Shown one piece after another: positions 1-59,995 of a DNA stretch of 59,995 nt. The stretch is from the NCBI GenBank assembly GCA_021739765.1, contig JAIPBD010000025.1, positions 1-59,995 on the forward strand. The letters run 5' to 3'. The notes beneath the pieces are model-generated. The model saw only the letters and a list, made by a program, of their open reading frames with translations, was not told the origin of the DNA and ran no database searches. The stretch's first letter is position 1; each line of letters starts with the position of its first letter. The DNA is from Melioribacteraceae bacterium (GTDB lineage Bacteria > Bacteroidota > Ignavibacteria > Ignavibacteriales > Melioribacteraceae). Both the position numbers and the translations under genes were made by a program.

Positions 1-16
1 ATTCATAAGTCGAGAA

Positions 17-72
17 ATGTACTTTGTACATTGCGCAAATTGTCAATGAAGGGACGGATGTACTAAGTACAT
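17..72. promoter_or_regulatory. Pair of near-identical 15-bp palindromes upstream of the first gene
   Basis: ATGTACTTTGTACAT at 17-31 and ATGTACTAAGTACAT at 58-72 are two palindromes with the same arms (ATGTAC and GTACAT). Their starts are 41 bp apart, about four helical turns. They lie 33-88 bp before the ATG at 105. Such spacing suggests a tandem operator for a dimeric regulator, but no regulator gene is visible here. The alternative is a repeated intergenic element whose remainder lies outside the window. Confidence 0.45.
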
Positions 73-104
73 GAGTCAAAAAACATTTAATTGAAGGAAA
101 AATT

Positions 105-518
105 ATGGAACAAGTAAACAGGCTTTTAAGCATTTCAAGAACAACAGAAGTAGACACAGTTACACAAAACATAATCAACGAGTTCAACTCCGATGATTGG
201 AGCGGTGATGCTTACCTTACCGGATTATTTGATCAACTAAAACCGGAAGCGGTAAAATTAACCAAAGCAATCAACCGCATTAAAGCCGAAAGCGATCTTG
301 AAGAAAAGGATGAAGTTAGGGATAACCGTGTTAGAGCAATTTATTATCTGGTTAACGGATTAATCCACCACCCGGATGAAACGATCAGTTCGGCAGCAAA
401 AAGAGTGGACGACGTACTTGATAATTACGGGATGAAGATAGTAAGCGAAAGTTACGCCACGGAATCATCTCTAATTGAATCATTGCTTGTTGATCTTTGC
501 GGCGTTGATATTAAGTGA
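105..518 (+). CDS. Short DUF6261-like hypothetical protein
   Basis: This is a 137-residue soluble, mostly helical protein with no signal peptide or membrane segment. The pattern in its second half (a helix with DNRVRAIYYLV, then HHPDETISSAAKRVDDVLDNYG, then a SYATESSLIESLL segment) resembles the C-terminal half of the Bacteroidota family DUF6261, whose function is unknown. Those proteins are usually around 200-250 residues, so this would be a short form. The start is supported by GAAGGA eight bases before the ATG. It is transcribed towards the mannan locus and stops 40 bp before the convergent end of the next gene. It has no evident link to mannan metabolism. The family call is from memory of the pattern and is tentative. 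Confidence 0.6.
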   Translation: MEQVNRLLSISRTTEVDTVTQNIINEFNSDDWSGDAYLTGLFDQLKPEAVKLTKAINRIKAESDLEEKDEVRDNRVRAIYYLVNGLIHHPDETISSAAKRVDDVLDNYGMKIVSESYATESSLIESLLVDLCGVDIK

Positions 519-558
519 TAATGAGTTTTCAAATATGTTGACAGCCTAAAAAAACACC

Positions 559-3369
559 TTATTTGATCAAAGAGATTTTTATAGTTTCAAAAAAATCGTT
601 TGATTTCAAATTTACCAAATACAATCCGCTCGCTAATTTTCCGGCGTTAAAAACAATAGTATGTTTACCGGAATTTTGCATCCCGTTGAAAAGTGTTGTC
701 ACTTTTCTTCCAAGCACATCATAAACTTCAATAGTAACTTGCGATCTATTAGGAATATAATATTCGATACTAGTTGAAGGATTAAACGGGTTCGGATAAT
801 TTTGGAAGAGTTTAAAATCTTCGGGGTAAATAAGCCGTCCGGACTCGGTATAGGAAGTTACTCCATTCAAAGTAAATGCAAATCCATCAAAATATAATTC
901 ACCTTCCCCCCAATCTCCATCACCTTTCAAAACATTGAACGATATTCTATCAATTTTCGTGATATAGAATACCGAAGTATCTTTTTGGGCTACGAATTGA
1001 ATAAACGGGATAGTAATGTATTTCGGGGAATCGCCATCTAGTACAAGCTCATATTGCCAATAATCAGTTCCGGAAAACATGAGCAAGGCGAGAGTGCGGT
1101 TTGAGTTATCGGGTTTATACCAAAATGTAAGGTTTTCGGTATCTTCATAATTATCTTTAAGTTTAAATTCAAAACCTGAATATGGGGCAGAACCGTTTCC
1201 GATATTGTAATTATAAACAAGCGATTTTTTACCGTCTCCTATCCAGCTTTGGGTTAATGACAGTTCTGCTTCAGTTCCGGCTCTTATTTGCCAATCAATA
1301 AAGAGTTCATTATTGTTTTGATACTTTTCGAAATCAGAAAGCATAATTTTATCGGTGAGATTTATCAAAACAGTGTCACTTATTAGGCCCGTGGATTCAG
1401 CGATAATTTTCACCTCTCCGGCTGCGATCCCCGCCCGGTACGTTGAAAGAATATATCCTTTTCCTCCTTTCGCTTCAGTATCGCCAACAATTTCTCCCGG
1501 ACCCTCAATTCGAAATGTTACGGTCCTGGTGGAATCTTTACTTATCAGACCATCTTTATCCCGGAGCAAACATGTAATTTCCGTTGAAGCGTTTCCGCTT
1601 GCTAAAAGTTCAGATTTGGAGGAAGTAAGTGATAATTGAAATGGCTCTCCCCCTTCGCCAATCGGTTGAATAATAAATGCCAAATCGGATTTATTGTAGG
1701 GTGGTTCCGGAATTGTTAAAGAGAGTTTTTCTTCAATTCCCAAACCAATTCCATCGGTAAATTCAACTCCATTCCATGTATCGAACCACCTGACGAAGTA
1801 CGATGTATCAGGTAAACCCGTGATATCGAAAATTCTCCCGACAGGATTTTGACCTTTTTCCTCTCTTAACCAGCCGAAAGAAAGTTCACCGTTCCCCATC
1901 AAATATACGTCAACTTCATCTCCAAAGGATTCTTTTATTTCGAATTTTGACTTGTTATATTCGATTAAAGAAGAAATTTTTGAAAATGATTTCATCTGTT
2001 GCATTACCGAGTTACTCATTATTGATTTACTTCCAAAATCCCACCAAACGGGTGTGATTGCTAATCCACCAGCCCAGGAAGCATAAAGAGCATTGTGATA
2101 TAATTCCGTGTAGGAAGAAGAAGGCGTAGCGAAATTTCCGTATGAATTTGTGTATCCGGCTTCACCAAGAATTCCGGGTTTATCAAAATCGTTCCAAAAA
2201 CTATTTGAAATTTTGTTGTAGAGAAAATGGCTGCTTCTAAGCGGGTTGCCGGGAAACTCAGCACTCCAGCCGGTTTCATATAAATGCACATTGGAAACAT
2301 CTGTTTCCGCGTAGCCTTCAGGCCAATAAATACCGCCGCTTTGAGAAACAGTAACCGGATGTTGAAATGTATCGTTCTCTTTGAAGTATTGATAAACCTT
2401 TTTGACCCATGTCAAAATTTCTTTGCTTTTACCGGCTTGCCATCCGTCAGTTCCGTTAATTTCGTTTACCATTTCCCAGATACCGAGACTGCGGCTGTAA
2501 CCGAACCTCGCAATAAGGTAACGATATTGTTTTTTCTGATATTCCCAAGCTTCTTCACTTTCGTAGAATTCCGCAGCGGTAGTGATTGTATTGTAAGGAT
2601 TTTGATGCCATTGAGTTGCCCAGCCTGTGTTTTGTAATAATGGTCCGGCAAGCAGATCGTGCGGCCAGAAAGAGAGCATAATTTTAAGGTTACGAGCCTC
2701 TGCCCACTCAATAATTTGATCTATTCTTCCACATTTGGGTTGATCGTATCTACCGAGTCCCGATTCCATTGACTCAATAATTCTCCCTTCACCGCCATAC
2801 ATTATATTCCAGTAACCGAAAAAATTCGCTCCGGATGACTCGAGAAGCGCAAGTCCGTTTGAGTTATTATTAACTCCCCAAGGATAAAAAGCGCCAACGC
2901 CATAAAAAGACGTTCCGTCATCGTGCTCAAAATAATGCGGATTGTTCTCTGAAATTTTAAGCCATCCATGATTATCAGATTCGGAAGCTATAAATTTATT
3001 GCCCTCGCTTTTTGCGGTATCGCCGGCGTTAACGAGGGAAGCATTGTAGGTCCACTCACCTCTCTCGTTTGGTGAGAAACGAATCTTCCATTTATTTGTG
3101 TTATTGAAATTATCATAAAACCCAAATACAAAATATTCTATTCCGGTGGGGGATATAAATGTTGCGCGCAAATCGATTTCGTCCGGATCGTATGGATTTG
3201 AATAACGTTCTCCGGAAATATTGAACACGACCTCATATTTTTCATACAACCCGATTTCGTTTGAACTTTCGGAATCAAATGTGAGAGTTAAATTTTGTCC
3301 GAAAACATTCACGGATAATAAAAATAAAATGAATACAGCTAAATGTGTTTTATATTCATTTAAAAGCAT
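559..3369 (-). CDS. Secreted multidomain glycosidase: DUF5060, GH5-like barrel, Ig-like, CBM-like, Por sorting domain
   Basis: This 936-residue exported protein has a signal peptide (residues 1-24, ending VFGQ). Next comes a DUF5060-type beta domain (about 30-130), which precedes glycosidase barrels in many Bacteroidota enzymes. The barrel spans about 135-470. It has the clan-A layout: Glu303 in WEMVNEING is the probable acid/base, and Glu403 in ILGEAGYT the probable nucleophile. An Ig-like domain (about 575-675) and a jelly-roll CBM11/CIA30-like module (about 680-830) follow. The end is a type IX sorting domain (about 848-936) with NYPNPFNPST. It lies 28 bp after the modular GH26 and is the last gene of its operon, so attack on mannan or its side chains is likely. 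Exact substrate and GH family are not resolved. Confidence 0.85.
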   Translation of the reverse strand: MLLNEYKTHLAVFILFLLSVNVFGQNLTLTFDSESSNEIGLYEKYEVVFNISGERYSNPYDPDEIDLRATFISPTGIEYFVFGFYDNFNNTNKWKIRFSPNERGEWTYNASLVNAGDTAKSEGNKFIASESDNHGWLKISENNPHYFEHDDGTSFYGVGAFYPWGVNNNSNGLALLESSGANFFGYWNIMYGGEGRIIESMESGLGRYDQPKCGRIDQIIEWAEARNLKIMLSFWPHDLLAGPLLQNTGWATQWHQNPYNTITTAAEFYESEEAWEYQKKQYRYLIARFGYSRSLGIWEMVNEINGTDGWQAGKSKEILTWVKKVYQYFKENDTFQHPVTVSQSGGIYWPEGYAETDVSNVHLYETGWSAEFPGNPLRSSHFLYNKISNSFWNDFDKPGILGEAGYTNSYGNFATPSSSYTELYHNALYASWAGGLAITPVWWDFGSKSIMSNSVMQQMKSFSKISSLIEYNKSKFEIKESFGDEVDVYLMGNGELSFGWLREEKGQNPVGRIFDITGLPDTSYFVRWFDTWNGVEFTDGIGLGIEEKLSLTIPEPPYNKSDLAFIIQPIGEGGEPFQLSLTSSKSELLASGNASTEITCLLRDKDGLISKDSTRTVTFRIEGPGEIVGDTEAKGGKGYILSTYRAGIAAGEVKIIAESTGLISDTVLINLTDKIMLSDFEKYQNNNELFIDWQIRAGTEAELSLTQSWIGDGKKSLVYNYNIGNGSAPYSGFEFKLKDNYEDTENLTFWYKPDNSNRTLALLMFSGTDYWQYELVLDGDSPKYITIPFIQFVAQKDTSVFYITKIDRISFNVLKGDGDWGEGELYFDGFAFTLNGVTSYTESGRLIYPEDFKLFQNYPNPFNPSTSIEYYIPNRSQVTIEVYDVLGRKVTTLFNGMQNSGKHTIVFNAGKLASGLYLVNLKSNDFFETIKISLIK

Positions 3370-3397
3370 ATTAAACTTTTTGATTTTCGATTCTCCG

Positions 3398-6289
3398 TTA
3401 TTTCAACAACATCATTTTTTTAGTTGATACATTTTCGTTTATGATAATCCGGTAGTAATAAATTCCACTTGAAAGTTCCGAGGCATCAAACTCAACAATA
3501 TGGATTCCGCTGCTTAATTCTTCGTTTACGATAGTCGCGATTTCTCTACCCAATAAATCAAAAACTCGCAGATCAACTCTTGTATCGGAAGAAGTCAAAC
3601 TTTCCGATACCGGAACACTGAATTTAATTGTTGTTGTAGGATTAAATGGATTCGGATAGTTTTGATACAATTTTGGTTCTTTCGGAATTCCATTTTGTGC
3701 GAAATCAACACTTGTAATTTCACCAAGTGTATATACATTAGGCGATTTTCCATCGTCGAAAAAGAACCAATCCGCTCCGTAAGCAAATGGTATCCCCTGA
3801 TCAGTTTGAAACAACGCATCGAAAAATTCGACACTACCATTAGATACAGCATGCACTTCAATACCAATTCTGTTTATTCCGGTGTTTAACAAATCCAATG
3901 CATCAGAACTCAACGTATACGATTTTGTAACTTTCGATTCAGATGTACCATTGGACTCGTACGATAACGAATCTTCATCTAAATTATATCTTACAACTTC
4001 AACGCCATTAATAAAGATTGCGGTTCCGCCAACATATTGAACAGCAATTCGTGCCCCGTTCGGCAACGAGGTTAATTCAAATTCTTTTACAAAGTAGGCT
4101 GAGTTAACCATATTAATTGAGTTACTTACATCTCCACCGGTTCCCAATGATGCGGAATTGTTTTTCCATGCGGTCAGCGGGTATCTGATATCCGCCCAGA
4201 TAATCGGTGCTTGCAGAGTATCAACACTGAATGATATTGAGATGGATTGCTCTGTTTTGTTACCGTAAATATCAGTTGCTCGAATATAAATTTTGGTGTT
4301 TGCTCCATGTTCTGCACTTATAATTGTGGAATGATTATAATCACGCTCTCCAAATTCGAATTGGTTGGTCATTTCATCATAGTCTTTATCTTCATCGCTC
4401 CACCTTAAAAACGCTCTTTCGTCTGTTAAAATATTTATTTCAACTAAAGTTGAAGGTGAGACAAATTCTTCCTGAGGATAAGAAATGAATTCCGGCGCGG
4501 TAACGTCTTCAACCGGAAGAGAATACATATCGGGCAAATCACTTTCAAAAAGTGAATATGGATCGTTGTAGAATTCAATAAAATCCGGTACAACAGGGTG
4601 ACCCGGATAAGGCGCGAAATGATGAGTTTGATCTTGATTTCTCCAAACCGCGGCGTATGCAAACTTGGTACTGAGCGAATCATTTTTTATGGGATCGAGC
4701 AGCATCTTTGTAAACCAATCTTCATCGTCCAGACCCTCCTGCCCGACTTCAGTCAGTGCCGGTATTTTTTGATTATCCATCGCGAGTTTAGCGACGGTAT
4801 GCAGCCCGGAAATATATTCATCAACTTTATTTTGCGGCATTGGATCATTGTAGTAATAATCCGTGCCGTAAATATCTACATAATCATTACCCGGGAAACG
4901 GTTAAAGTATGAATTACCGGTTCTTATATGATCCATTGTTGGTGAAATTGCCCAAAGGAGATTGTGAACATTTAAACTATCGTGTAAATAATCTGCCGTG
5001 AATTTCCAGATTTGATTATATTCTTCAGTTGTGCAATGACCAACGCCCCACCAAAACCAACCACCCGTATGTTCATGATATGGTCGAAAAATTACCGGAA
5101 TAGCTTCACCCTTTTCACCTCTAAGTGATTTGAAGAAATTCGCGATTCTTTTCAATTTATCAAGATAATCTTGATGACGATTTCCACCCGGTAAAATCTG
5201 CGAAACAATTTTTTCGTTACCAATATCATCAGCGTAAAAACTTCTTCCATCCGGATCGTATTGATGCCAGCACATTGTAATAATTCCGCCTCTTCCGTAG
5301 GCTGAAGTTAAACGATAACGAATTCGATCGACTTGTTGATTCCGCGTGATATTGTTGAGGTCCTCACTATAGATCGCGGGATAATCACCAACTATCGATT
5401 TGACATCGCTTCTGTCATCATCGCCCGACCATCCGACACCATAACCTGTAACATCATGCATTCCGAACAAAATCGATCTTTCCATATTTTCTTGGAGGTT
5501 TAGAAAAAGGTATTTGGTTTGTTTATTTGCTTTTTCATCCACAATATTGAGAGGTAAGGAAATTACATTTGATTCAAAAGTCGAACAAACATCATATAAC
5601 TCTGTGATCGCGGAATCAACGGAAGATTGAGGGATATCTAATTTTAACAAATCGAGGAAACTATTTATTTCATTCTCCAATACTGATTTTGAACCTGATG
5701 GAAATTGCCCTTCACCCGTTCCTTCAGCCGAATTAAGAAGCAATGCATTTGCGCTTTTTATCGCTTCTTCCAATTCCGTAAAATTAGCCGGAAGGGTTAA
5801 TAACGAATCCCCGATTCTTATTTCATCAAACCACACTGTGCCCGATTTCTGTTCCGTGGTTCCGGCGTCTAAGTAAGCGTAAATGGTGCTTATATTTTGA
5901 TTAGTAGTATTTGTAATTTCAAAGAATAATTCTTTCCATTTTCCATCGCCAAGTATGCTTTGCGAAATTATTGCGACATCGTTCACCGGAACCGGTTTCA
6001 GACCAATCACAACCGGAACATTTGATTTTGCCCGAACATACAATCTCGGATTATTCGAAACATCGATAGTATGGGGCAATGTGAGATTAAAATTATCCCA
6101 TAAATCACTCGAAGCGTTTCTTGAATAATCAATTCTCAAGAATGTTGAATCAACCGAAAGTTGGAATGTATTGTCGTGGCCGGTTGCCCAACCCGTCATC
6201 GTTCCATCATTAAAATCCTGAAGAAATCCGGTTGTTTGGGCGTAACTAAAACTTGAGCAAATTATTAAAATCATCAATACTTTTTTCAT
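3398..6289 (-). CDS. Modular secreted GH26 endo-beta-1,4-mannanase with Por sorting domain
   Basis: This 963-residue enzyme has a signal peptide (1-18, ending SYAQ) and an N-terminal jelly-roll CBM-like domain (about 20-165). A short FIVAR-like helical segment (about 170-245) precedes the GH26 barrel (about 255-600). Glu406 in RPYHEHTG is the expected acid/base and Glu514 in ALTEVGQE the nucleophile. Behind the barrel are an Ig-like domain, a galactose-binding-like domain with FINGVEV, and a sorting domain with NYPNPFNPTT. GH26 enzymes of this kind cut beta-1,4-mannan or glucomannan, here probably at the cell surface. I chose the ATG at 6289, which has AAAGGATTCAA just before it. An upstream ATG at 6307 overlaps the preceding stop as ATGA but has no ribosome-binding site. 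Confidence 0.92.
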   Translation of the reverse strand: MKKVLMILIICSSFSYAQTTGFLQDFNDGTMTGWATGHDNTFQLSVDSTFLRIDYSRNASSDLWDNFNLTLPHTIDVSNNPRLYVRAKSNVPVVIGLKPVPVNDVAIISQSILGDGKWKELFFEITNTTNQNISTIYAYLDAGTTEQKSGTVWFDEIRIGDSLLTLPANFTELEEAIKSANALLLNSAEGTGEGQFPSGSKSVLENEINSFLDLLKLDIPQSSVDSAITELYDVCSTFESNVISLPLNIVDEKANKQTKYLFLNLQENMERSILFGMHDVTGYGVGWSGDDDRSDVKSIVGDYPAIYSEDLNNITRNQQVDRIRYRLTSAYGRGGIITMCWHQYDPDGRSFYADDIGNEKIVSQILPGGNRHQDYLDKLKRIANFFKSLRGEKGEAIPVIFRPYHEHTGGWFWWGVGHCTTEEYNQIWKFTADYLHDSLNVHNLLWAISPTMDHIRTGNSYFNRFPGNDYVDIYGTDYYYNDPMPQNKVDEYISGLHTVAKLAMDNQKIPALTEVGQEGLDDEDWFTKMLLDPIKNDSLSTKFAYAAVWRNQDQTHHFAPYPGHPVVPDFIEFYNDPYSLFESDLPDMYSLPVEDVTAPEFISYPQEEFVSPSTLVEINILTDERAFLRWSDEDKDYDEMTNQFEFGERDYNHSTIISAEHGANTKIYIRATDIYGNKTEQSISISFSVDTLQAPIIWADIRYPLTAWKNNSASLGTGGDVSNSINMVNSAYFVKEFELTSLPNGARIAVQYVGGTAIFINGVEVVRYNLDEDSLSYESNGTSESKVTKSYTLSSDALDLLNTGINRIGIEVHAVSNGSVEFFDALFQTDQGIPFAYGADWFFFDDGKSPNVYTLGEITSVDFAQNGIPKEPKLYQNYPNPFNPTTTIKFSVPVSESLTSSDTRVDLRVFDLLGREIATIVNEELSSGIHIVEFDASELSSGIYYYRIIINENVSTKKMMLLK

Positions 6290-6303
6290 TTTGAATCCTT
6301 TTC

Positions 6304-7722
6304 TCATAATCGATTTTTGATTATTGAATCGTAATAACTGTGCAATACTTCAGTCTTTTTTTCAATAGTTAAATCGCTCGATAATGAGTCTATTATTTCG
6401 GGAATTTTATTTCGTCGTTTTTGCCGCAATAAGATTTTATTAATCACTGGCACACATTCTTCATAAGGAGTTTTTTTAAACTTTGCTTTATTTAGTTGAT
6501 AATATTCTATTATCTCACTGTCTTCCACTTCAACTCTGCTTATTAATTTTCTACGGAACTCAAGTTGAGTTAAATATTCCTCATACATTTTTGCTTTGAG
6601 TTTGACTTGCTTATTGTTTTGTAAACCCAATTCTTGTGCTTCTTCGGTTATCAGAAAATCTCTGACCGTGTAATTAAATGCTTCCTTAAAACTGCTTTGT
6701 AATACTTGATAAGGCACATACGCTAAGGCCCCAATCAATTCACCGACCATAATCTCCCGTCCGTTTATTATCGAGATAACATCATTTCTTCGATCCCAGA
6801 TCGATTCTTCTAAACGCGCGATCTCATTTTCATTAAGTTGAATCTCCGACATCTCATCAAACTTATTCGGTTCGCGCGTTAAGTTTTTTTCGATTCTTTC
6901 TTCCACAAACATGATCACTTCGGGAATAATTTTCACCTCAGCATTTTTCAGCATCTTTTCGACATAATCGAAAGCGTATTTTTCACCGAGTTTAAACTCA
7001 AGCATATATTTGGCTTTGTTTTTCCGGTCTTCGTATTGCTGACGTGTAATAAGCGGATTTTTCTTAAAATCATTTACTTTAATTATATGATATCCGAACT
7101 GTGACTTTACCGGAATTGAGAAAGTATCCAACGGCTCGCGAAAGGCTGTCATTGCCAGATCGTATTCAAACTGATCCCATTTTACCCATCCCAATTCACC
7201 GCCGCTTTTGCCTAATTCGCTCTCGCCAAATATTTCCTGCGCAAGGTTTGAAAAGGACTCCCCTTGTTTTAGTCTGGAATGAAATTCATCTGCTTGTTTA
7301 GAGGATGTAAAAAATAAGTGACTTATATTTCTCTCTTCCTGTGTGTAGAGATAAGCTTCCTCAATATTACTTTCTTCAATGCTAAATTTTGGTCGAATAA
7401 TCGAATCGAAATGAGCGGTTCTAAGCGTTTTGTTTATATAAGCATCAATCCTCAATTGAAGTTTTTCACCTATTTGAAATTTTTGTCTGTTCGCTTCATT
7501 CGCTAAAATTCGTGTATTAATTAACTCATCTAAAAATTCTTCTCTCAGTTTCTTTGAATCATATACATCCGGTTTTTTGATAACATCGAGATATGCGATC
7601 TTAAACTCATCCAATGTAATTTTCTCATCACCGAATTCAGCAATAACATTCTCATCCTCCGAACACGCGGTTATAAGGAGAAATACTATCACACAAAATA
7701 TTTTAATAATATTTATTTTCAT
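6304..7722 (-). CDS. PpiC/SurA-type peptidyl-prolyl isomerase lipoprotein
   Basis: This 472-residue periplasmic lipoprotein carries a lipobox LITAC with Cys20. A SurA-N-like helical segment (about 25-115) is followed by a parvulin domain (about 120-220) containing GKSGGELGWV and the typical QFGYHIIKV end. A long helical C-terminal half has a second chaperone-like segment. Parvulin foldases help outer-membrane and secreted proteins fold. Its place between the PorV/receptor genes and the large GH26 suggests a foldase dedicated to these exported proteins, which is inference. The ATG at 7722 is chosen because an in-frame TTG at 7767 lies inside a strong terminator hairpin. The stop overlaps or nearly abuts the GH26 start region. 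Confidence 0.85.
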   Translation of the reverse strand: MKINIIKIFCVIVFLLITACSEDENVIAEFGDEKITLDEFKIAYLDVIKKPDVYDSKKLREEFLDELINTRILANEANRQKFQIGEKLQLRIDAYINKTLRTAHFDSIIRPKFSIEESNIEEAYLYTQEERNISHLFFTSSKQADEFHSRLKQGESFSNLAQEIFGESELGKSGGELGWVKWDQFEYDLAMTAFREPLDTFSIPVKSQFGYHIIKVNDFKKNPLITRQQYEDRKNKAKYMLEFKLGEKYAFDYVEKMLKNAEVKIIPEVIMFVEERIEKNLTREPNKFDEMSEIQLNENEIARLEESIWDRRNDVISIINGREIMVGELIGALAYVPYQVLQSSFKEAFNYTVRDFLITEEAQELGLQNNKQVKLKAKMYEEYLTQLEFRRKLISRVEVEDSEIIEYYQLNKAKFKKTPYEECVPVINKILLRQKRRNKIPEIIDSLSSDLTIEKKTEVLHSYYDSIIKNRL

Positions 7723-7728
7723 TTTAGA

Positions 7729-7772
7729 ATAAAAAAATAGGAACTGCACTTCTATACGCAAGTGCAATTCCT
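7729..7772 (-). terminator. Intrinsic terminator inside the receptor/PorV operon
   Basis: On the minus strand the arms AGGAA.TGCACTT and AAGTGCA.TTCCT (one internal mismatch) enclose an 8-base loop. They are followed by a run of seven T (complement of 7731-7737). It starts 24 bp after the stop of the 1211-residue protein and ends just before the PPIase ATG. It should reduce transcription of the downstream glycosidases relative to the receptor genes unless they have their own promoter. Confidence 0.85.
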
Positions 7773-7796
7773 AAAAGTTAAGTTTTCATATTTCTT

Positions 7797-10700
7797 CTAT
7801 TTAATTACAAGAAATCTTCCGACATGTTCACCAACACCGGGAGCATCAATGTGATAAATATAAATCCCGTAGGCAATATCCATATTATCCATTGTCATCA
7901 TGTCCCAAGGTTCGGAACCGTCACGCATTATTGAATCATGTTCTAATGTTTGAACTAATGTCCCATCAACGGCATAAATTCTGATCGTACACTTTTGCGG
8001 CAGATTTATAAACTGAATCTGTCTCGGTCCTCTGCCCGAAGTGTAAGGATTTTGAGGTTCCCATAAAGCTGTAACAACATAAGGATTCGGAACTACTCTA
8101 ATACGGTTCAAGTTTTGTTTCGCATCTTCGGGTAAAATCTCCTGACCGTTTATCTTAAATCTGAATCTTGTGGAAGAGTTAAACGGCATATCGGGATATA
8201 ATTTTAATGTATCTCCCTCTCCCATTATTCTATCATTTTGATTGAAAAATACTGTGTCTTGAACATCATTATTTACCAGACTGAATGTAATTATCGTTGA
8301 ACTGTCCGGTAAAGTTTCATAGAAGAAGATTCTATCCTTAGCCGAGAAAAATCCGGTTGGTGTTAAATTTCTATCAACGGATACATCGGAGAAACCATAA
8401 TCTACTTCCAATCCTGTTTGTGCATCATAAATCTTAAAGTTGCTCTCACGCGGTGGAAGAGCGATCAGATTTCCATTATTTAAAGCAACGCCAATTTTTG
8501 CGGAAGTGTCAACAATTTCATTGTGAAAAACAATTTTGAATTGTCGCGGATAGGGTGTTCCATCTCTAAATCCACCCAATTGGAATTTGCCGAACCTGAG
8601 ATTATAATTATTTGTATAATCAATACTGCTTTCAATTCCGCTATAAATTCCGTTAGTCGGATCGTTATATACTCCAGCCGGAGGATTATAAACGAAGAAT
8701 TCAAAGCCATCAATCAAAGTTGAAAATGTGTGCGGATCACCATCGTTATCATCGTAAAGATTTTGAATCATCTTGTACGAACTATCTTCCTGCACATATT
8801 CTTGTAACCAAAGTGAATCATACTCAATACCTTGGGTAAGATTTCTGAGAATCATTCCGGTTGTTACGATCGGAAGCAATTCGTCGCTATCTTTAGCGTC
8901 AATCAAGCTGTCCAGATCGTTGTCTCTTTTATCAACCGACTGATCGATAAATTGTATTTCAAACTCGTCCCCGTCATTAAGAATATCAGGATTTATGATA
9001 TTTATTCCAACTTGCCCGGTTGTTTTGCCTTCACCAACTAGAGTCGGTTCGACGTCGAAACTCACTCCTTTATATCCAAGCGAAGGAGCTTGCGGAATCG
9101 CGATTACAACATTTTCGGAAAATTCAATATTACCGGATTGATCAACATTCACAAAAATTGTCGATTCCGAAGGTCCGATATTTTTCTCAAGATCACCTTG
9201 ATCGTAAGCGGTTACGGCGTAATAGTATTTGATACCGTTCGTTACATCATTATCAACATAAGAATGAACAAGTCCGGTTTCGTTGCCGAGATTAAACAAA
9301 ACACCGGTTCCAAAATCCTCAGGGAAATATCCGAACACACTATCAACTTTATCATAAATTGCCAATGGCACTTTAAATCTATCAAATCCTAATCCATCGG
9401 TTATCGAACCCGCATCAGCAAAAGTATGATGAGTTGATCTGTAAATTTTATACCCCTCAAAATCATATTTGCGTAGAAATCTATCGTAACTGAATTCAGC
9501 TTCATCATCCCAATAAATTGTTACTTGACCATCACCGGCCACAACTTTTACTTGGGGTTTATTGGGTGCAATCGCAAAGTTATAATTCGAATTATAAATT
9601 CTCTGAACAACTTCTTTGTTTCTTAAAATATCAACTTCGTTCCAACCGTAAATCAAAGCAATTGAGAAGAATTCTTCTTGATCGGGTCGTAACGGGAAAT
9701 ATCCTGAGGAGAAAACATAATCATGATCGGCAACTTCAACCGTCGAATTATCGAAATATCCGGGACGTGAAAAATCCCACATTTGATCATCATTACTGTA
9801 TGTAAGTGTACTATACCGGTAAAACTTAAAACTGGTTAAACCAATTTGATCTGATTCATCAACATCAACCTGGTCGATACTTGGTTCGCCCGGTAAATCT
9901 CCATATCCGGGAGTAGGAACTCCGTCACCTTCACCTTGATCTCCGGTTCCCGGTTTCCCGTCCAATCCAACATCATCAAATTGAGAATCCCAATCACCAT
10001 CGTTATCGATTTGGTCATCTCTTCTTTCATCAATAAGCGGATTATCAGCGCCATCTCCAGTCAAATAATTAACAGCCAAATAATCTTGATCATTAAATTC
10101 TGATCTCAAATAGAGAAAATACTCCAAAGAATCTTGAGTAAAAGCACCGTCGCTTTCATCAATCAATCCGTTCAAGTTATCGTCAACACCATTTCTGGGT
10201 AATTCTTCCAAAGGCGAGTTTGGACGCATTGAATAAGCCCGACCACCGACTTCAAGATCAATTCCTCCTGACGGCATTGTAGAAAGTGTACGATCGAATC
10301 GTTCACTGTTATAATCGATAAGAACAATATCATCACCAACATCATAAAATTTATAAAAATCGGATTGTTCGTCGATTATTTTGCCTGTACCGCCTCCTAA
10401 TACTTCAGTATTAAATCCATCTCCGTCATTATCTATTCCATCTGTCGCATTACCGGGGGATTCCAAAAAAGCAAATCCCAACCAGGGGACCGGCGTATAG
10501 CCTCTTACTCCGGTATTATCAACGTCGTAGTTTACCGCTAAAGATATTTCTCTATAAAACTTTGCCGCGTCATCCGCCCATTCGTTTCCACCGCTGGCGT
10601 TCAGCAAAGAACCGCTGGAAGCACCGACATTTGTTCCAAACAAAGTGTGATCCAAATAAAGGTCGCCGTAATTTTTGATTTCATACAACCAAAAGATGCA

Positions 10701-11432
10701 ATCTTCAGCATCCGGATTTGACCATTGCAAGCCTCTGACTCCGAGTCTTAAGCCTAATCCTGTGCGGTTCGGATCGTCTTCGAACGCCTGGGGCAACTTA
10801 AATCCGTTCACTCTTTTATCAAACTGGTAATCATCCAATACAAAATAACTTTCTTCATCGGCGTTTAATTGATCTTTTCCGAAATATCCGTTCCATGAAC
10901 CGGCCCAACCCGGATCGTTCGGATCATCTACTTTATCCGGCCAACTTGCAGGCCAGGTAAATGCCTGATGACTCATCGCGACCGCTTTACCCGGATCTTT
11001 TTCTTTTTGCGACAGATTTAGATAACCCGGTAATGGCTCAAAACCTTGAAAACGACCTAGAGAATCATTTGAGAAAATATTTGGGTCCCAACCTTCACAG
11101 AAGACAACCGGAGTAATAAATTCATATAATGAATCTCCAGTTAGGGGATCAACTTCTGAAAATACACGAAGTTCAGTCATTACATAAGGAGATGAATTTC
11201 CTAATTGAGAAAAACCTGTACCAATCGGCCACTCTCCGTTGTAAGTTGCGCTTTGATCACCGCTTACCGATCCCATTCTTGCATTATTATGAAAAGTGAC
11301 TCTGATCAAATTTCCGGCATGTATATTCTTCGCTCTATAAATCACATCTCCATGCGTATCCTGTGCGTTCGTGAACTGAGCGCCAGTCAAAATCAAAATT
11401 GCAATTAGTATGTTTAAAAACTTCCTGTCCAT
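7797..11432 (-). CDS. Very large secreted protein with FnIII-like and sorting-like C-terminal domains, probably a receptor partner
   Basis: This 1211-residue protein has a signal peptide (1-23, ending FTNAQ). The N-terminal 600 residues match no family I recognise. They contain several Asp/Asn-rich loops such as GIDNDGDGFNTE, GVDDNLNGLIDES and QIDNDGDWDSQFDD, which resemble thrombospondin-3 calcium loops. A fibronectin-III-like domain (about 625-740) follows. The C-terminus has VVPNPYV and a RIYAVDGTLVQTL segment like the last strands of Por sorting domains. It starts 20 bp after the PorV-like gene, which follows the TonB receptor. This trio recurs in Ignavibacteria-type genomes to my knowledge. 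A role as surface lipid-free substrate-binding partner, in place of SusD, is inference. AGGAG lies before the ATG. Confidence 0.8.
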   Translation of the reverse strand: MDRKFLNILIAILILTGAQFTNAQDTHGDVIYRAKNIHAGNLIRVTFHNNARMGSVSGDQSATYNGEWPIGTGFSQLGNSSPYVMTELRVFSEVDPLTGDSLYEFITPVVFCEGWDPNIFSNDSLGRFQGFEPLPGYLNLSQKEKDPGKAVAMSHQAFTWPASWPDKVDDPNDPGWAGSWNGYFGKDQLNADEESYFVLDDYQFDKRVNGFKLPQAFEDDPNRTGLGLRLGVRGLQWSNPDAEDCIFWLYEIKNYGDLYLDHTLFGTNVGASSGSLLNASGGNEWADDAAKFYREISLAVNYDVDNTGVRGYTPVPWLGFAFLESPGNATDGIDNDGDGFNTEVLGGGTGKIIDEQSDFYKFYDVGDDIVLIDYNSERFDRTLSTMPSGGIDLEVGGRAYSMRPNSPLEELPRNGVDDNLNGLIDESDGAFTQDSLEYFLYLRSEFNDQDYLAVNYLTGDGADNPLIDERRDDQIDNDGDWDSQFDDVGLDGKPGTGDQGEGDGVPTPGYGDLPGEPSIDQVDVDESDQIGLTSFKFYRYSTLTYSNDDQMWDFSRPGYFDNSTVEVADHDYVFSSGYFPLRPDQEEFFSIALIYGWNEVDILRNKEVVQRIYNSNYNFAIAPNKPQVKVVAGDGQVTIYWDDEAEFSYDRFLRKYDFEGYKIYRSTHHTFADAGSITDGLGFDRFKVPLAIYDKVDSVFGYFPEDFGTGVLFNLGNETGLVHSYVDNDVTNGIKYYYAVTAYDQGDLEKNIGPSESTIFVNVDQSGNIEFSENVVIAIPQAPSLGYKGVSFDVEPTLVGEGKTTGQVGINIINPDILNDGDEFEIQFIDQSVDKRDNDLDSLIDAKDSDELLPIVTTGMILRNLTQGIEYDSLWLQEYVQEDSSYKMIQNLYDDNDGDPHTFSTLIDGFEFFVYNPPAGVYNDPTNGIYSGIESSIDYTNNYNLRFGKFQLGGFRDGTPYPRQFKIVFHNEIVDTSAKIGVALNNGNLIALPPRESNFKIYDAQTGLEVDYGFSDVSVDRNLTPTGFFSAKDRIFFYETLPDSSTIITFSLVNNDVQDTVFFNQNDRIMGEGDTLKLYPDMPFNSSTRFRFKINGQEILPEDAKQNLNRIRVVPNPYVVTALWEPQNPYTSGRGPRQIQFINLPQKCTIRIYAVDGTLVQTLEHDSIMRDGSEPWDMMTMDNMDIAYGIYIYHIDAPGVGEHVGRFLVIK

Positions 11433-11452
11433 TTAACAGACTCCTAAAACTT

Positions 11453-12532
11453 TTAGAACGAAAAGATGAGTGAAAATTTATTTTGATGATCTAATCGACC
11501 GTAATCGATATTCGCGTAATCCAATTTAAAATCGAATCCCATTACTTCGGTATGGATTCCAAATCCAAGAGCGAGATTGCCTTCCGCATTATCCAAAAAT
11601 GCTTGTCTGAATCCTGCTCTTAACGAGACCATATCGTAGAAGTTAATTTCCGTTCCCATGTTCATATATTCTTTATTATCATTCGGATGAATCGCGTCAA
11701 CAGATATTATCCAATCGTAGTTTTCCAATTCAAGAAAGTCTTTAGTTATGTTGGAAGAAATTCCAACTCTAAATAGAATTGGCAGCGGATATTCTTCAGT
11801 TTCCAAATCAGCATTTATATTTTCATTATTTCCGGCAAAAATATCGTTGATATCATGTTGGACCAAAACATCACGCCCTTCCATTTTCATTGATGAACCA
11901 AAGTTGCTGATAGACATCCCAATTTTTACGTTTTTAAAAAACGTCCGGTAATGGAGTCCGATATCAAATCCAAATCCAACAGCCGATGAATGCCAGATCG
12001 TTTCTTGAATGTATTTCATAGAGCCGCCAATCGAGAATCGATCCGTAAGAGCCCGGGCGTAACTCACGCCGGCTACAAATGAATTGGCGCCTACCCTTTC
12101 TCCATTTCCGTTAGGAGAGTTAATAGTTGTCCTTTCAATATCCGGCATTCCCAAATAAGAGAAGAAAACCCCGATAGTTCCGACACCTTGAAGCGGTAAA
12201 GCAATTCCACCAAATTCGTAATCGATGTCAGCGATATAATCAAAATGATTAAATAGCACTTGCATTTTATCGATGTTGGCAATTCCCGCCGGATTCCAAA
12301 ATAATCCGGTTACATCTTCGGCCAAAGTTGTGTAAGCTTCGCCCATTCCTAAAGCCCTTCCACCAACTCCGATTTTCAAAAACGGTGCCGCGGTTGTTCC
12401 TACTCTTCCGATCGATTGTGAGTTTATGTCGGCAAAGAGTAAAAGACTAAGCAAAGGTATAATTAAAAGCTTTTTCAAAAAATGCCTCATTTCGTAGTTT
12501 TTCTTCAATTCTTTATTATTCAAATCTTTCAT
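11453..12532 (-). CDS. PorV/PorQ family outer-membrane protein
   Basis: This 359-residue outer-membrane beta-barrel protein belongs to the PorV/PorQ (FadL-like) family. After a long N-region and signal peptide (about 1-39) comes the family opening VGTTAAPFLKIGVGGRALGMGE, of which the AAPFLKIGVGGRALGMG stretch is highly characteristic. FWNPAGIA and a series of amphipathic strands to the C-terminal aromatic end (SLIFSF) follow. PorV shuttles type IX cargo at the outer membrane, and additional paralogues are often linked to particular receptors. It starts 16 bp after the TonB receptor stop, and AGGAAGG before the ATG at 12532 supports this start. Which cargo it serves is unknown. The neighbouring 1211-residue protein is the obvious candidate. 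Confidence 0.88.
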   Translation of the reverse strand: MKDLNNKELKKNYEMRHFLKKLLIIPLLSLLLFADINSQSIGRVGTTAAPFLKIGVGGRALGMGEAYTTLAEDVTGLFWNPAGIANIDKMQVLFNHFDYIADIDYEFGGIALPLQGVGTIGVFFSYLGMPDIERTTINSPNGNGERVGANSFVAGVSYARALTDRFSIGGSMKYIQETIWHSSAVGFGFDIGLHYRTFFKNVKIGMSISNFGSSMKMEGRDVLVQHDINDIFAGNNENINADLETEEYPLPILFRVGISSNITKDFLELENYDWIISVDAIHPNDNKEYMNMGTEINFYDMVSLRAGFRQAFLDNAEGNLALGFGIHTEVMGFDFKLDYANIDYGRLDHQNKFSLIFSF

Positions 12533-12548
12533 TGCCTTCCTCTATGCA

Positions 12549-15509
12549 TTATTTATAACTTAGTCTGAAACCGATTTGAATATATCTCGGTGCACTAAAC
12601 ATTCCCGGGTTAGCAAAATATTCTTTTGTATTCGTAATTTCGACAAATCGTGAGGTGCTTAAATAATCTTCCAATGTAAAATCCGGCTCGCCGGTATCGG
12701 CATAAACAAAGTTTGCGTTTCGTGTATCAAACAGATTGTTGACGCTTAAAATTCCGAGAATTCCAAGGTCGCCGAATCTGAATGATTTCGAAACGCGGAA
12801 GTCAAAGTTCATTGTTAGCGGGCGCCGCTCACTATTTTCTCTTAATCCGATCAGAGCATTAGAACCGACAGCTTCTCCTCTTGAAAATTCGGGCGTGTAC
12901 GGGAATCCGGAGTTTAAGTTTCCGGTAAGAGTCGCGACCCATCCATCCTGGGAATAATTAACAATCATATTTGCGGCGTGTGGTTGGTCCCAATCTAAAT
13001 TTATAAGTTGAACCCTTGGCGATCTTCCTGCGCTTAAATCATTATACGCGTCGGTTGCGTTGGAAGATGTACCTTGTGCTTGTTGGAAGGTGTAATCAAA
13101 ATCAATTGTAAGCGGTTTCAAATCGATAGAAGCGGAAATCGTAATACCTTTTGCAGTAGCATGATCTTTGTTTACATAAGAATAATATGTCACGCCTCGG
13201 TATGTATCGACCGGAAACCCTGTTCCAACCCAATCTCTAATATCACGATAGAAACCTGTTACATGTAAAAATAAATTATTCATCAATTGCTGCTGTAAAC
13301 CGATCTCGTACATTACAGTTCTTTCCGCACCTAAATCAGAATTACCGACTAAGTTTTGCGATCCCGCTCCGGTTATCCAAAAGTTAGGATTCGCGTATAA
13401 ATATCGGAACTCGGGATTCTGGAAAAAATGCCCGTATGAAAAATGAATCACCCCTTCAGCGGTAATCGGAAAAGATATCCCAAAACGAGGGCTAAGCTGC
13501 ATTTTCGGATCAGTTTTTTTCCACCAAAATTTCTCTCTTTCAGCAACCGTATATTCAATTAATTGATCTTCAGATAAAGCCGGATCATAATTTTTATAGA
13601 TATGATCTAACTTAAACGGTTGATAAATCTGTGGATCTCTCGGATCAGCCAACAAGTTGCCGTCGGAATCAAAATAATCGAATCTTAATCCGAGGTTAAT
13701 AATTAGTTCTTCGAATTCAAGTTTATCTTGAATATACGCCGCAAACTCGAATGGTTTTGCCGCGTAGTAACTGTGATATGCGGATGACCTTCCCGGAATT
13801 ACAGTCGAATAATCGACTTCCGAAAACTGAAGCTGGTAATAATCTTGTTCCAAATCATGCATTCTGACAGAAACACCCATCTTCATCATATTTCTTTTAT
13901 CAATTTGACTTGTTAAATCTGCTTGCAAAGAGATATATGATGAATTGTTGTTTGTACGCTGAACGTCATTTCCCCAATAGGCATAATCGTTTGGATTATT
14001 TTTCACTTCCCAATTGTCATCACGTTCCGGATCGAACATATATTGCTGAAAATCACCCGCGTTTGTCGGCACATAACGGTAATCTCTGGGATTTTCGTAA
14101 GCATAATTTTCATGGTCGTTGGTGTAATAACTTCCTCTAAAATCTAAAAATGTACTGTTGCTAAAAACATAAGTTGCCGTAAAAATCTGAGTAATTCTAT
14201 CGGTATAAAAGTGTCTTCCTCCATCCAATAAATATTTTCCGCGCGCGCTGTAACTGTAATCTTTATTGTAATAAATTCCGTAACTCAAACTAATCGGGCC
14301 GGAATTAAAAAATAATTTCGATTGAGTTGAGTAGCCTTCATATTCACTCAATGAAAATTCATTGCCGCTTGCTGTTTCAAATTCTAAACCGGGATCAGCT
14401 TCTATCGGTCTCCATATTCCCCACGGCTCAAAGTATTCTCTTCCTTTTTGATAACTTTGCGTGTTTTGCATTCTTCCGGCGATAAAGTATGATAAAGAGT
14501 TATTTGTAAATGGTATCGGACCCGATATGTTTACTTGTAAATCTGTATTGTTAAAAGGATTGTATGAATCTAAATATGATTTTTTCTTCAACCAGGGTTT
14601 GTCACCTGTTTCCAATGCGCTGTTAAGTTCCTGGAATGATGAGATTCCATGTTGCGAAAAATCGTAATCTATCAATCCGCTGTTTGTAGCGAGTCTTTTT
14701 GCTGCCGCCACCGCCCATTCTCGATTATCCATATAAGAATACAAATCAGTATCAAAACTTACATGATCTCCTCCGTACGCAGTTACGTTAACGGCAAATT
14801 TATCCGAACCTTGTTTTGTGACAATATTTACAACTCCGGATAATGCTTGTCCGTATTCGGCGTTAAAAGTTCCGGTAATTGCTTTCAATTCCGAAATTGC
14901 TTGATCGTCGATATTAATTCCGGCGCTTCGGTTTACGGGATTCATAACTTGTACGCCGTCAATCATATAACTGATCTCGGTTGTTCTTCCGCCGCGAATA
15001 TGCAGATTACCGCTCGCGTCTTTTGTAACACCTGCTTGCATACTTAAAATATTGGTGATGTCCTTAACCGGCAACTCATCAATTTTCTCAGATTGAATAC
15101 TTCTTTCGGAAGAAGTTAAATCTTTTTGAATCTCATTCCGTGCGGTTACAAGTACGGTTTCACCCAATTCAATAGCGTCTGTACCCAGATTAAAATTTAC
15201 TTCCGTAGTTAAATCAGTTTGAACGCGAATATTTTCGGCTCTTTGCGGTGTAAAACCGATCATGCTGGCTTTTACGGTGTACATTCCGGGTGGAATATTA
15301 ATTATGTAATACTCGCCTTCAATATCAGTTGCGGCTCCGTAAGAAGTACCTTCAATTATTACATTCACTCCGAATAATGGTTCACCGGTTTCCGCATCGG
15401 TAACCTTTCCGGCGATTTTACCGGTTGTCCCGGCGAATGAAGATTCGAAGCACAAAATCGAAATCATCATTAAAATTGAAAAGAAAGTTTTAATCATTTT
15501 TGCATTCAT
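12549..15509 (-). CDS. TonB-dependent receptor with carboxypeptidase-regulatory N-domain
   Basis: This 986-residue outer-membrane importer has a signal peptide (about 1-27). It continues with a CarboxypepD_reg-like beta sandwich (about 30-115, KIAGKVTDAETGEPLFGVNV), a plug domain (about 120-240, with LHIRGGRTTEISYMIDGVQV) and a 22-strand-type barrel ending in YIQIGFRLSYK. It is most likely the energised importer of manno-oligosaccharides, because it heads the operon that leads into the GH26. It is CirA-like in architecture, and there is no SusD partner next to it. It is the first gene of the operon after a terminator at 15648-15669. An alternative start four codons downstream is possible. Confidence 0.92.
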   Translation of the reverse strand: MNAKMIKTFFSILMMISILCFESSFAGTTGKIAGKVTDAETGEPLFGVNVIIEGTSYGAATDIEGEYYIINIPPGMYTVKASMIGFTPQRAENIRVQTDLTTEVNFNLGTDAIELGETVLVTARNEIQKDLTSSERSIQSEKIDELPVKDITNILSMQAGVTKDASGNLHIRGGRTTEISYMIDGVQVMNPVNRSAGINIDDQAISELKAITGTFNAEYGQALSGVVNIVTKQGSDKFAVNVTAYGGDHVSFDTDLYSYMDNREWAVAAAKRLATNSGLIDYDFSQHGISSFQELNSALETGDKPWLKKKSYLDSYNPFNNTDLQVNISGPIPFTNNSLSYFIAGRMQNTQSYQKGREYFEPWGIWRPIEADPGLEFETASGNEFSLSEYEGYSTQSKLFFNSGPISLSYGIYYNKDYSYSARGKYLLDGGRHFYTDRITQIFTATYVFSNSTFLDFRGSYYTNDHENYAYENPRDYRYVPTNAGDFQQYMFDPERDDNWEVKNNPNDYAYWGNDVQRTNNNSSYISLQADLTSQIDKRNMMKMGVSVRMHDLEQDYYQLQFSEVDYSTVIPGRSSAYHSYYAAKPFEFAAYIQDKLEFEELIINLGLRFDYFDSDGNLLADPRDPQIYQPFKLDHIYKNYDPALSEDQLIEYTVAEREKFWWKKTDPKMQLSPRFGISFPITAEGVIHFSYGHFFQNPEFRYLYANPNFWITGAGSQNLVGNSDLGAERTVMYEIGLQQQLMNNLFLHVTGFYRDIRDWVGTGFPVDTYRGVTYYSYVNKDHATAKGITISASIDLKPLTIDFDYTFQQAQGTSSNATDAYNDLSAGRSPRVQLINLDWDQPHAANMIVNYSQDGWVATLTGNLNSGFPYTPEFSRGEAVGSNALIGLRENSERRPLTMNFDFRVSKSFRFGDLGILGILSVNNLFDTRNANFVYADTGEPDFTLEDYLSTSRFVEITNTKEYFANPGMFSAPRYIQIGFRLSYK

Positions 15510-15559
15510 CTCTATTTTAATCCTTATGTAAACTCTTTTTCTCTTAAAGTTAACATCAT

Positions 15560-15567
15560 CAAAAATA
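15560..15567 (-). promoter_or_regulatory. Possible Bacteroidota-type -7 box of the TonB receptor operon
   Basis: On the minus strand TATTTTTG fits the TAnnTTTG -7 consensus of Bacteroidota. It lies about 50 bp before the receptor ATG and after the upstream terminator. No good TTTG -33 box is seen at the expected distance, so the call is weak. Confidence 0.28.
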
Positions 15568-15647
15568 TACTTGTATGTTAATATCTTCTTTTAGATTGAT
15601 AGAACACGAACTAATTTGAACAAAGAGATACATTAAACTTAAGAAAC

Positions 15648-15669
15648 GGGGGAGTAAAAGAACTCCCCC
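15648..15669 (-). terminator. Terminator hairpin after the multi-CBM protein gene
   Basis: GGGGGAGT and ACTCCCCC form a perfect 8-bp stem around a 6-base loop, 11 bp after the stop at 15681. The minus strand continues GTTTCTTAA, a weak T-rich tail. It separates the multi-CBM gene from the receptor operon. Confidence 0.75.
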
Positions 15670-15680
15670 ATTTTAATTGA

Positions 15681-18668
15681 TTACTTGAGAAGCATCATTT
15701 TTTTAGTCTGAACAAAATCACCTGCGATGATTCTTACAATGTAGGTTCCCGAAGCTAAAGTGCTCGCGTTAAATTGTGTTTCAAATTTACCGGCTGAGAA
15801 TTCTTTATTTACAAGTGTAGCAACTTCCGATCCGAGAATATCGAATACTCTGATACTGACTTGTGCTTGTTTTGGAACATCGAATTTAATGGTTGTAGTC
15901 GGATTAAAAGGATTCGGGTAGTTATCGTAAAGTTTGAATTCTTTCGGTAATCCATTATCATTTTCTGCCACATCTGTAGGAGCGTCAATAATTTCGGCAA
16001 CACCCCATGCGTGTGGACGTAACCAATCTTGATCCATATTAATATCGGAAGCTGAAGCAGTTCCACCAACTTGTAGAATCAAAGTTCTTTCTTCATCCGC
16101 ATTAAGGTTAGGATCTTGATCATTGTTGTCGATTCTTAACGGCATTAATAATCCGTTTGAAACTACAAAGTCAGTACCTTCAGGAGATAATGAATCGAGA
16201 GCAATTTTCGCTTCGATGATATAACCATCAGCTGAGAATTTTTGGAATACAGTTGCTTCGATACCTGAAACAGTTGTTGCGCTTCCGCCGCTAAGTGCGA
16301 CTTCACCGGTAGACATAAAACCGATTCTCCAGTCTCCGGCAGCTTGTCCCGAATTAATCGGATGCCATTTTTTAGTTGTTTTTAAGTCATAGAAGCCCAT
16401 ATAGAACTCAAGCGCGTCACCTTGCCATGCTTGAAATACCTCATCAACTCCACGGGGATCGTCATCAGTTACATCCGCTGAGATGTACAGGTAGTCATCA
16501 TCGATTACCATAGTTGTTTTGAAGTAAAGATCTGAAGATGCAGTTGACCAAGCATCAGCCTCAACGCCACCGGCGGTTTCGGGTTCAATTTGATATGTCT
16601 TGTAATCTTCAAATTCATTATCCAATCCGTCAAGACTAAATGTACTTGAAAAGTCAGAAACGTATTTAATTTTAAATGTAGGAGTAGTTTTTACACCTGT
16701 TATTTTCACAGTATTATTTCCGGTTAATCCGGTTTCGTCCCCGGCATTCGCTGAAGTAATAGCGTAGTAAATGTCATACTCTCCACCATCGTTTGAATAA
16801 GGTCTGTGCGCGTATTTTTCTAATCCATGAGGAATTCCGGGATGAATCAGATAAACACCGTCAGCATCCAAATCGGTAATCGGATCATAACTCATATAAA
16901 TATTGTAAGTCTCTGTTCCGAGCGTATTATCGACCCAATCAAATCGGACCGTCTCAACAGTATTTCCGTTATCAACAACAACGGAATCTACAATCGAAGC
17001 GATCAATTCAGGAGAGGATAAAGTACCTTCCGGTTCAGGAATTCCATGAACGGTAAGGTTGTCATAATAAATTGAACCAACAAAAGATGCTTCGCCTTCA
17101 ATAAAGAGTTGAATACCGATATTCGCTGTTTGAGTCGGATCAACTTGACTGTTGGCCGCCAATGTATCGATGTTGATTTCCATCGTGTTCCATTGGTTTG
17201 TTTTAAATCCGTCGGTACTATCCGTGCCCATAAACGGCTGAATAATTTCCAACCATCCAGTATTTGAAATATCTGCACCGCCGCCTACAACAACTCCGAG
17301 TTGATAATTTTCGGGAAATCCGTCGGGGAGCCAAACATCCAAAGTTAATTTATTAGCCGCTTTTTGAAGCATTTCAGAATAGAGAATTATACCATTTCTA
17401 CTTACGTACGATTTTGGAGATGCAATCGCGTCAGAAGATGTAAAATCAAGTGCAACTTCAAGAACTCCTTCGGATTGAGATGAAGGATCGGCAATTCTTT
17501 GCATTGAAGTTGTTGCAGGCGCCCAACCGGCTGATGTAAAACCGTCTACTCCTGCAGCTGCTGCTTCAAAATCAATTACATTCCATTTGTCGCCTGTTTC
17601 TGTTCCGATAAAACGAATGTTATCGAGGTAGAAGGTTCCTGACCAAGTTGTATCTGCGGAAGTCATGAGTCTTCGGTCAAATTCGATTCCGATACGACTG
17701 GCCTTCACACTGAAATTTCCGCCAAGTGCAGTTTTTTGTTCAAAACTGTAAATAATCGGGACCCAGCTTTCTTTTGGTAAATCAACCAAATATATGGCAT
17801 CATTCTGCCATGTCCAGTTAGGATCATCTTGTGAGAATATTTTTAATAGTAACGAATCCGGTGCATCTGCCGGTACCCAAAGATCATAAACAATAGCAGG
17901 ATACATAGAAGCTTCGGTGACATTATCAAAATAAATCGGGTCATTTCCACCCGCGTTTCCGTCAAAAGGTATTTCAACAACACCGGTAGAATTCGAGGAA
18001 GGATCAGCTGCCCAATTTATTCCTGAGATTGCTCCACCCCAGCCACCGCCGACCAATGAACCGACACCGGCTGTTTGATCTTCAAAATCATTATATATTT
18101 CTGGTTCAACACCCAAAATGGTTAAGTTATCGATATAAACAGTACCACTCCAAGTTGTATCATCACCGGCTAAATTCCAACCGGCAAATTCAATTCCGTA
18201 TCCGTTAATTTTATTGCCGTAAACTGAACCGCTTCGAGTCCAAGCTTCAAGATTCACATAAACCGGGAACCATGTTTCTTTAGGCATATCTCCGGCTGTA
18301 TACTTAACATCATGCCAATCCCAAGTATCATCTTGAGCGAAAGGTTTAATGTCTACTAAGTCCGGGATATCCGCCGGAAGCCAAAGATAATAAACCATTG
18401 CGGTCGGTACGTTTTCAAATTCGAATCCGCCGTAGGAAACTGCAGGATCTTTCGGATCGCCGCCGGTTTGAGTTGCATCCAAATGTACAGCAAGTACACC
18501 TGAACTTTCGCTGGAAGGATCGGCGACTTGTTCAACACCGGTTATAAAAACGCCCCAATCGCCGTCAGAAAAACCACTCACATCAACCTCAAAATCTTTT
18601 ACGACTTGAGCATTGATAAAAGAGGAAATAAGTAATAATCCTACTAAAGCAAGTAAGGATCTTTTCAT
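15681..18668 (-). CDS. Secreted protein with three repeated CBM-like domains, FnIII, CBM9-like domain and Por sorting domain
   Basis: This 995-residue surface protein carries no recognised catalytic barrel. After the signal peptide (1-20, ending INAQ) come three homologous jelly-roll modules (about 22-185, 190-360 and 365-545). Each opens with an (F/V)E-type strand and a WAADPSS-like motif, and ends YxDNLTxxG. A fibronectin-III-like domain (about 555-660) and a CBM9/DOMON-like domain (about 665-890, SLDGLDNEFEDY opening) follow. The last 85 residues are a sorting domain with NYPNPFNPTT. It probably tethers mannan or other plant polysaccharide to the cell. GGAGG seven bases before the ATG at 18668 fixes the start; an in-frame TTG at 18680 overlaps that site. 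It is a single-gene unit between its own upstream region and a terminator. Confidence 0.85.
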   Translation of the reverse strand: MKRSLLALVGLLLISSFINAQVVKDFEVDVSGFSDGDWGVFITGVEQVADPSSESSGVLAVHLDATQTGGDPKDPAVSYGGFEFENVPTAMVYYLWLPADIPDLVDIKPFAQDDTWDWHDVKYTAGDMPKETWFPVYVNLEAWTRSGSVYGNKINGYGIEFAGWNLAGDDTTWSGTVYIDNLTILGVEPEIYNDFEDQTAGVGSLVGGGWGGAISGINWAADPSSNSTGVVEIPFDGNAGGNDPIYFDNVTEASMYPAIVYDLWVPADAPDSLLLKIFSQDDPNWTWQNDAIYLVDLPKESWVPIIYSFEQKTALGGNFSVKASRIGIEFDRRLMTSADTTWSGTFYLDNIRFIGTETGDKWNVIDFEAAAAGVDGFTSAGWAPATTSMQRIADPSSQSEGVLEVALDFTSSDAIASPKSYVSRNGIILYSEMLQKAANKLTLDVWLPDGFPENYQLGVVVGGGADISNTGWLEIIQPFMGTDSTDGFKTNQWNTMEINIDTLAANSQVDPTQTANIGIQLFIEGEASFVGSIYYDNLTVHGIPEPEGTLSSPELIASIVDSVVVDNGNTVETVRFDWVDNTLGTETYNIYMSYDPITDLDADGVYLIHPGIPHGLEKYAHRPYSNDGGEYDIYYAITSANAGDETGLTGNNTVKITGVKTTPTFKIKYVSDFSSTFSLDGLDNEFEDYKTYQIEPETAGGVEADAWSTASSDLYFKTTMVIDDDYLYISADVTDDDPRGVDEVFQAWQGDALEFYMGFYDLKTTKKWHPINSGQAAGDWRIGFMSTGEVALSGGSATTVSGIEATVFQKFSADGYIIEAKIALDSLSPEGTDFVVSNGLLMPLRIDNNDQDPNLNADEERTLILQVGGTASASDINMDQDWLRPHAWGVAEIIDAPTDVAENDNGLPKEFKLYDNYPNPFNPTTTIKFDVPKQAQVSIRVFDILGSEVATLVNKEFSAGKFETQFNASTLASGTYIVRIIAGDFVQTKKMMLLK

Positions 18669-18883
18669 TTGTGCCTCCAAAGTATTTTTATGGAAAATAA
18701 TTATGTGACTTTACATTACATGCTTTTACAAACAGTGATATTTATAACTCATAAATAATGCCAAAGGGTTATTCATCAAAAACAGCTAATTTTTGTCATT
18801 ATATTGCTTTTTCAACGCATTCTTCAATTGTGCTCTTATTATTTTAATAAAAATTATTATTAAGATAATTACAAACTATGAAT
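18669..18883. promoter_or_regulatory. Intergenic region with shared motifs upstream of the multi-CBM gene
   Basis: This 215-bp AT-rich gap has three motifs that recur in other mannan-locus gaps. AACTCATAAATAATGCCAAA (18746-18765) matches 17 of 20 bases at 30624-30643. CAATTGTGC (18825-18833) is the complement of GCACAATTG at 30676-30684. An AT dyad TTTTAATAAAAATTATTA starts at 18842 and resembles the one at 30709. They suggest a common regulator acting on both genes. Confidence 0.45.
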
Positions 18884-20377
18884 TTATTTGATGCCGCCTG
18901 CCGGAATTCCGGGAATCAGATCGGAAGAATTTTGATACGTTTCGAACCACCAATTTTCTGAACCATTAGCTCTGATTACAACTGTTCCAACCTCAAGATT
19001 TGGAAGATTATGGATTTGGAATTTTGCTGTCTTGGATAGAAATTGAACGGTTTCTGTTAAATAATTAACCATATAAGCACTTCGAGCGTAAATAGCTTCT
19101 TGCGCTTGAATAATTACAGCTTCGGGTTTGATTGTTCTCAAATATTCGGAGGAAACTGAGCCGTGGAAATGATGGTTGGCATAAAAAACATCACAGCCGA
19201 TTTCTTGAGGGAATTGATGCAAAATGTCCACTTGGTTATGCGCATACGTATCACCACCGTGTATATATTCAAACCCCTTGTAATCCATTTTAAATGATAA
19301 AGAATTTGAGTTTTCATCCCTGCCTTCAACGAAAGAATTCAGAATTGTAAAATTCACATTCCCTATTTCGAATTTATCCCCGGCGTCAAAAGATTTATAA
19401 TCGTAAAAGTTGGATACATTGAACATTTCTTTGATTTTCAATCCGTCGTCTCCTCCATCATGATCATCGTGATAATGTGAAATAAAGAAGTGGTCGATTT
19501 TTTCGATTTGATATTTTTGCAAGAAAGGAATAAGTATTTCGTCACGCACCCAAGATTTACCACAATCAACAAGCATATATTCTCCGTTCGGCAATGAAAA
19601 TAAAACTGCTGTTCCGTGTTCAACATAAGGAGCTAGAATGATAAAATCGTGTTTTAAGGGATAACTTTCAACCATTAGTTTAAAGTTTAATACCGTCCCA
19701 TTTTTAAACGCGATTTTTATATTATTTTCCCCTAATGGAAGCAAGCTCAGTTGCTCTGTCGAAAATTTAAGTTTATAAGAGTCTTCATTAAATGGATATT
19801 TTGTAATCGAGTAGTTTAACAAGTTGCCGTCAGATTTAATACTTTCAATTCTATGTCCGTAAAGGTCAATTTTGATTGAGAGACTTTGTGGTGAATTTTT
19901 ATAAAAGTAGTTTTTTTCCGGATTTGCGGATGGTTCTACAATCGTTTCAGATATTGACAAATAATCAAGATCGATATTACCCCAACTTGGCAAAATCGAG
20001 ATTTTATTTAATCCTTTCTTGAGTGAAACCTTCTTTTTGAACAATCTCCATGATTCCGCCATCGCGAATCCGATTGGAATTTTAACACCATTTTTGATTA
20101 GGAATTCTTCTTTTTCTCCACCAAACGCGCGATAACGAAAGCTAATCTCGAACCAGCCGGCTTTTTCTAAATAAAATTCCCAATTAATTTCACCTTTATT
20201 TTCAATTCGAACGAAATAATTGCCGGATGCTTCGGCTTGGTTCAAGACTAATACGCTATCCAATCCGGCAGCTTCGGCTTCTATTTTTTGTGGGAAATTC
20301 CGGTTTTGAGAATAAACTAACGGAGATAAAAGTAACGCAAAAAGTAGAATCGGAAAAACAATTGTATTCTTTTTCAT
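18884..20377 (-). CDS. Exported carbohydrate-binding module fused to a metallo-beta-lactamase-fold hydrolase
   Basis: This 497-residue exported protein has a signal peptide (1-24, ending VYSQ). A CBM35/CBM6-like domain follows (about 28-145: KIEAEAAG opening, NYFVRIENKG, a WRLFKKKVSLKKGLNKI strand pair and LDYLSIS). A beta linker leads to a ComEC-type metallo-beta-lactamase fold (about 240-480). The metal motif HYHDDH is at 301-306, followed by HGGDT and NHHFHGS. The enzyme could be a periplasmic or surface hydrolase, perhaps an esterase-like or phosphodiesterase-like activity guided by the CBM. Its reaction is unknown. The ATG overlaps the stop of the upstream GH5 as ATGA, indicating coupled translation, and it is last in the four-gene operon. 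Confidence 0.8.
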   Translation of the reverse strand: MKKNTIVFPILLFALLLSPLVYSQNRNFPQKIEAEAAGLDSVLVLNQAEASGNYFVRIENKGEINWEFYLEKAGWFEISFRYRAFGGEKEEFLIKNGVKIPIGFAMAESWRLFKKKVSLKKGLNKISILPSWGNIDLDYLSISETIVEPSANPEKNYFYKNSPQSLSIKIDLYGHRIESIKSDGNLLNYSITKYPFNEDSYKLKFSTEQLSLLPLGENNIKIAFKNGTVLNFKLMVESYPLKHDFIILAPYVEHGTAVLFSLPNGEYMLVDCGKSWVRDEILIPFLQKYQIEKIDHFFISHYHDDHDGGDDGLKIKEMFNVSNFYDYKSFDAGDKFEIGNVNFTILNSFVEGRDENSNSLSFKMDYKGFEYIHGGDTYAHNQVDILHQFPQEIGCDVFYANHHFHGSVSSEYLRTIKPEAVIIQAQEAIYARSAYMVNYLTETVQFLSKTAKFQIHNLPNLEVGTVVIRANGSENWWFETYQNSSDLIPGIPAGGIK

Positions 20378-22203
20378 AACATTTTGTTCATCTTTGAATG
20401 TATTAATTCAACTCGAGAAAGTTGAGATTCACCGGAAAAGGTAATCTTAACATATACCGCATTTTCGATTCCCACATCCGAGCTATATCTTACCGGAAGG
20501 AAATAGCCATAATCATTCTCGCCGAAAGGGAACTCTTCTTTTTGAGGATCAATTTTACTAAAGATCATATCTTCACCGGCAATTTCAATTTCGATTCCAC
20601 TTTTGTCACTCGTATGAAATACATCAATCATAATATTTTCGACAGGGCCGGAAGTTTCATAAATTATAAATGTGTCATCAGCACCCGTTAACCGACTTCT
20701 ATCCTCCTTTGCTTTTCGCACATCTTCCATAGAAAGAAATTTTAACTCTCCTTCTGAATAATAAATTTTTGAATCATCAAACAATTCGTCAATCAGCATC
20801 AGATTTTGTACTTCCACCGGACCAATTTCGTTCGAATAATCCGATTCGCCGCTTTCATTTATTGCCTTTAATCGGTAAGAATATTTTTTCCCGATTTGAG
20901 CTGTTTCATCGCAAAACAAAGGACGATAATAAATTCGAGATTCATCGATCGTTGATATGTATTCCCATTTCCCGACCGAGTTTTCCATTCGTTCGAATTT
21001 ATAATTTCTGGCGCCGACAGATCCCTGCCATGAAATTTTGAATACGTTAACAGTTTCCAAAAGAATCGGTTCCTCGGGAACGGGGATTGGTTCGGGATTG
21101 ATCCCTTTAATCTCATGTGCTTTATTCTTTACAAGTTCAAGTACATCTTTTTCCGAATAAGGTTCATTAAATTCCCAGCCCGGCCAATTATAAGCCGCAA
21201 ATCCTTTTTGTTCGTAATGTTTATAAAAACCGCCATCCCGGTTCCGGAATCTGAGACTCCAAAGCAGTGCTCCTGAAACATCATTTGAAATTACCGAATC
21301 AAGGATTTCTTCAAACTGTTGGGATGGAATAAATCCAAATTCCCCAACGAAAAATGGTTTTTTCCCTTTCGTCAAATCCCGGTTTTGAATTATGTTGGGA
21401 ATCGCACGATTTGCGGGTGAATAATAATGTGTCGATAAAACATCGATGTTTGTATCCGCGACAGCAATTTCATCCAATAAACCCGAGTGTGGATTGATTA
21501 TGGAGAGATGATTAGGATCAACCTCTTTAATATAGCCGGCAATTTCAGATTGCCATTCGAATGGAGCTGCCAATTCATTTCCCGTTTCCCATCCGAGAAT
21601 TGAAAAATCATCTTTGTATTTGATTCCCGTATAAAAATTTTCACGATTTACGATGTAATGAATAGTTTGTTTGAAGTCCGAAATTAATTGACGGTCTGTC
21701 CAAAAATCATCTTTATCCTTTCCTCGAAACGCTGCATATTCTCCTCTTCCGCCCATCCACCACCAATTATCCACAAATGGAATTATTAATCGAATTCCAA
21801 CTTCATTCGCTATTTCCAGTACTTTATCGAGAGCTCGAAAGGCTTCTTCATTAAATTTGCCGGGGGCTTCAACATGTTTAACAACTCCGGAAGGATCGTT
21901 ATTTCTTTTTACTGTAATCACATAAGTTCGCGCGACTTCGCCGCCCATCTGTTTAATTGCCGTTAGCGCATCTCTAATTTCAAACTCATCGGGTAACCGC
22001 CATGGATTTGTCTCATCAAAAGGGAAATAATCTTCGATATAATGAAGATTCGGAATATTAAACGATATAAATCGAAACTCGTTTTCACCATCCATAAGTT
22101 TGTCTTTATCCGCAACGATAAAATTAGAAAATTGACTTGAGGAACAAGCATTTATTAAAAATGCGGCTATAACAAGAGAAAGCGCTTTTGGGATTTTTTT
22201 CAT
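20374..22203 (-). CDS. GH5-family glycosidase lipoprotein, paralogue 1
   Basis: This 609-residue lipoprotein has lipobox INAC with Cys20. A GH5-type barrel (about 25-375) contains Glu210 in WETGNEL (acid/base) and Glu288 in FVGEFGF (nucleophile). WWWMGGRGEYAAFRGK near residue 150 recalls fungal and bacterial beta-mannanases. A fibronectin-III-like domain (about 390-475) and a C-terminal beta-sandwich (about 480-600) complete it. It is clearly homologous to the next gene upstream, which starts at 24055, in every domain. Cleavage of manno-oligosaccharides in the periplasm or at the surface is likely. The ATG at 22203, ten bases after the upstream stop, is preferred over an in-frame TTG at 22242. 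Its TGA overlaps the next start. Confidence 0.85.
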   Translation of the reverse strand: MKKIPKALSLVIAAFLINACSSSQFSNFIVADKDKLMDGENEFRFISFNIPNLHYIEDYFPFDETNPWRLPDEFEIRDALTAIKQMGGEVARTYVITVKRNNDPSGVVKHVEAPGKFNEEAFRALDKVLEIANEVGIRLIIPFVDNWWWMGGRGEYAAFRGKDKDDFWTDRQLISDFKQTIHYIVNRENFYTGIKYKDDFSILGWETGNELAAPFEWQSEIAGYIKEVDPNHLSIINPHSGLLDEIAVADTNIDVLSTHYYSPANRAIPNIIQNRDLTKGKKPFFVGEFGFIPSQQFEEILDSVISNDVSGALLWSLRFRNRDGGFYKHYEQKGFAAYNWPGWEFNEPYSEKDVLELVKNKAHEIKGINPEPIPVPEEPILLETVNVFKISWQGSVGARNYKFERMENSVGKWEYISTIDESRIYYRPLFCDETAQIGKKYSYRLKAINESGESDYSNEIGPVEVQNLMLIDELFDDSKIYYSEGELKFLSMEDVRKAKEDRSRLTGADDTFIIYETSGPVENIMIDVFHTSDKSGIEIEIAGEDMIFSKIDPQKEEFPFGENDYGYFLPVRYSSDVGIENAVYVKITFSGESQLSRVELIHSKMNKML

Positions 22204-22213
22204 AATCGTTCCA

Positions 22214-24055
22214 TCAATTAGTTGGTACGTAATCAATTTCAATTCTTCCGATTTGTGAAAGCTCTTTTACATCAATTTTCAGATAGCTGTAATCCTCGAA
22301 AGGTTTTAGGAGATGCTGTGATGGAATCCAGTAATTATAATCCCCTTTGCCGATATAAAATGCCTTTCTTTCGGCACTCAAGTTTATAAAATCCGAACCA
22401 TTTGCCGAAAATGAAAAATCTAAAACTCCGGCATCTTCCAGCGAAAAAGCATTGCAGGTAACATTTGTAATTTTACCAGGTACGTAATAAATGATAAACG
22501 AGTTTGGTTGCACTTCTAATCTGTGAAGAATTTCTTTGAATTCTCTATCGTGATCGGATTTGATTTTAATATCACCGGAAGCAAAATAGAGAGAGGTCAA
22601 ATTTTCCATGTCATCAATAAACTTAATAGAATTAACCGTAACCGGACCAACTTCATTTGAAGGATCGGATTCACCGCTTTCATTTTTTGCGATTACTCTG
22701 TAAGAATAATCTTTTCCAACTTCTACTTTTGTATCATTAAATAACGCGGTATAGGTTTGTGACGCATCTGTAATATTAAAAGCAGCAATTTCCCAATCAC
22801 CGCCTTTCTCTTTTCTTTCAACATCATAAAAAGCCGCACCTGTTGAGCCTTGCCAGGAGATTTCCGAAACGGTTTTGATCGGCAATAATAGCGGAGCTTC
22901 GGGTACAACTGCCAAAGGTGTTTTTAATCCACGAATTTCAAAAGCTTTTTCACGGATTAGCGGCATTGATTTTTCTTCATTATAATCAATTCCGGAAGGA
23001 AATCCGGGCCAATGGAATGCTTTATAAATATCGTCACCTAATGGCTCCGAATGCCAGTAAAATCCTCCCTCCTCACGATGGAATCTGAGGCTCCAAATCA
23101 ATCCGCCGCTGATTTCAGAATTAATCAGAAAATCGGATATTTTACCGATGGCTTCAGTTCCCAGAAATCCGAATTCACCCACCACATAAGGTTTTTTATT
23201 ATTTACTCGGTTCATCTGTGTTCTAATATCTTTTAGAATTTCTTCGGGATTTAATTTGTAATGGTGTGTCGTTACAATATCTATCAAATCATCATTAATG
23301 GATTCTTCGGGAATGTCATTTCCATCAATCGCGTGATAACCATCCATAACCAGATGATTTGTATCGATAGATTTTATATACGTAACTATTTCTTTCGTCC
23401 ACGAATACGGACATACCAACTCGTTCCCGGTTTCCCAACACATTATTGATTTATCATCTTTATATTTAATTCCGCTTACAGTATTGGTTCTGTTCAGAAC
23501 AAATTCTACCGTCTTTTTGAAGTCACTGATCAATTCCGGATCAGACCAAAAAGCTTCCCGGTCTTTTCCTCTAAATCCCGCGTATTGTGGAACACCACCC
23601 ATCCACTTCCAATTATTTAGAAGAGAAACAATTAATCGAACGCCAACTTCATTCGCGGTCGCGAGAACCGTATCCATTACTTTGAAGGATTCTTCATCAA
23701 ACTGACCCGGACCCAAAACGTAGCGCGGAATGCCGAGAGTGTCACTTTCTCTCCTGACGGGGAACGTGTATGTTCGTGCTACTTGTCCTCCGATCTGCTT
23801 TATACTTGTTAACGCATCTTTAATTTCGAAACTTGTGGGCAGCCTAAAAGCGTGTGGTTTGGCAAATGCCATTTCGTCCTCGGTAAAATTCAAGTTCGGA
23901 ATATTAAAAGAAATAAATCTGAATTCGTTTTCGCCATCCATCAACTTATTACCGTTTGTTGTGATGAAGTTTTTAAATTCGTGTTTCTCAGGTTGGCATT
24001 TAGCAATTAATACTAACAGTGCGATAGCAATAATCAATTTTAAAGCTGATTTCAT
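22214..24055 (-). CDS. GH5-family glycosidase lipoprotein, paralogue 2
   Basis: This 613-residue protein has the same architecture as its downstream neighbour: signal, GH5 barrel (about 25-370), FnIII-like domain (about 385-475) and C-terminal sandwich. Glu212 in WETGNEL and Glu294 in VVGEFGF are the probable catalytic pair. The N-terminus has LIAKC with Cys20, and Lys at -1 is an unusual lipobox residue, so lipidation is less certain than in paralogue 1. The start ATG follows the upstream TAA without a gap, and GGAG lies within the end of the upstream gene, so translation is probably coupled. Tandem duplication followed by divergence explains the pair, and different oligosaccharide preferences are plausible. 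Confidence 0.85.
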   Translation of the reverse strand: MKSALKLIIAIALLVLIAKCQPEKHEFKNFITTNGNKLMDGENEFRFISFNIPNLNFTEDEMAFAKPHAFRLPTSFEIKDALTSIKQIGGQVARTYTFPVRRESDTLGIPRYVLGPGQFDEESFKVMDTVLATANEVGVRLIVSLLNNWKWMGGVPQYAGFRGKDREAFWSDPELISDFKKTVEFVLNRTNTVSGIKYKDDKSIMCWETGNELVCPYSWTKEIVTYIKSIDTNHLVMDGYHAIDGNDIPEESINDDLIDIVTTHHYKLNPEEILKDIRTQMNRVNNKKPYVVGEFGFLGTEAIGKISDFLINSEISGGLIWSLRFHREEGGFYWHSEPLGDDIYKAFHWPGFPSGIDYNEEKSMPLIREKAFEIRGLKTPLAVVPEAPLLLPIKTVSEISWQGSTGAAFYDVERKEKGGDWEIAAFNITDASQTYTALFNDTKVEVGKDYSYRVIAKNESGESDPSNEVGPVTVNSIKFIDDMENLTSLYFASGDIKIKSDHDREFKEILHRLEVQPNSFIIYYVPGKITNVTCNAFSLEDAGVLDFSFSANGSDFINLSAERKAFYIGKGDYNYWIPSQHLLKPFEDYSYLKIDVKELSQIGRIEIDYVPTN

Positions 24056-25012
24056 TTAATCTCCGTTTTCAATTTTATTTATAACATTCATAATTCTAAA
24101 ATATCCGTTAATATTTTCAACAAGCACATCCCGAACGTCTCTTTCCTCAACGTGTCCGATAATTCCGAAATCGCCTTTGTAACCAAGTTCAAACAATTTC
24201 GCGATCATTTGTTTTTCAGATTCGCCCGAACCAAGTGGGAGAATTTTCGGCCCGTTTTTATTCATGCCGTTCAAACTTACAGCCCAAAGAAACGGAATTG
24301 CTTTCTCTATTGTCTCTTCAAATCTATCGATATGATTATGTGCGTGATGAAAATTGTAGATTATTCCGATTTTTTCATCCGGTAATTTCTCGATTATTTT
24401 TAACTGATTGAGCGGTTCACCGAACCAATCACCATGATTGTAAAGTGCAATTTGCGAATTCGATCTATCGGCTTTATCGCAGAGAAACGATATAATCTCC
24501 GCTCCTTTTGCAATAGATTCTTGATCGGTTAAACCTTGATAAAAGTTGGGATTGAATCCTACCCAAATTTGAGTTGAGAGATTTAGCTTTTCAATTATTT
24601 CAAAAACGATCTCATTCGGTTTATTCAATTTGCCGGCTTTGTCCCAATCGTTATCAATCCAAATCCAGACACCTTTAATTTCGATATCATTTTCACGGGC
24701 AAGTTTAAGTTCTTCTTCCATCAAGGGTAAATCGTTTTGGCGCCAATCATAAACATATTTTGCGATCCCGAGTTCTTTGAGCATTAAAATTCGTTCTTTT
24801 GGCGAACGTTTTTTGACATCGTATGGAACGATACACCATGCATAAATTTCAGAGAGTGGGCGGTTAATATTCATTTCCTTTTCGAACAATTCTTCTGATT
24901 GATTCTCGGATTTACATGCCGTTAAAAATGACAAAATAGTAAAAACTAATAGTAGCTTGGTCCCTGAATAGCTTCGGAAAAAATTTGTCTCGAATCTATT
25001 TCGAATTGTCAT
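24056..25012 (-). CDS. Sugar isomerase/epimerase-like (AP-endonuclease-2 barrel) lipoprotein
   Basis: This 318-residue predicted lipoprotein has lipobox FLTAC with Cys33 after a long N-region. The remainder is a single TIM-like barrel of the xylose-isomerase/AP-endonuclease-2 type: IKGVWIWID, WVGFNPNF, IALYNHGDWFGE, IIYNFHHAHNH and a C-terminal GIIGHVEERD segment. The position of polar residues at strand ends suits a metal site, but the usual Glu-Asp-His-Glu set is not clearly intact. Most relatives are cytoplasmic, and export here suggests action on oligosaccharides outside the inner membrane. It is first in the operon with the two GH5 enzymes and the CBM-MBL protein. No good ribosome-binding site precedes the ATG. 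Function is inferred only at fold level. Confidence 0.75.
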   Translation of the reverse strand: MTIRNRFETNFFRSYSGTKLLLVFTILSFLTACKSENQSEELFEKEMNINRPLSEIYAWCIVPYDVKKRSPKERILMLKELGIAKYVYDWRQNDLPLMEEELKLARENDIEIKGVWIWIDNDWDKAGKLNKPNEIVFEIIEKLNLSTQIWVGFNPNFYQGLTDQESIAKGAEIISFLCDKADRSNSQIALYNHGDWFGEPLNQLKIIEKLPDEKIGIIYNFHHAHNHIDRFEETIEKAIPFLWAVSLNGMNKNGPKILPLGSGESEKQMIAKLFELGYKGDFGIIGHVEERDVRDVLVENINGYFRIMNVINKIENGD

Positions 25013-25274
25013 ATTTAACTAATTATTGAGTGAATTACTAAAGCAATTGGAATGCCAGGTTCTACATTTTTTTCGATTGAGAATGTTGTGATTACAGTCA
25101 AAAAACGAAGTGATTCCTATTGTCTCAATATTGATTTTTATTAATATGATAAAAATGTATCATTTGAATAAAGTTGAATAGGATCGCTGCATCCTAAGCG
25201 CCCAAAAACTAAAAATAACTTTAGCACAAATTTTGATGTTTATTTGCACAACCGTAATTCATGAATAGCAGGAA
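25013..25274. promoter_or_regulatory. Divergent promoter region between the GH5 operon and the epimerase operon
   Basis: The 262-bp gap must hold promoters for both directions. It contains GCACAAATT at 25224-25232, identical in complement to 36627-36635, and a second GCACAA at 25247-25252. An AT dyad ATGATAAAAATGTATCAT lies near 25145. No clean TAnnTTTG box was found on either strand. Confidence 0.45.
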
Positions 25275-26669
25275 ATGAAATTGGACAATTCGAAATTGAT
25301 TGAAGAGCTTCGGAACGAACTTAAAATAAACTTGCTTGGTAATTGGTATCCCTTGTGTTTAGACTATAAATACGGTGGTTACTTTTCCAACATTTCCAGA
25401 AATTGGGAAATCACATCCGAACAAGAAAAAATGATTGTAACCCAAGCAAGACACATTTGGACGTGCGCGAAAGCCTCTAAATTTCTGGGTGTAAAAAATT
25501 TCGCCGACTTCGCTGAACATGGTTTTAAATTCCTTGAAGAAAAAATGTGGGATCACGATTTCGGCGGTTTCTTTCAAATTAGAAACCATGATGGTGAATT
25601 ATCGGAAGTTGAAGGATTAATGAATGAAAAACGGATGTATGGAAATGCGTTTGCGATTTACGGCCTCGCTGCGTTATATGAAATAAACGAAAATGGAAAT
25701 GTACTGGCTCTCGCTCAGAAAACATTCGATTGGATTGAACAAAACTCTTTTGACCCAAAGTTTGGAGGATACTTCCAATTTTTCACACGCGAAAATTCCG
25801 TATTTGATAAAGAGAGCGAATATAAAACCAAAGCAACTGACGCTATTGAAGTCGGTTATAAAGATCAAAATTCATCAATACATTTGATGGAAGCATATTC
25901 CGAACTGTATCATGTTTATAAGTCGCCCGAATTAAAACAAAAATTGAACGGAATTTTAGAACTAATCCGGGACAAAATGACGAATGAAAAAGGTTATTTA
26001 CATCTATTTTTTGAGCGGGATTTCACTCCGGTTTCGTTTGTAAATTCACCAAAAGAAATTCGAGAAGAAAACTACAGGCTGGATCATGTATCATTCGGAC
26101 ATGATTACGAGACTGCTTTTTTAATGCTCGAAGCTTCCTATGTTCTCGGAATTGAAATTGATACGAAAACTCTTTCCGTTGCGAAAAAAATGGTTGATCA
26201 CGCGCTTGAATTTGGATGGGATAAAGAATCCGGGGGATTTTTTGAAGAAGGTTATTATTTATCCGGTGAGAGCAAGTGTACAATTGTGAAGGACACGAAG
26301 AATTGGTGGGCTCAAGCTGAAGCCATGAATATATTTTTATTAATGTCCCAAATTTTTCCTTCCGAAAAGAAATATGAAGAGATTTTTTATAAGTCGTGGG
26401 AATACATCAAAAAATGGTTGCTGCATGAAAATGGCGGATGGTATTGGGGAAGTCTCGAAAAAGAACCGTTCTATAAAACCGAACCGGAAGGATCAATTTG
26501 GAAAGGGACTTATCACACTTCACGCGCGTTAATGAATTGCATAACTATGTTGAGTGATAAAAACACAATACAAGATTCCGATTTTGGAATTGGTTTCCAC
26601 GAGATAAAAACAAACAGCGATAAATTCATCCGGCATTGGAGAAATGTTGCATCAACACTAAAGAATTAG
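25275..26669 (+). CDS. AGE-family mannobiose/cellobiose 2-epimerase
   Basis: This 464-residue cytoplasmic protein has no signal and forms the (alpha/alpha)6 barrel of the N-acylglucosamine 2-epimerase family. Probable active-site residues are Arg59 in TQARHIWT, His276 in SFGHDYE and His414 in GTYHTSRA, the positions used by cellobiose/mannobiose 2-epimerases. Trp344-Trp345 and Glu349 are also in place. In the known Bacteroides mannan route such an enzyme converts mannobiose to mannosyl-beta-1,4-glucose for a GH130 phosphorylase. Both a GH26 directly downstream (11 bp) and a GH130 further on support that role. Length is slightly above the usual 390-420, with extra residues at the C-terminus. 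GCAGGAA directly abuts the ATG, an unusually short spacing. Confidence 0.88.
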   Translation: MKLDNSKLIEELRNELKINLLGNWYPLCLDYKYGGYFSNISRNWEITSEQEKMIVTQARHIWTCAKASKFLGVKNFADFAEHGFKFLEEKMWDHDFGGFFQIRNHDGELSEVEGLMNEKRMYGNAFAIYGLAALYEINENGNVLALAQKTFDWIEQNSFDPKFGGYFQFFTRENSVFDKESEYKTKATDAIEVGYKDQNSSIHLMEAYSELYHVYKSPELKQKLNGILELIRDKMTNEKGYLHLFFERDFTPVSFVNSPKEIREENYRLDHVSFGHDYETAFLMLEASYVLGIEIDTKTLSVAKKMVDHALEFGWDKESGGFFEEGYYLSGESKCTIVKDTKNWWAQAEAMNIFLLMSQIFPSEKKYEEIFYKSWEYIKKWLLHENGGWYWGSLEKEPFYKTEPEGSIWKGTYHTSRALMNCITMLSDKNTIQDSDFGIGFHEIKTNSDKFIRHWRNVASTLKN

Positions 26670-26680
26670 AATGAGGTAAA

Positions 26681-27838
26681 ATGTTTAAACGAATATCGAA
26701 AATCGGGAAAGTAGTTTTAAACCTAATTATTGGGATTGCAATATTTTGGTCTTGTTCGGATAGTCCCACTGAATCGGAAGAAGAAACTCCGGTTATTACA
26801 AATACGGTTTTGGTCGATTCTATTGCAACTAAAGAAACGCTCGCATTATTCAATAATTTGCGATTGTTGCGAGGCGGCAACATTATGTTTGGTCACCAAT
26901 TTACCACTGCTTACGGAGTCGGTTGGAAAAATGACGGATTCGGGAATCGTTCAGATGTTAAAGATGTTTGTGGTGATTTCCCGGCGGTTTATGGTTGGGA
27001 TATGGGCGAAATTCATACACAGAACAGTATTGACGGAGTACCGTTTTCGGATATGAGAATTTTAATTCGTCAAGCTTACGAAAGAGGCGGAATCAATACA
27101 ATTTCAGTTCATCTCGATAATCCCGTAACCGGAGGGACTGCATGGGATAATACCACAGCGGTAAAATATATTTTACCAGGAGGAACCCATCACGAAAGTT
27201 ATATGAATACTTTGAGTCTGATAGCCGATTATCTCGAATCATTGAAAGCAACTTCCGGAGAATTTATTCCAATTATTTTTAGGCCCTACCACGAACATTC
27301 GCAGAGCTGGTCCTGGTGGGGTTCCGGTTCAACAACAATTTCCGAATTCAACCAATTGTGGGAAATGACCGTTAAATATCTCCGGGATGAGCGGAATTTA
27401 CATCATTTAATCTATTGTATTTCCCCTCAAGATATTTCCAGCGAAGCCGATTATTTAGTGCGATATCCGGGTGACGAATGGGTTGACGTTCTCGGTTTGG
27501 ATTATTACAAACTTTACAACTCCGGTAACATTTCCGATTTTGAAACCGCTTTGGAAACGATAAACAGACTTGCCGATCAAAGAGGCAAAATCGCTGCTGT
27601 AACGGAGATTGGATTAGAGAACATCCCGATTTCGAACTGGTGGACAGATTATTTACTCGAAGCACTTGCTGCCAATTCAACAACCAGAAAAACTTCGTGG
27701 GCTTTGGTTTGGAGGAACGATAATACGGGGCATCATTTTGCGCCTTATCCTGGGCATTCCAGCGCAAACAATTTTATTCAATTCTACAATTCCGATTACA
27801 CAATTTTCGAATCTGAGTTGATCAATTTGTATGAATAA
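26681..27838 (+). CDS. GH26 beta-mannanase lipoprotein, compact form A
   Basis: This 385-residue lipoprotein consists of a signal with FWSC (Cys25), a short acidic linker and a single GH26 barrel (about 48-385). Glu205 in RPYHEHSQ is the expected acid/base and Glu309 in AVTEIGLE the nucleophile. GHQFTTAYGVGW near the N-terminus and the PYPGH segment near the end are typical of the family. It has no accessory module, unlike the 963-residue enzyme of this locus. Enzymes of this type release mannobiose from mannan or manno-oligosaccharides, which would feed the epimerase gene just upstream. GAGG lies seven bases before the ATG. Confidence 0.92.
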   Translation: MFKRISKIGKVVLNLIIGIAIFWSCSDSPTESEEETPVITNTVLVDSIATKETLALFNNLRLLRGGNIMFGHQFTTAYGVGWKNDGFGNRSDVKDVCGDFPAVYGWDMGEIHTQNSIDGVPFSDMRILIRQAYERGGINTISVHLDNPVTGGTAWDNTTAVKYILPGGTHHESYMNTLSLIADYLESLKATSGEFIPIIFRPYHEHSQSWSWWGSGSTTISEFNQLWEMTVKYLRDERNLHHLIYCISPQDISSEADYLVRYPGDEWVDVLGLDYYKLYNSGNISDFETALETINRLADQRGKIAAVTEIGLENIPISNWWTDYLLEALAANSTTRKTSWALVWRNDNTGHHFAPYPGHSSANNFIQFYNSDYTIFESELINLYE

Positions 27839-27846
27839 ACGAAAAA

Positions 27847-27875
27847 AGCGGAAACAGTTAATAACTGATTCCGCT
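27847..27875. terminator. Bidirectional terminator between the GH26 and GH130 genes
   Basis: AGCGGAA-A-CAGTT and AACTG-A-TTCCGCT form a 12-bp stem with one mismatch around a 3-base loop. The minus strand continues with six T, so it is a strong terminator for the GH130 operon. It lies 8 bp after the plus-strand GH26 stop and can serve that operon as well. Confidence 0.88.
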
Positions 27876-27904
27876 TAGTTCTTAGAGCACACACTTTATA
27901 ATAT

Positions 27905-29107
27905 TTATTTATATTTATCCATTAACTTCAAATTTTTTGCAATCAATTCATTTCTCTGTTGAACGGAGGCATAACTTCTTAAGGCATCAGAAGGAGTGTT
28001 AATAACGTAATCGAGAAGTAAATCAATTGTGGAAGTTGCTACGTACATTCTTGAATCCGCCGAAGCATAATAAATAAAAACCTCGCCGTTTTCCTTTGCC
28101 ACCCAACCATTGCTAAATGCTACGTTTGGAACATCGCCGACCCATTCATCAACCGAAGGAGCGATAAAAAAACCACCGGGCGACGCAATCACTTTACTTG
28201 GATCTTTAAGATCAGTTAAAAACAAATACAAAACATATCTTAAACCTGCGGCGGTTCCTCTAACTCCATGAGCGAGTTGAAGCCATCCTTTCTGCGTTTT
28301 AATTGGCGCGGGACCAATTCCATTTTTAACTTCCTTAATTGTATGGTATACGCGTTCGTCAATAATCTTTTCATCTTCGATTACCGGATTTTCCATAGAG
28401 TCGGAAAATCCCCAGCCAATTCCACCTCCAGTTCCACCGCCCGTTCCGGTAGAAATAAAGCCATCTTGCGGACGTGTATAAAATGCGTATTTCCCATCGA
28501 TAAATTCAGGGTGTAAAACTACATTCCGTTGCTGAGGAGATTTTGTTTTTAAATCGGGCAATCGGTCCCAATTTTTCAAATCTTTCGTTCGAGCAATTCC
28601 ACATTGTGCGTCAGCAGCTGATGTATCTGAAGCCGGCGCGTTTTTATCTTTCCGCTCGGCGCAAAACAAACCGTAGATCCAACCATCCTCATGTTTTACA
28701 AATCGCATATCATAAGTGTTCGTATCTGGTTCATCAGTCTCGGGAATCGTTAAAGGATAATCCCAAAACTTAAAATTGTCTATTCCGTTTGGCGATTCGG
28801 CGATCGCGAAAAATGATTTCCGGTCGTACCCTTCGGTTCTTGAAACGAGTAAAATATTACCATTATGCTCCATTGCTCCGGCATTAAATGCAGCGTTAAC
28901 GCCCAACCTTTCTTGTAGATTCGGATTCGTTGAATAATCCAAATCAAACCGCCAATGGAATGGAGCGTGTTTTCCGGTTAACACAGGATTTTTATATCGT
29001 TTAAAGATTCCGTTATAATCATCGAGCGGTTCGTTTTTTTTGGTAACAAACCTATCGTGTTTCTCAATTAATTCTTTTACTTTTTGATTAAAATTCTCTT
29101 GTAACAT
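27905..29107 (-). CDS. GH130 beta-1,4-mannosylglucose phosphorylase
   Basis: This 400-residue cytoplasmic enzyme has a five-bladed propeller matching GH130 subfamily 1 over its whole length. Signature stretches are FNAGAMEHNGNILLVSRTEG, TYDMRFVKHEDG with the probable catalytic Asp133, and a Gly-rich STGTGGGTGGGIGWGF loop. It would split mannosyl-beta-1,4-glucose with phosphate into alpha-mannose-1-phosphate and glucose. It follows the GPH symporter gene by 14 bp, and the 2-epimerase that makes its substrate is encoded across the terminator. Absence of a signal peptide fits an intracellular role. A manno-oligosaccharide phosphorylase (subfamily 2) is less likely given the length and the loop. 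Confidence 0.92.
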   Translation of the reverse strand: MLQENFNQKVKELIEKHDRFVTKKNEPLDDYNGIFKRYKNPVLTGKHAPFHWRFDLDYSTNPNLQERLGVNAAFNAGAMEHNGNILLVSRTEGYDRKSFFAIAESPNGIDNFKFWDYPLTIPETDEPDTNTYDMRFVKHEDGWIYGLFCAERKDKNAPASDTSAADAQCGIARTKDLKNWDRLPDLKTKSPQQRNVVLHPEFIDGKYAFYTRPQDGFISTGTGGGTGGGIGWGFSDSMENPVIEDEKIIDERVYHTIKEVKNGIGPAPIKTQKGWLQLAHGVRGTAAGLRYVLYLFLTDLKDPSKVIASPGGFFIAPSVDEWVGDVPNVAFSNGWVAKENGEVFIYYASADSRMYVATSTIDLLLDYVINTPSDALRSYASVQQRNELIAKNLKLMDKYK

Positions 29108-29121
29108 GCTTCCCTTTCTTT

Positions 29122-30540
29122 TTAAACTTTCCCCAACACAGGCTCGATATTTTCCGCTCTTTTTAGTTCGAGTTCAGTTTCAATCTTACCCATAAAATCT
29201 TCACTTAACGGATAATAATACATAAATACAACCGAAATCAAGGCGCCAACACCTGCAATAATACTGATCATAAGTCGAATGCCAAGCAGAGAATCCGCTG
29301 TTTGAACGGTATTTGCCTCGAAACCAAACGCGGCGAGCAACCATCCGCTTATTGCTCCGCCCAATGTCCATCCGAATTTTTGTGACATCGAAGAGGATGA
29401 AAAAATTAATCCCGTAGCTCTTCGTCCCGTTTTCCATTCCGAATAATCCGCTATATCAGCATACATCGACCAAACTAACGGCAGCACAATTCCTGCGGAA
29501 ATTCCAATTAAAATATTTGATAAAAATATTAAACTTATTTGAGTTGGTGGAATGAAGAAAATGATAAAACTTAGAATCGCTGAAACAATACCGGCAAGCA
29601 TAAATGTGTTTTTCTTACCGATTTTCGCCGAAACCGGTTTCGCCAGAACAACTCCGATCATATTCGTAGCAAGCCAAATGCTCATATAAGCTGATGCAAG
29701 TGCGGACTGGCTCACTTCGCCAAAAAACATAACTGTTTGATCTCCAACGTAATATTTGAAATAATATAGAATTGATGCATCGCGCAATGAATTAAAAATA
29801 AGGATTGAAATACCGGCGCCGAGCATTATAAACCATGGAGCGTTTTTAGTGATATCTTTTAAATCTTCTTTGAGTGAGGCGGATTTTTCTAATGCCGGTT
29901 TTAATCTTTCTTTAGTTCCGGCAAAAGTTAAAATGAAAAATACCGCAGCAAGAACGGCATAAACCGCGATCGTCAGTTGGTAACCGGAAGCTTGATCACG
30001 ACCGGCGCTAAAATATTCAACAAGCGTATTTGCTGTTGCCGTTACAAACAATCCTCCCGAAAATGCGCCGATAAATCTGTATGACGCAAGTGTGGTTCGT
30101 TCCCCGGTATCGTTTGTCATTACTCCCATTAAGGAAGAATAGGGAACATTTACTGCTGTATAAACCATCATCATTAAAGTATAAGTTACGTATGCATAAA
30201 TCAATTTGCCGTCTGAGCTAAGATCGGGAGTAGTAAAAGTAAGAATTCCGACTATCGCAAAAGGAACCGCGACGAACAATAAATACGGCCTAAATTTTCC
30301 CCATCGCGATTTAGTTCTATCGCCGATAATTCCCATTAGAGGATCATTTGCCGCATCCCAGATTCTGGTCACGAGAAACATAGTGCCGACCGCCGCTGCT
30401 GAAATTCCGAAGACATCCGTGTAGAAAAAAAGCAAAAACATGGAAAATAATTTCCAAAACATCGAGGATGCAAAATCCCCAAAGCCGTAAGATACTTTTT
30501 CGCTGAACTTAATTTTTGTCGTGGTTTCGTTCTGGCTCAT
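29122..30540 (-). CDS. GPH-type (MelB-like) sugar:cation symporter
   Basis: This 472-residue inner-membrane protein has about 12 transmembrane helices and belongs to the glycoside-pentoside-hexuronide MFS subfamily. KVSYGFGDFASSMFW at the N-terminus and DRTKSRWGKFRPYLL after helix 2 are the standard signatures. WSMYADIADYSEWKTGRRATG marks the central loop and is split here by family-typical charged residues. It probably imports mannobiose or other manno-oligosaccharides with H+ or Na+ for the downstream phosphorylase. The ATG at 30540 has GGAG at a good distance; an in-frame TTG at 30543 precedes it. It is the first gene of the two-gene operon. Confidence 0.9.
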   Translation of the reverse strand: MSQNETTTKIKFSEKVSYGFGDFASSMFWKLFSMFLLFFYTDVFGISAAAVGTMFLVTRIWDAANDPLMGIIGDRTKSRWGKFRPYLLFVAVPFAIVGILTFTTPDLSSDGKLIYAYVTYTLMMMVYTAVNVPYSSLMGVMTNDTGERTTLASYRFIGAFSGGLFVTATANTLVEYFSAGRDQASGYQLTIAVYAVLAAVFFILTFAGTKERLKPALEKSASLKEDLKDITKNAPWFIMLGAGISILIFNSLRDASILYYFKYYVGDQTVMFFGEVSQSALASAYMSIWLATNMIGVVLAKPVSAKIGKKNTFMLAGIVSAILSFIIFFIPPTQISLIFLSNILIGISAGIVLPLVWSMYADIADYSEWKTGRRATGLIFSSSSMSQKFGWTLGGAISGWLLAAFGFEANTVQTADSLLGIRLMISIIAGVGALISVVFMYYYPLSEDFMGKIETELELKRAENIEPVLGKV

Positions 30541-30761
30541 CAAAAATCTCCGTTAGTTCTGTTATGGCAAAACACCACACAGTTATAAACCATTATTCTG
30601 CTAACCTAAATGTGAGATCAATAATTTCATAAATGATGCCAAATTTTCAACTGAGAAATGCTTTAATAATAGCTTGCACAATTGGTGTAAAATAAGATTC
30701 GTTTATTTTTTTAATAAAAAATTATGATAATGATAACCAACGGTTGTTATTTAGGCCAAGA
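30541..30761. promoter_or_regulatory. Intergenic region upstream of the symporter gene with shared motifs
   Basis: This 221-bp gap carries ATTTCATAAATGATGCCAAA (30624-30643), GCACAATTG (30676-30684) and the AT dyad TTTTAATAAAAAATTATGAT from 30709. All three have counterparts in the same order in 18669-18883. It must hold the promoter of the symporter-GH130 operon and the end of the GH2 operon. I found no clear terminator hairpin. Confidence 0.45.
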
Positions 30762-33320
30762 TCATTCAAACGAATCCACCAATGATTTGATTTTTAACCT
30801 TTGCAAAATGTTCTCCAATTCTTTATCCGATCTAAATTCGATTAATTTCGGCACGCCGGGTAATAAGTCGAAATAATTTGCGGTGGTTATTCCATCGAAA
30901 TCTTCCAGATGCAAAAACACATTTTTCGCGAGGATATTCGATCTGAGTCTGATCTCATTTTTATTGTTGGTTAACTCAGCATTAATCGTCGGTTTTTCCA
31001 ACTCAAGAGTTTTAGGATGAACGAAATAGAAAATATTATCGGCGATTTGTTCATCATTTGAATTTAGCTTCGTGTAAACTAGAACTTCAGATTCTTTGTG
31101 TCCTTTTAATAGTTCATTCACATCTAAATCCAAATAGATTTCACTCTTATTTGCTTCGAGGTTTATTTCTTTATTAAGCGCGGAAATTATATTTCCGGAA
31201 AAATCCATCACATCAATATTCAAAATTGCGGAACGTTTCGCGATTTCATCAGATATAATATTTATCTGAAGTTTTTCTTCTTTCTTCAACGGATTAATTA
31301 AAATCTGTTTGTAAGCATCCCGGGCAAAATAATGAAGTGCTTTCCACGATCCGTAATAATCGATACTCGACCATGAGGCGACCGGCCAGCAATCGTTTAT
31401 TTGCCAATAAAGAGTCCCCATTGTATAAGGTTTGTTTCTGCGATGCGCTTCAATAGCGTATTTTATTCCTTCGGCTTGCACCAATTGGCTGACATATAAG
31501 TACGATGAAAAATCCTTCGGCGCTTTATACATTTCATCCATATAATTTTTGATGAGTCGGTTTCCGTACTCTTTATCCCGCCTTTCGTCCGACATACATC
31601 TCTGATGCGATAACATAACTTCGGATGTCAAAAAACGGTCTTCAGGGAGTGTAAATTTTTTAACGGAGTTTTCATCAGGATAAGATTGAAATCCATACTC
31701 ACTCATAAAACGGGAGAGTTTTTCATCGAATTTTGAGAACGGTTCTTTCCCGTGCCAAACTCCCCAATAATGAACGTCGCCATGATTTTTACTCTCATCC
31801 CAATCCCTTCCGGTCGGACTAGTCGGGTGATAATACCTTGTATCATCAACAGCTTTTAGCACTTCCGGAATTGCCGCATCAAATAATTTTTTGTAATTGT
31901 TCTCAATCATCGGATGCAAATCTTCATCATACTTTTCAGACCAACCCCAACCTTTCCAGGAAATCCAATTCTCATTATTTCCACAATACAGAGCTACTGA
32001 AGCATGGTTGCGAATTCGTTTAACATTGTCCGAAATCTCCGCTTTCACATTTTCTAAAAATCCTTCATCATAAGGATACATCGCGCAGGCGAACATAAAA
32101 TCTTGCCAAACCAATATTCCATATTGATCGCAGAGTTCGTAAAAATCATCACCGGGATAAATTCCGCCTCCCCAAACTCTCAGCATATTCATATTAGCTT
32201 CGGCAGCGGATTTAACAATAAATTCAATATCCTCCCTCGACACTCGATTCTCAAAATTATCCTGTGGAATGTAATTGGCTCCTTTCATAAAAACGGGAAC
32301 TCCGTTTAATTCAACAAAAAAACTTGTTCCGAATTGATCTCCTTCACGAACAACTTTAAGAGAACGAATTCCGATATTTTCCTTTTTAATATCAACCAAT
32401 CCATCCGCATTTTTTGCTTTGAATTCGAAATTATAAAGATATTGTCCTCCCAATCCATTGGACCACCAAAGATTTGGATTCTCGATACTTGTTTTTACTT
32501 TAATGAAATTTTTTCCCTCTTCGAGTAAATGTTTCCCGCAATTGGTTTCTTTCCCGTCGATTAAAAGGCAAAGTTCAATTTCTTGTTTTGAATCACTTTC
32601 CAGTTCCACAATCGAATTTATTTCAGCCCTTTGTTCATTTACATTTTCTTGGATGATCTGCACATCGTCAATTTTGAAACTATCCCATGCTTTTATATAA
32701 ACCGGTTTCCATATTCCGGCGGTAATTAAACGCGGACCCCAATCCCATCCATTATGGAATTGTGCTTTTCGCGTGTACATTACAATCATCGTATCTGCCT
32801 GATCATTGTTTGCGTAGGCCATTAAAGGATAATCGGCATTTTCCCATTTGGGAATGGTTTCATCAAAAATGTTTTTAAACAAAATCTTTAGTTCATTATC
32901 TGAAGGTTTGAGCAAATTCTTACAATCGATTTCCCATACTCGAAACATGTTATTCGCTTGAAGAATCAGTTCACCGTTTAGAAAGACGTCTGCGTATGTA
33001 TCAAGACCTTCAAATTTCAACAATACATTTGTACGATCTAATATTTTTTTAGGAACATCAAAACGGGTTTTGTATTCCCAATCAGTTTTACCGATCCATT
33101 GTTGTTTCTTCTCATTTAAGCCAAAAAAAGGATCGTCAATTTTATTATTCCGCATCAAATCCTCATGCACCTGTGAAGGAATATTTGTGGGGTTCCAATC
33201 CCCGGAATTTGCTTTTTGAAATTCCCAGTTATCATGAATTTTGAAATTTTCGACACTTTTATCGTTCATTCCACATCCGGTAAAAATCGCCATAAGCACA
33301 AAAATTGTTAGAGTTTTCAT
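30762..33320 (-). CDS. GH2 beta-mannosidase lipoprotein
   Basis: This 852-residue exo-enzyme has lipobox FTGC with Cys16. The GH2 sugar-binding sandwich (about 25-210), Ig-like domain (about 215-325) and TIM barrel (about 330-640) follow, then C-terminal beta domains. Glu450 in CGNNEN is the acid/base and Glu541 in FMSEYGFQ the nucleophile. NGWDWGPRLIT and VWGGGIYPGDDFYELCDQYGI-like segments distinguish beta-mannosidases from beta-galactosidases. It releases mannose from non-reducing ends, probably in the periplasm. AAGGATTAAAG before the ATG overlaps the end of the upstream GH26, which stops 2 bp earlier, so the two are translated together. Confidence 0.93.
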   Translation of the reverse strand: MKTLTIFVLMAIFTGCGMNDKSVENFKIHDNWEFQKANSGDWNPTNIPSQVHEDLMRNNKIDDPFFGLNEKKQQWIGKTDWEYKTRFDVPKKILDRTNVLLKFEGLDTYADVFLNGELILQANNMFRVWEIDCKNLLKPSDNELKILFKNIFDETIPKWENADYPLMAYANNDQADTMIVMYTRKAQFHNGWDWGPRLITAGIWKPVYIKAWDSFKIDDVQIIQENVNEQRAEINSIVELESDSKQEIELCLLIDGKETNCGKHLLEEGKNFIKVKTSIENPNLWWSNGLGGQYLYNFEFKAKNADGLVDIKKENIGIRSLKVVREGDQFGTSFFVELNGVPVFMKGANYIPQDNFENRVSREDIEFIVKSAAEANMNMLRVWGGGIYPGDDFYELCDQYGILVWQDFMFACAMYPYDEGFLENVKAEISDNVKRIRNHASVALYCGNNENWISWKGWGWSEKYDEDLHPMIENNYKKLFDAAIPEVLKAVDDTRYYHPTSPTGRDWDESKNHGDVHYWGVWHGKEPFSKFDEKLSRFMSEYGFQSYPDENSVKKFTLPEDRFLTSEVMLSHQRCMSDERRDKEYGNRLIKNYMDEMYKAPKDFSSYLYVSQLVQAEGIKYAIEAHRRNKPYTMGTLYWQINDCWPVASWSSIDYYGSWKALHYFARDAYKQILINPLKKEEKLQINIISDEIAKRSAILNIDVMDFSGNIISALNKEINLEANKSEIYLDLDVNELLKGHKESEVLVYTKLNSNDEQIADNIFYFVHPKTLELEKPTINAELTNNKNEIRLRSNILAKNVFLHLEDFDGITTANYFDLLPGVPKLIEFRSDKELENILQRLKIKSLVDSFE

Positions 33321-33322
33321 CT

Positions 33323-34465
33323 TTAATCCTTGATAAAATTGGAAGTACTTTCATATAAATTGGGAAGATCATCAGCGAAAAGTATTTTGGAAGAGTTTCG
33401 AAATTCCATAAAATCGGCTTCACTTGGGTGGCCGGGATACGGAGCATAATGGTGTTTCTGATTTGCGTTGCGCCACACAAGCACATAAGCAACTTCGACT
33501 CCTTCCGCTGATAAAACTTTTAGGAGTTTATCCGTCCACCATTGCTTATCGGGTATTGATTCTAAACCCGTTTCAGTAAATGCGGTAAGTTTATTTTTCT
33601 TTTTACCAATAGTTGTTAGGATTTGAAGTTTTTTAATTACTGCTTCAATCCCATCACCATTCGGAGTAAAATCCCAATAGTTATCAACTCCAATCATATC
33701 AACAAATTCATCACCCGGATATCTTTCGAGATATTCTTCTTCGTTTTCAAAATTCCGATCCGGCGAAAACGCGTATATGATGTTAGGTACTTTTCGAAAA
33801 TCGCGCAGATAATTAACCGTAAATCGAAATAATTCTTTGATCTCGTCGGGCGTACAAAAGTTAGCGCCCCACCAAAACCAACTGCCGTCCAATTCATGAA
33901 AAGGTCGAAATATTATCGGAATTAATTTGTGGTTTTTTCCCGTCAATCCTTTTGCAAAACGTGCAATCCGGTCAAGATCATGTTTGTATTGTTGGTGGAG
34001 GGTTCCTCCGGGAAGCAAATTTGCGACAGCTTTTGTAGTATCGTAAAATGATTTGCCTGTTACGGGATTACCATAATGCCAAGCAAAAGTATTAACCGAA
34101 TTATTATCAAAAGCGTCTGCGATTTTCGGGATCATCCAATCCGCTCGTGAAATATCCATTTGAGTAACATCCCCAAAATCCCAACCATAAACCGCCGGAA
34201 AAGATCCGGTTACATCTTTTACATCAGAGCGGTTGGATTCACCCCGCCAAAACACCCCATAAGCCGTTGTGTGATGATGACCAAATAAAATATATTTTTT
34301 GGACAATGATTCTAAATTATAGTAGAGATTAATTGTTTGTTTTGTTGAGTTTGTATTAACTAAATCTAATTTTAATTCATTTTGGTATGTGAGAGGGTCA
34401 AATTCTTTCTTGCAGCCGGAGATTAATAAAACAAATAGACTAAAAAGAAATATACTTTTTACCAT
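33323..34465 (-). CDS. GH26 beta-mannanase lipoprotein, compact form B
   Basis: This 380-residue lipoprotein has lipobox ISGC with Cys18 and a single GH26 barrel (about 40-370). Glu191 in RPFHELDG and Glu298 in AFTETGLE are the probable catalytic pair. FGHHHTTAYGVFW and VYGWDFGDV are typical strand motifs. It is related to the other compact GH26 at 26681 but clearly diverged; HEL replaces HEH after the acid/base. Its ATG abuts the TAA of the histidine-phosphatase gene and its stop is 2 bp before the GH2 ATG. The pairing with GH2 suggests stepwise breakdown of short manno-oligosaccharides. Confidence 0.92.
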   Translation of the reverse strand: MVKSIFLFSLFVLLISGCKKEFDPLTYQNELKLDLVNTNSTKQTINLYYNLESLSKKYILFGHHHTTAYGVFWRGESNRSDVKDVTGSFPAVYGWDFGDVTQMDISRADWMIPKIADAFDNNSVNTFAWHYGNPVTGKSFYDTTKAVANLLPGGTLHQQYKHDLDRIARFAKGLTGKNHKLIPIIFRPFHELDGSWFWWGANFCTPDEIKELFRFTVNYLRDFRKVPNIIYAFSPDRNFENEEEYLERYPGDEFVDMIGVDNYWDFTPNGDGIEAVIKKLQILTTIGKKKNKLTAFTETGLESIPDKQWWTDKLLKVLSAEGVEVAYVLVWRNANQKHHYAPYPGHPSEADFMEFRNSSKILFADDLPNLYESTSNFIKD

Positions 34466-35176
34466 TTATTTCAAACCTCTATTCTGATAAACCAACTCAA
34501 ATTCATTTTCATTTTTTTCCCGAAGAAAATTGAGCTTTGCATTTTTCAGTTTTAGTTCCGAATCCAAATCTTTATTGAGCAAGATTTTTAAAAGATTAGC
34601 ACCGGAATAGGAATGACCAACAATCAAGATTTTCATTCCTTTATTGAAATATTTATTTCTTAAAAGTTCAACTCCTTTTCTTATTTGATTGATTCCATTC
34701 GAATAACTATCAGATGTACTGTATTCAAAAATTGATTCAGCATCCCGTGCCGACAAATACTCAGGATCGGAGATCTCAAATTCCTCGCCAATCGGGATTT
34801 TAGACATATTACTTTCCGATCTATCATCTTGCCAACAACACTCGGCAAACTCCGGCCAGATTTCAGCTTTTTGATTTGAGATTTTCAAAAAAGGTAAAAT
34901 CGTATTTTGCGCCCGCCATTTCGGACTTGTAACTATAAGATCAAATATTTTATTCTCAATCAGAATATTTAGTGAGTCTATCTGCTTTTTTCCTCTTTCA
35001 GAGAAGCTTCGATTATTTTCTTCAGAACTGATTCCGGTGGCGTTGGCAACAGACTCAGCGTGGCGTACGAAGTATAATTCAGTCCCGGCAAAACTTTCTT
35101 TTTTTTCTTTCTCGCATGATATAATTAAAAGAAACGAAACGACCCCTAACAATATTTTTAATCCGAGATTATTCAT
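34466..35176 (-). CDS. Histidine phosphatase (phosphoglycerate-mutase fold) lipoprotein
   Basis: This 236-residue protein has a lipobox-like IISC and the branch-1 histidine phosphatase fold. The catalytic motif is VRHAESVA, where Ala replaces the usual Gly of RHG. The second His is in LIVGHSYSG, and SERGKKQ precedes the first helix as usual. SixA-, PhoE- or mutase-type specificity cannot be told from sequence. As an exported phosphatase between two mannanase genes it might dephosphorylate a phosphorylated mannan or sugar phosphate, which is inference. The start overlaps the end of the GH5_7 gene by 8 bp and its stop abuts the GH26 ATG, so it is an integral operon member. Confidence 0.82.
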   Translation of the reverse strand: MNNLGLKILLGVVSFLLIISCEKEKKESFAGTELYFVRHAESVANATGISSEENNRSFSERGKKQIDSLNILIENKIFDLIVTSPKWRAQNTILPFLKISNQKAEIWPEFAECCWQDDRSESNMSKIPIGEEFEISDPEYLSARDAESIFEYSTSDSYSNGINQIRKGVELLRNKYFNKGMKILIVGHSYSGANLLKILLNKDLDSELKLKNAKLNFLREKNENEFELVYQNRGLK

Positions 35177-36539
35177 AAACCGCTAACTTTTCGTTTTTAC
35201 TAAGCCCTTTGTTCAACGGCATTTTGTTCAGATTTATCATTTCCCGCCCATATTTTTTGATAATCGATAGTGTGCTTTGATCAACATTAAAAACAGAATT
35301 TAGACCCTGCGCCTCTTGCGGAGGATCACCGGTAAAAGGATCCCCTTTTTGCCACCAAAAGTCATCATGTAACGCTCGACCTTCTCCGCCCCAAGTCCAG
35401 AAGTTTGTGCCGGCTATCGGTCCGCCAACGGAAGCCGAATCTAAAACGAGATCGAAAACCATCTGATAATATTTGTCTCTATAATTTGTTGATGTACCTA
35501 TCGCAAATTGTTCGTTGTCGCGGCCCAAGCCGAACTCTTCGAGAGTCAATGGTTTCCCGATTTTTCCTGCAAGTTTAATATGATCCTTCAAATATTGTGT
35601 AGCTTTTATTTTTGTCGAAGGAAAAGTTTCTTCCGGTTTTTCCGCATCGTACCAGCTCCAGTTTTTCGCCCACATGTGGAAAGTCAAATAATCAATCCAC
35701 TTGCTCGAATGCGCCTTTTCATAATACTCGAAAGAACCCAAACTTCCCATTGAACCTTCATTTCCAGTTGTGACGAGCTGATTTGGGGCGAGTAAGTGAA
35801 TATATTCAGCCGTTTTGTCAATCCAATCATAAAAAGAAGGTAGGACTGCTATTCCATCCTCACCCTGTCCCGGTCTCGGTTCGTTGGCTAATTGCCAAGC
35901 CATAATTGTCGGATCCTCAAAATAGTAATCACCGGTAAATTTATTTTTACGGGTGACAATCATTTTTATATATTCTCTGAAATATTCTGTCGCTTCCTTA
36001 TTTGAATAAAAAGAAGCCGCGTGTTCACTAAACTGAGGCCAAGTTACATTCGGATCACCCAAATCGAGTGCTGTATCTCTGCCGAACCATGCGCCGTATT
36101 GGGAAAATCCGCCGGACCATTCCCAATAATTATTCAAAAATACGATGGCGTGCATATCACGTTTACCCATTTCAGAGAGCAGAAAGTCTAATCCTTCAAG
36201 TAAATCTTCATTGTAGTTGCCGGGTGAAATTTGAATGGCGGGTTTCAGCGAGTTTTTGATTGAAGATTCTTCCGACGAAGCCAAAACTCTCAAATTGGTA
36301 ATATTGTTTTCGAAGAGAAAGTCCAGTTCTCGGATTAACCTCTCCCTGTCACCTGTTTCGCCGGGTGACCCTAGATAGCACCCATACCAAAAATTCGTTC
36401 CCATGAAATAGTAAGGTTTTCCATCTTTTACAAATTGATGCCCGCTGACTGAGACAAATTCATTTCCTCCGGTAAATAAGCCCGAACAAGCTTGAAATAC
36501 AATTATGGAAACGAATAACAAAGTTATTTTTTTGATCAT
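35169..36539 (-). CDS. GH5_7-like endo-beta-1,4-mannanase lipoprotein
   Basis: This 456-residue lipoprotein has lipobox FQAC with Cys18 and one GH5 barrel (about 25-440). YYFMGTNFWYG at the first strand, FLNNYWEWSGGFSQY, Glu220 in WQLANEPRPG (acid/base) and Glu335 in TLEEFGLGRD (nucleophile) closely follow subfamily 7 endo-mannanases. It is the first gene of the operon with the phosphatase, GH26 and GH2 genes. GGAG lies eight bases before the ATG. It probably attacks longer mannan chains, with GH26 and GH2 finishing the products. Confidence 0.92.
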   Translation of the reverse strand: MIKKITLLFVSIIVFQACSGLFTGGNEFVSVSGHQFVKDGKPYYFMGTNFWYGCYLGSPGETGDRERLIRELDFLFENNITNLRVLASSEESSIKNSLKPAIQISPGNYNEDLLEGLDFLLSEMGKRDMHAIVFLNNYWEWSGGFSQYGAWFGRDTALDLGDPNVTWPQFSEHAASFYSNKEATEYFREYIKMIVTRKNKFTGDYYFEDPTIMAWQLANEPRPGQGEDGIAVLPSFYDWIDKTAEYIHLLAPNQLVTTGNEGSMGSLGSFEYYEKAHSSKWIDYLTFHMWAKNWSWYDAEKPEETFPSTKIKATQYLKDHIKLAGKIGKPLTLEEFGLGRDNEQFAIGTSTNYRDKYYQMVFDLVLDSASVGGPIAGTNFWTWGGEGRALHDDFWWQKGDPFTGDPPQEAQGLNSVFNVDQSTLSIIKKYGREMINLNKMPLNKGLSKNEKLAVYE

Positions 36540-37116
36540 TTCGGTATCTCCGAATTCCAGTTTATTTGATATTTATACTTGAATATTCATCACTGATTTA
36601 TTGTATCAAAAGATATCAAAGCTGCTAATTTGTGCACCAATCTAAAGATACAATTCATAGCTTTATAAAATTATCCTGATTATAAATATTAATTCAACAC
36701 ATCAGCAACAAAACAAATGAATTATCGGCTTGTTCAGTTATTTCCGAATAAACCCAAGCAGGAATTAAGAACATAAAATATGCCACAGAATTAAAGGAGT
36801 GAGAATCATCAATACAGGCTGAAAATAGACCATTTATTGTCAAAATGATTATTAGCCTAATAAATAATTATTATTTTGATAAAAATAAAAAGGGGAAACA
36901 AACTAATGAAAGGCACACATTCATTTCAGATCGTTCGTTTCCCCAATAAGATAGGTAAAAAGCAGAGTTTAATATATTCCTGTCCAGGGGAATTTAATAA
37001 TTACTCTACTCATATAAATCAATCATCATGCCAAAATTATCAGACTGGAGGCCGGATTCTGCGGAATTCTGATTTACTATTTATCTATATTTTACTTCAA
37101 CAAAATTGGAAATAAA
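36540..37116. other. 577-bp intergenic region between the mannanase operon and the YhcH-like gene
   Basis: The gap is AT-rich and lies between divergent genes. On the side of the GH5_7 gene it holds AATTTGTGC (36627-36635), the complement of the motif at 25224, and an AT stretch near 36660-36690. Towards the plus-strand gene there is a possible 69-codon frame (36906-37115) with AAGGGG before its ATG, ending one base before the YhcH-like ATG. Its composition is not protein-like and I recognise nothing, so it is not called as a gene. No RNA gene was recognised. Confidence 0.5.
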
Positions 37117-37566
37117 ATGATATTTGATTCGATTGAAAACGCGGAAATTTATTATGGCTTGGGCGAAAGATTTGAAACAGCTTTTGAATACCTCAAAAAC
37201 TGTGATTTTAATTCGCTTCCATTAGAGAAAGTAGAAATTGACGGCGAAAATATTTTCGCTCTGCCTCAAAAGTATATTACAAAAAATGATGATGAAGCAA
37301 GATGGGAATCACACCGGAAATATGTTGACATCCAATACATGGCGAGTGGTTCCGAAAATATGGGCTACGTCCTGGAGGATTATCTCGATCAAACTGATGA
37401 ATATGATGATGCGAGGGATGTTGAATTTTTTGACGGTGAGGGAGATTATCTGCAATTAAACGGCGGTGAGTTTGTTGTTTTTTTTCCGGACGACGCGCAC
37501 AAACCCGGGTTAAAAATTGAGGAGAAAGAGGAAGTTTTTAAAGTTGTAATAAAAGTCAGAATCTAG
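37117..37566 (+). CDS. YhcH/YjgK/YiaL (EbgC-like) family protein
   Basis: This 149-residue cytoplasmic cupin-type protein matches the family over its full length. The characteristic WESHRKYVDIQYM segment and the metal-side FFPDDAHKPGL near the C-terminus are present. Members are implicated in sugar anomerisation or act with sugar-catabolic operons; EbgC supports a beta-galactosidase. A role in handling free mannose or mannosyl-glucose is plausible from the position next to the mannan locus but is inference. The start has TGGAAAT at a suitable distance. Confidence 0.85.
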   Translation: MIFDSIENAEIYYGLGERFETAFEYLKNCDFNSLPLEKVEIDGENIFALPQKYITKNDDEARWESHRKYVDIQYMASGSENMGYVLEDYLDQTDEYDDARDVEFFDGEGDYLQLNGGEFVVFFPDDAHKPGLKIEEKEEVFKVVIKVRI

Positions 37567-37578
37567 AATTATTACCGC

Positions 37579-37606
37579 TTCATCCCGTATAGATTATACA
37601 GATGAA
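37579..37606 (+). terminator. Hairpin after the YhcH-like gene, possible terminator
   Basis: TTCATC-cc-GTATA and TATAC-a-GATGAA form a two-part stem around a 3-base loop, 12 bp after the stop. Only a weak T-rich stretch follows, so termination is uncertain. Confidence 0.4.
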
Positions 37607-37635
37607 AAGTAATTTTATCGTTATTGTGGATCAGA

Positions 37636-37998
37636 ATGTCGATTAAATATGAGTTCGAAGTTATCGGGAATTTATTAAAGGTTAAGTCATCCGGCAAAGA
37701 TGATGGTTTACAAGATGTTTTAAATTACTCCTATGCTGTGCTTCAAAAAGCGATAGAATCCGGTAGCGCACGAATCTTCTGCGACGAAAGAGAATTAGAT
37801 TATGCCATCTCGGTCGGTGAAACTTATAACTTAGCTGAAGAAGCATCGAAACAAGCTTTCAGACTTGCGAGGATAGCAATTCTCTGCAATCCAAATTTTA
37901 TCGAAGAGGGGAAGTTTTATGAAACTGTCGCTTCAAACAGGGGTTTAGTCGTCCGGGTATCAACCGATTATAATGAATTGATGGAATGGCTAATGTAA
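37636..37998 (+). CDS. Small STAS/SpoIIAA-like protein of unknown function
   Basis: This 120-residue soluble protein has no signal. It has an alternating beta-alpha pattern ending in helix-rich RLARIAILCNP and a VVRVSTDYNELMEWLM strand-helix pair. The pattern is like the SpoIIAA/STAS-type small proteins of Bacteroidota that handle regulatory or lipid-binding tasks; the match is at pattern level only. The ATG at 37636 is chosen over a TTG four codons upstream. It lies 69 bp after the YhcH-like gene and convergent to a glycosyltransferase. Nothing ties it to the mannan pathway. Confidence 0.6.
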   Translation: MSIKYEFEVIGNLLKVKSSGKDDGLQDVLNYSYAVLQKAIESGSARIFCDERELDYAISVGETYNLAEEASKQAFRLARIAILCNPNFIEEGKFYETVASNRGLVVRVSTDYNELMEWLM

Positions 37999-38059
37999 TA
38001 TTCGATGGAGAAACAATCGATACCCCGTGAGATTTTATTTTAACTTTAATGTTTGATAT

Positions 38060-39259
38060 TTAGTTTGGTTTCGATTCCATCAAATCAGAATAAATTTTGT
38101 AAATCTTTCCACCGTAATTTTTCACATCACACATGGACTTTACTTTTAGAAATCCTTCCTCTCCGAATCTTGTTCGTACGGTTTCGTTTTCAATAAGTTC
38201 TAAAATTTTTACAGCCATTTTTTTCGAATTTCTCTCGGGGACAAGATACCCGGTTTTACCATTTTGGATATACGTTTCACTCTTTCCGGTTGCGACGATT
38301 GGTTTCTTTAATGCCATCGCTTCAATAATATCCCTTCCCCAGGGATCTCCGGAATCAGATGGTCTGACATAAATATCAAGTTCATTCAAAAATTGATTTA
38401 TAAAATAACCGGGCCCCAACAGTTCTACATTTTCTCTTATTTTACTTTTAGTTATAAACTTGTCCAATTTCGTGTAATAGTCATCACCAAATCCATGATT
38501 CAGAATATATCCAAGATTCTTTTTTAATGGATTCTTTCTTATCCTAACACCGAGTATTACCCCTAGAATTTTTTTATCGGTTTCCTTTTTAACGCGTGTT
38601 ATCGCTTTTAAAAAATTCAAATGTCCTTTGGAAGCATTAAATGCACCCATCATCCCAATTCGAAACGTTTCATTTTCAGTTTTTCTTTCGGGTAGATTTA
38701 ATGATTCTAACTCTTCAAAATCATGAGGGTTATAAATAATAGAGCAATTCCGAATCTTTCCAAAAGAAGAAATCTCATTTTCGCTGATTGATATAATATG
38801 ATCCGAATACTTTCTGATTTGTTCTGTCAGATAAACACCACACTTATATTTACCGGGAGATTGAATAACTTCACGCAAATGTGAAACAATTTTCACATTC
38901 GGGAATTCGGATTTAAAATGCCTGTTCAGATAGCATAAAGTTGTACTGTTGATATGAATTATATCAATTTTGTAATCTGATATTAATCTGGTTAGGGAAT
39001 TATAATTTCCATTTACAATCGAATCGTATTCTTTCTTTTTTGATTGATAAGCCTGATTACACATCAGCATCGGAAATGATACAATTTTTAGTAATTTTGA
39101 ATGCTCGACAATTTCCGCGGTAATTTCCTGTGCCTTGGTAAATTGGGTAAAGATATAAAACTCGAGATTTGTGAATTTTCGAAGAGATCGAAGCATTAAT
39201 TGAAGACTTTTTGAAGCACCTCCGTAATCAATACCGGTCATAAAAACAGCTATTCGCAT
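38060..39259 (-). CDS. GT4-type glycosyltransferase
   Basis: This 399-residue cytoplasmic protein has the GT-B fold. The N-terminal MTGIDYGGASKSLQLMLRSL is the acceptor-side loop of family 4 enzymes. The C-terminal half has EAMALKKPIVATGKSETYIQNGKTGYLVP, split here at its two halves EAMALKKPIVATGKSE and IQNGKTGYLVP, with the donor-binding glutamate. It transfers a nucleotide-activated sugar, probably to a cell-surface glycan or lipid. It stands alone: convergent to the STAS-like gene on one side and followed upstream by the structured element at 39321-39460. No acceptor can be predicted. Confidence 0.85.
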   Translation of the reverse strand: MRIAVFMTGIDYGGASKSLQLMLRSLRKFTNLEFYIFTQFTKAQEITAEIVEHSKLLKIVSFPMLMCNQAYQSKKKEYDSIVNGNYNSLTRLISDYKIDIIHINSTTLCYLNRHFKSEFPNVKIVSHLREVIQSPGKYKCGVYLTEQIRKYSDHIISISENEISSFGKIRNCSIIYNPHDFEELESLNLPERKTENETFRIGMMGAFNASKGHLNFLKAITRVKKETDKKILGVILGVRIRKNPLKKNLGYILNHGFGDDYYTKLDKFITKSKIRENVELLGPGYFINQFLNELDIYVRPSDSGDPWGRDIIEAMALKKPIVATGKSETYIQNGKTGYLVPERNSKKMAVKILELIENETVRTRFGEEGFLKVKSMCDVKNYGGKIYKIYSDLMESKPN

Positions 39260-39320
39260 AATTAGTCTTGACCATGCTTATTGAATAATGAACATATTTT
39301 GTGTATCCGGGGCATAAAAA

Positions 39321-39460
39321 AGAGGGGCTGTATCATAATGGTTCTTCGAATCTTTCCGGAAGGAAAAAATTGATTCGAAAACTAAAATCTTGTTTTATCT
39401 GAATATAAATACTGTTAATAATTCAGTCTGATAATTTCAGATTAACGAGACAGCCCCTCT
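39321..39460 (-). repeat. 140-bp nested inverted-repeat element with terminator-like end
   Basis: The ends are near-perfect inverted repeats: AGAGGGGCTGTATC (39321-39334) against the complement of GAGACAGCCCCTCT (39447-39460), 13 of 14 matching. Inside lie TTCGAATC/GATTCGAA (39345-39352 and 39372-39379) and ATCTGAA/TTCAGAT (39397-39403 and 39436-39442). On the minus strand the outer stem is followed by five to six T. It begins 30 bp after the stop of the isomerase-DUF1080 gene. It could be a large terminator, a structured RNA or a MITE-like element. No target-site duplication is visible. Confidence 0.6.
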
Positions 39461-39490
39461 GTTATTCAGTTTTCTCTACTTTCAATAACT

Positions 39491-40936
39491 TTAATCATCA
39501 ATTTCTTTTATAAAAATATTCTTAAAACTAACCTTTGCGTGGCTATCGTGATTTTGCAGTCCGATGTAACCTTCATCCGCAAATGATTTTATTTTCCCTC
39601 TCGGTTCGGCATTCCAGCTATTAATGAGTTTGCCGTTTAATTCAACTTTAATCAAATCATCCTGGAAAGTAATACGGTAATGATTCCATTCCCCTGTCGG
39701 TTTAGATGCAGTCATCTTTGCAGGTTCGGCATCGTAAATTGCTCCGGTTCCGTGTTTTGAAAGTGTTTCTGCATCGTAGATTTGAATTTCGAAGGAATTG
39801 TTGACGTAGTCATTATTTGTAACAAATTCCGGGATACGTAGAAAAATTCCGGAATTTGTATTCGGAGCATGACATTTAAAATCAAGATCCAAAACGAAAT
39901 TTTCATACTTTTTCGTACTGAACCACATTAAACCCATACCACCGTTTGATGTTAGTACACCGGTCTTTTCATCCAATTCAAAAAATCCGGGTCCGTATTG
40001 ATTCCAACCATGTTTGTTGAACATACCATTCCAGTTGCCAAGCAGCTCTTTATAGCCTTCGAAATAGGTAATCTTCTTGATGTAATCCAACCCATTTTTA
40101 ATCGGAATTTCCGGAGCCATTGAATCTTCTTCCCTTTCATGTTCAACAGTTAATGTACCGCGATAATTTTGAAGCGAAAGTTCGGCAAGGATATTTTTAA
40201 TATTGGATTTCCCTGTTCCAAAAGGCACATCATACGCATCTTTATTTCCAAACTCACTTAAGTCCTTTAAATGAATATCAAAAACCCTGCCTTCAAATAA
40301 TTTTAGCGCTTCGGTCGCTACGATTCCTGACCTTGTCCAGTGCCCTGTATCACCGCAAATACCAATTCGCGGACTTAAATCTTTGATATAAAAATATGTG
40401 ATACCGGGATGCCAATATCGTGTCGGAGGTGGATGATTGTGGATAGCAACTTTGATTTCATATTCGTTGGCAAGTTTATCAACCATTTTGAACGTATCGT
40501 ATTCAGGCTCAATCACCAATATGGAAATACCCATATCCTTCACGAATTGAAAAAGTTCACGAGCTGAATTTTCATCAGAAAAACCGGCGACTCCAAAAAG
40601 TTTAATTGTAATTCCATTTGCGGAAAGCTTTTCCTTCACCATTTTAATCTCTTCCGAGGACATGCCTACGTTAAAAGTTCCGTTTCCTTCGGGTGTGAGT
40701 TTTTGTCCGGGATAAGCTTGTAATATTTTTATCCCAAGTTCCGCGGCCTTATCCACGGTCTCCATAAATGAGAACTTTCGGTAAGTCCAACATTGCAAAG
40801 CAATAGGAAATTTTTTGATTAAAACATTTTCATAAACATCAATTTGATTTTCTGCTGTGCTCGAATTTTGGCCCATAATTCCTCCTGAAAAAAGTAAACA
40901 CAAACCAATCGCTAATAAAAAAAGATTTTTCCGCAT
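39491..40936 (-). CDS. Exported sugar isomerase barrel fused to a DUF1080 (3-keto-disaccharide hydrolase) domain
   Basis: This 481-residue exported protein has a signal peptide (1-22, ending IMGQ). A xylose-isomerase-like barrel follows (about 38-280) with metal-type residues in VIEPEYD, AIHNHPP, CGDTGHW, DIHLKD and TVEHERE. A DUF1080 lamin-G-like sandwich (about 285-481) completes it, with GIFLRIPE, SFEIQIYD, GEWNHYRITF and YIGLQNHDSHAKVSF. Such barrels and DUF1080 domains occur as separate proteins in 3-keto-glycoside operons. Fusion would join keto-sugar elimination or isomerisation with glycoside cleavage. It is divergent from the Tat-exported oxidoreductases. GAGG precedes the ATG. Confidence 0.85.
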   Translation of the reverse strand: MRKNLFLLAIGLCLLFSGGIMGQNSSTAENQIDVYENVLIKKFPIALQCWTYRKFSFMETVDKAAELGIKILQAYPGQKLTPEGNGTFNVGMSSEEIKMVKEKLSANGITIKLFGVAGFSDENSARELFQFVKDMGISILVIEPEYDTFKMVDKLANEYEIKVAIHNHPPPTRYWHPGITYFYIKDLSPRIGICGDTGHWTRSGIVATEALKLFEGRVFDIHLKDLSEFGNKDAYDVPFGTGKSNIKNILAELSLQNYRGTLTVEHEREEDSMAPEIPIKNGLDYIKKITYFEGYKELLGNWNGMFNKHGWNQYGPGFFELDEKTGVLTSNGGMGLMWFSTKKYENFVLDLDFKCHAPNTNSGIFLRIPEFVTNNDYVNNSFEIQIYDAETLSKHGTGAIYDAEPAKMTASKPTGEWNHYRITFQDDLIKVELNGKLINSWNAEPRGKIKSFADEGYIGLQNHDSHAKVSFKNIFIKEIDD

Positions 40937-41240
40937 ATTTCCCTCTGTTACTAAATGATAGATATTAATCGTAAAGACAAGCTGTAATAAAAAATTTAGA
41001 TATCACAATTCATAAAATTCGAATAATTTATTAAAACAAAAATTGTATCTCTTGTTCACAAATAAAAATATATTTTTTTAATCAAAAAGAATAACCATAT
41101 TTTTCATTTCTTCAGACTTAATCTAATAATTTATAAACTCAATAATACACTTACATCTTATTTGCTTAACAAAGTAATTATCTCTATTTTTTCGGATGTT
41201 CTGAAATGATTAACCCTTATCATAAAAATCGGAAAAGCAT
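40937..41240. promoter_or_regulatory. Divergent promoter region of the isomerase-DUF1080 gene and the Gfo/Idh/MocA operon
   Basis: This 304-bp gap is strongly AT-rich and separates divergent starts, so it should hold two promoters. It contains TCACAAAT at 41057-41064, one base short of the GCACAAAT motif of the mannan gaps, and an AT-rich stretch with ATATATTTTTTTAATC near 41070. I saw no clean TAnnTTTG box and no RNA gene. Confidence 0.4.
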
Positions 41241-42578
41241 ATGTCAAACAATATCTCACGACGAAAATTCATTGGCACCACTAGTTTAGCCGCAACAGCA
41301 TTTACAATTGTTCCAAGGCATGTACTTGGAGGTACCGGTTATAAAGCGCCAAGTGATACACTTAATATCGGTTGCGTTGGAATAGATGGAAAAGGTAAGT
41401 CGGATATTGAAGGAGTAAGTTCGGAGAATATCGCGGCATTATGTGACGTTGATTTAACTCGTGGGATGGAAGCTCGCAAGAACAATCCAAAAGCGAATCA
41501 GTATCAAGATTTTCGGATAATGCTCGATAAAGAAAAAGATTTAGATGCAATAACGATCAGCACCCCCGATCATACTCACGCTGTAATTGCAATGGCAGCA
41601 ATGCAAAGAGGCAAACACGTCTTCGTTCAAAAACCACTTACGAAAACCGTTTATGAGGCTAGAAAATTAGCTGAGACAGCGAAAAAAAATAAGATCATTT
41701 CGCAAATGGGAAATCAAGGGCATGCGGGTGAAGGGGCAAGATTAGTTAATGAATGGATTTGGGATGGAGCAATTGGAGATGTAAACGAAGTACACGCATG
41801 GACAAACAGACCGATTTGGCCGCAAGGTGAAATCGAAAGACCGGAAGAAATTCCATCGGTTCCTACTTCGTTAAATTGGAATTTATGGATCGGTCCTTCA
41901 CCACACAGACCATATCATCCTTCTTACCATCCTTTCAATTGGAGAGGTTTTCGAGATTTTGGAACAGGCTCCTTAGGAGATATGGGCGCTCATATTTTGG
42001 ATCAACCCTTTTGGGCTTTAGATCTTGGCGATTGCAAAACAATTCAAGCTAATTCAACTCGTTTTACCGATGAATCTTATCCTGCGGCATCAGAAGTAAT
42101 TTGGACTTTCGAAGGGAAAAACGGCAAACCTGGAATCAAATTGATTTGGAGAGATGGCGGGATACTTCCTCCCCGTCCTGAAAATATCGAACCCGGAAGA
42201 AAACTTGGTGAGACCGGCGGAGGAGTAATTTATTACGGCTCGAAAGGTGAATTAATGCACGGCGTTTACGGTGAACAACCGAGATTAATTCCTGAAACAT
42301 TTATGCAATCTTATCAAAGACCCGAAAAATCAATTCCACGTTCACCGGGAATCCACCAAGAATGGATTGAGGCTATAAAAAACGGAACAAAAAGTACCAC
42401 CGATTTTGAATATTCGAGTAAATTAACTGAACTTATGTTGTTGGGCAATATTGCTCTGCTAAGTCAAGAGCACAAAACCGTTCTTGAATGGGACGCGAAC
42501 CAATTTAAGTTTACCAATCTTGATGCCGCAAATGAACTATTGCATACGCAGTATTCACCCGGATGGTCATTAGATTAG
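41241..42578 (+). CDS. Tat-exported Gfo/Idh/MocA oxidoreductase, first
   Basis: This 445-residue protein starts with a twin-arginine signal (SRRKFIGTTSLAATAF). A Rossmann domain (about 35-165) precedes the Gfo/Idh/MocA C-terminal sheet domain. NIGCVGIDGKG is the dinucleotide loop. The usual EKP is VQKPLTKT here, so Gln replaces the Glu, a change known among exported members. SLGDMGAHILDQPFW carries the expected His-containing helix. Exported enzymes of this type bind NAD(P) tightly and oxidise sugars or glycosides, often at C3. An alternative is a GH109-like redox glycosidase. GGAAAAGC lies before the ATG. It heads the plus-strand operon. Confidence 0.85.
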   Translation: MSNNISRRKFIGTTSLAATAFTIVPRHVLGGTGYKAPSDTLNIGCVGIDGKGKSDIEGVSSENIAALCDVDLTRGMEARKNNPKANQYQDFRIMLDKEKDLDAITISTPDHTHAVIAMAAMQRGKHVFVQKPLTKTVYEARKLAETAKKNKIISQMGNQGHAGEGARLVNEWIWDGAIGDVNEVHAWTNRPIWPQGEIERPEEIPSVPTSLNWNLWIGPSPHRPYHPSYHPFNWRGFRDFGTGSLGDMGAHILDQPFWALDLGDCKTIQANSTRFTDESYPAASEVIWTFEGKNGKPGIKLIWRDGGILPPRPENIEPGRKLGETGGGVIYYGSKGELMHGVYGEQPRLIPETFMQSYQRPEKSIPRSPGIHQEWIEAIKNGTKSTTDFEYSSKLTELMLLGNIALLSQEHKTVLEWDANQFKFTNLDAANELLHTQYSPGWSLD

Positions 42579-42589
42579 ATTGATATATT

Positions 42590-43930
42590 ATGAATGAAAA
42601 TAAAACCAATTCGATTGATAGAAGAAAATTTATTAAAGTGAGCGCGGCAGTTGGAACCGCTTTATGGGCAACACCATTATTAAACATAAGCGGGAAAAAT
42701 CCTCAAAGTAATGACTTAAATATCGCTCTAATCGGAACCGGAGCTCAAGGACAAGTCTTAATAAATGCTTGTTTGAAAATCCCCAATATTCGATTTAAAG
42801 CGGTTTGCGATATTTGGACAGACTACAACCAAAAAAGAGCCTATCGATTACTTAAAAAGTACGGTCACGATTTAAACGCTTATGTCGATTATCGCGAGAT
42901 GCTGGCAAAAGAAAAAGATTTGGATGCCGTAATTGTGGCGACACCGGATTTCTGGCATGCTCAGCACGCCGTTGATTGTATGGAAGCCGGCTTGCATGTT
43001 TACTGCGAAAAAGAAATGTCTAACACGCTTGAAGGCGCAAAAAAAATTGTACGGGCTGCAAAACGAACGGGAAAACTTGTTCAAATCGGGCATCAAAGAA
43101 GAAGCAATCCTAACTATTTACACTGCTATAATAACATTGTTAACAACTCGGGAATATTGGGAAAAATTACCACGATTAACGGACAATGGAATCGTTCCGT
43201 TCAACCGGATAATGGCTGGCCTAAAAATTATGAAATCCCGCTCCAAACATTGCATAAGTTTGGATTTGATAATATGCACCAACACCGAAATTGGAGATGG
43301 TATAGAAATCTGGGAGGCGGACCGATTGTTGATCTGGGTTCACACCAAATTGATATCTACAATTGGTTTCTTGGCGCAACTCCTAAATCAGTTATGGCAA
43401 GCGGCGGAACAGATTATTACGAAAATTCGACTCACGAATGGTACGATACGGTCCTTGCAACATACAAATATCAGACTGAGCATGGAGTTGTAAGGGCATT
43501 TTATCAAACGATAACAACGAACAGCAATCAAGGTTATTACGAAAGTTTTCTTGGAGATCAAGGGTCTTTGGTAATATCCGAATCTGCCGGACGAGCAGGT
43601 ATCTACAGAGAACCGGCTGCACCAAGCTGGGAAAAGTGGATCGAAAAAGGAATAATTGAATCCCCCTCAGAGCCGGTCGCTGCTAAACCGACCGCGGTTT
43701 TGGACGTGAGGGAAACAGTCGCACCCCCGAAACATTCTTTACCGATTTCGTTTAATGATCCTTACCATAAACCACATTTAGAAAATTTCTTCAATTCTAT
43801 TCGTGGAACGGAAAAACTTAATTGCCCTGTCGAGGTCGGTTATGAATCCGCGGTAACGGTATTAAAAGTAAATGAAGCCGTAAAAGCGAAAAGAGAAATA
43901 AAGTTTAAACCAAGCGATTTTGTTATTTAG
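42590..43930 (+). CDS. Tat-exported Gfo/Idh/MocA oxidoreductase, second
   Basis: This 446-residue protein has a twin-arginine signal (DRRKFIKVSAAVGTAL), a Rossmann domain with IALIGTGAQGQVL, and a C-terminal catalytic domain. The catalytic loop reads YCEKEMSNT, where Glu replaces the Pro of EKP. GGGPIVDLGSHQIDIYNW holds the His-containing helix. It starts 11 bp after the first exported oxidoreductase and differs strongly from it, so this is not a recent duplication. Together they may form a hetero-oligomer or act on successive substrates, which is inference. The stop overlaps the region just before the cytochrome gene by one base if the cytochrome starts at GTG 43930. Confidence 0.85.
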   Translation: MNENKTNSIDRRKFIKVSAAVGTALWATPLLNISGKNPQSNDLNIALIGTGAQGQVLINACLKIPNIRFKAVCDIWTDYNQKRAYRLLKKYGHDLNAYVDYREMLAKEKDLDAVIVATPDFWHAQHAVDCMEAGLHVYCEKEMSNTLEGAKKIVRAAKRTGKLVQIGHQRRSNPNYLHCYNNIVNNSGILGKITTINGQWNRSVQPDNGWPKNYEIPLQTLHKFGFDNMHQHRNWRWYRNLGGGPIVDLGSHQIDIYNWFLGATPKSVMASGGTDYYENSTHEWYDTVLATYKYQTEHGVVRAFYQTITTNSNQGYYESFLGDQGSLVISESAGRAGIYREPAAPSWEKWIEKGIIESPSEPVAAKPTAVLDVRETVAPPKHSLPISFNDPYHKPHLENFFNSIRGTEKLNCPVEVGYESAVTVLKVNEAVKAKREIKFKPSDFVI

Positions 43931-43941
43931 TGTTGCGATCT

Positions 43942-45918
43942 ATGTTTAAATCCCCAAAAACATTTTTGTGTATTCTGATTCTCTTTTTACTTTTTCCCGA
44001 AATTTCAAAATCTCAAACTTCGGACTCAATTTCCAATCAATCAGATTCCCTTGCAATTGACTCAACAAAAACAATAACAGAAGTAATTGAATATAAGATC
44101 GGTGATATCAGCGACGGAAATAAATCCGTACCGGTTCATCTGATTAAATTATACGATTATAATGGTTTTTCAATTCACAAGAATGATGAATTTAAAATTC
44201 CCTTTTCAATCAAGAATACTTGCGGTGACTGCCATACTTACGACTTAATTAAAAGCGGCACACATTTTTCAATTGATACAAAAGATTCAACGGCTCGATC
44301 TTCCGAGCCATATTTATACATGAATTATAGGTCATTAACACTGCTTCCGCTTTCATATCGCGGATCGGGAGGAACAATATCACCGGATTCTGTCGGAATG
44401 GCGCCTTTTCAATTTCTTAAATATTTCGGATCACACATAACCGGAGGGAATATTACTGAGAATGAGGAAAAGGAGACGGAAGAGAATTTTTTCCGGTGGC
44501 AGGTTTCGGGTAAATTGGAAATAAATTGTTTTGTCTGCCACGATGCTGATCCCGAATACGATCAAGCTGAATTCGCTAATCAGATTAATCATGAAAATTA
44601 TAAATGGGCAAGCGCGGCGTCAACTTCTCTCGCAAATGTAATTGGATATTCAAGTAAAATGCCGGACAATTACGATCCGTATAATTCTTATACTTACGTT
44701 GATGTCGATCGAAGATCATATCCCGAACCGCAAATAAATTATGACGAAGAAAGATTCGATAACGAAAACAAAGTTTTCTTCGATCTGAAAAAAGATGTGG
44801 ATAATGAATCATGCTTATTTTGTCATACCACAACTGACAACACAACAACCGATAGATTTATAAATGAACAGAAAGATGTTCACATTGCCGCCGGCATGAA
44901 ATGCGTCGACTGCCACAAGAATGATATAAATCATAAAATTATCGAGGGTTACCAAAATGAGTATGCTGATAAAAACAATGAGCATTTAAAGTCGTTCAGT
45001 TGTGAAGGCTGCCATATACAGGCCGAAGAGAGCAGTTTAGCCGGAAGATATGGCGCTCCGAATCCTCTGCATGAAGGTATTCCCGCAATTCATTTTGATA
45101 AGTTGAGCTGCGCAGTTTGTCATTCTTCTTTTATTCCGGAAGAAGAAACAAAAATGGTAAAAACCTCAAGGGCGCATAAACTTGGTGTTCCCGGACCAAA
45201 CAAAATGCCGTTCACATTTCCTCTCATTCAGTCTCCGGTTTACGTTAAAAACGAATCCGGGAAAATCGAACCCCACAATTTGGTTTGGCCATCGTATTGG
45301 GCGAGAAAATTGGGTGAAAAAGTTAGCCCTTTGGAATCATCTTTTGTAAAAGCAAATATTCAACCCTTACTTAAACTGGATACTGTTTCGAATTACGGTG
45401 AATGGCCGGAGATCTCTGAGGAAATTTTACGCCGGACTTTAGATACACTTAATTTGAAAAGTAGCGATGATGAGAAAATTGTATTTATTTCCGGAGGAAA
45501 GATTTTTCAACTGAATGCCGAAAACAGTTTAGAATCTGAATCATCCGAGTTTGCGAATCCTTATACCTGGCCTATTGCCCATAATGTAAGGCCTGCGCAA
45601 CAATCGTTGGGAGTAAAGGGTTGTGATGATTGCCATTCGTTAAATTCGGATTTTTATTCGAGTGAAGTTAAAGTTATTTCATCAATAAATAATCAATCAG
45701 TATCTAAAATTGAAATGACAGAATTTGAAGGATTAAACAAATATTACCAATCAATTTTTTCATTTTCATTTTACTTCAGACCATTTCTAAAACTTGTGCT
45801 CTTATTTTCAACATTCACGATTATTTTAGTTGTCTTCAGTTTCATTCTCTCCGGGACAAAAAGTGTGGCGACTTATTTTCATAATCTTTCCGAACAGCAA
45901 AATGAAGTTGAGAAATAG
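43942..45918 (+). CDS. Membrane-anchored seven-haem cytochrome c
   Basis: This 658-residue exported protein has a signal peptide (about 1-25) and seven CXXCH haem sites at residues about 94, 196, 291, 321, 354, 390 and 560. A C-terminal transmembrane helix lies at about 614-636. The periplasmic part has long insertions between sites 1-2 and 6-7 that match no family I recognise. It should carry electrons on the outer face of the inner membrane. It lies directly behind two Tat-exported oxidoreductases and in front of a membrane protein with helix histidines, which suggests they form one respiratory unit. The start at ATG 43942 is chosen over GTG 43930. Neither has a clear ribosome-binding site. 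Confidence 0.88.
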   Translation: MFKSPKTFLCILILFLLFPEISKSQTSDSISNQSDSLAIDSTKTITEVIEYKIGDISDGNKSVPVHLIKLYDYNGFSIHKNDEFKIPFSIKNTCGDCHTYDLIKSGTHFSIDTKDSTARSSEPYLYMNYRSLTLLPLSYRGSGGTISPDSVGMAPFQFLKYFGSHITGGNITENEEKETEENFFRWQVSGKLEINCFVCHDADPEYDQAEFANQINHENYKWASAASTSLANVIGYSSKMPDNYDPYNSYTYVDVDRRSYPEPQINYDEERFDNENKVFFDLKKDVDNESCLFCHTTTDNTTTDRFINEQKDVHIAAGMKCVDCHKNDINHKIIEGYQNEYADKNNEHLKSFSCEGCHIQAEESSLAGRYGAPNPLHEGIPAIHFDKLSCAVCHSSFIPEEETKMVKTSRAHKLGVPGPNKMPFTFPLIQSPVYVKNESGKIEPHNLVWPSYWARKLGEKVSPLESSFVKANIQPLLKLDTVSNYGEWPEISEEILRRTLDTLNLKSSDDEKIVFISGGKIFQLNAENSLESESSEFANPYTWPIAHNVRPAQQSLGVKGCDDCHSLNSDFYSSEVKVISSINNQSVSKIEMTEFEGLNKYYQSIFSFSFYFRPFLKLVLLFSTFTIILVVFSFILSGTKSVATYFHNLSEQQNEVEK

Positions 45919-46533
45919 ATGATAGCACTTGTAACATTTATAATTGTTCTTTTTACCGGTGCTGTTTTTTTTAGAATGCTTTCAAAACGTGGAATTATAA
46001 TTCAAGAAATAATTGAGACCCTTTTTGGCGGTAATCGTAAAAGTACTAATTCCAATGCCTTTGCAAGGCTAAAATCAAAACTCCTTTCAATTTCTATTAT
46101 TTTATTTTTGCTGATGTTTTTAAGCAGTTTTTTGCCAACTTCAATTTCCGGTGAGTTTCTTCAAGGATTATTTTTGATTATTCATGTAATGATCGCACCT
46201 ATTTTCGCGATTTCCCTATCACTTTTAATATTATTATTTGCCTCAGAATTTAAATTGGGTGAACCGGATTATATACAATTGCGCGAAGTTAAAACGAATT
46301 TTGTTGAGTCTCGAAAAGCGATTATAAAAATTGTTTTTTGGCTGCTTTCGATTACTTCAATTCCGCTGCTAATTTCAATTTTATTAATTCTTTATCCAAT
46401 TTTCGGCACGGATTTACAAGAATTCTATGTTTTGATTCATAGGATTTCCGCCTCAATATTTACTATTTTAGCAATAATATTGCTTTACTTAATAATGCTT
46501 GAAAAAAGTTTAACAAATACCAAAACAAATTAG
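45919..46533 (+). CDS. Small membrane protein, possible b-type cytochrome subunit
   Basis: This 204-residue integral membrane protein has about four to five helices (about 1-20, 52-70, 78-105, 133-160 and 170-195). Histidines lie inside or at the edge of two helices (LIIHVMIAPIF and FYVLIHRISASIF), as expected for a haem-b pair. Its ATG follows the cytochrome stop directly with no gap, so the two are almost certainly coupled. It could pass electrons between the seven-haem cytochrome and the quinone pool. No closer family match was recognised. Confidence 0.7.
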   Translation: MIALVTFIIVLFTGAVFFRMLSKRGIIIQEIIETLFGGNRKSTNSNAFARLKSKLLSISIILFLLMFLSSFLPTSISGEFLQGLFLIIHVMIAPIFAISLSLLILLFASEFKLGEPDYIQLREVKTNFVESRKAIIKIVFWLLSITSIPLLISILLILYPIFGTDLQEFYVLIHRISASIFTILAIILLYLIMLEKSLTNTKTN

Positions 46534-46550
46534 AACAAGGTTTATTTATT

Positions 46551-47207
46551 ATGTCACTTCGAAAAATTTTTACGATTACATTATTCTCTCTCGCGGCTAT
46601 TTCAATTTCAGCTCAGGATATGGTACCTATCAAAATTGATTTACCTGAACCAATGTTTGTCGGGACTCCGACAAATTTATCAATCCCGAATTTAGAAAAA
46701 CCTTTGGGCGAACCACGTCCGCCATTTTTGGCTCCAAAAGGAACATCCAATATCGCTTTGGGAAAATCGATTTCGAGCACCGATGAGTTTCCCATTATCG
46801 GTGAACTTGAAATGATTACCGATGGCGACAAAGATGCCGATGAAGGATACTTTGTTGAATTGGGGCCATTTACACAGCATGTAACTGTTGATCTCGAAAA
46901 GCAGTACAACATTTATGCGTTGGTAGTTTGGCATTATCACAAACAGCCTCGTGTTTACTTTGATGTAATTGTTCAGATGGCAGACGATCCGGACTTCACA
47001 ACAAACGTAAAAACAATATTTAATAATGATATCGATAATTCCAGCGGACTTGGTAAAGGGTCGGACATGCATTATGTGGAAACTGCCGAAGGCAAACTTA
47101 TTGATGCGAAAGGGGTTAAAGCCCGTTTTGTTCGTCTTTACAGTAAAGGAAATAATAGTAATGACTTAAACCATTATATTGAAGTTGCAGTTTACGGTAA
47201 GGAATAA
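46551..47207 (+). CDS. Exported protein with a discoidin-like (F5/8 type C) domain
   Basis: This 218-residue protein has a signal peptide (1-21, ending ISAQ), a Pro-rich linker (about 30-70: LGEPRPPFLAPKG) and a galactose-binding-like sandwich (about 70-216). NIALGKSISSTDEFP and the closing ARFVRLYSKGNN and IEVAVYGKE are typical of discoidin-type domains. Such domains bind sugars or interact with other proteins. It follows the small membrane protein by 17 bp with AAGG before the ATG. Its place in the cytochrome operon suggests a periplasmic partner that may present substrate. Confidence 0.75.
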   Translation: MSLRKIFTITLFSLAAISISAQDMVPIKIDLPEPMFVGTPTNLSIPNLEKPLGEPRPPFLAPKGTSNIALGKSISSTDEFPIIGELEMITDGDKDADEGYFVELGPFTQHVTVDLEKQYNIYALVVWHYHKQPRVYFDVIVQMADDPDFTTNVKTIFNNDIDNSSGLGKGSDMHYVETAEGKLIDAKGVKARFVRLYSKGNNSNDLNHYIEVAVYGKE

Positions 47208-48759
47208 TTACAAATTCAAATTGAGCAGCGGACAAGTCTTACTTGCCGCTGCTTTTCTCTCCCTCCTTTTTCGGATTTATGGCATTTCCGAAAGACCGCT
47301 TCACACAGACGAAGCGGTTAATTCAATAAAACTTAAATACTTAATTGAAGATGGCGTTTACAAATACGATCCGGTTGAGTACCACGGCCCCACCTTATAT
47401 TATTTTTCACTTATCATTAGTACAATTTCCGGCGTTGAAAAATTCGAAGAAATCAATGAAATCATTCTTCGAGCGGTTCCGGTTTTAATAAGTCTAATTC
47501 TGTTTTGGGTGTTATATCTGGTAAAGGACTCGCTGGAGAAATCAACAATCTACATCTCTACGGTTTTGATTATGGTTTCACCATATTTCAATTTTTACAG
47601 CCGTTATTATATTCACGAAATGCCTTTCGCGGTTATCGCTTTTTTATTAATCGGTAGTTTGTTCAATCAATTCCGTTCTGCAAAAATCAGCTGGTCGGTT
47701 TCAACAGGAGTTTTTGCGGGTTTATTATTTGCAACCAAAGAGACCAGCTTAATTGTGTTCTTCGCTTTATTTGTTGCAATCGTTTCTTTAAGATTTCACA
47801 AAGCTATAAATTTGAAGTTACTGCTCGTTTCACTGACAAGTTTTTTCGTTACAGCAGTAGTTTTCTTCTCCTCCTTTTTTTCAAATTTACAAGGTGCGCT
47901 TCATTCGATTATTGCTCTCGAAAACTATTTCTTTAAATCAGCGATGAATACAGAACACATCCAACCATTCTATTATTATACTAAGCTTTTAAGTTATAAT
48001 TATTTTAAAGGATTGATAATATCCGAGGTTTTTGTACTGATTTTTGCGGTGATTGGAATAATTCTGGTATTTAGAAAAGCGGAACGAAGTCCTAACATTT
48101 TGCTTATAAAATTCATTTCAATCTTTACAATTGTTTATTGGATCATTCTATCGGCGATTCCTTATAAAACACCCTGGAATATTTTAATCGGTTGGATCGG
48201 ATTGTTAATTATTTCGGCTCATGGAATCACCTATACTTATAATTTTATCCGTAGTCGAAATTTGCGCATCGTTTTTACTGTCATTGTGATTACAAACATT
48301 TTCTATTTTGGATTTCAAACATATTTAACGTCATACAAGTATTCATCGGAAAGTGACAATCCATACACATATTCACAACCTACGACTGAGATTTATGAAC
48401 TCACGGGTGAAATTGATAATATTTTGAGGTATGATAATATGTTGCGGATTGCCGTTATTGCTGAGGATAATCAGTACTGGCCTCTTCCGTTCTATTTGAG
48501 AAAAGCTGAAAATGTAGCGTGGAACAGCAGCCCCAATTCTGAATTGTTCAAATTTGATTTAATATTAGCAGAACCAAAATATATTGAAGAAATCACGAAT
48601 ATTCTTTACAATTTGCCGCAACCCGGGAAGATCGATTTGTACGTTCCTTTTACTGAACATGAAATATCAATTCGTCCGGGATTAAAGATGACCTCGTATA
48701 TAAAGCATGATGTTTTAGTCAAATTTAAGAATAGTTCAAATTATATTTATAATGATTAA
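47179..48759 (+). CDS. Agl23-like (TIGR03663) multi-pass membrane glycosyltransferase-type protein
   Basis: This protein of up to 526 residues has about 10-12 transmembrane helices. RPLHTDEAVNSIKL after the first helix and YKYDPVEYHGPTLYYF define the TIGR03663 family, relatives of the GT39/PMT fold. FYSRYYIHEMPF follows in the next loop. Members are named flippase-activity-associated Agl23, and a lipid-linked sugar transferase role is likely but unproven. The start is unclear: TTG 47179 overlaps the previous gene by 29 bp with AAGGA only further downstream, and TTG 47221 is possible. The stop overlaps the ApbE start by 8 bp. Confidence 0.85.
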   Translation: MKLQFTVRNNYKFKLSSGQVLLAAAFLSLLFRIYGISERPLHTDEAVNSIKLKYLIEDGVYKYDPVEYHGPTLYYFSLIISTISGVEKFEEINEIILRAVPVLISLILFWVLYLVKDSLEKSTIYISTVLIMVSPYFNFYSRYYIHEMPFAVIAFLLIGSLFNQFRSAKISWSVSTGVFAGLLFATKETSLIVFFALFVAIVSLRFHKAINLKLLLVSLTSFFVTAVVFFSSFFSNLQGALHSIIALENYFFKSAMNTEHIQPFYYYTKLLSYNYFKGLIISEVFVLIFAVIGIILVFRKAERSPNILLIKFISIFTIVYWIILSAIPYKTPWNILIGWIGLLIISAHGITYTYNFIRSRNLRIVFTVIVITNIFYFGFQTYLTSYKYSSESDNPYTYSQPTTEIYELTGEIDNILRYDNMLRIAVIAEDNQYWPLPFYLRKAENVAWNSSPNSELFKFDLILAEPKYIEEITNILYNLPQPGKIDLYVPFTEHEISIRPGLKMTSYIKHDVLVKFKNSSNYIYND

Positions 48760-49666
48760 TCAGTATCAAAATTTTACAGTAACGAACAATATTTCTACAT
48801 TTTCTCATCACGCGATGAATACAATCTTCCAATTATTTATTTCTCATGCTGACAAAAAATACGCCGAACAAGCCGCATTTGAAGTTTTTAAGGAAATTGA
48901 TAATCTCGAAGATACACTTAGCAGATACAGACCAAACAGCGACATAAGTAAAATTAATAATCTGAGTCCGGGTGAGAGTTTTGTTCTGAGTGAGGATTCA
49001 ATTAACTGCATAACCGAATCAATAAAAATGTACGATCTGACAAACGGAATATTTGACATTTCACTCGGACCGGTAATTCAATGCTGGAAAGAAAACTCTG
49101 AATCAAATTTCGGTGATGTACCGTCAACAATGCATTCGCTTCTTATGGATCCCGTCAGTTTTAAAATAGTAGTTAAAGATAGAATCACTTTGGATTTGGG
49201 TGGAATCGGAAAGGGTTACGCCGCTGAAAAATCATCTGAAATATTAAATGATTGGCAAATTGATAATTTTCTGCTCAACTGTGGAAATAGTACAATAAAA
49301 ATCGGAAATCAGTTCGAGGGGAAAATTCACTGGCCGATTACAATAACAAATCCGCAAACCAAAGAAATCCTTTCAGATAAAATCATTTCTAATGGTTCGA
49401 TAAGTTCTTCCGGTTTACAAAAAGGAAATCACATCATCAATCCAATCACACAAAAACCGGTGAGTAATAATCGGATCGCTTGTTGGGTTCATTGCGAAAA
49501 CGCAGTTCAATCTGATGCATTATCTACAGCATTTATGATCTTGGAAGAAAATAGAATCCATGAGATTAGTCGAACGGATTCTGAATTATCGGTTTTAATT
49601 TTAGAAAATGATGGAACGTCGGATAAACTAATTCGGATCGGTGATTTTTTTAATTCATCTCCTTAA
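48752..49666 (+). CDS. apbE: FAD:protein FMN transferase (ApbE family)
   Basis: This 304-residue protein matches ApbE over its length: DTLSRYRPNSDISKIN, LDLGGIGKGYAAE with the family's Gly-rich loop, FLLNCGNS, and SDALSTAFMIL near the C-terminus. It transfers FMN from FAD to Thr/Ser of target proteins of extracytosolic redox systems. No signal peptide or lipobox is visible, unlike many members, so it may act inside or be exported by a non-standard route. No FMN-binding-domain target is recognised in the window. It is last in the operon with the cytochrome, overlaps the upstream gene by 8 bp, and overlaps the convergent GT2 gene by 17 bp. Confidence 0.9.
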   Translation: MINQYQNFTVTNNISTFSHHAMNTIFQLFISHADKKYAEQAAFEVFKEIDNLEDTLSRYRPNSDISKINNLSPGESFVLSEDSINCITESIKMYDLTNGIFDISLGPVIQCWKENSESNFGDVPSTMHSLLMDPVSFKIVVKDRITLDLGGIGKGYAAEKSSEILNDWQIDNFLLNCGNSTIKIGNQFEGKIHWPITITNPQTKEILSDKIISNGSISSSGLQKGNHIINPITQKPVSNNRIACWVHCENAVQSDALSTAFMILEENRIHEISRTDSELSVLILENDGTSDKLIRIGDFFNSSP

Positions 49667-50375
49667 ATAAACGCTTCAATCTGATGACCTCTTTAAATAC
49701 TTTTGGAGTAGTATCCACGATATTTATTCTGCTGTCCCGGTCACATTTCCATTCCAACGGAAACTCTTCGATTATATAATTCATTTTTAACGCACGTAAT
49801 ATGATTTCAATTTCAAAAAGAAATCCAGGTGTTTGTAAATCACCAAACAATTTTTTCGCGACATCTTTTCTATAAAGTTTGAATCCGCATTGTGTGTCTG
49901 TAAATCTTGATGGTACATCCAAATAATTTAGAACTAATTTATTAAATAACCATGAAGTTAATTTTCGGTCGTAGTCTTGCTCTTTGGTAATTTTAGAATC
50001 AGCAAGCTTCCTTGAACCGTTTAATATATCAATTCCTTCATTCTGCATTCTTTTCAAAACCGGAATAAGATTTTCGAATGGCACAATATTTCCCACATCA
50101 GAATAAAGCAGTATTTCACCGGTAGCGATTTGTATCCCGGACTTAACCGCGAATCCCTTTCCAAGATTTTTGGAATGTTTGATAACCTTTAAGTTTTCCG
50201 GAAAACGATCCGTTAGGGAAATCACTTTATTGTAGGTATGATCTGCGCTTCCGTCATCCACAACAATTACTTCGCCCAAAATACCGTTCGATTCAAAAAA
50301 TGCGAAAGCTCTCAGTACATCCTGGTTGATCTTCAATTCTTCATCGTACGCCGGAAATATTATTGAAAGGTACAT
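49650..50375 (-). CDS. GT2 glycosyltransferase, dolichyl-phosphate-glucosyltransferase-like
   Basis: This 241-residue GT-A enzyme has no membrane segment. YLSIIFPAYDEELKIN and VIVVDDGSADHTY form the nucleotide-binding N-terminus. HSKNLGKGFAVKSGI and the FTDTQCGFKLYRKD segment resemble ALG5-type polyprenyl-phosphate glucosyltransferases. The metal motif is LYSDVGN, where the usual DAD is SD-type and slightly unusual. It would make a lipid-linked sugar, which the convergent Agl23-like protein could use; that is inference. It lies downstream of a terminator hairpin after the DUF1080 gene and overlaps the ApbE gene tail to tail by 17 bp. Confidence 0.85.
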   Translation of the reverse strand: MYLSIIFPAYDEELKINQDVLRAFAFFESNGILGEVIVVDDGSADHTYNKVISLTDRFPENLKVIKHSKNLGKGFAVKSGIQIATGEILLYSDVGNIVPFENLIPVLKRMQNEGIDILNGSRKLADSKITKEQDYDRKLTSWLFNKLVLNYLDVPSRFTDTQCGFKLYRKDVAKKLFGDLQTPGFLFEIEIILRALKMNYIIEEFPLEWKCDRDSRINIVDTTPKVFKEVIRLKRLFKEMN

Positions 50376-50390
50376 TTCAAAATAAAAGAA

Positions 50391-50411
50391 CTTTAGGATT
50401 TTAACCTAAAG
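50391..50411 (-). terminator. Terminator hairpin after the DUF1080 gene
   Basis: CTTTAGG and CCTAAAG form a 7-bp stem around a 7-base loop, followed on the minus strand by TTCTTTTATTTT. It overlaps the DUF1080 stop codon and ends 15 bp before the GT2 start. It probably ends the nine-gene minus-strand operon in part. Confidence 0.7.
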
Positions 50412-51161
50412 CTCTCTTATCCAAATGTTTCTAAAACTGACAGGGTCACCGTGATCTTGCAGCATTATAGATTCTTTTAAATCATGTGATTCATAGAATG
50501 GTTGTCCGATCCAGACTGTCGACCCTTTTATTTCAACGTGGTTCTGAATTAAAACGCCATTGTGAATTACAGTTATATAACCCGGCGATTCTAACTTTTT
50601 ATTTTCATCAAATCTTGGCGCGTGAAAAATTATATCATAAGTCTGCCATTCACCCGGTCCTTTGCTCGCATTAACGAGAGGAATATATTGCTTGTAAATA
50701 CTTCCTGCTTGCCCGTTAGAGTAAGTACGGTTGTCGTACGAATCAAGAACTTGAACTTCGTAACGACCTTGCAAAAAGATTCCGCTGTTACCTCTGGCCT
50801 GACCGTCTTTTTCAACTGTTTTTGGCGATCTCCACTCTATATGTAATTGGCAATCACCAAATTTGCGTTTGGTTTTAATATCCCCGATTTTTGCTTCAAC
50901 AGTCATAATCCCGTTTTGATATTGCCATCCGGGAGCGGAGCCATCTTTGTGCTCCCATTCCTCCATTCCCGTATTCCCCAATAATATTATTGCATCGGAG
51001 GGCGGATTTGTTTCATTTCCGGGTGTAATTATTTCAGGAACAGGTTCCCATACTTCAGTCGCTTTTGATTTCTCGGAATCAGTCTGTGAAAATATTTCGG
51101 TGGAAATAAAAATGAAAAAAACAATTACTGTAAATTTTAACAAATATGTTCTCATTATCAT
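50406..51161 (-). CDS. Exported DUF1080 (3-keto-disaccharide hydrolase) protein
   Basis: This 251-residue exported protein has a signal peptide (about 1-26, ending EIFSQ) and one DUF1080 sandwich. CQLHIEWRSPKT, GNSGIFLQGRYEVQVLDSY and GEWQTYDIIFHAPRF are family hallmarks. SIMLQDHGDPVSFRNIWIREL is the typical closing strand set. Members with known activity hydrolyse 3-keto-glycosides, and related ones bind sugars only. The neighbouring Gfo/Idh/MocA enzyme could make its 3-keto substrate. The start is taken as ATG 51161; ATG 51155 is equally possible. Confidence 0.88.
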   Translation of the reverse strand: MIMRTYLLKFTVIVFFIFISTEIFSQTDSEKSKATEVWEPVPEIITPGNETNPPSDAIILLGNTGMEEWEHKDGSAPGWQYQNGIMTVEAKIGDIKTKRKFGDCQLHIEWRSPKTVEKDGQARGNSGIFLQGRYEVQVLDSYDNRTYSNGQAGSIYKQYIPLVNASKGPGEWQTYDIIFHAPRFDENKKLESPGYITVIHNGVLIQNHVEIKGSTVWIGQPFYESHDLKESIMLQDHGDPVSFRNIWIREL

Positions 51162-51185
51162 CAATTAATTTGTGATTGTTAAATA

Positions 51186-52313
51186 TTATAATGAAATCCA
51201 AACATTTCCTTTTGCGTTGGATTCAACAACATTGTGAATAAATTTCATTCCACGAACACCATCCAATACTGTTGGGAATTCACCGTCAAAATACTCCTCG
51301 CCTTTTATACTTTTGGCGGCACCGGTATAAATATTTGCGATGGCTTCGTAAATCCCTTCCGGATGACCCGGGGGCATTGTGTGACTTATTATTCCGAGTT
51401 CTTTCAAATAGGGATTTCCCGGTTTTAATCTTTCGACCGGTTTATTATCGCTCAGTACGAATAAATAGTTCGGGTCTTCTTGACTCCATTTCAAACCAAG
51501 TTTTGAACCATATATTGCGATCGTCAAATTATTTTCTTCTCCCGTAGCGACTTGACTGCTTCGAATGACACCTTTGGTTTCCGCATTAAATCTAAGTAGA
51601 ACTGTTCCGTCTAAATCGAGCTCAACAGAATTGCCTATTTTATTCAAATCGGAAAGAACTTTTGTGGTTTCTAAACCGGTTGTGTATTCAATCAAATTAA
51701 AAGCATGTACTCCGATATCCCCCATACAACTTGAAACTCCTGTAACGTTCGAGTTCAGCCGCCACACCTTTTCTACTTCTCCATTATGCACAATCGGATT
51801 AATCCAACCTTGATAATACTGGGCATCGACTCGTTGGATTTCCCCAATCTCCCCACCGCGTATCATCTCACGCATCTGCCGAACCAAAGGGTATCCAGTA
51901 TAAGTGTGAAGAAGTGCAAACGTAAGACCGGTTTCATCCACAATTTTCTGCAAAGTTTCCGCTTCTTCAACAGTCATCGTCATTGGTTTTTCGCAAATCA
52001 CATGAAATCCATTTTCAAGGCATTTTTTTGCCATTTCGTAATGGAGGAAATTAGGGGTCACAATCGAAACCGCTTCTATTCTTTCACTTTCGGATAGTTG
52101 AAGTTCCCCTTTTATAAATTCATCAATATCCGCATAAGTTCTATTGGAATCGATACCTTCTTTTTGGGCAAATTCTTTTGCGCGCTCAAAATTCACATCA
52201 AAAACTCCGGCAACCAATTCGTAGCGGTTTGAGATCCTTGCCCCTCTCCTATGAGCGTCACCAATAAATGCTCCGATTCCGCCTCCCATTTGAGCTAATC
52301 TAATTTTTTCCAT
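51186..52313 (-). CDS. Cytoplasmic Gfo/Idh/MocA oxidoreductase
   Basis: This 375-residue enzyme has no signal peptide. IRLAQMGGGIGAFIGDAHR is the NAD(P)-binding start. VICEKPMTMT carries the intact EKP lysine, and SCMGDIGVHAFNLIEY holds the catalytic-type Asp and His. It would interconvert a hydroxyl and keto group on a sugar in the cytoplasm, for example reducing a 3-keto-sugar that was imported. The start overlaps the MFS stop by one base (TAATG), so import and reduction are probably co-expressed. The substrate is unknown. Confidence 0.88.
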   Translation of the reverse strand: MEKIRLAQMGGGIGAFIGDAHRRGARISNRYELVAGVFDVNFERAKEFAQKEGIDSNRTYADIDEFIKGELQLSESERIEAVSIVTPNFLHYEMAKKCLENGFHVICEKPMTMTVEEAETLQKIVDETGLTFALLHTYTGYPLVRQMREMIRGGEIGEIQRVDAQYYQGWINPIVHNGEVEKVWRLNSNVTGVSSCMGDIGVHAFNLIEYTTGLETTKVLSDLNKIGNSVELDLDGTVLLRFNAETKGVIRSSQVATGEENNLTIAIYGSKLGLKWSQEDPNYLFVLSDNKPVERLKPGNPYLKELGIISHTMPPGHPEGIYEAIANIYTGAAKSIKGEEYFDGEFPTVLDGVRGMKFIHNVVESNAKGNVWISL

Positions 52314-53488
52314 TATACAGCTACCTTAGATTTTTTTCCAAATTTTGAATAAAGAAAACCGAACAGTAAGATTAAGATTGCAGGTAAAATCGCCATATAT
52401 CTTAATGTTTCCGTTCCCGCGGATCCTGTATCCATAAACACGCCCATAATCGGAAGAACGATTGAAACTGAAAACATTCCCAATCCACCGATAATTGATA
52501 AACCTAAAGCACCGCTTTCCGGAATTTCTTCTGAAACGAATCCTAACATTGTCGGCCAGAAAAAGCATACACCAACTGCGAATACCACAGCGGCAAGATA
52601 AACCGTAACTCCATCAGAATAGCTTAACCAAATTATTCCGATAAAGGACACAATCGCGGAGAACAAAAGCATTCCGGATGTGCTCAATTTATGAACGATA
52701 GGTCCCGCAAATCCTCTTCCAATCGCCATCAATCCGGTTGTAAGTGCTAAAACCAACATTGGAACCGCGTGGGCTTCTTTTAATAAACTGCTGATTCTCT
52801 GTGTTGTCGCAAGTTCTGTCGATGCAGTCAGCAGCATGCAAAAACCCATAAAGAGGAATAGAGGTTTCGCGACAGCTTTCCACATCCCGGCATTTGTTAC
52901 ACCTGAAGTAATTCTTTCGGTTTGAGGAAAAGTTTCTTTAAACATCAAATAGCCATAACCAAAAAGTGGGATATAAAGAATTCCGACGAATAATCTCCAA
53001 TCCAAACCGGAAAGATCTAACATGAAATAGGAAATAACGCTTCCGATAAAAATGCCGCCCGGAAACCAAATATGAAATTTATTTAACATTGTAGTTTTAT
53101 TATTTGGATAAATGGTCGCAACCAACGGATTACAAGCGGCTTCGATTGCGCCATTTCCAATTCCGATGGCCAATGTAGCGAAAAACAGTGACCACATATC
53201 AGTCGCGAATATTGTTAAAGTTATTCCGATAAGATGCAAAATCCAAGCGATGTAAAGTACTTTTTTCATTCCCCAACTATCTACAATTGGACCAAAGATT
53301 ACCATTGCAATTGTAAAACCATAAAATGCCGGTCCGAAAGCATAACCAATATCAGTCGCCGAGAGACCGTAATCATTCATAAATATCGGTTCCAGACTGG
53401 CTCTCAAAGCAAAACTGATTGAAGTTACAATTAGCGCGACACAACTCATTAAAAAGAGTTTTTTTTCATTGAAGTTGGCAGTATTCAT
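52313..53488 (-). CDS. MFS transporter, FHS (fucose permease-like) family
   Basis: This 391-residue inner-membrane protein has about 12 transmembrane helices. GNGAIEAACNPLVATIYP in helix 4-5 and LNKFHIWFPGGIFIG are typical of the fucose/glucose:H+ symporter family. It probably imports a sugar released outside, perhaps a 3-keto-sugar or its product. AAGGA precedes the ATG. It lies 15 bp after the sugar isomerase gene and overlaps the Gfo/Idh/MocA gene by one base. Confidence 0.88.
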   Translation of the reverse strand: MNTANFNEKKLFLMSCVALIVTSISFALRASLEPIFMNDYGLSATDIGYAFGPAFYGFTIAMVIFGPIVDSWGMKKVLYIAWILHLIGITLTIFATDMWSLFFATLAIGIGNGAIEAACNPLVATIYPNNKTTMLNKFHIWFPGGIFIGSVISYFMLDLSGLDWRLFVGILYIPLFGYGYLMFKETFPQTERITSGVTNAGMWKAVAKPLFLFMGFCMLLTASTELATTQRISSLLKEAHAVPMLVLALTTGLMAIGRGFAGPIVHKLSTSGMLLFSAIVSFIGIIWLSYSDGVTVYLAAVVFAVGVCFFWPTMLGFVSEEIPESGALGLSIIGGLGMFSVSIVLPIMGVFMDTGSAGTETLRYMAILPAILILLFGFLYSKFGKKSKVAV

Positions 53489-53503
53489 ATTAGTTCCTTA
53501 TGG

Positions 53504-54499
53504 TTAATTATCTTCAAATGCTGAATCGAAACGAATTTCCGACGGAGGGAAATCGATTCGTTTTACAAAATCACAAGCTTCTTTAGCTCCAAATTCTCTA
53601 TCCATTCCGCTATCTTCCCATTCTACAGACAACGGGCCGTTATAATTTATTCTGTTCAGTGCTCTGATAATCTCTTCAAAATTTACTTTGCCTCGTCCCA
53701 AACTTCTGAAATCCCATGCTCTTCTTCGATCCCCAAATTCCGTATGCCCTCCAAAAATTCCGACTTCGGTAGGGACGTCGCTCCACCAAACATCTTTTTT
53801 GTGAACATGAAAAATGCGATCCGCGAACCGATATAGGAATTGGACATAGTCCACACCTTGATACGCAAGATGGCTGGGATCGTAATTAAATCCGAAATTA
53901 GGGTGATTACCAAGAGCTTGAATTGTTCGCCCGGCGGTTGCAATATCAAACGCGATTTCGGTCGGATGAACTTCAAGGGCAAATTTAATATCTAACTTTT
54001 CATATTCATTAATTATAGGCAACCATTGCGCCGCAAATTTCTCATAACCACGCTCGATCATTTCTGGTGTAACCGGTGGGAATGAATACAATAAATGCCA
54101 AATCGGACTGCCGGTGAAACCATTTACAACTTTTACGCCGAGTCTTTTAGCCGCTTCGGCGGTTTTTACCATTTCATCCGCAGCGCGTTTTTGAACATCC
54201 TCCGGAAGCCCATTCCCCCAAACGTAATCCGGTAAAATGCTTTTATGCCGCTCGTCAATATTATCTGAAACGGCTTGACCAACGAGATGATTTGAAATGG
54301 AGAAAAGTTTAAGATCGTACGATTTCAACAATTCAACTTTTTCATCACAATAATTTTGATCAGCTTTGTCTACTTCAAAATGATCTCCCCAGCAGGCAAG
54401 TTCCAATCCGTCGTATCCGAATGATTTGGCTTTTTCACATAAAATTTTTAATGGAAGGTCGGCCCATTGGCCTGTAAATAAAGTAACCGGTCGGGGCAT
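53504..54499 (-). CDS. Cytoplasmic sugar phosphate isomerase/epimerase-type TIM barrel
   Basis: This 331-residue enzyme is a xylose-isomerase/AP-endonuclease-2 barrel with an intact metal set: Glu in ALEVHPTE, Asp and His in [10 protein letters not shown], His in [10 protein letters not shown] and Glu in [24 protein letters not shown] is the second-strand motif. Members of this type isomerise ketoses or open keto-sugars, and related enzymes act as lyases on 3-keto-glycosides. AGGAG lies before the ATG. It sits between the HEAT protein and the MFS gene, 15-21 bp from each, so it belongs to the same operon. Confidence 0.88.
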
Positions 54500-54520
54500 T
54501 AATTTCTCCTTAATTTTATA

Positions 54521-56587
54521 TTAATTCGTAACAGTACTTTTTATTAATCTTTTAACTCTCAAGGAAATATCTTCACTGGCAGGATCAGCATCTATCATTT
54601 CCATATATTCCAACGCTTTATTTGGATTCCACCATTTCATATCCGAAAGAATAGCAAGCAAACTAATTTGTGCCTCGGGTTTTAGTTCGGGATCTTTTAA
54701 AAATGTTGAAACAAATTCGGCAGATTCTAAATTATTTATCTCGGCTAACCCGGAAAGAATCATTGTTTTTTCACTTTTATTCTCCGCGTAGTTACTCGCG
54801 GTTTTGTAATAATCAACTATATCATCCGGGAGATTTAATCCATGTGTTTTTAATAAATTTATATAACCCCGCAGAGCGAGAATTTTTAGTACATCATTTT
54901 CAGAGTCTGCGACAATTTCAATTAACCTGTCCAGCGGATCTAAATTCGGCCAATTGTATAAACTAAGAATTGCCGTCTTCTTTACATCGTCATTTTTATC
55001 TGATAAATACTCTTCTATTTTACTAAACGCGTTTTGATCGCCGGTTGCTCCTAAAATCCTCAGCAGCGACATCTCAGTTTCGAAATTATTTGTCTCGTCA
55101 ATTGCCGCTAAAAAATCCTTTGCCCGGTTATTCTTTTCCGGATTCTTTAAAGAAATCCTCGCGAGCGTTGATTCAAATCTTTTTAACTCCCGGGGATCAT
55201 CAATTTGTAAAAAGATTTTTGTAAGAACACCCAAATTTGAAGGTTCAGCGATTGTAGCCAAAGCCGAATACGTTTCAATTCTTAGTTTTTGATTTTCTCC
55301 GGAAGCAATACCGGTAAGCGCTTCGAAACCGCTTTTTATTCTCCGTGTATCAATTGCTCTTATCAGCATAATTGAAGATTCTACACCGGCATCCGGCAAT
55401 AATCGAATCAGTTCTTTATCGACTTTTTCTCCCTTGAGATTATTAATTGCGTCTTGACACGCTGACTTCAAACTAAAATCACCATTCCCGGCGATTTCAA
55501 TCAACAATTCAATATCTTGCTCTGAGCCGATTGCTCCAATCGTTTTTATTGAAGCTTCCCGGACTGTCCCTTCTTTAGTTTTGCATATTCTGCGTACAAG
55601 GCTTTGAAGTTCTATTAATTCAATCTCTGCTGCTTTCAGTAATAATTTTTCCTGCACACCGCTTTCAAATAAATCGAAATTATCCGCCAACATTTTCAAG
55701 TCAGCTAAAAAGATTAAATCTTCAAATTTAGTAAAAACTCCCTGGAGCAGCGAAACATCATTATTTGTAAAAATATTGAGAAGGATAGAATCTCGACCGG
55801 TTTCAGCTGTTGCGATCATCCCGACGAGTGCGGCTTGCTTTTTTGATTTATAAGGGAAGTTGTTATAAACCTCTTCATAAATATCGTTTGCAGATTGAAA
55901 CTCCCCTTCGGATAAAAACTCTCGGGCACAAAGCAAATATGATTCAATAAGCTCCAACCGGATATCTTCCGATAATTCTTTTGAAAATGAGGATTGAATA
56001 ATTTTTGCAGATTCGGTTCCACGAATTTTACCTAATGATTTTGCGGCGGCGAGAGCGATTGATTCATCTTTCAAATAAACAAATTCCTCCAAAATATTTA
56101 GCGCCGATTTGCTTTTCCGGTCACCCAACGAATTTATAATTGCAACTTGAGCGGGAGGTGTAGAATTTGATAACTCATTAATCAATTTATCATTAATGGA
56201 ATCGAAAGGCATTTTATCCAAAGCGTAACGCGCCATATTTATTGTTTTCGGATTTTGGATCATCGAAATCAACACATCAATCGTTTTCTCCGATTTTAAT
56301 TCTGCCAACCTTCGACAAATAAAATCTTTTCCATCCAAAGTCGCGTCAGATTCCAAAATTTTTATCATTTGGTCCGCGAAAACTTCCAAATTCTTTTGTG
56401 AATTTAATGATTCGATCAACAGATCATTAAATTCCATCAATGCAACTCGTTCATCACCAAAATTGTAATTTGAAATTTGGTTTGCTAAGGACTCTAATTT
56501 TTCGGAAAGTTTATCTTCCTGAGAAAATATGGTGAAGGGAGTCACGAGAATAATTGTAACGAGCAGATATTTTCTAATAATTTTCAT
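54521..56587 (-). CDS. Exported HEAT-repeat protein
   Basis: This 688-residue exported protein has a signal peptide (about 1-23, ending TIFSQ). The rest is a superhelix of HEAT/PBS-lyase-type repeats, each about 30-38 residues, such as ALNILEEFVYLKDESIALAAAKSLGKI and DVKKTAILSLYNW. There is no catalytic motif and no CXXCH. HEAT proteins often accompany ThuA, exported Gfo/Idh/MocA and cytochrome genes in glycoside-degrading bacteria, probably as scaffolds. It lies 36 bp after the Tat-exported oxidoreductase and 21 bp before the isomerase gene. Partner and role are unknown. Confidence 0.82.
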   Translation of the reverse strand: MKIIRKYLLVTIILVTPFTIFSQEDKLSEKLESLANQISNYNFGDERVALMEFNDLLIESLNSQKNLEVFADQMIKILESDATLDGKDFICRRLAELKSEKTIDVLISMIQNPKTINMARYALDKMPFDSINDKLINELSNSTPPAQVAIINSLGDRKSKSALNILEEFVYLKDESIALAAAKSLGKIRGTESAKIIQSSFSKELSEDIRLELIESYLLCAREFLSEGEFQSANDIYEEVYNNFPYKSKKQAALVGMIATAETGRDSILLNIFTNNDVSLLQGVFTKFEDLIFLADLKMLADNFDLFESGVQEKLLLKAAEIELIELQSLVRRICKTKEGTVREASIKTIGAIGSEQDIELLIEIAGNGDFSLKSACQDAINNLKGEKVDKELIRLLPDAGVESSIMLIRAIDTRRIKSGFEALTGIASGENQKLRIETYSALATIAEPSNLGVLTKIFLQIDDPRELKRFESTLARISLKNPEKNNRAKDFLAAIDETNNFETEMSLLRILGATGDQNAFSKIEEYLSDKNDDVKKTAILSLYNWPNLDPLDRLIEIVADSENDVLKILALRGYINLLKTHGLNLPDDIVDYYKTASNYAENKSEKTMILSGLAEINNLESAEFVSTFLKDPELKPEAQISLLAILSDMKWWNPNKALEYMEMIDADPASEDISLRVKRLIKSTVTN

Positions 56588-56623
56588 TGGATTTTCTTTT
56601 TATAAAATTGCCAAAAATGTTTA

Positions 56624-57946
56624 CTACAATACCCAGGGTGATCTATAACTGCGGCCAAGCATTGATGACGCAAGTTCATCACCCATAATTTTCTCGGTAT
56701 CCGGATCAAACTTAATTTTTCTTTTAAGCAGCATTGAAATTTGTCCCAAATGACCGGGTGTTGCTGAACGGTGGGCGACTTCCACAGGCGTTAAAGTTTT
56801 GGTTCTGCTTTTTACACAATCCAAAAAATTCTTTGCGTGCCCGGGTGATTTGTAAAGTCGGATATCGTTGGGTCCGTAAATATCCTTCAATAAACTTTTG
56901 GGTGACGCATCCAAAAATCCACGATCAACATGAACCCAACCTTCTTCGCCAAACCATTTCGTTCCTGTTTTTCCGTCACAAATATTCTCGTGGCCACCGG
57001 CAATAATAATTTCGATTCCATTTTTATAAGTACTTTTTACATGAAATTTTGTTGCGGTATTCCATAAACCGGTTTTTGGATATTCCCCGAACGCGTCAAC
57101 TTCTATTGGACCCGTACTATCCAAATCCAAAGCCCAATGCGCGATATCGTTGTGATGCCCGATCCAATCCATTAATTGACCGCCGCCGTAATCGAGATGC
57201 CATCTCCAATTTTTATGAACTCTCGCGGGTGCGTATTGTGCGAATGGTGCCGGCCCCAACCATCGATCATAATCCAAATGGGCGGGTGGTAATATCGGTG
57301 CTTCCTCTCCGCCTGTTCCTTCGAAATCTTTATGACCGAATGGTAATCCTACTTCAACTCTATTCACTTTACCAATTTTACCGTTCCGAACAATTTCACA
57401 AGCAAATCTGAAGTTTGAAATTGATCTTTGCCAGGAACCGGTTTGCCAAATTCTTCCGTAGCGATGAACCGCGTCGCGCATGGCTACACCTTCATTAAAA
57501 CTATGCGATAACGGTTTTTCCGCATAGATATCTTTCCCCGCCTTTGCGGCTGCGATTGCAGGTATCGCATGCCAGTGATCTGGAGTCGAAATTACCACAG
57601 CATCAATATCTTTTCGTGCGAGTAACTCATTAAAATCGTGGTAGGTGGAGCAGTCATTATTCCCGTATTTAGAATTAACCATCTGAACCGCTTCTGTGAG
57701 ATGTTCTTTATCGATATCACAAATCGCAACTACTTGAGCAGAATCTTCATTTAAAAATGATTCAAGATTTGAAGTTCCCATCCAGCCCGCACCAATTATT
57801 CCGATCGTGATTTTATTGCCCGGAGAGATAAATCCATTTCGACCAAGTACATTCGAAGGAATAAAATAAGGCGCTGCCAATAATCCCGCGGCAGCAGTTC
57901 CGGTTTTCTTAATAAAATCTCTTCGTGTAAAACGATTATTTTTCAT
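56624..57946 (-). CDS. Tat-exported Gfo/Idh/MocA oxidoreductase, third
   Basis: This 440-residue protein starts with a twin-arginine signal (TRRDFIKKTGTAAAGLL). ITIGIIGAGWMGTSN is an intact Rossmann loop. IYAEKPLSHS keeps EKP with the catalytic-type lysine, unlike the two exported homologues on the plus strand. GGGQLMDWIGHHNDIAHW has the His-containing helix. Oxidation of a glycoside in the periplasm is likely. It follows ThuA by 23 bp, and ThuA-Gfo/Idh/MocA pairs are known from trehalose 3-keto pathways, where ThuB is the oxidoreductase. The substrate here is unknown. Confidence 0.88.
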   Translation of the reverse strand: MKNNRFTRRDFIKKTGTAAAGLLAAPYFIPSNVLGRNGFISPGNKITIGIIGAGWMGTSNLESFLNEDSAQVVAICDIDKEHLTEAVQMVNSKYGNNDCSTYHDFNELLARKDIDAVVISTPDHWHAIPAIAAAKAGKDIYAEKPLSHSFNEGVAMRDAVHRYGRIWQTGSWQRSISNFRFACEIVRNGKIGKVNRVEVGLPFGHKDFEGTGGEEAPILPPAHLDYDRWLGPAPFAQYAPARVHKNWRWHLDYGGGQLMDWIGHHNDIAHWALDLDSTGPIEVDAFGEYPKTGLWNTATKFHVKSTYKNGIEIIIAGGHENICDGKTGTKWFGEEGWVHVDRGFLDASPKSLLKDIYGPNDIRLYKSPGHAKNFLDCVKSRTKTLTPVEVAHRSATPGHLGQISMLLKRKIKFDPDTEKIMGDELASSMLGRSYRSPWVL

Positions 57947-57969
57947 AAAATTTCCATTTTATCGATGAA

Positions 57970-58713
57970 TTACAATTCGTCCAAGCTCCAGAGAATTCCT
58001 CTTTTTAGAATTGTAAATGTTTCGGTTACTTCAAATTCTTCTACGCTGTGACCAAGTGAACTATAAAAGACCTTCCCTTTTCCATAATATTTTTTCCAAA
58101 CAACAGGCATTACGGTTCCATCAATCCAATCAAAATGTTCACCCGAAAATGTTGTCGTCGCGAGAATTTCTACTGCCGGGTCTACATGCATATAATATTG
58201 TTCAGAGTGTACTTTGAAATCTGTCAGCCCTTGCATAATAGGATCATCCGGGTTCGTGATGTTAACGGAGTAATCAATTTTTCCGCCGGGATGTTCGACC
58301 CATTGCCCGCCGACCAAAAACTGAAAATGAGGATTGTTTCTAAAAGAATCACCCAAACCTCCGTGCCAACCGGCTATTGAGACTCCATTTTTTACAGCTT
58401 TAAGTAATCCTTTTTCTTGCTCGTTGGTGATTGTTGACATGGTGATAACCTGGATAATCAAATCCAATTCAGCCATCAAATTCGAATCCGTGTAAATCTC
58501 TAAATCTGTTGATTGAATAACTTCAAAGCCCTGGGATTCTAACCAGGGTACAACAACGTCTCTAAATTTTTGCGGTTCATGTCCTTCCCAACCACCATAT
58601 ACGAATAATATTTTTTTTGAAGTTTCGCTTTGAGATGCGGAAATATTTTGAAATGATAAAAATACTATTAGAGATAATAGTAGAAGCAGCGTAAATCTGG
58701 ATTTTCGAATCAT
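57970..58713 (-). CDS. Exported ThuA-like protein
   Basis: This 247-residue exported protein has a signal peptide (about 1-28) and one class-I glutamine-amidotransferase-like ThuA domain. ILFVYGGWEGHEPQKF, IAGWHGGLGDSFRNN, HSEQYYMHVD and VFYSSLGHSVEEF are the family's strand motifs. ThuA of rhizobia works on 3-keto-trehalose made by ThuB, and exported homologues are common in polysaccharide degraders. GAGG five bases before ATG 58713 decides the start; a TTG at 58737 is in frame but overlaps another GGAGG. It is the first gene of the long minus-strand operon running to 50406. Confidence 0.88.
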   Translation of the reverse strand: MIRKSRFTLLLLLSLIVFLSFQNISASQSETSKKILFVYGGWEGHEPQKFRDVVVPWLESQGFEVIQSTDLEIYTDSNLMAELDLIIQVITMSTITNEQEKGLLKAVKNGVSIAGWHGGLGDSFRNNPHFQFLVGGQWVEHPGGKIDYSVNITNPDDPIMQGLTDFKVHSEQYYMHVDPAVEILATTTFSGEHFDWIDGTVMPVVWKKYYGKGKVFYSSLGHSVEEFEVTETFTILKRGILWSLDEL

Positions 58714-59112
58714 AAATACCTCGATAAATTCCTCCAAATATCAACTGCTCAATATAGTTATTATGTCATTTTTTATCAGATTTTTTGTATAAATGTTGCG
58801 GACAAAAAAAGACGCCTAAGTTAATTGTTTCAATCCATCTGATTGAATTTGGGCTTAAGACTGAGGGGTACGGTATTTGTGACTAAATCAAATACTCTAA
58901 CAAAAGTATTCCAATTCACGAACAACCGGAAAGTAATTATCAGATTAAAATAATTATCCTTCCCAGCGCCCTGCAAAAAGTGAATTTGGGCTGGCGCACG
59001 AGCGTGTTGCAGAACTAATTGTTAGTAAAAATTACAGTTGACTGAGCTTGTCGAAGTCAAAATAATCCTCGATTCAGTGCATTTCGACAAGCTCAATGCA
59101 CAGAATTTTTAC
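58714..59112. other. Intergenic region upstream of ThuA, with small hairpins
   Basis: This stretch holds the promoter side of the ThuA operon. TTCAATC and GATTGAA near 58830 form a 7-bp hairpin. An inverted repeat of TGAGCTTGTCGAA lies at its end (listed separately). No gene was recognised and no clear promoter boxes were found; TACTTTTG on the minus strand at 58901-58908 fits the -7 consensus but lies 190 bp from the start. Confidence 0.4.
59043..59095. repeat. Inverted repeat of a TGAGCTTGTCGAA unit
   Basis: TGAGCTTGTCGAA (59043-59055) and its exact complement TTCGACAAGCTCA (59083-59095) are 27 bp apart and can form a 13-bp stem. This unit is widespread in intergenic regions of many bacteria as a palindromic repeat, to my knowledge. 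It may serve as a terminator-like or REP-like element. Confidence 0.7.
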
Positions 59113-59272
59113 CCGGAGGGCAAAGACCATTCTTTGCCCATGTAATAGTTGAAGTAGTATCGAAACTGAAGGTAATTCAGAAATAGCTTGCCCCACACTA
59201 GGGGGCATCTAGTTCTAAACATAGAAGTGTGCCGAATTTATATTGTCAAAGCGTGGGATTTGGAAACTGAGG
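59113..59272. repeat. Multi-hairpin repeat, copy 1
   Basis: The copy opens with GGAGGGCAAAGACCATTC and a perfect GGGCAAAGA/TCTTTGCCC stem. A GCCCC/GGGGGC stem follows, then TAAACATAGAAGTGTGCCG and ATTTATATTGTCAAAGC. The last hairpin (TCAAAGC with GGATTTGG) is degenerate here. The unit recurs twice downstream in the same orientation, so it is a repeat family. Confidence 0.8.
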
Positions 59273-59340
59273 ATATTGCAAAACCTTCGAGATCTGAGTA
59301 TTAACTTTAACACCAAGACCTCGCAGGTTTATTATTCTAG

Positions 59341-59495
59341 GAGGGCAAAGGCTTTTCTTTGCACTTGGAATAGTTGGAGTGGTATAGATACTGTGGGAGA
59401 TTTAGAAAAAGATAGCCCCCTACTGCGGGGCACCAAGTTCTAAACATAGAAGTCTGCCGAATTTATATTGTCAAAGCATGGGCTTTGACAACTGA
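59341..59495. repeat. Multi-hairpin repeat, copy 2
   Basis: It shares TCTAAACATAGAAGT-TGCCGAATTTATATTGTCAAAGC with copy 1 almost base for base. The first stem is weakened (GGGCAAAG against CTTTGCAC), the middle GCCCCC/GGGGC stem is kept, and the last stem TCAAAGC/GGCTTTGA is complete. Spacing to copy 1 is about 68 bp. A short open frame across it (59243-59443) has no protein character. Confidence 0.8.
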
Positions 59496-59649
59496 AAAAA
59501 TTCTGCCCTTTAATGCAACACCTCCCATTTCTTGCAGAAGCCATTTTATACGGATTAGAATCGGTTCTGTATCGGATTTAAAGGATTGCAAATCTTAATC
59601 GATAAAGTCGCTTAATGGAATGAAATTTGGGAATAATTTGGAGTGTTTC

Positions 59650-59826
59650 CCGGAGGGCAAAGACCATTCTTTGCCCTTGGAATAGTTTAGGTAGTATCTA
59701 TATTTGAGCAGATTTACATATAGATTGCTGACAGGGCATTAAGCTCTAATTTTATTTTTAGGGCCATAACAGTCGCGACTGTTGTGCCGAATCTATGTTT
59801 TCAAAGCAGGGGCTTTGATAACCGAG
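59650..59826. repeat. Multi-hairpin repeat, copy 3, with an extra palindrome
   Basis: It opens with CGGAGGGCAAAGACCATTCT, identical to copy 1, and keeps the perfect first stem and the TCAAAGC/GGCTTTGA last stem. The middle is replaced by other sequence, including the perfect 16-bp palindrome AACAGTCGCGACTGTT (59768-59783). GTGCCGAATCTATG corresponds to GTGCCGAATTTATA of copy 1. The copy is longer and more diverged than the other two. Confidence 0.75.
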
Positions 59827-59995
59827 GAAATCTGAAATGAAAGGAGCCGAATAAATGGACATAATATCACTATATAAAATTGATCACCTTCCAGTAGAGT
59901 TTTTGATTAGTGAATGTGAAATAAATTAATAGTAAAGCTTGAATTAAATGTTAAATAAATTTAAATTCATCTACAATAAATGATTGTTTTAAGAA
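59827..59995. other. AT-rich end of the window, no gene seen
   Basis: The last 169 bases are AT-rich with no convincing frame. GAAAGGAGCCGAATAAATGG at 59839-59858 looks like a ribosome-binding site followed by ATG 59855, but the frame is short and closes within about 70 bases at TAA or TAG codons, so it is not called. Confidence 0.4.

What the first reader, a model, noticed from the sequence alone, without database searches (positions are those of the whole stretch)
41241..58713. Putative oxidative 3-keto-glycoside module wired to a multihaem cytochrome
Two convergent operons encode three Tat-exported and one cytoplasmic Gfo/Idh/MocA enzymes, DUF1080 hydrolases, isomerase barrels, ThuA, a HEAT protein and an FHS transporter. 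In the plus operon the exported oxidoreductases are followed without break by a seven-CXXCH membrane cytochrome and a membrane protein with helix histidines. DUF1080, ThuA and Gfo/Idh/MocA are known parts of 3-keto-glycoside catabolism. A dedicated periplasmic electron outlet for exported dehydrogenases, beside a mannan locus, would be an unusual combination. The coupling is inferred from gene order only.
Basis: partly seen in the sequence, partly recalled or inferred. Interest (0 to 1): 0.78.

Follow-up and report, generated by a model that had tools for sequence, protein, structure and literature searches.

The report
Cytochrome cassette for periplasmic sugar oxidation
A set of neighbouring genes, kept together in distantly related bacteria, appears to let exported sugar-oxidising enzymes pass their electrons through a seven-haem protein into the cell membrane, which would give a known sugar-breakdown route its own respiratory outlet.

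Summary
The window carries a Tat-signal Gfo/Idh/MocA enzyme (GFO2), a seven-haem cytochrome (CYT), a b561-like membrane protein (MEM204), a discoidin-like protein (F58), a PMT/Agl23 glycosyltransferase and ApbE, facing a convergent GT2.

Of 80 family genomes, the same 10 hold GFO2, CYT, F58 and PMT at the thresholds used; 70 hold none. Gene order is unbroken in every same-class relative whose contig reaches. In another lineage, apparently another phylum, CYT is fused to MEM204 and GFO2 is adjacent in 5 of 9 loci. CYT keeps seven haem motifs plus seven further conserved histidines; MEM204 keeps two.

Neighbours are 3-keto-glycoside genes. The BT2158-like GFO1 is a frequent, not universal, companion.

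Best reading: a quinone-linked outlet for C3 oxidation of glycosides in the periplasm, working like LacABC but with an NAD(P)-type dehydrogenase.

Not shown: electron transfer, its direction, the substrate, the hydride-to-haem step and ApbE's target. No canonical flavinylation site was found. Four of nine distant loci carry CYT with no GFO2 nearby.

The parts
41241..42578 (+). GFO1: Tat-signal Gfo/Idh/MocA enzyme related to BT2158 glycoside 3-dehydrogenase; accessory to the core cassette
   Evidence: NF058561 BT_2158_fam 505 bits, below its 750-bit cut-off; PDB 8tdf 2.3e-104; N-terminus SRRKFIG
42590..43930 (+). GFO2: Tat-signal Gfo/Idh/MocA enzyme, core of the cassette; conserved EKEM and DLGSH motifs (Lys, Asp/His positions of the family, recalled)
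   Evidence: PF01408, PF02894; 72-76% identity in 9 other family genomes, the same that hold CYT; alignment of 18
43930..45918 (+). CYT: exported seven-haem c-type cytochrome with C-terminal membrane helix
   Evidence: 7 CXXCH (CX3CH at the first site in some relatives), plus 7 other conserved His in 22 aligned sequences; Cytochrome_C7 9.4e-8
45919..46533 (+). MEM204: b561-like membrane protein, one invariant His in each of two helices
   Evidence: A1 invariants H89 and H174; 9 of 11 members match PF01292 at E up to 5, best 4.6e-4, window 0.36; fused to CYT in another lineage
46551..47207 (+). F58: exported discoidin (F5/8 type C-like) protein
   Evidence: PF22633 1.5e-5, below cut-off; same 10 of 80 genomes as CYT
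47179..48759 (+). PMT/Agl23-type lipid-linked-sugar glycosyltransferase
   Evidence: TIGR03663 150.6 bits, above cut-off; PF13231; same 10 of 80 genomes
48752..49666 (+). ApbE-type FAD:protein FMN transferase without evident signal peptide
   Evidence: PF02424 3.1e-45; PDB 4xgw 2.7e-20; N-termini read by eye
49650..50375 (-). GT2: polyprenyl-phosphate-sugar synthase-like glycosyltransferase, convergent with ApbE
   Evidence: PF00535 7.8e-20; PDB 5mlz dolichol-P-mannose synthase 9e-13; convergent in 10 of 10 class relatives reached
50406..51164 (-). 3-keto-disaccharide hydrolase (DUF1080)
   Evidence: PF06439 3.2e-40; PDB 4qhz 9.5e-73
51186..52313 (-). cytoplasmic Gfo/Idh/MocA oxidoreductase
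   Evidence: PF01408 1.9e-25
52313..53488 (-). MFS transporter
   Evidence: PF07690 4.8e-23
53504..54499 (-). xylose-isomerase-like TIM barrel
   Evidence: PF01261 3.1e-41
54521..56587 (-). HEAT-repeat protein; HEAT proteins beside the cassette in L028-L030 are fused to 3-keto-disaccharide hydrolase domains
   Evidence: PF13646 9.2e-31; fusions
56624..57946 (-). GFO3: third Tat-signal Gfo/Idh/MocA enzyme
   Evidence: PF19051, PF01408; TIGR01409 Tat signal
57970..58737 (-). ThuA
   Evidence: PF06283 1.1e-43 (scanned as 57970-58713)
39491..40936 (-). isomerase barrel fused to 3-keto-disaccharide hydrolase, divergent from GFO1; outside the given interval
   Evidence: PF01261 and PF06439; relatives near the cassette in 5 of 13 class loci (L016 partial, L017, L020, L021, L029)

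Best explanation
The cassette is a quinone-linked electron outlet for exported glycoside dehydrogenases. GFO2, with GFO1 where present, folds in the cytoplasm around NAD(P), is exported by Tat, and oxidises a sugar hydroxyl, most likely at C3, of glycosides released from the adjacent mannan or similar glycans. DUF1080 hydrolases split the 3-keto-glycoside; isomerase barrels, the cytoplasmic oxidoreductase and the MFS carrier take up and recycle the products. The hydride left on the bound nicotinamide is passed, through a step not identified (possibly a flavin supplied by ApbE), as single electrons to the seven bis-His haems of CYT, then to a haem b held by MEM204 and to menaquinone. F58 presents the substrate or docks the complex; PMT and GT2 glycosylate an exported component.

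Shown: gene order, co-occurrence, the CYT-MEM204 fusion, conserved haem and histidine sites, family assignments. Inferred: electron transfer, its direction, position C3, quinone as partner, and the roles of F58, ApbE, PMT and GT2.
For: CYT and GFO2 are in the same 10 of 80 family genomes, as are F58 and PMT; the chance for one pair is about 6e-13 if genomes were independent and 1e-7 by genus, and carriers are scattered within genera. GFO2-CYT-MEM204 order is unbroken in all class relatives reached. In another lineage CYT is fused to MEM204 and GFO2 is next to it in 5 of 9 loci. G762, with 34 matches to GFO2 at 1e-8, has one clear GFO2 relative (390 bits against 98 for the next). Seven haem motifs and seven further conserved His fit bis-His electron-transfer haems. 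MEM204 weakly matches cytochrome b561 in 9 of 11 members. 3-keto-glycoside genes recur beside it, including HEAT-DUF1080 fusions directly upstream of GFO2 in L028-L030 and, in the distant lineage, HEAT, GFO3, isomerase and cytoplasmic Gfo/Idh/MocA genes. GFO1 is closest to BT_2158_fam, and BT2158 is described as a periplasmic glycoside 3-dehydrogenase (PMC11300592, passages).
Against: In 4 of 9 distant loci with about 8 kb of flank on each side CYT has no GFO2 nearby (L103, L106, L110, L111); whether those genomes hold GFO2 elsewhere was not searched. A separate DUF1080 gene is seen in only 1 of those 9 loci (L108). No conventional hydride-to-one-electron converter is encoded: no D-x(1-4)-[ST]GA[ST] site in the 17 window proteins scanned; looser [ST]GA[STV] matches in cassette proteins are five, all ending in Val and none conserved, one of them at residue 13 of the window's MEM204. 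ApbE shows no signal peptide, so it is unlikely to be a usual periplasmic flavinylator. Known Gfo/Idh/MocA enzymes pass hydride to a second sugar or free NAD(P), not to haem (recalled). PMT and GT2 are not explained by a purely catabolic reading. The structure models are too poor to help.
Confidence: 0.56

Rival explanations
1. The cassette makes, rather than degrades: GT2 charges polyprenyl phosphate with a sugar, PMT moves it to a protein or lipid outside, and GFO2 with CYT-MEM204 oxidises or epimerises that sugar, with quinone as the electron sink (compare, from recall, DprE1/DprE2 on a lipid-linked sugar).
For: PMT is as strictly tied to CYT as GFO2 is (same 10 of 80), and GT2 is convergent with ApbE in 10 of 10 class loci. 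PMT is also near in 3 of the 5 distant loci with GFO2 next to CYT (L107-L109); in the other two, L104 and L105, the contig ends within about 1 kb of the last cassette gene. GT2 resembles dolichol-P-mannose synthase.
Against: 3-keto-disaccharide hydrolase domains, isomerase barrels, HEAT and transporter genes recur next to the cassette, which fits breakdown.
Confidence: 0.2
2. CYT-MEM204 runs the other way: quinol electrons reach GFO2, which reduces a keto-sugar or other compound in the periplasm as a sink.
For: Direction cannot be read from sequence; CYT matches, weakly, families that contain reductases (TIGR04315 and others).
Against: All seven haems have a candidate second His ligand, so CYT itself shows no free catalytic site. 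The catabolic neighbours need an oxidised sugar, not a reduced one.
Confidence: 0.12
3. The cytochrome and the oxidoreductases are only co-inherited, as parts of one mobile catabolic island, and do not exchange electrons; CYT serves some other respiratory step.
For: The cassette is patchy within genera, so it may move as a unit; some distant CYT genes stand without GFO2; a far relative, L032, is fused to a b561 domain, with no match to the window's proteins among its neighbours.
Against: Fixed internal gene order across an apparent phylum boundary with changing flanks, and GFO2 kept unlinked in G762 with no other cassette gene in the 20 kb read around it, argue for need rather than hitch-hiking.
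Confidence: 0.12

Closest known systems
BT2157-BT2160 type 3-keto-glycoside pathway of Bacteroides (BT2158 glycoside 3-dehydrogenase, DUF1080 hydrolase BT2157)
   Same: GFO1 is a BT2158-family homologue with a Tat-type signal; DUF1080 hydrolases are nearby.
   Different: A second exported Gfo/Idh/MocA enzyme and a seven-haem/b cytochrome are added. From recall, the Bacteroides system is described without a cytochrome partner; the primary paper is not held.
LacABC glycoside 3-dehydrogenase of Caulobacter and Bacteroidetes with DUF1080
   Same: A membrane-bound periplasmic lactose 3-dehydrogenase beside a DUF1080 hydrolase (PMC9007349, passages). Its cytochrome c subunit is recalled, not read.
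   Different: LacA is a GMC-type flavoprotein (recalled); here the dehydrogenase is Gfo/Idh/MocA and the cytochrome has seven haems and a b-type membrane partner.
Glucose-fructose oxidoreductase (GFOR) of Zymomonas
   Same: A Tat-exported Gfo/Idh/MocA enzyme with tightly bound NADP (recalled); GFO2 matches 1evj at 2.9e-16.
   Different: GFOR is closed with a second sugar as acceptor and has no cytochrome (recalled).
Multihaem c plus b-type membrane cytochromes such as CbcL, and flavinylation-linked electron transfer clusters
   Same: A c-type multihaem domain joined to a b561-like membrane part; ApbE in the cluster. Flavinylation-associated membrane cytochromes are described in PMC11334425 (passages) and clusters in PMC8238504 (passages).
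   Different: The main text of those two papers holds no word beginning 'Gfo'. No FMN-binding domain or canonical acceptor site is seen here. CbcL is recalled, not compared.

Membership tests
BT2158-type glycoside 3-dehydrogenase (GFO1) | Score above the NCBIfam equivalog cut-off (750 bits) | tested here: not met
   505 bits over residues 6-433: a homologue, not an equivalog by that rule
BT2158-type glycoside 3-dehydrogenase (GFO1) | Closest solved relatives are the 3-keto-glycoside dehydrogenases | tested here: inconclusive
   8tdf 2.3e-104 and 8tdh 3.2e-101; next hit 2.9e-14. That these entries are BT2158-pathway enzymes is recalled; the call names them only as dehydrogenases
BT2158-type glycoside 3-dehydrogenase (GFO1) | Oxidises glycosides at C3 | not testable with these tools
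   needs an enzyme assay
Gfo/Idh/MocA (GFO2) | Rossmann and C-terminal domains with the family's Lys and Asp/His positions | tested here: met
   PF01408 and PF02894 over cut-off; EKEM and DLGSH invariant in 18 sequences; their catalytic role is recalled
LacABC-type cytochrome-coupled glycoside 3-dehydrogenase | GMC flavoprotein catalytic subunit (recalled) | tested here: not met
   no GMC domain in any of the seven plus-operon proteins at E up to 0.01; works like, is not a member
LacABC-type cytochrome-coupled glycoside 3-dehydrogenase | DUF1080 hydrolase encoded nearby | tested here: met
   50406-51164 and 39491-40936; HEAT-DUF1080 upstream of GFO2 in L028-L030
Octahaem tetrathionate reductase family (CYT) | Eight haems and score above TIGR04315 cut-off (375) | tested here: not met
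   seven haems; 33.6 bits over 98 residues
Prokaryotic cytochrome b561 (MEM204) | Score above PF01292 gathering cut-off (30.1) | tested here: not met
   window protein 11 bits; 9 of 11 members match at E up to 5, best 4.6e-4
Prokaryotic cytochrome b561 (MEM204) | Histidine pair in membrane helices able to hold haem b | tested here: met
   two His invariant in 13 class sequences and kept in 12 of 13 rows of the alignment with fusions (L103 lacks the domain); haem content untested
Flavinylation (ApbE-dependent) electron transfer system | ApbE plus an acceptor with a Dxx[ST]GA[ST] site or FMN_bind domain | tested here: not met
   ApbE present; acceptor site not found in 17 window proteins, one hit in a GFO3-like protein of L028; no FMN_bind in the proteins scanned; the rest of the genome was not searched

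The most novel reading that the evidence does not exclude
GFO2 is a respiratory dehydrogenase of the Gfo/Idh/MocA superfamily. The signal-less ApbE attaches FMN, at a site outside the known motif, to a cassette protein before Tat export; that flavin splits the hydride from bound NAD(P)H into single electrons, which run over seven c haems and one b haem to quinone, so that glycoside C3 oxidation becomes a step of respiration.
Probability: 0.28. Interest if true: 0.86.

Novelty: new variant of a known kind. Interest (0 to 1): 0.7.

Why it matters
How exported NAD(P)-bound sugar dehydrogenases get rid of their electrons is, as far as I know, poorly explained: recycling through a second sugar gives no net oxidation. 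A conserved cytochrome partner would make net, energy-yielding glycoside oxidation possible outside the cytoplasm, and would put a nicotinamide enzyme at the head of a haem chain, which needs a hydride-to-electron step not yet known here. It also gives tentative roles to several uncharacterised genes kept together in distantly related bacteria, and it yields a simple experiment.

Tried and rejected
Plasmid collection: tblastn of CYT gave no match. Named genomes: one scan with CYT gave three loci; L012 and L013 matched only about 130-140 residues and were not followed. Solved structures: no sequence relative of CYT at E up to 1 or of PMT at 0.01. Structure models: MEM204 alone reached mean pLDDT 65.9 with five helices, and its PDB fold search gave nothing at E <= 0.001; CYT with one relative reached 32.7 and was not used further. 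Promoter-like (27 against 34.5 in shuffles) and terminator-like sites (7 against 6.9) say nothing about operon borders.

Considered and rejected: CYT as an octahaem tetrathionate or nitrite reductase (seven haems, each with a candidate second His ligand); chance adjacency (co-occurrence and order); GFO1 as the essential partner (G064 has GFO1-like genes without CYT).

Literature: five searches aimed at a published link between Gfo/Idh/MocA or 3-keto-glycoside enzymes and cytochromes showed none in their listings (all hits listed; 15 of 168 and 10 of 13 listed). One search (12 of 63 listed) returned the LacABC paper; some searches were broader. The library is open-access only, slashes cannot be searched, and the main 3-keto-glycoside paper is not held, so absence from print is not established. 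PMC5615132 (abstract and passages) describes other multihaem clusters in Verrucomicrobia.

Rows dropped or limits: L021 and L022 (partial) and L093 were left out of the CYT alignment and L031 (partial) out of GFO2; in A1 11 of 13 MEM204 rows were used (L029, L030 left out for doubtful starts); A2 used 10 rows. One search used 11 rows (window and 10 loci) for four proteins; PMT, GT2, MEM204 and GFO1 were not tested there, and the permutation does not correct for shared host phylogeny. In the class-wide searches only the best 3-4 candidates per genome were scored. Signal peptides were judged by eye; one ApbE start (L029) is plainly miscalled.


Full report
OBSERVATION. The plus unit runs with almost no gaps: GFO1 41241-42578, GFO2 42590-43930, CYT 43930-45918, MEM204 45919-46533, F58 46551-47207, PMT 47179-48759, ApbE 48752-49666. 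GT2 (49650-50375, minus) is convergent; beyond it on the minus strand lie DUF1080, a cytoplasmic Gfo/Idh/MocA, MFS, isomerase barrel, HEAT, GFO3 and ThuA. The neighbouring mannan locus is real: three GH26, a GH130, a GH2 mannosidase-like protein, an AGE-type epimerase and an MFS carrier between 3.4 and 34.5 kb.

CO-OCCURRENCE. In 80 genomes of the same family, CYT is found in 10 (E <= 1e-10), GFO2 in 10 (1e-60), F58 in 10 (1e-10) and PMT in 10 (1e-15). They are the same ten: G000, G011, G019, G026, G033, G037, G048, G066, G067, G069. GFO1 is in 10 as well, but not the same ten: it is missing in G048 (68% complete, contig ends in GFO2) and present in G064, which has no CYT. With independent genomes the chance of two identical sets is about 6e-13, and about 1e-7 counted by genus. 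Genomes are not independent, but carriers are scattered: 2 of 12 in genus g9 and 3 of 6 in g33. In the order, 10 of 165 genomes hold CYT; in a phylum sample, 6 of 395; these samples overlap. In 392 genomes of the class, CYT is in 11 and GFO2 in 10 of the same 11; the extra one, G169, is a remote 930-residue cytochrome.

GENE ORDER. I fetched 13 same-class loci with the cassette, besides the window, and read their order. GFO2 is immediately upstream of CYT in 12 of 12 where the contig reaches. MEM204 follows in 12 of 12, F58 in 11 of 11, PMT in 11 of 11, ApbE in 10 of 10, and GT2 is convergent with ApbE in 10 of 10. In G019 the missing GFO2 and GFO1 lie at the end of another contig; in G069 and G033, F58 is on another contig. 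GFO1 lies upstream of GFO2 in 7 of 7 family loci that reach it. In the four loci of other families it is past GT2 in L029 and L031 and not in the fetched stretch in L028 and L030. Pairwise distances of CYT, GFO2, F58 and ApbE in 11 rows correlate at 0.80-0.96; this does not separate shared host ancestry from co-evolution.

ANOTHER LINEAGE. A scan of named genomes gave L011, an uncultured bacterium (isolate RUG10884) with a 29% CYT. Its protein continues into a MEM204-like domain, so the two are one polypeptide there. Its contig begins just upstream, but its genome (G762; 34 matches to GFO2 at 1e-8) has one clear GFO2 relative of 46% identity and 390 bits, the next being 98 bits, with no other cassette gene in the 20 kb read around it. 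A profile of CYT found 11 of 240 genomes in the phylum of G762. The handles shown there are all new, so I take it to be another phylum than the window's, by inference. I fetched nine further loci with flanks and one 3-kb contig. GFO2 is directly upstream of CYT in L104, L105, L107, L108 and L109, 5 of 9; ApbE is close by in the same five and in none of the other four. CYT is a natural fusion with the MEM204 domain in 8 of the 13 rows aligned (L011, L104-L110); the MEM204 profile itself scores above 20 bits in only four of these (L107-L110), the rest being seen in the alignment. L111 has MEM204 as a separate neighbour; none was detected in L103. In L103, L106, L110 and L111 neither GFO2 nor ApbE is found within about 8 kb on each side; L106 and L111 show no sugar genes among the four neighbours of each that were scanned, while L103 has HEAT and GFO3 and L110 has F58, PMT and a GFO1-like gene. 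It limits the claim: the cytochrome pair can occur without adjacent GFO2. Whether those four genomes hold GFO2 elsewhere could not be searched (cap reached).

THE CYTOCHROME UNIT. In 22 aligned CYT sequences the seven C-C-H motifs are invariant; the first is CX3CH in some. Seven further His are conserved: H112, H318, H335, H381, H388 and H551 in 22 of 22 and H70 in 21 with one gap. Seven haems and seven spare His suggest bis-His coordination and electron transfer, not catalysis (inference). MEM204 keeps one His in each of two helices in all 13 class sequences and in the fused forms. 9 of 11 members match PF01292 at E up to 5, best 4.6e-4. So MEM204 probably holds one haem b and joins CYT to the quinone pool (inference).

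THE DEHYDROGENASES. GFO1 is nearest to the BT_2158 family (505 bits, below the 750 cut-off) and to 8tdf/8tdh. BT2158 is described as a periplasmic glycoside 3-dehydrogenase, and its mutant does not grow on trehalose, leucrose or palatinose (PMC11300592, passages). GFO2 forms its own group: its best PDB match is 9m3d at 1.2e-20, and it matches Zymomonas GFOR at 2.9e-16. It keeps EKEM and DLGSH motifs. Its signal is RRxF-type where readable in the class and in L104, L105 and L083; in L107-L109 only one Arg is seen.

PATHWAY CONTEXT. 3-keto-disaccharide hydrolase domains recur beside the cassette. In L028, L029 and L030 the gene directly upstream of GFO2 encodes HEAT repeats fused to two such domains. 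Genes like those of the window's minus strand lie near CYT elsewhere: L107 has HEAT, a ThuA-like protein, GFO3, isomerase barrel and cytoplasmic Gfo/Idh/MocA; L108, L109, L103, L028 and L029 have some of them. A separate DUF1080 gene is seen in 1 of the 9 distant loci (L108). This makes C3 oxidation of glycosides the best guess for the chemistry.

THE GAP. Nicotinamide gives hydride; haem takes single electrons. A flavin would bridge them, and ApbE is in the cassette. But the ApbE proteins show no signal peptide by eye (14 readable starts of 15), and no D-x(1-4)-[ST]GA[ST] site occurs in the 17 window proteins scanned. The acceptor may be non-canonical, may lie elsewhere in the genome, or ApbE may do something else. 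PMT (TIGR03663, 150.6 bits) and GT2 (5mlz-like) suggest that an exported component is glycosylated, or that the redox enzymes act on a glycan made by them; the latter is the main rival.

COMPARISON. The closest working parallel is LacABC, a membrane-bound lactose 3-dehydrogenase that works with DUF1080 proteins (PMC9007349, passages; its cytochrome and GMC subunits are recalled). Here the catalytic subunit is of another superfamily, so it works like LacABC but is not a member. Papers on flavinylation-linked clusters (PMC8238504, PMC11334425; passages) hold no word beginning 'Gfo' in their main text. My searches found no description of this cassette, within the limits told in Tried and rejected.

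VERDICT. A real, conserved unit; a dedicated electron-transfer partner for GFO2 is likely (my estimate about 0.85 for functional coupling, 0.9 for CYT-MEM204 as one unit). That it is an oxidative outlet for C3 oxidation of glycosides is the best single reading (0.56). Flavin involvement is open (about 0.3).

Noticed in passing
window 3398-34465: Mannan utilisation locus: GH26 (3398-6307, 26681-27838, 33323-34465), GH130, GH2 mannosidase-like, AGE-type epimerase, MFS, with Por secretion-tail proteins, a PorV-like and a TonB-type receptor.
   Followed up: partly
L028:11850-15278, L029:12913-16314, L030:4220-7588: HEAT-repeat protein fused to two 3-keto-disaccharide hydrolase domains, directly upstream of GFO2; suggests the window's HEAT protein works with DUF1080 hydrolases.
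   Followed up: partly
L032:5033-7825: 930-residue protein with eight CXXCH and a C-terminal b561 domain, a far relative of CYT in a genome (G169) without a GFO2 match at 1e-60.
   Followed up: partly
L107:7760-8563: A PD-(D/E)XK nuclease-like ORF sits between ApbE and CYT in L107, where L108 has a DUF1080 gene.
   Followed up: no
L019:2842-4740, L020:9052-10896, L021:7330-8517: First haem motif of CYT is CX3CH instead of CX2CH in a subgroup.
   Followed up: no
L019:2842-4740 (G048): The search reported one in-frame TAA in the matched stretch of the G048 copy of CYT; the ORF caller found 632 residues open.
   Followed up: no
window 46551-47207: F58 is among the most conserved proteins of the cassette (71-78% in the family), including a motif MFVGTPTN...LEKPLGxPRxPF ahead of the discoidin part; the N-terminus looks lipoprotein-like in L028-L031.
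   Followed up: partly
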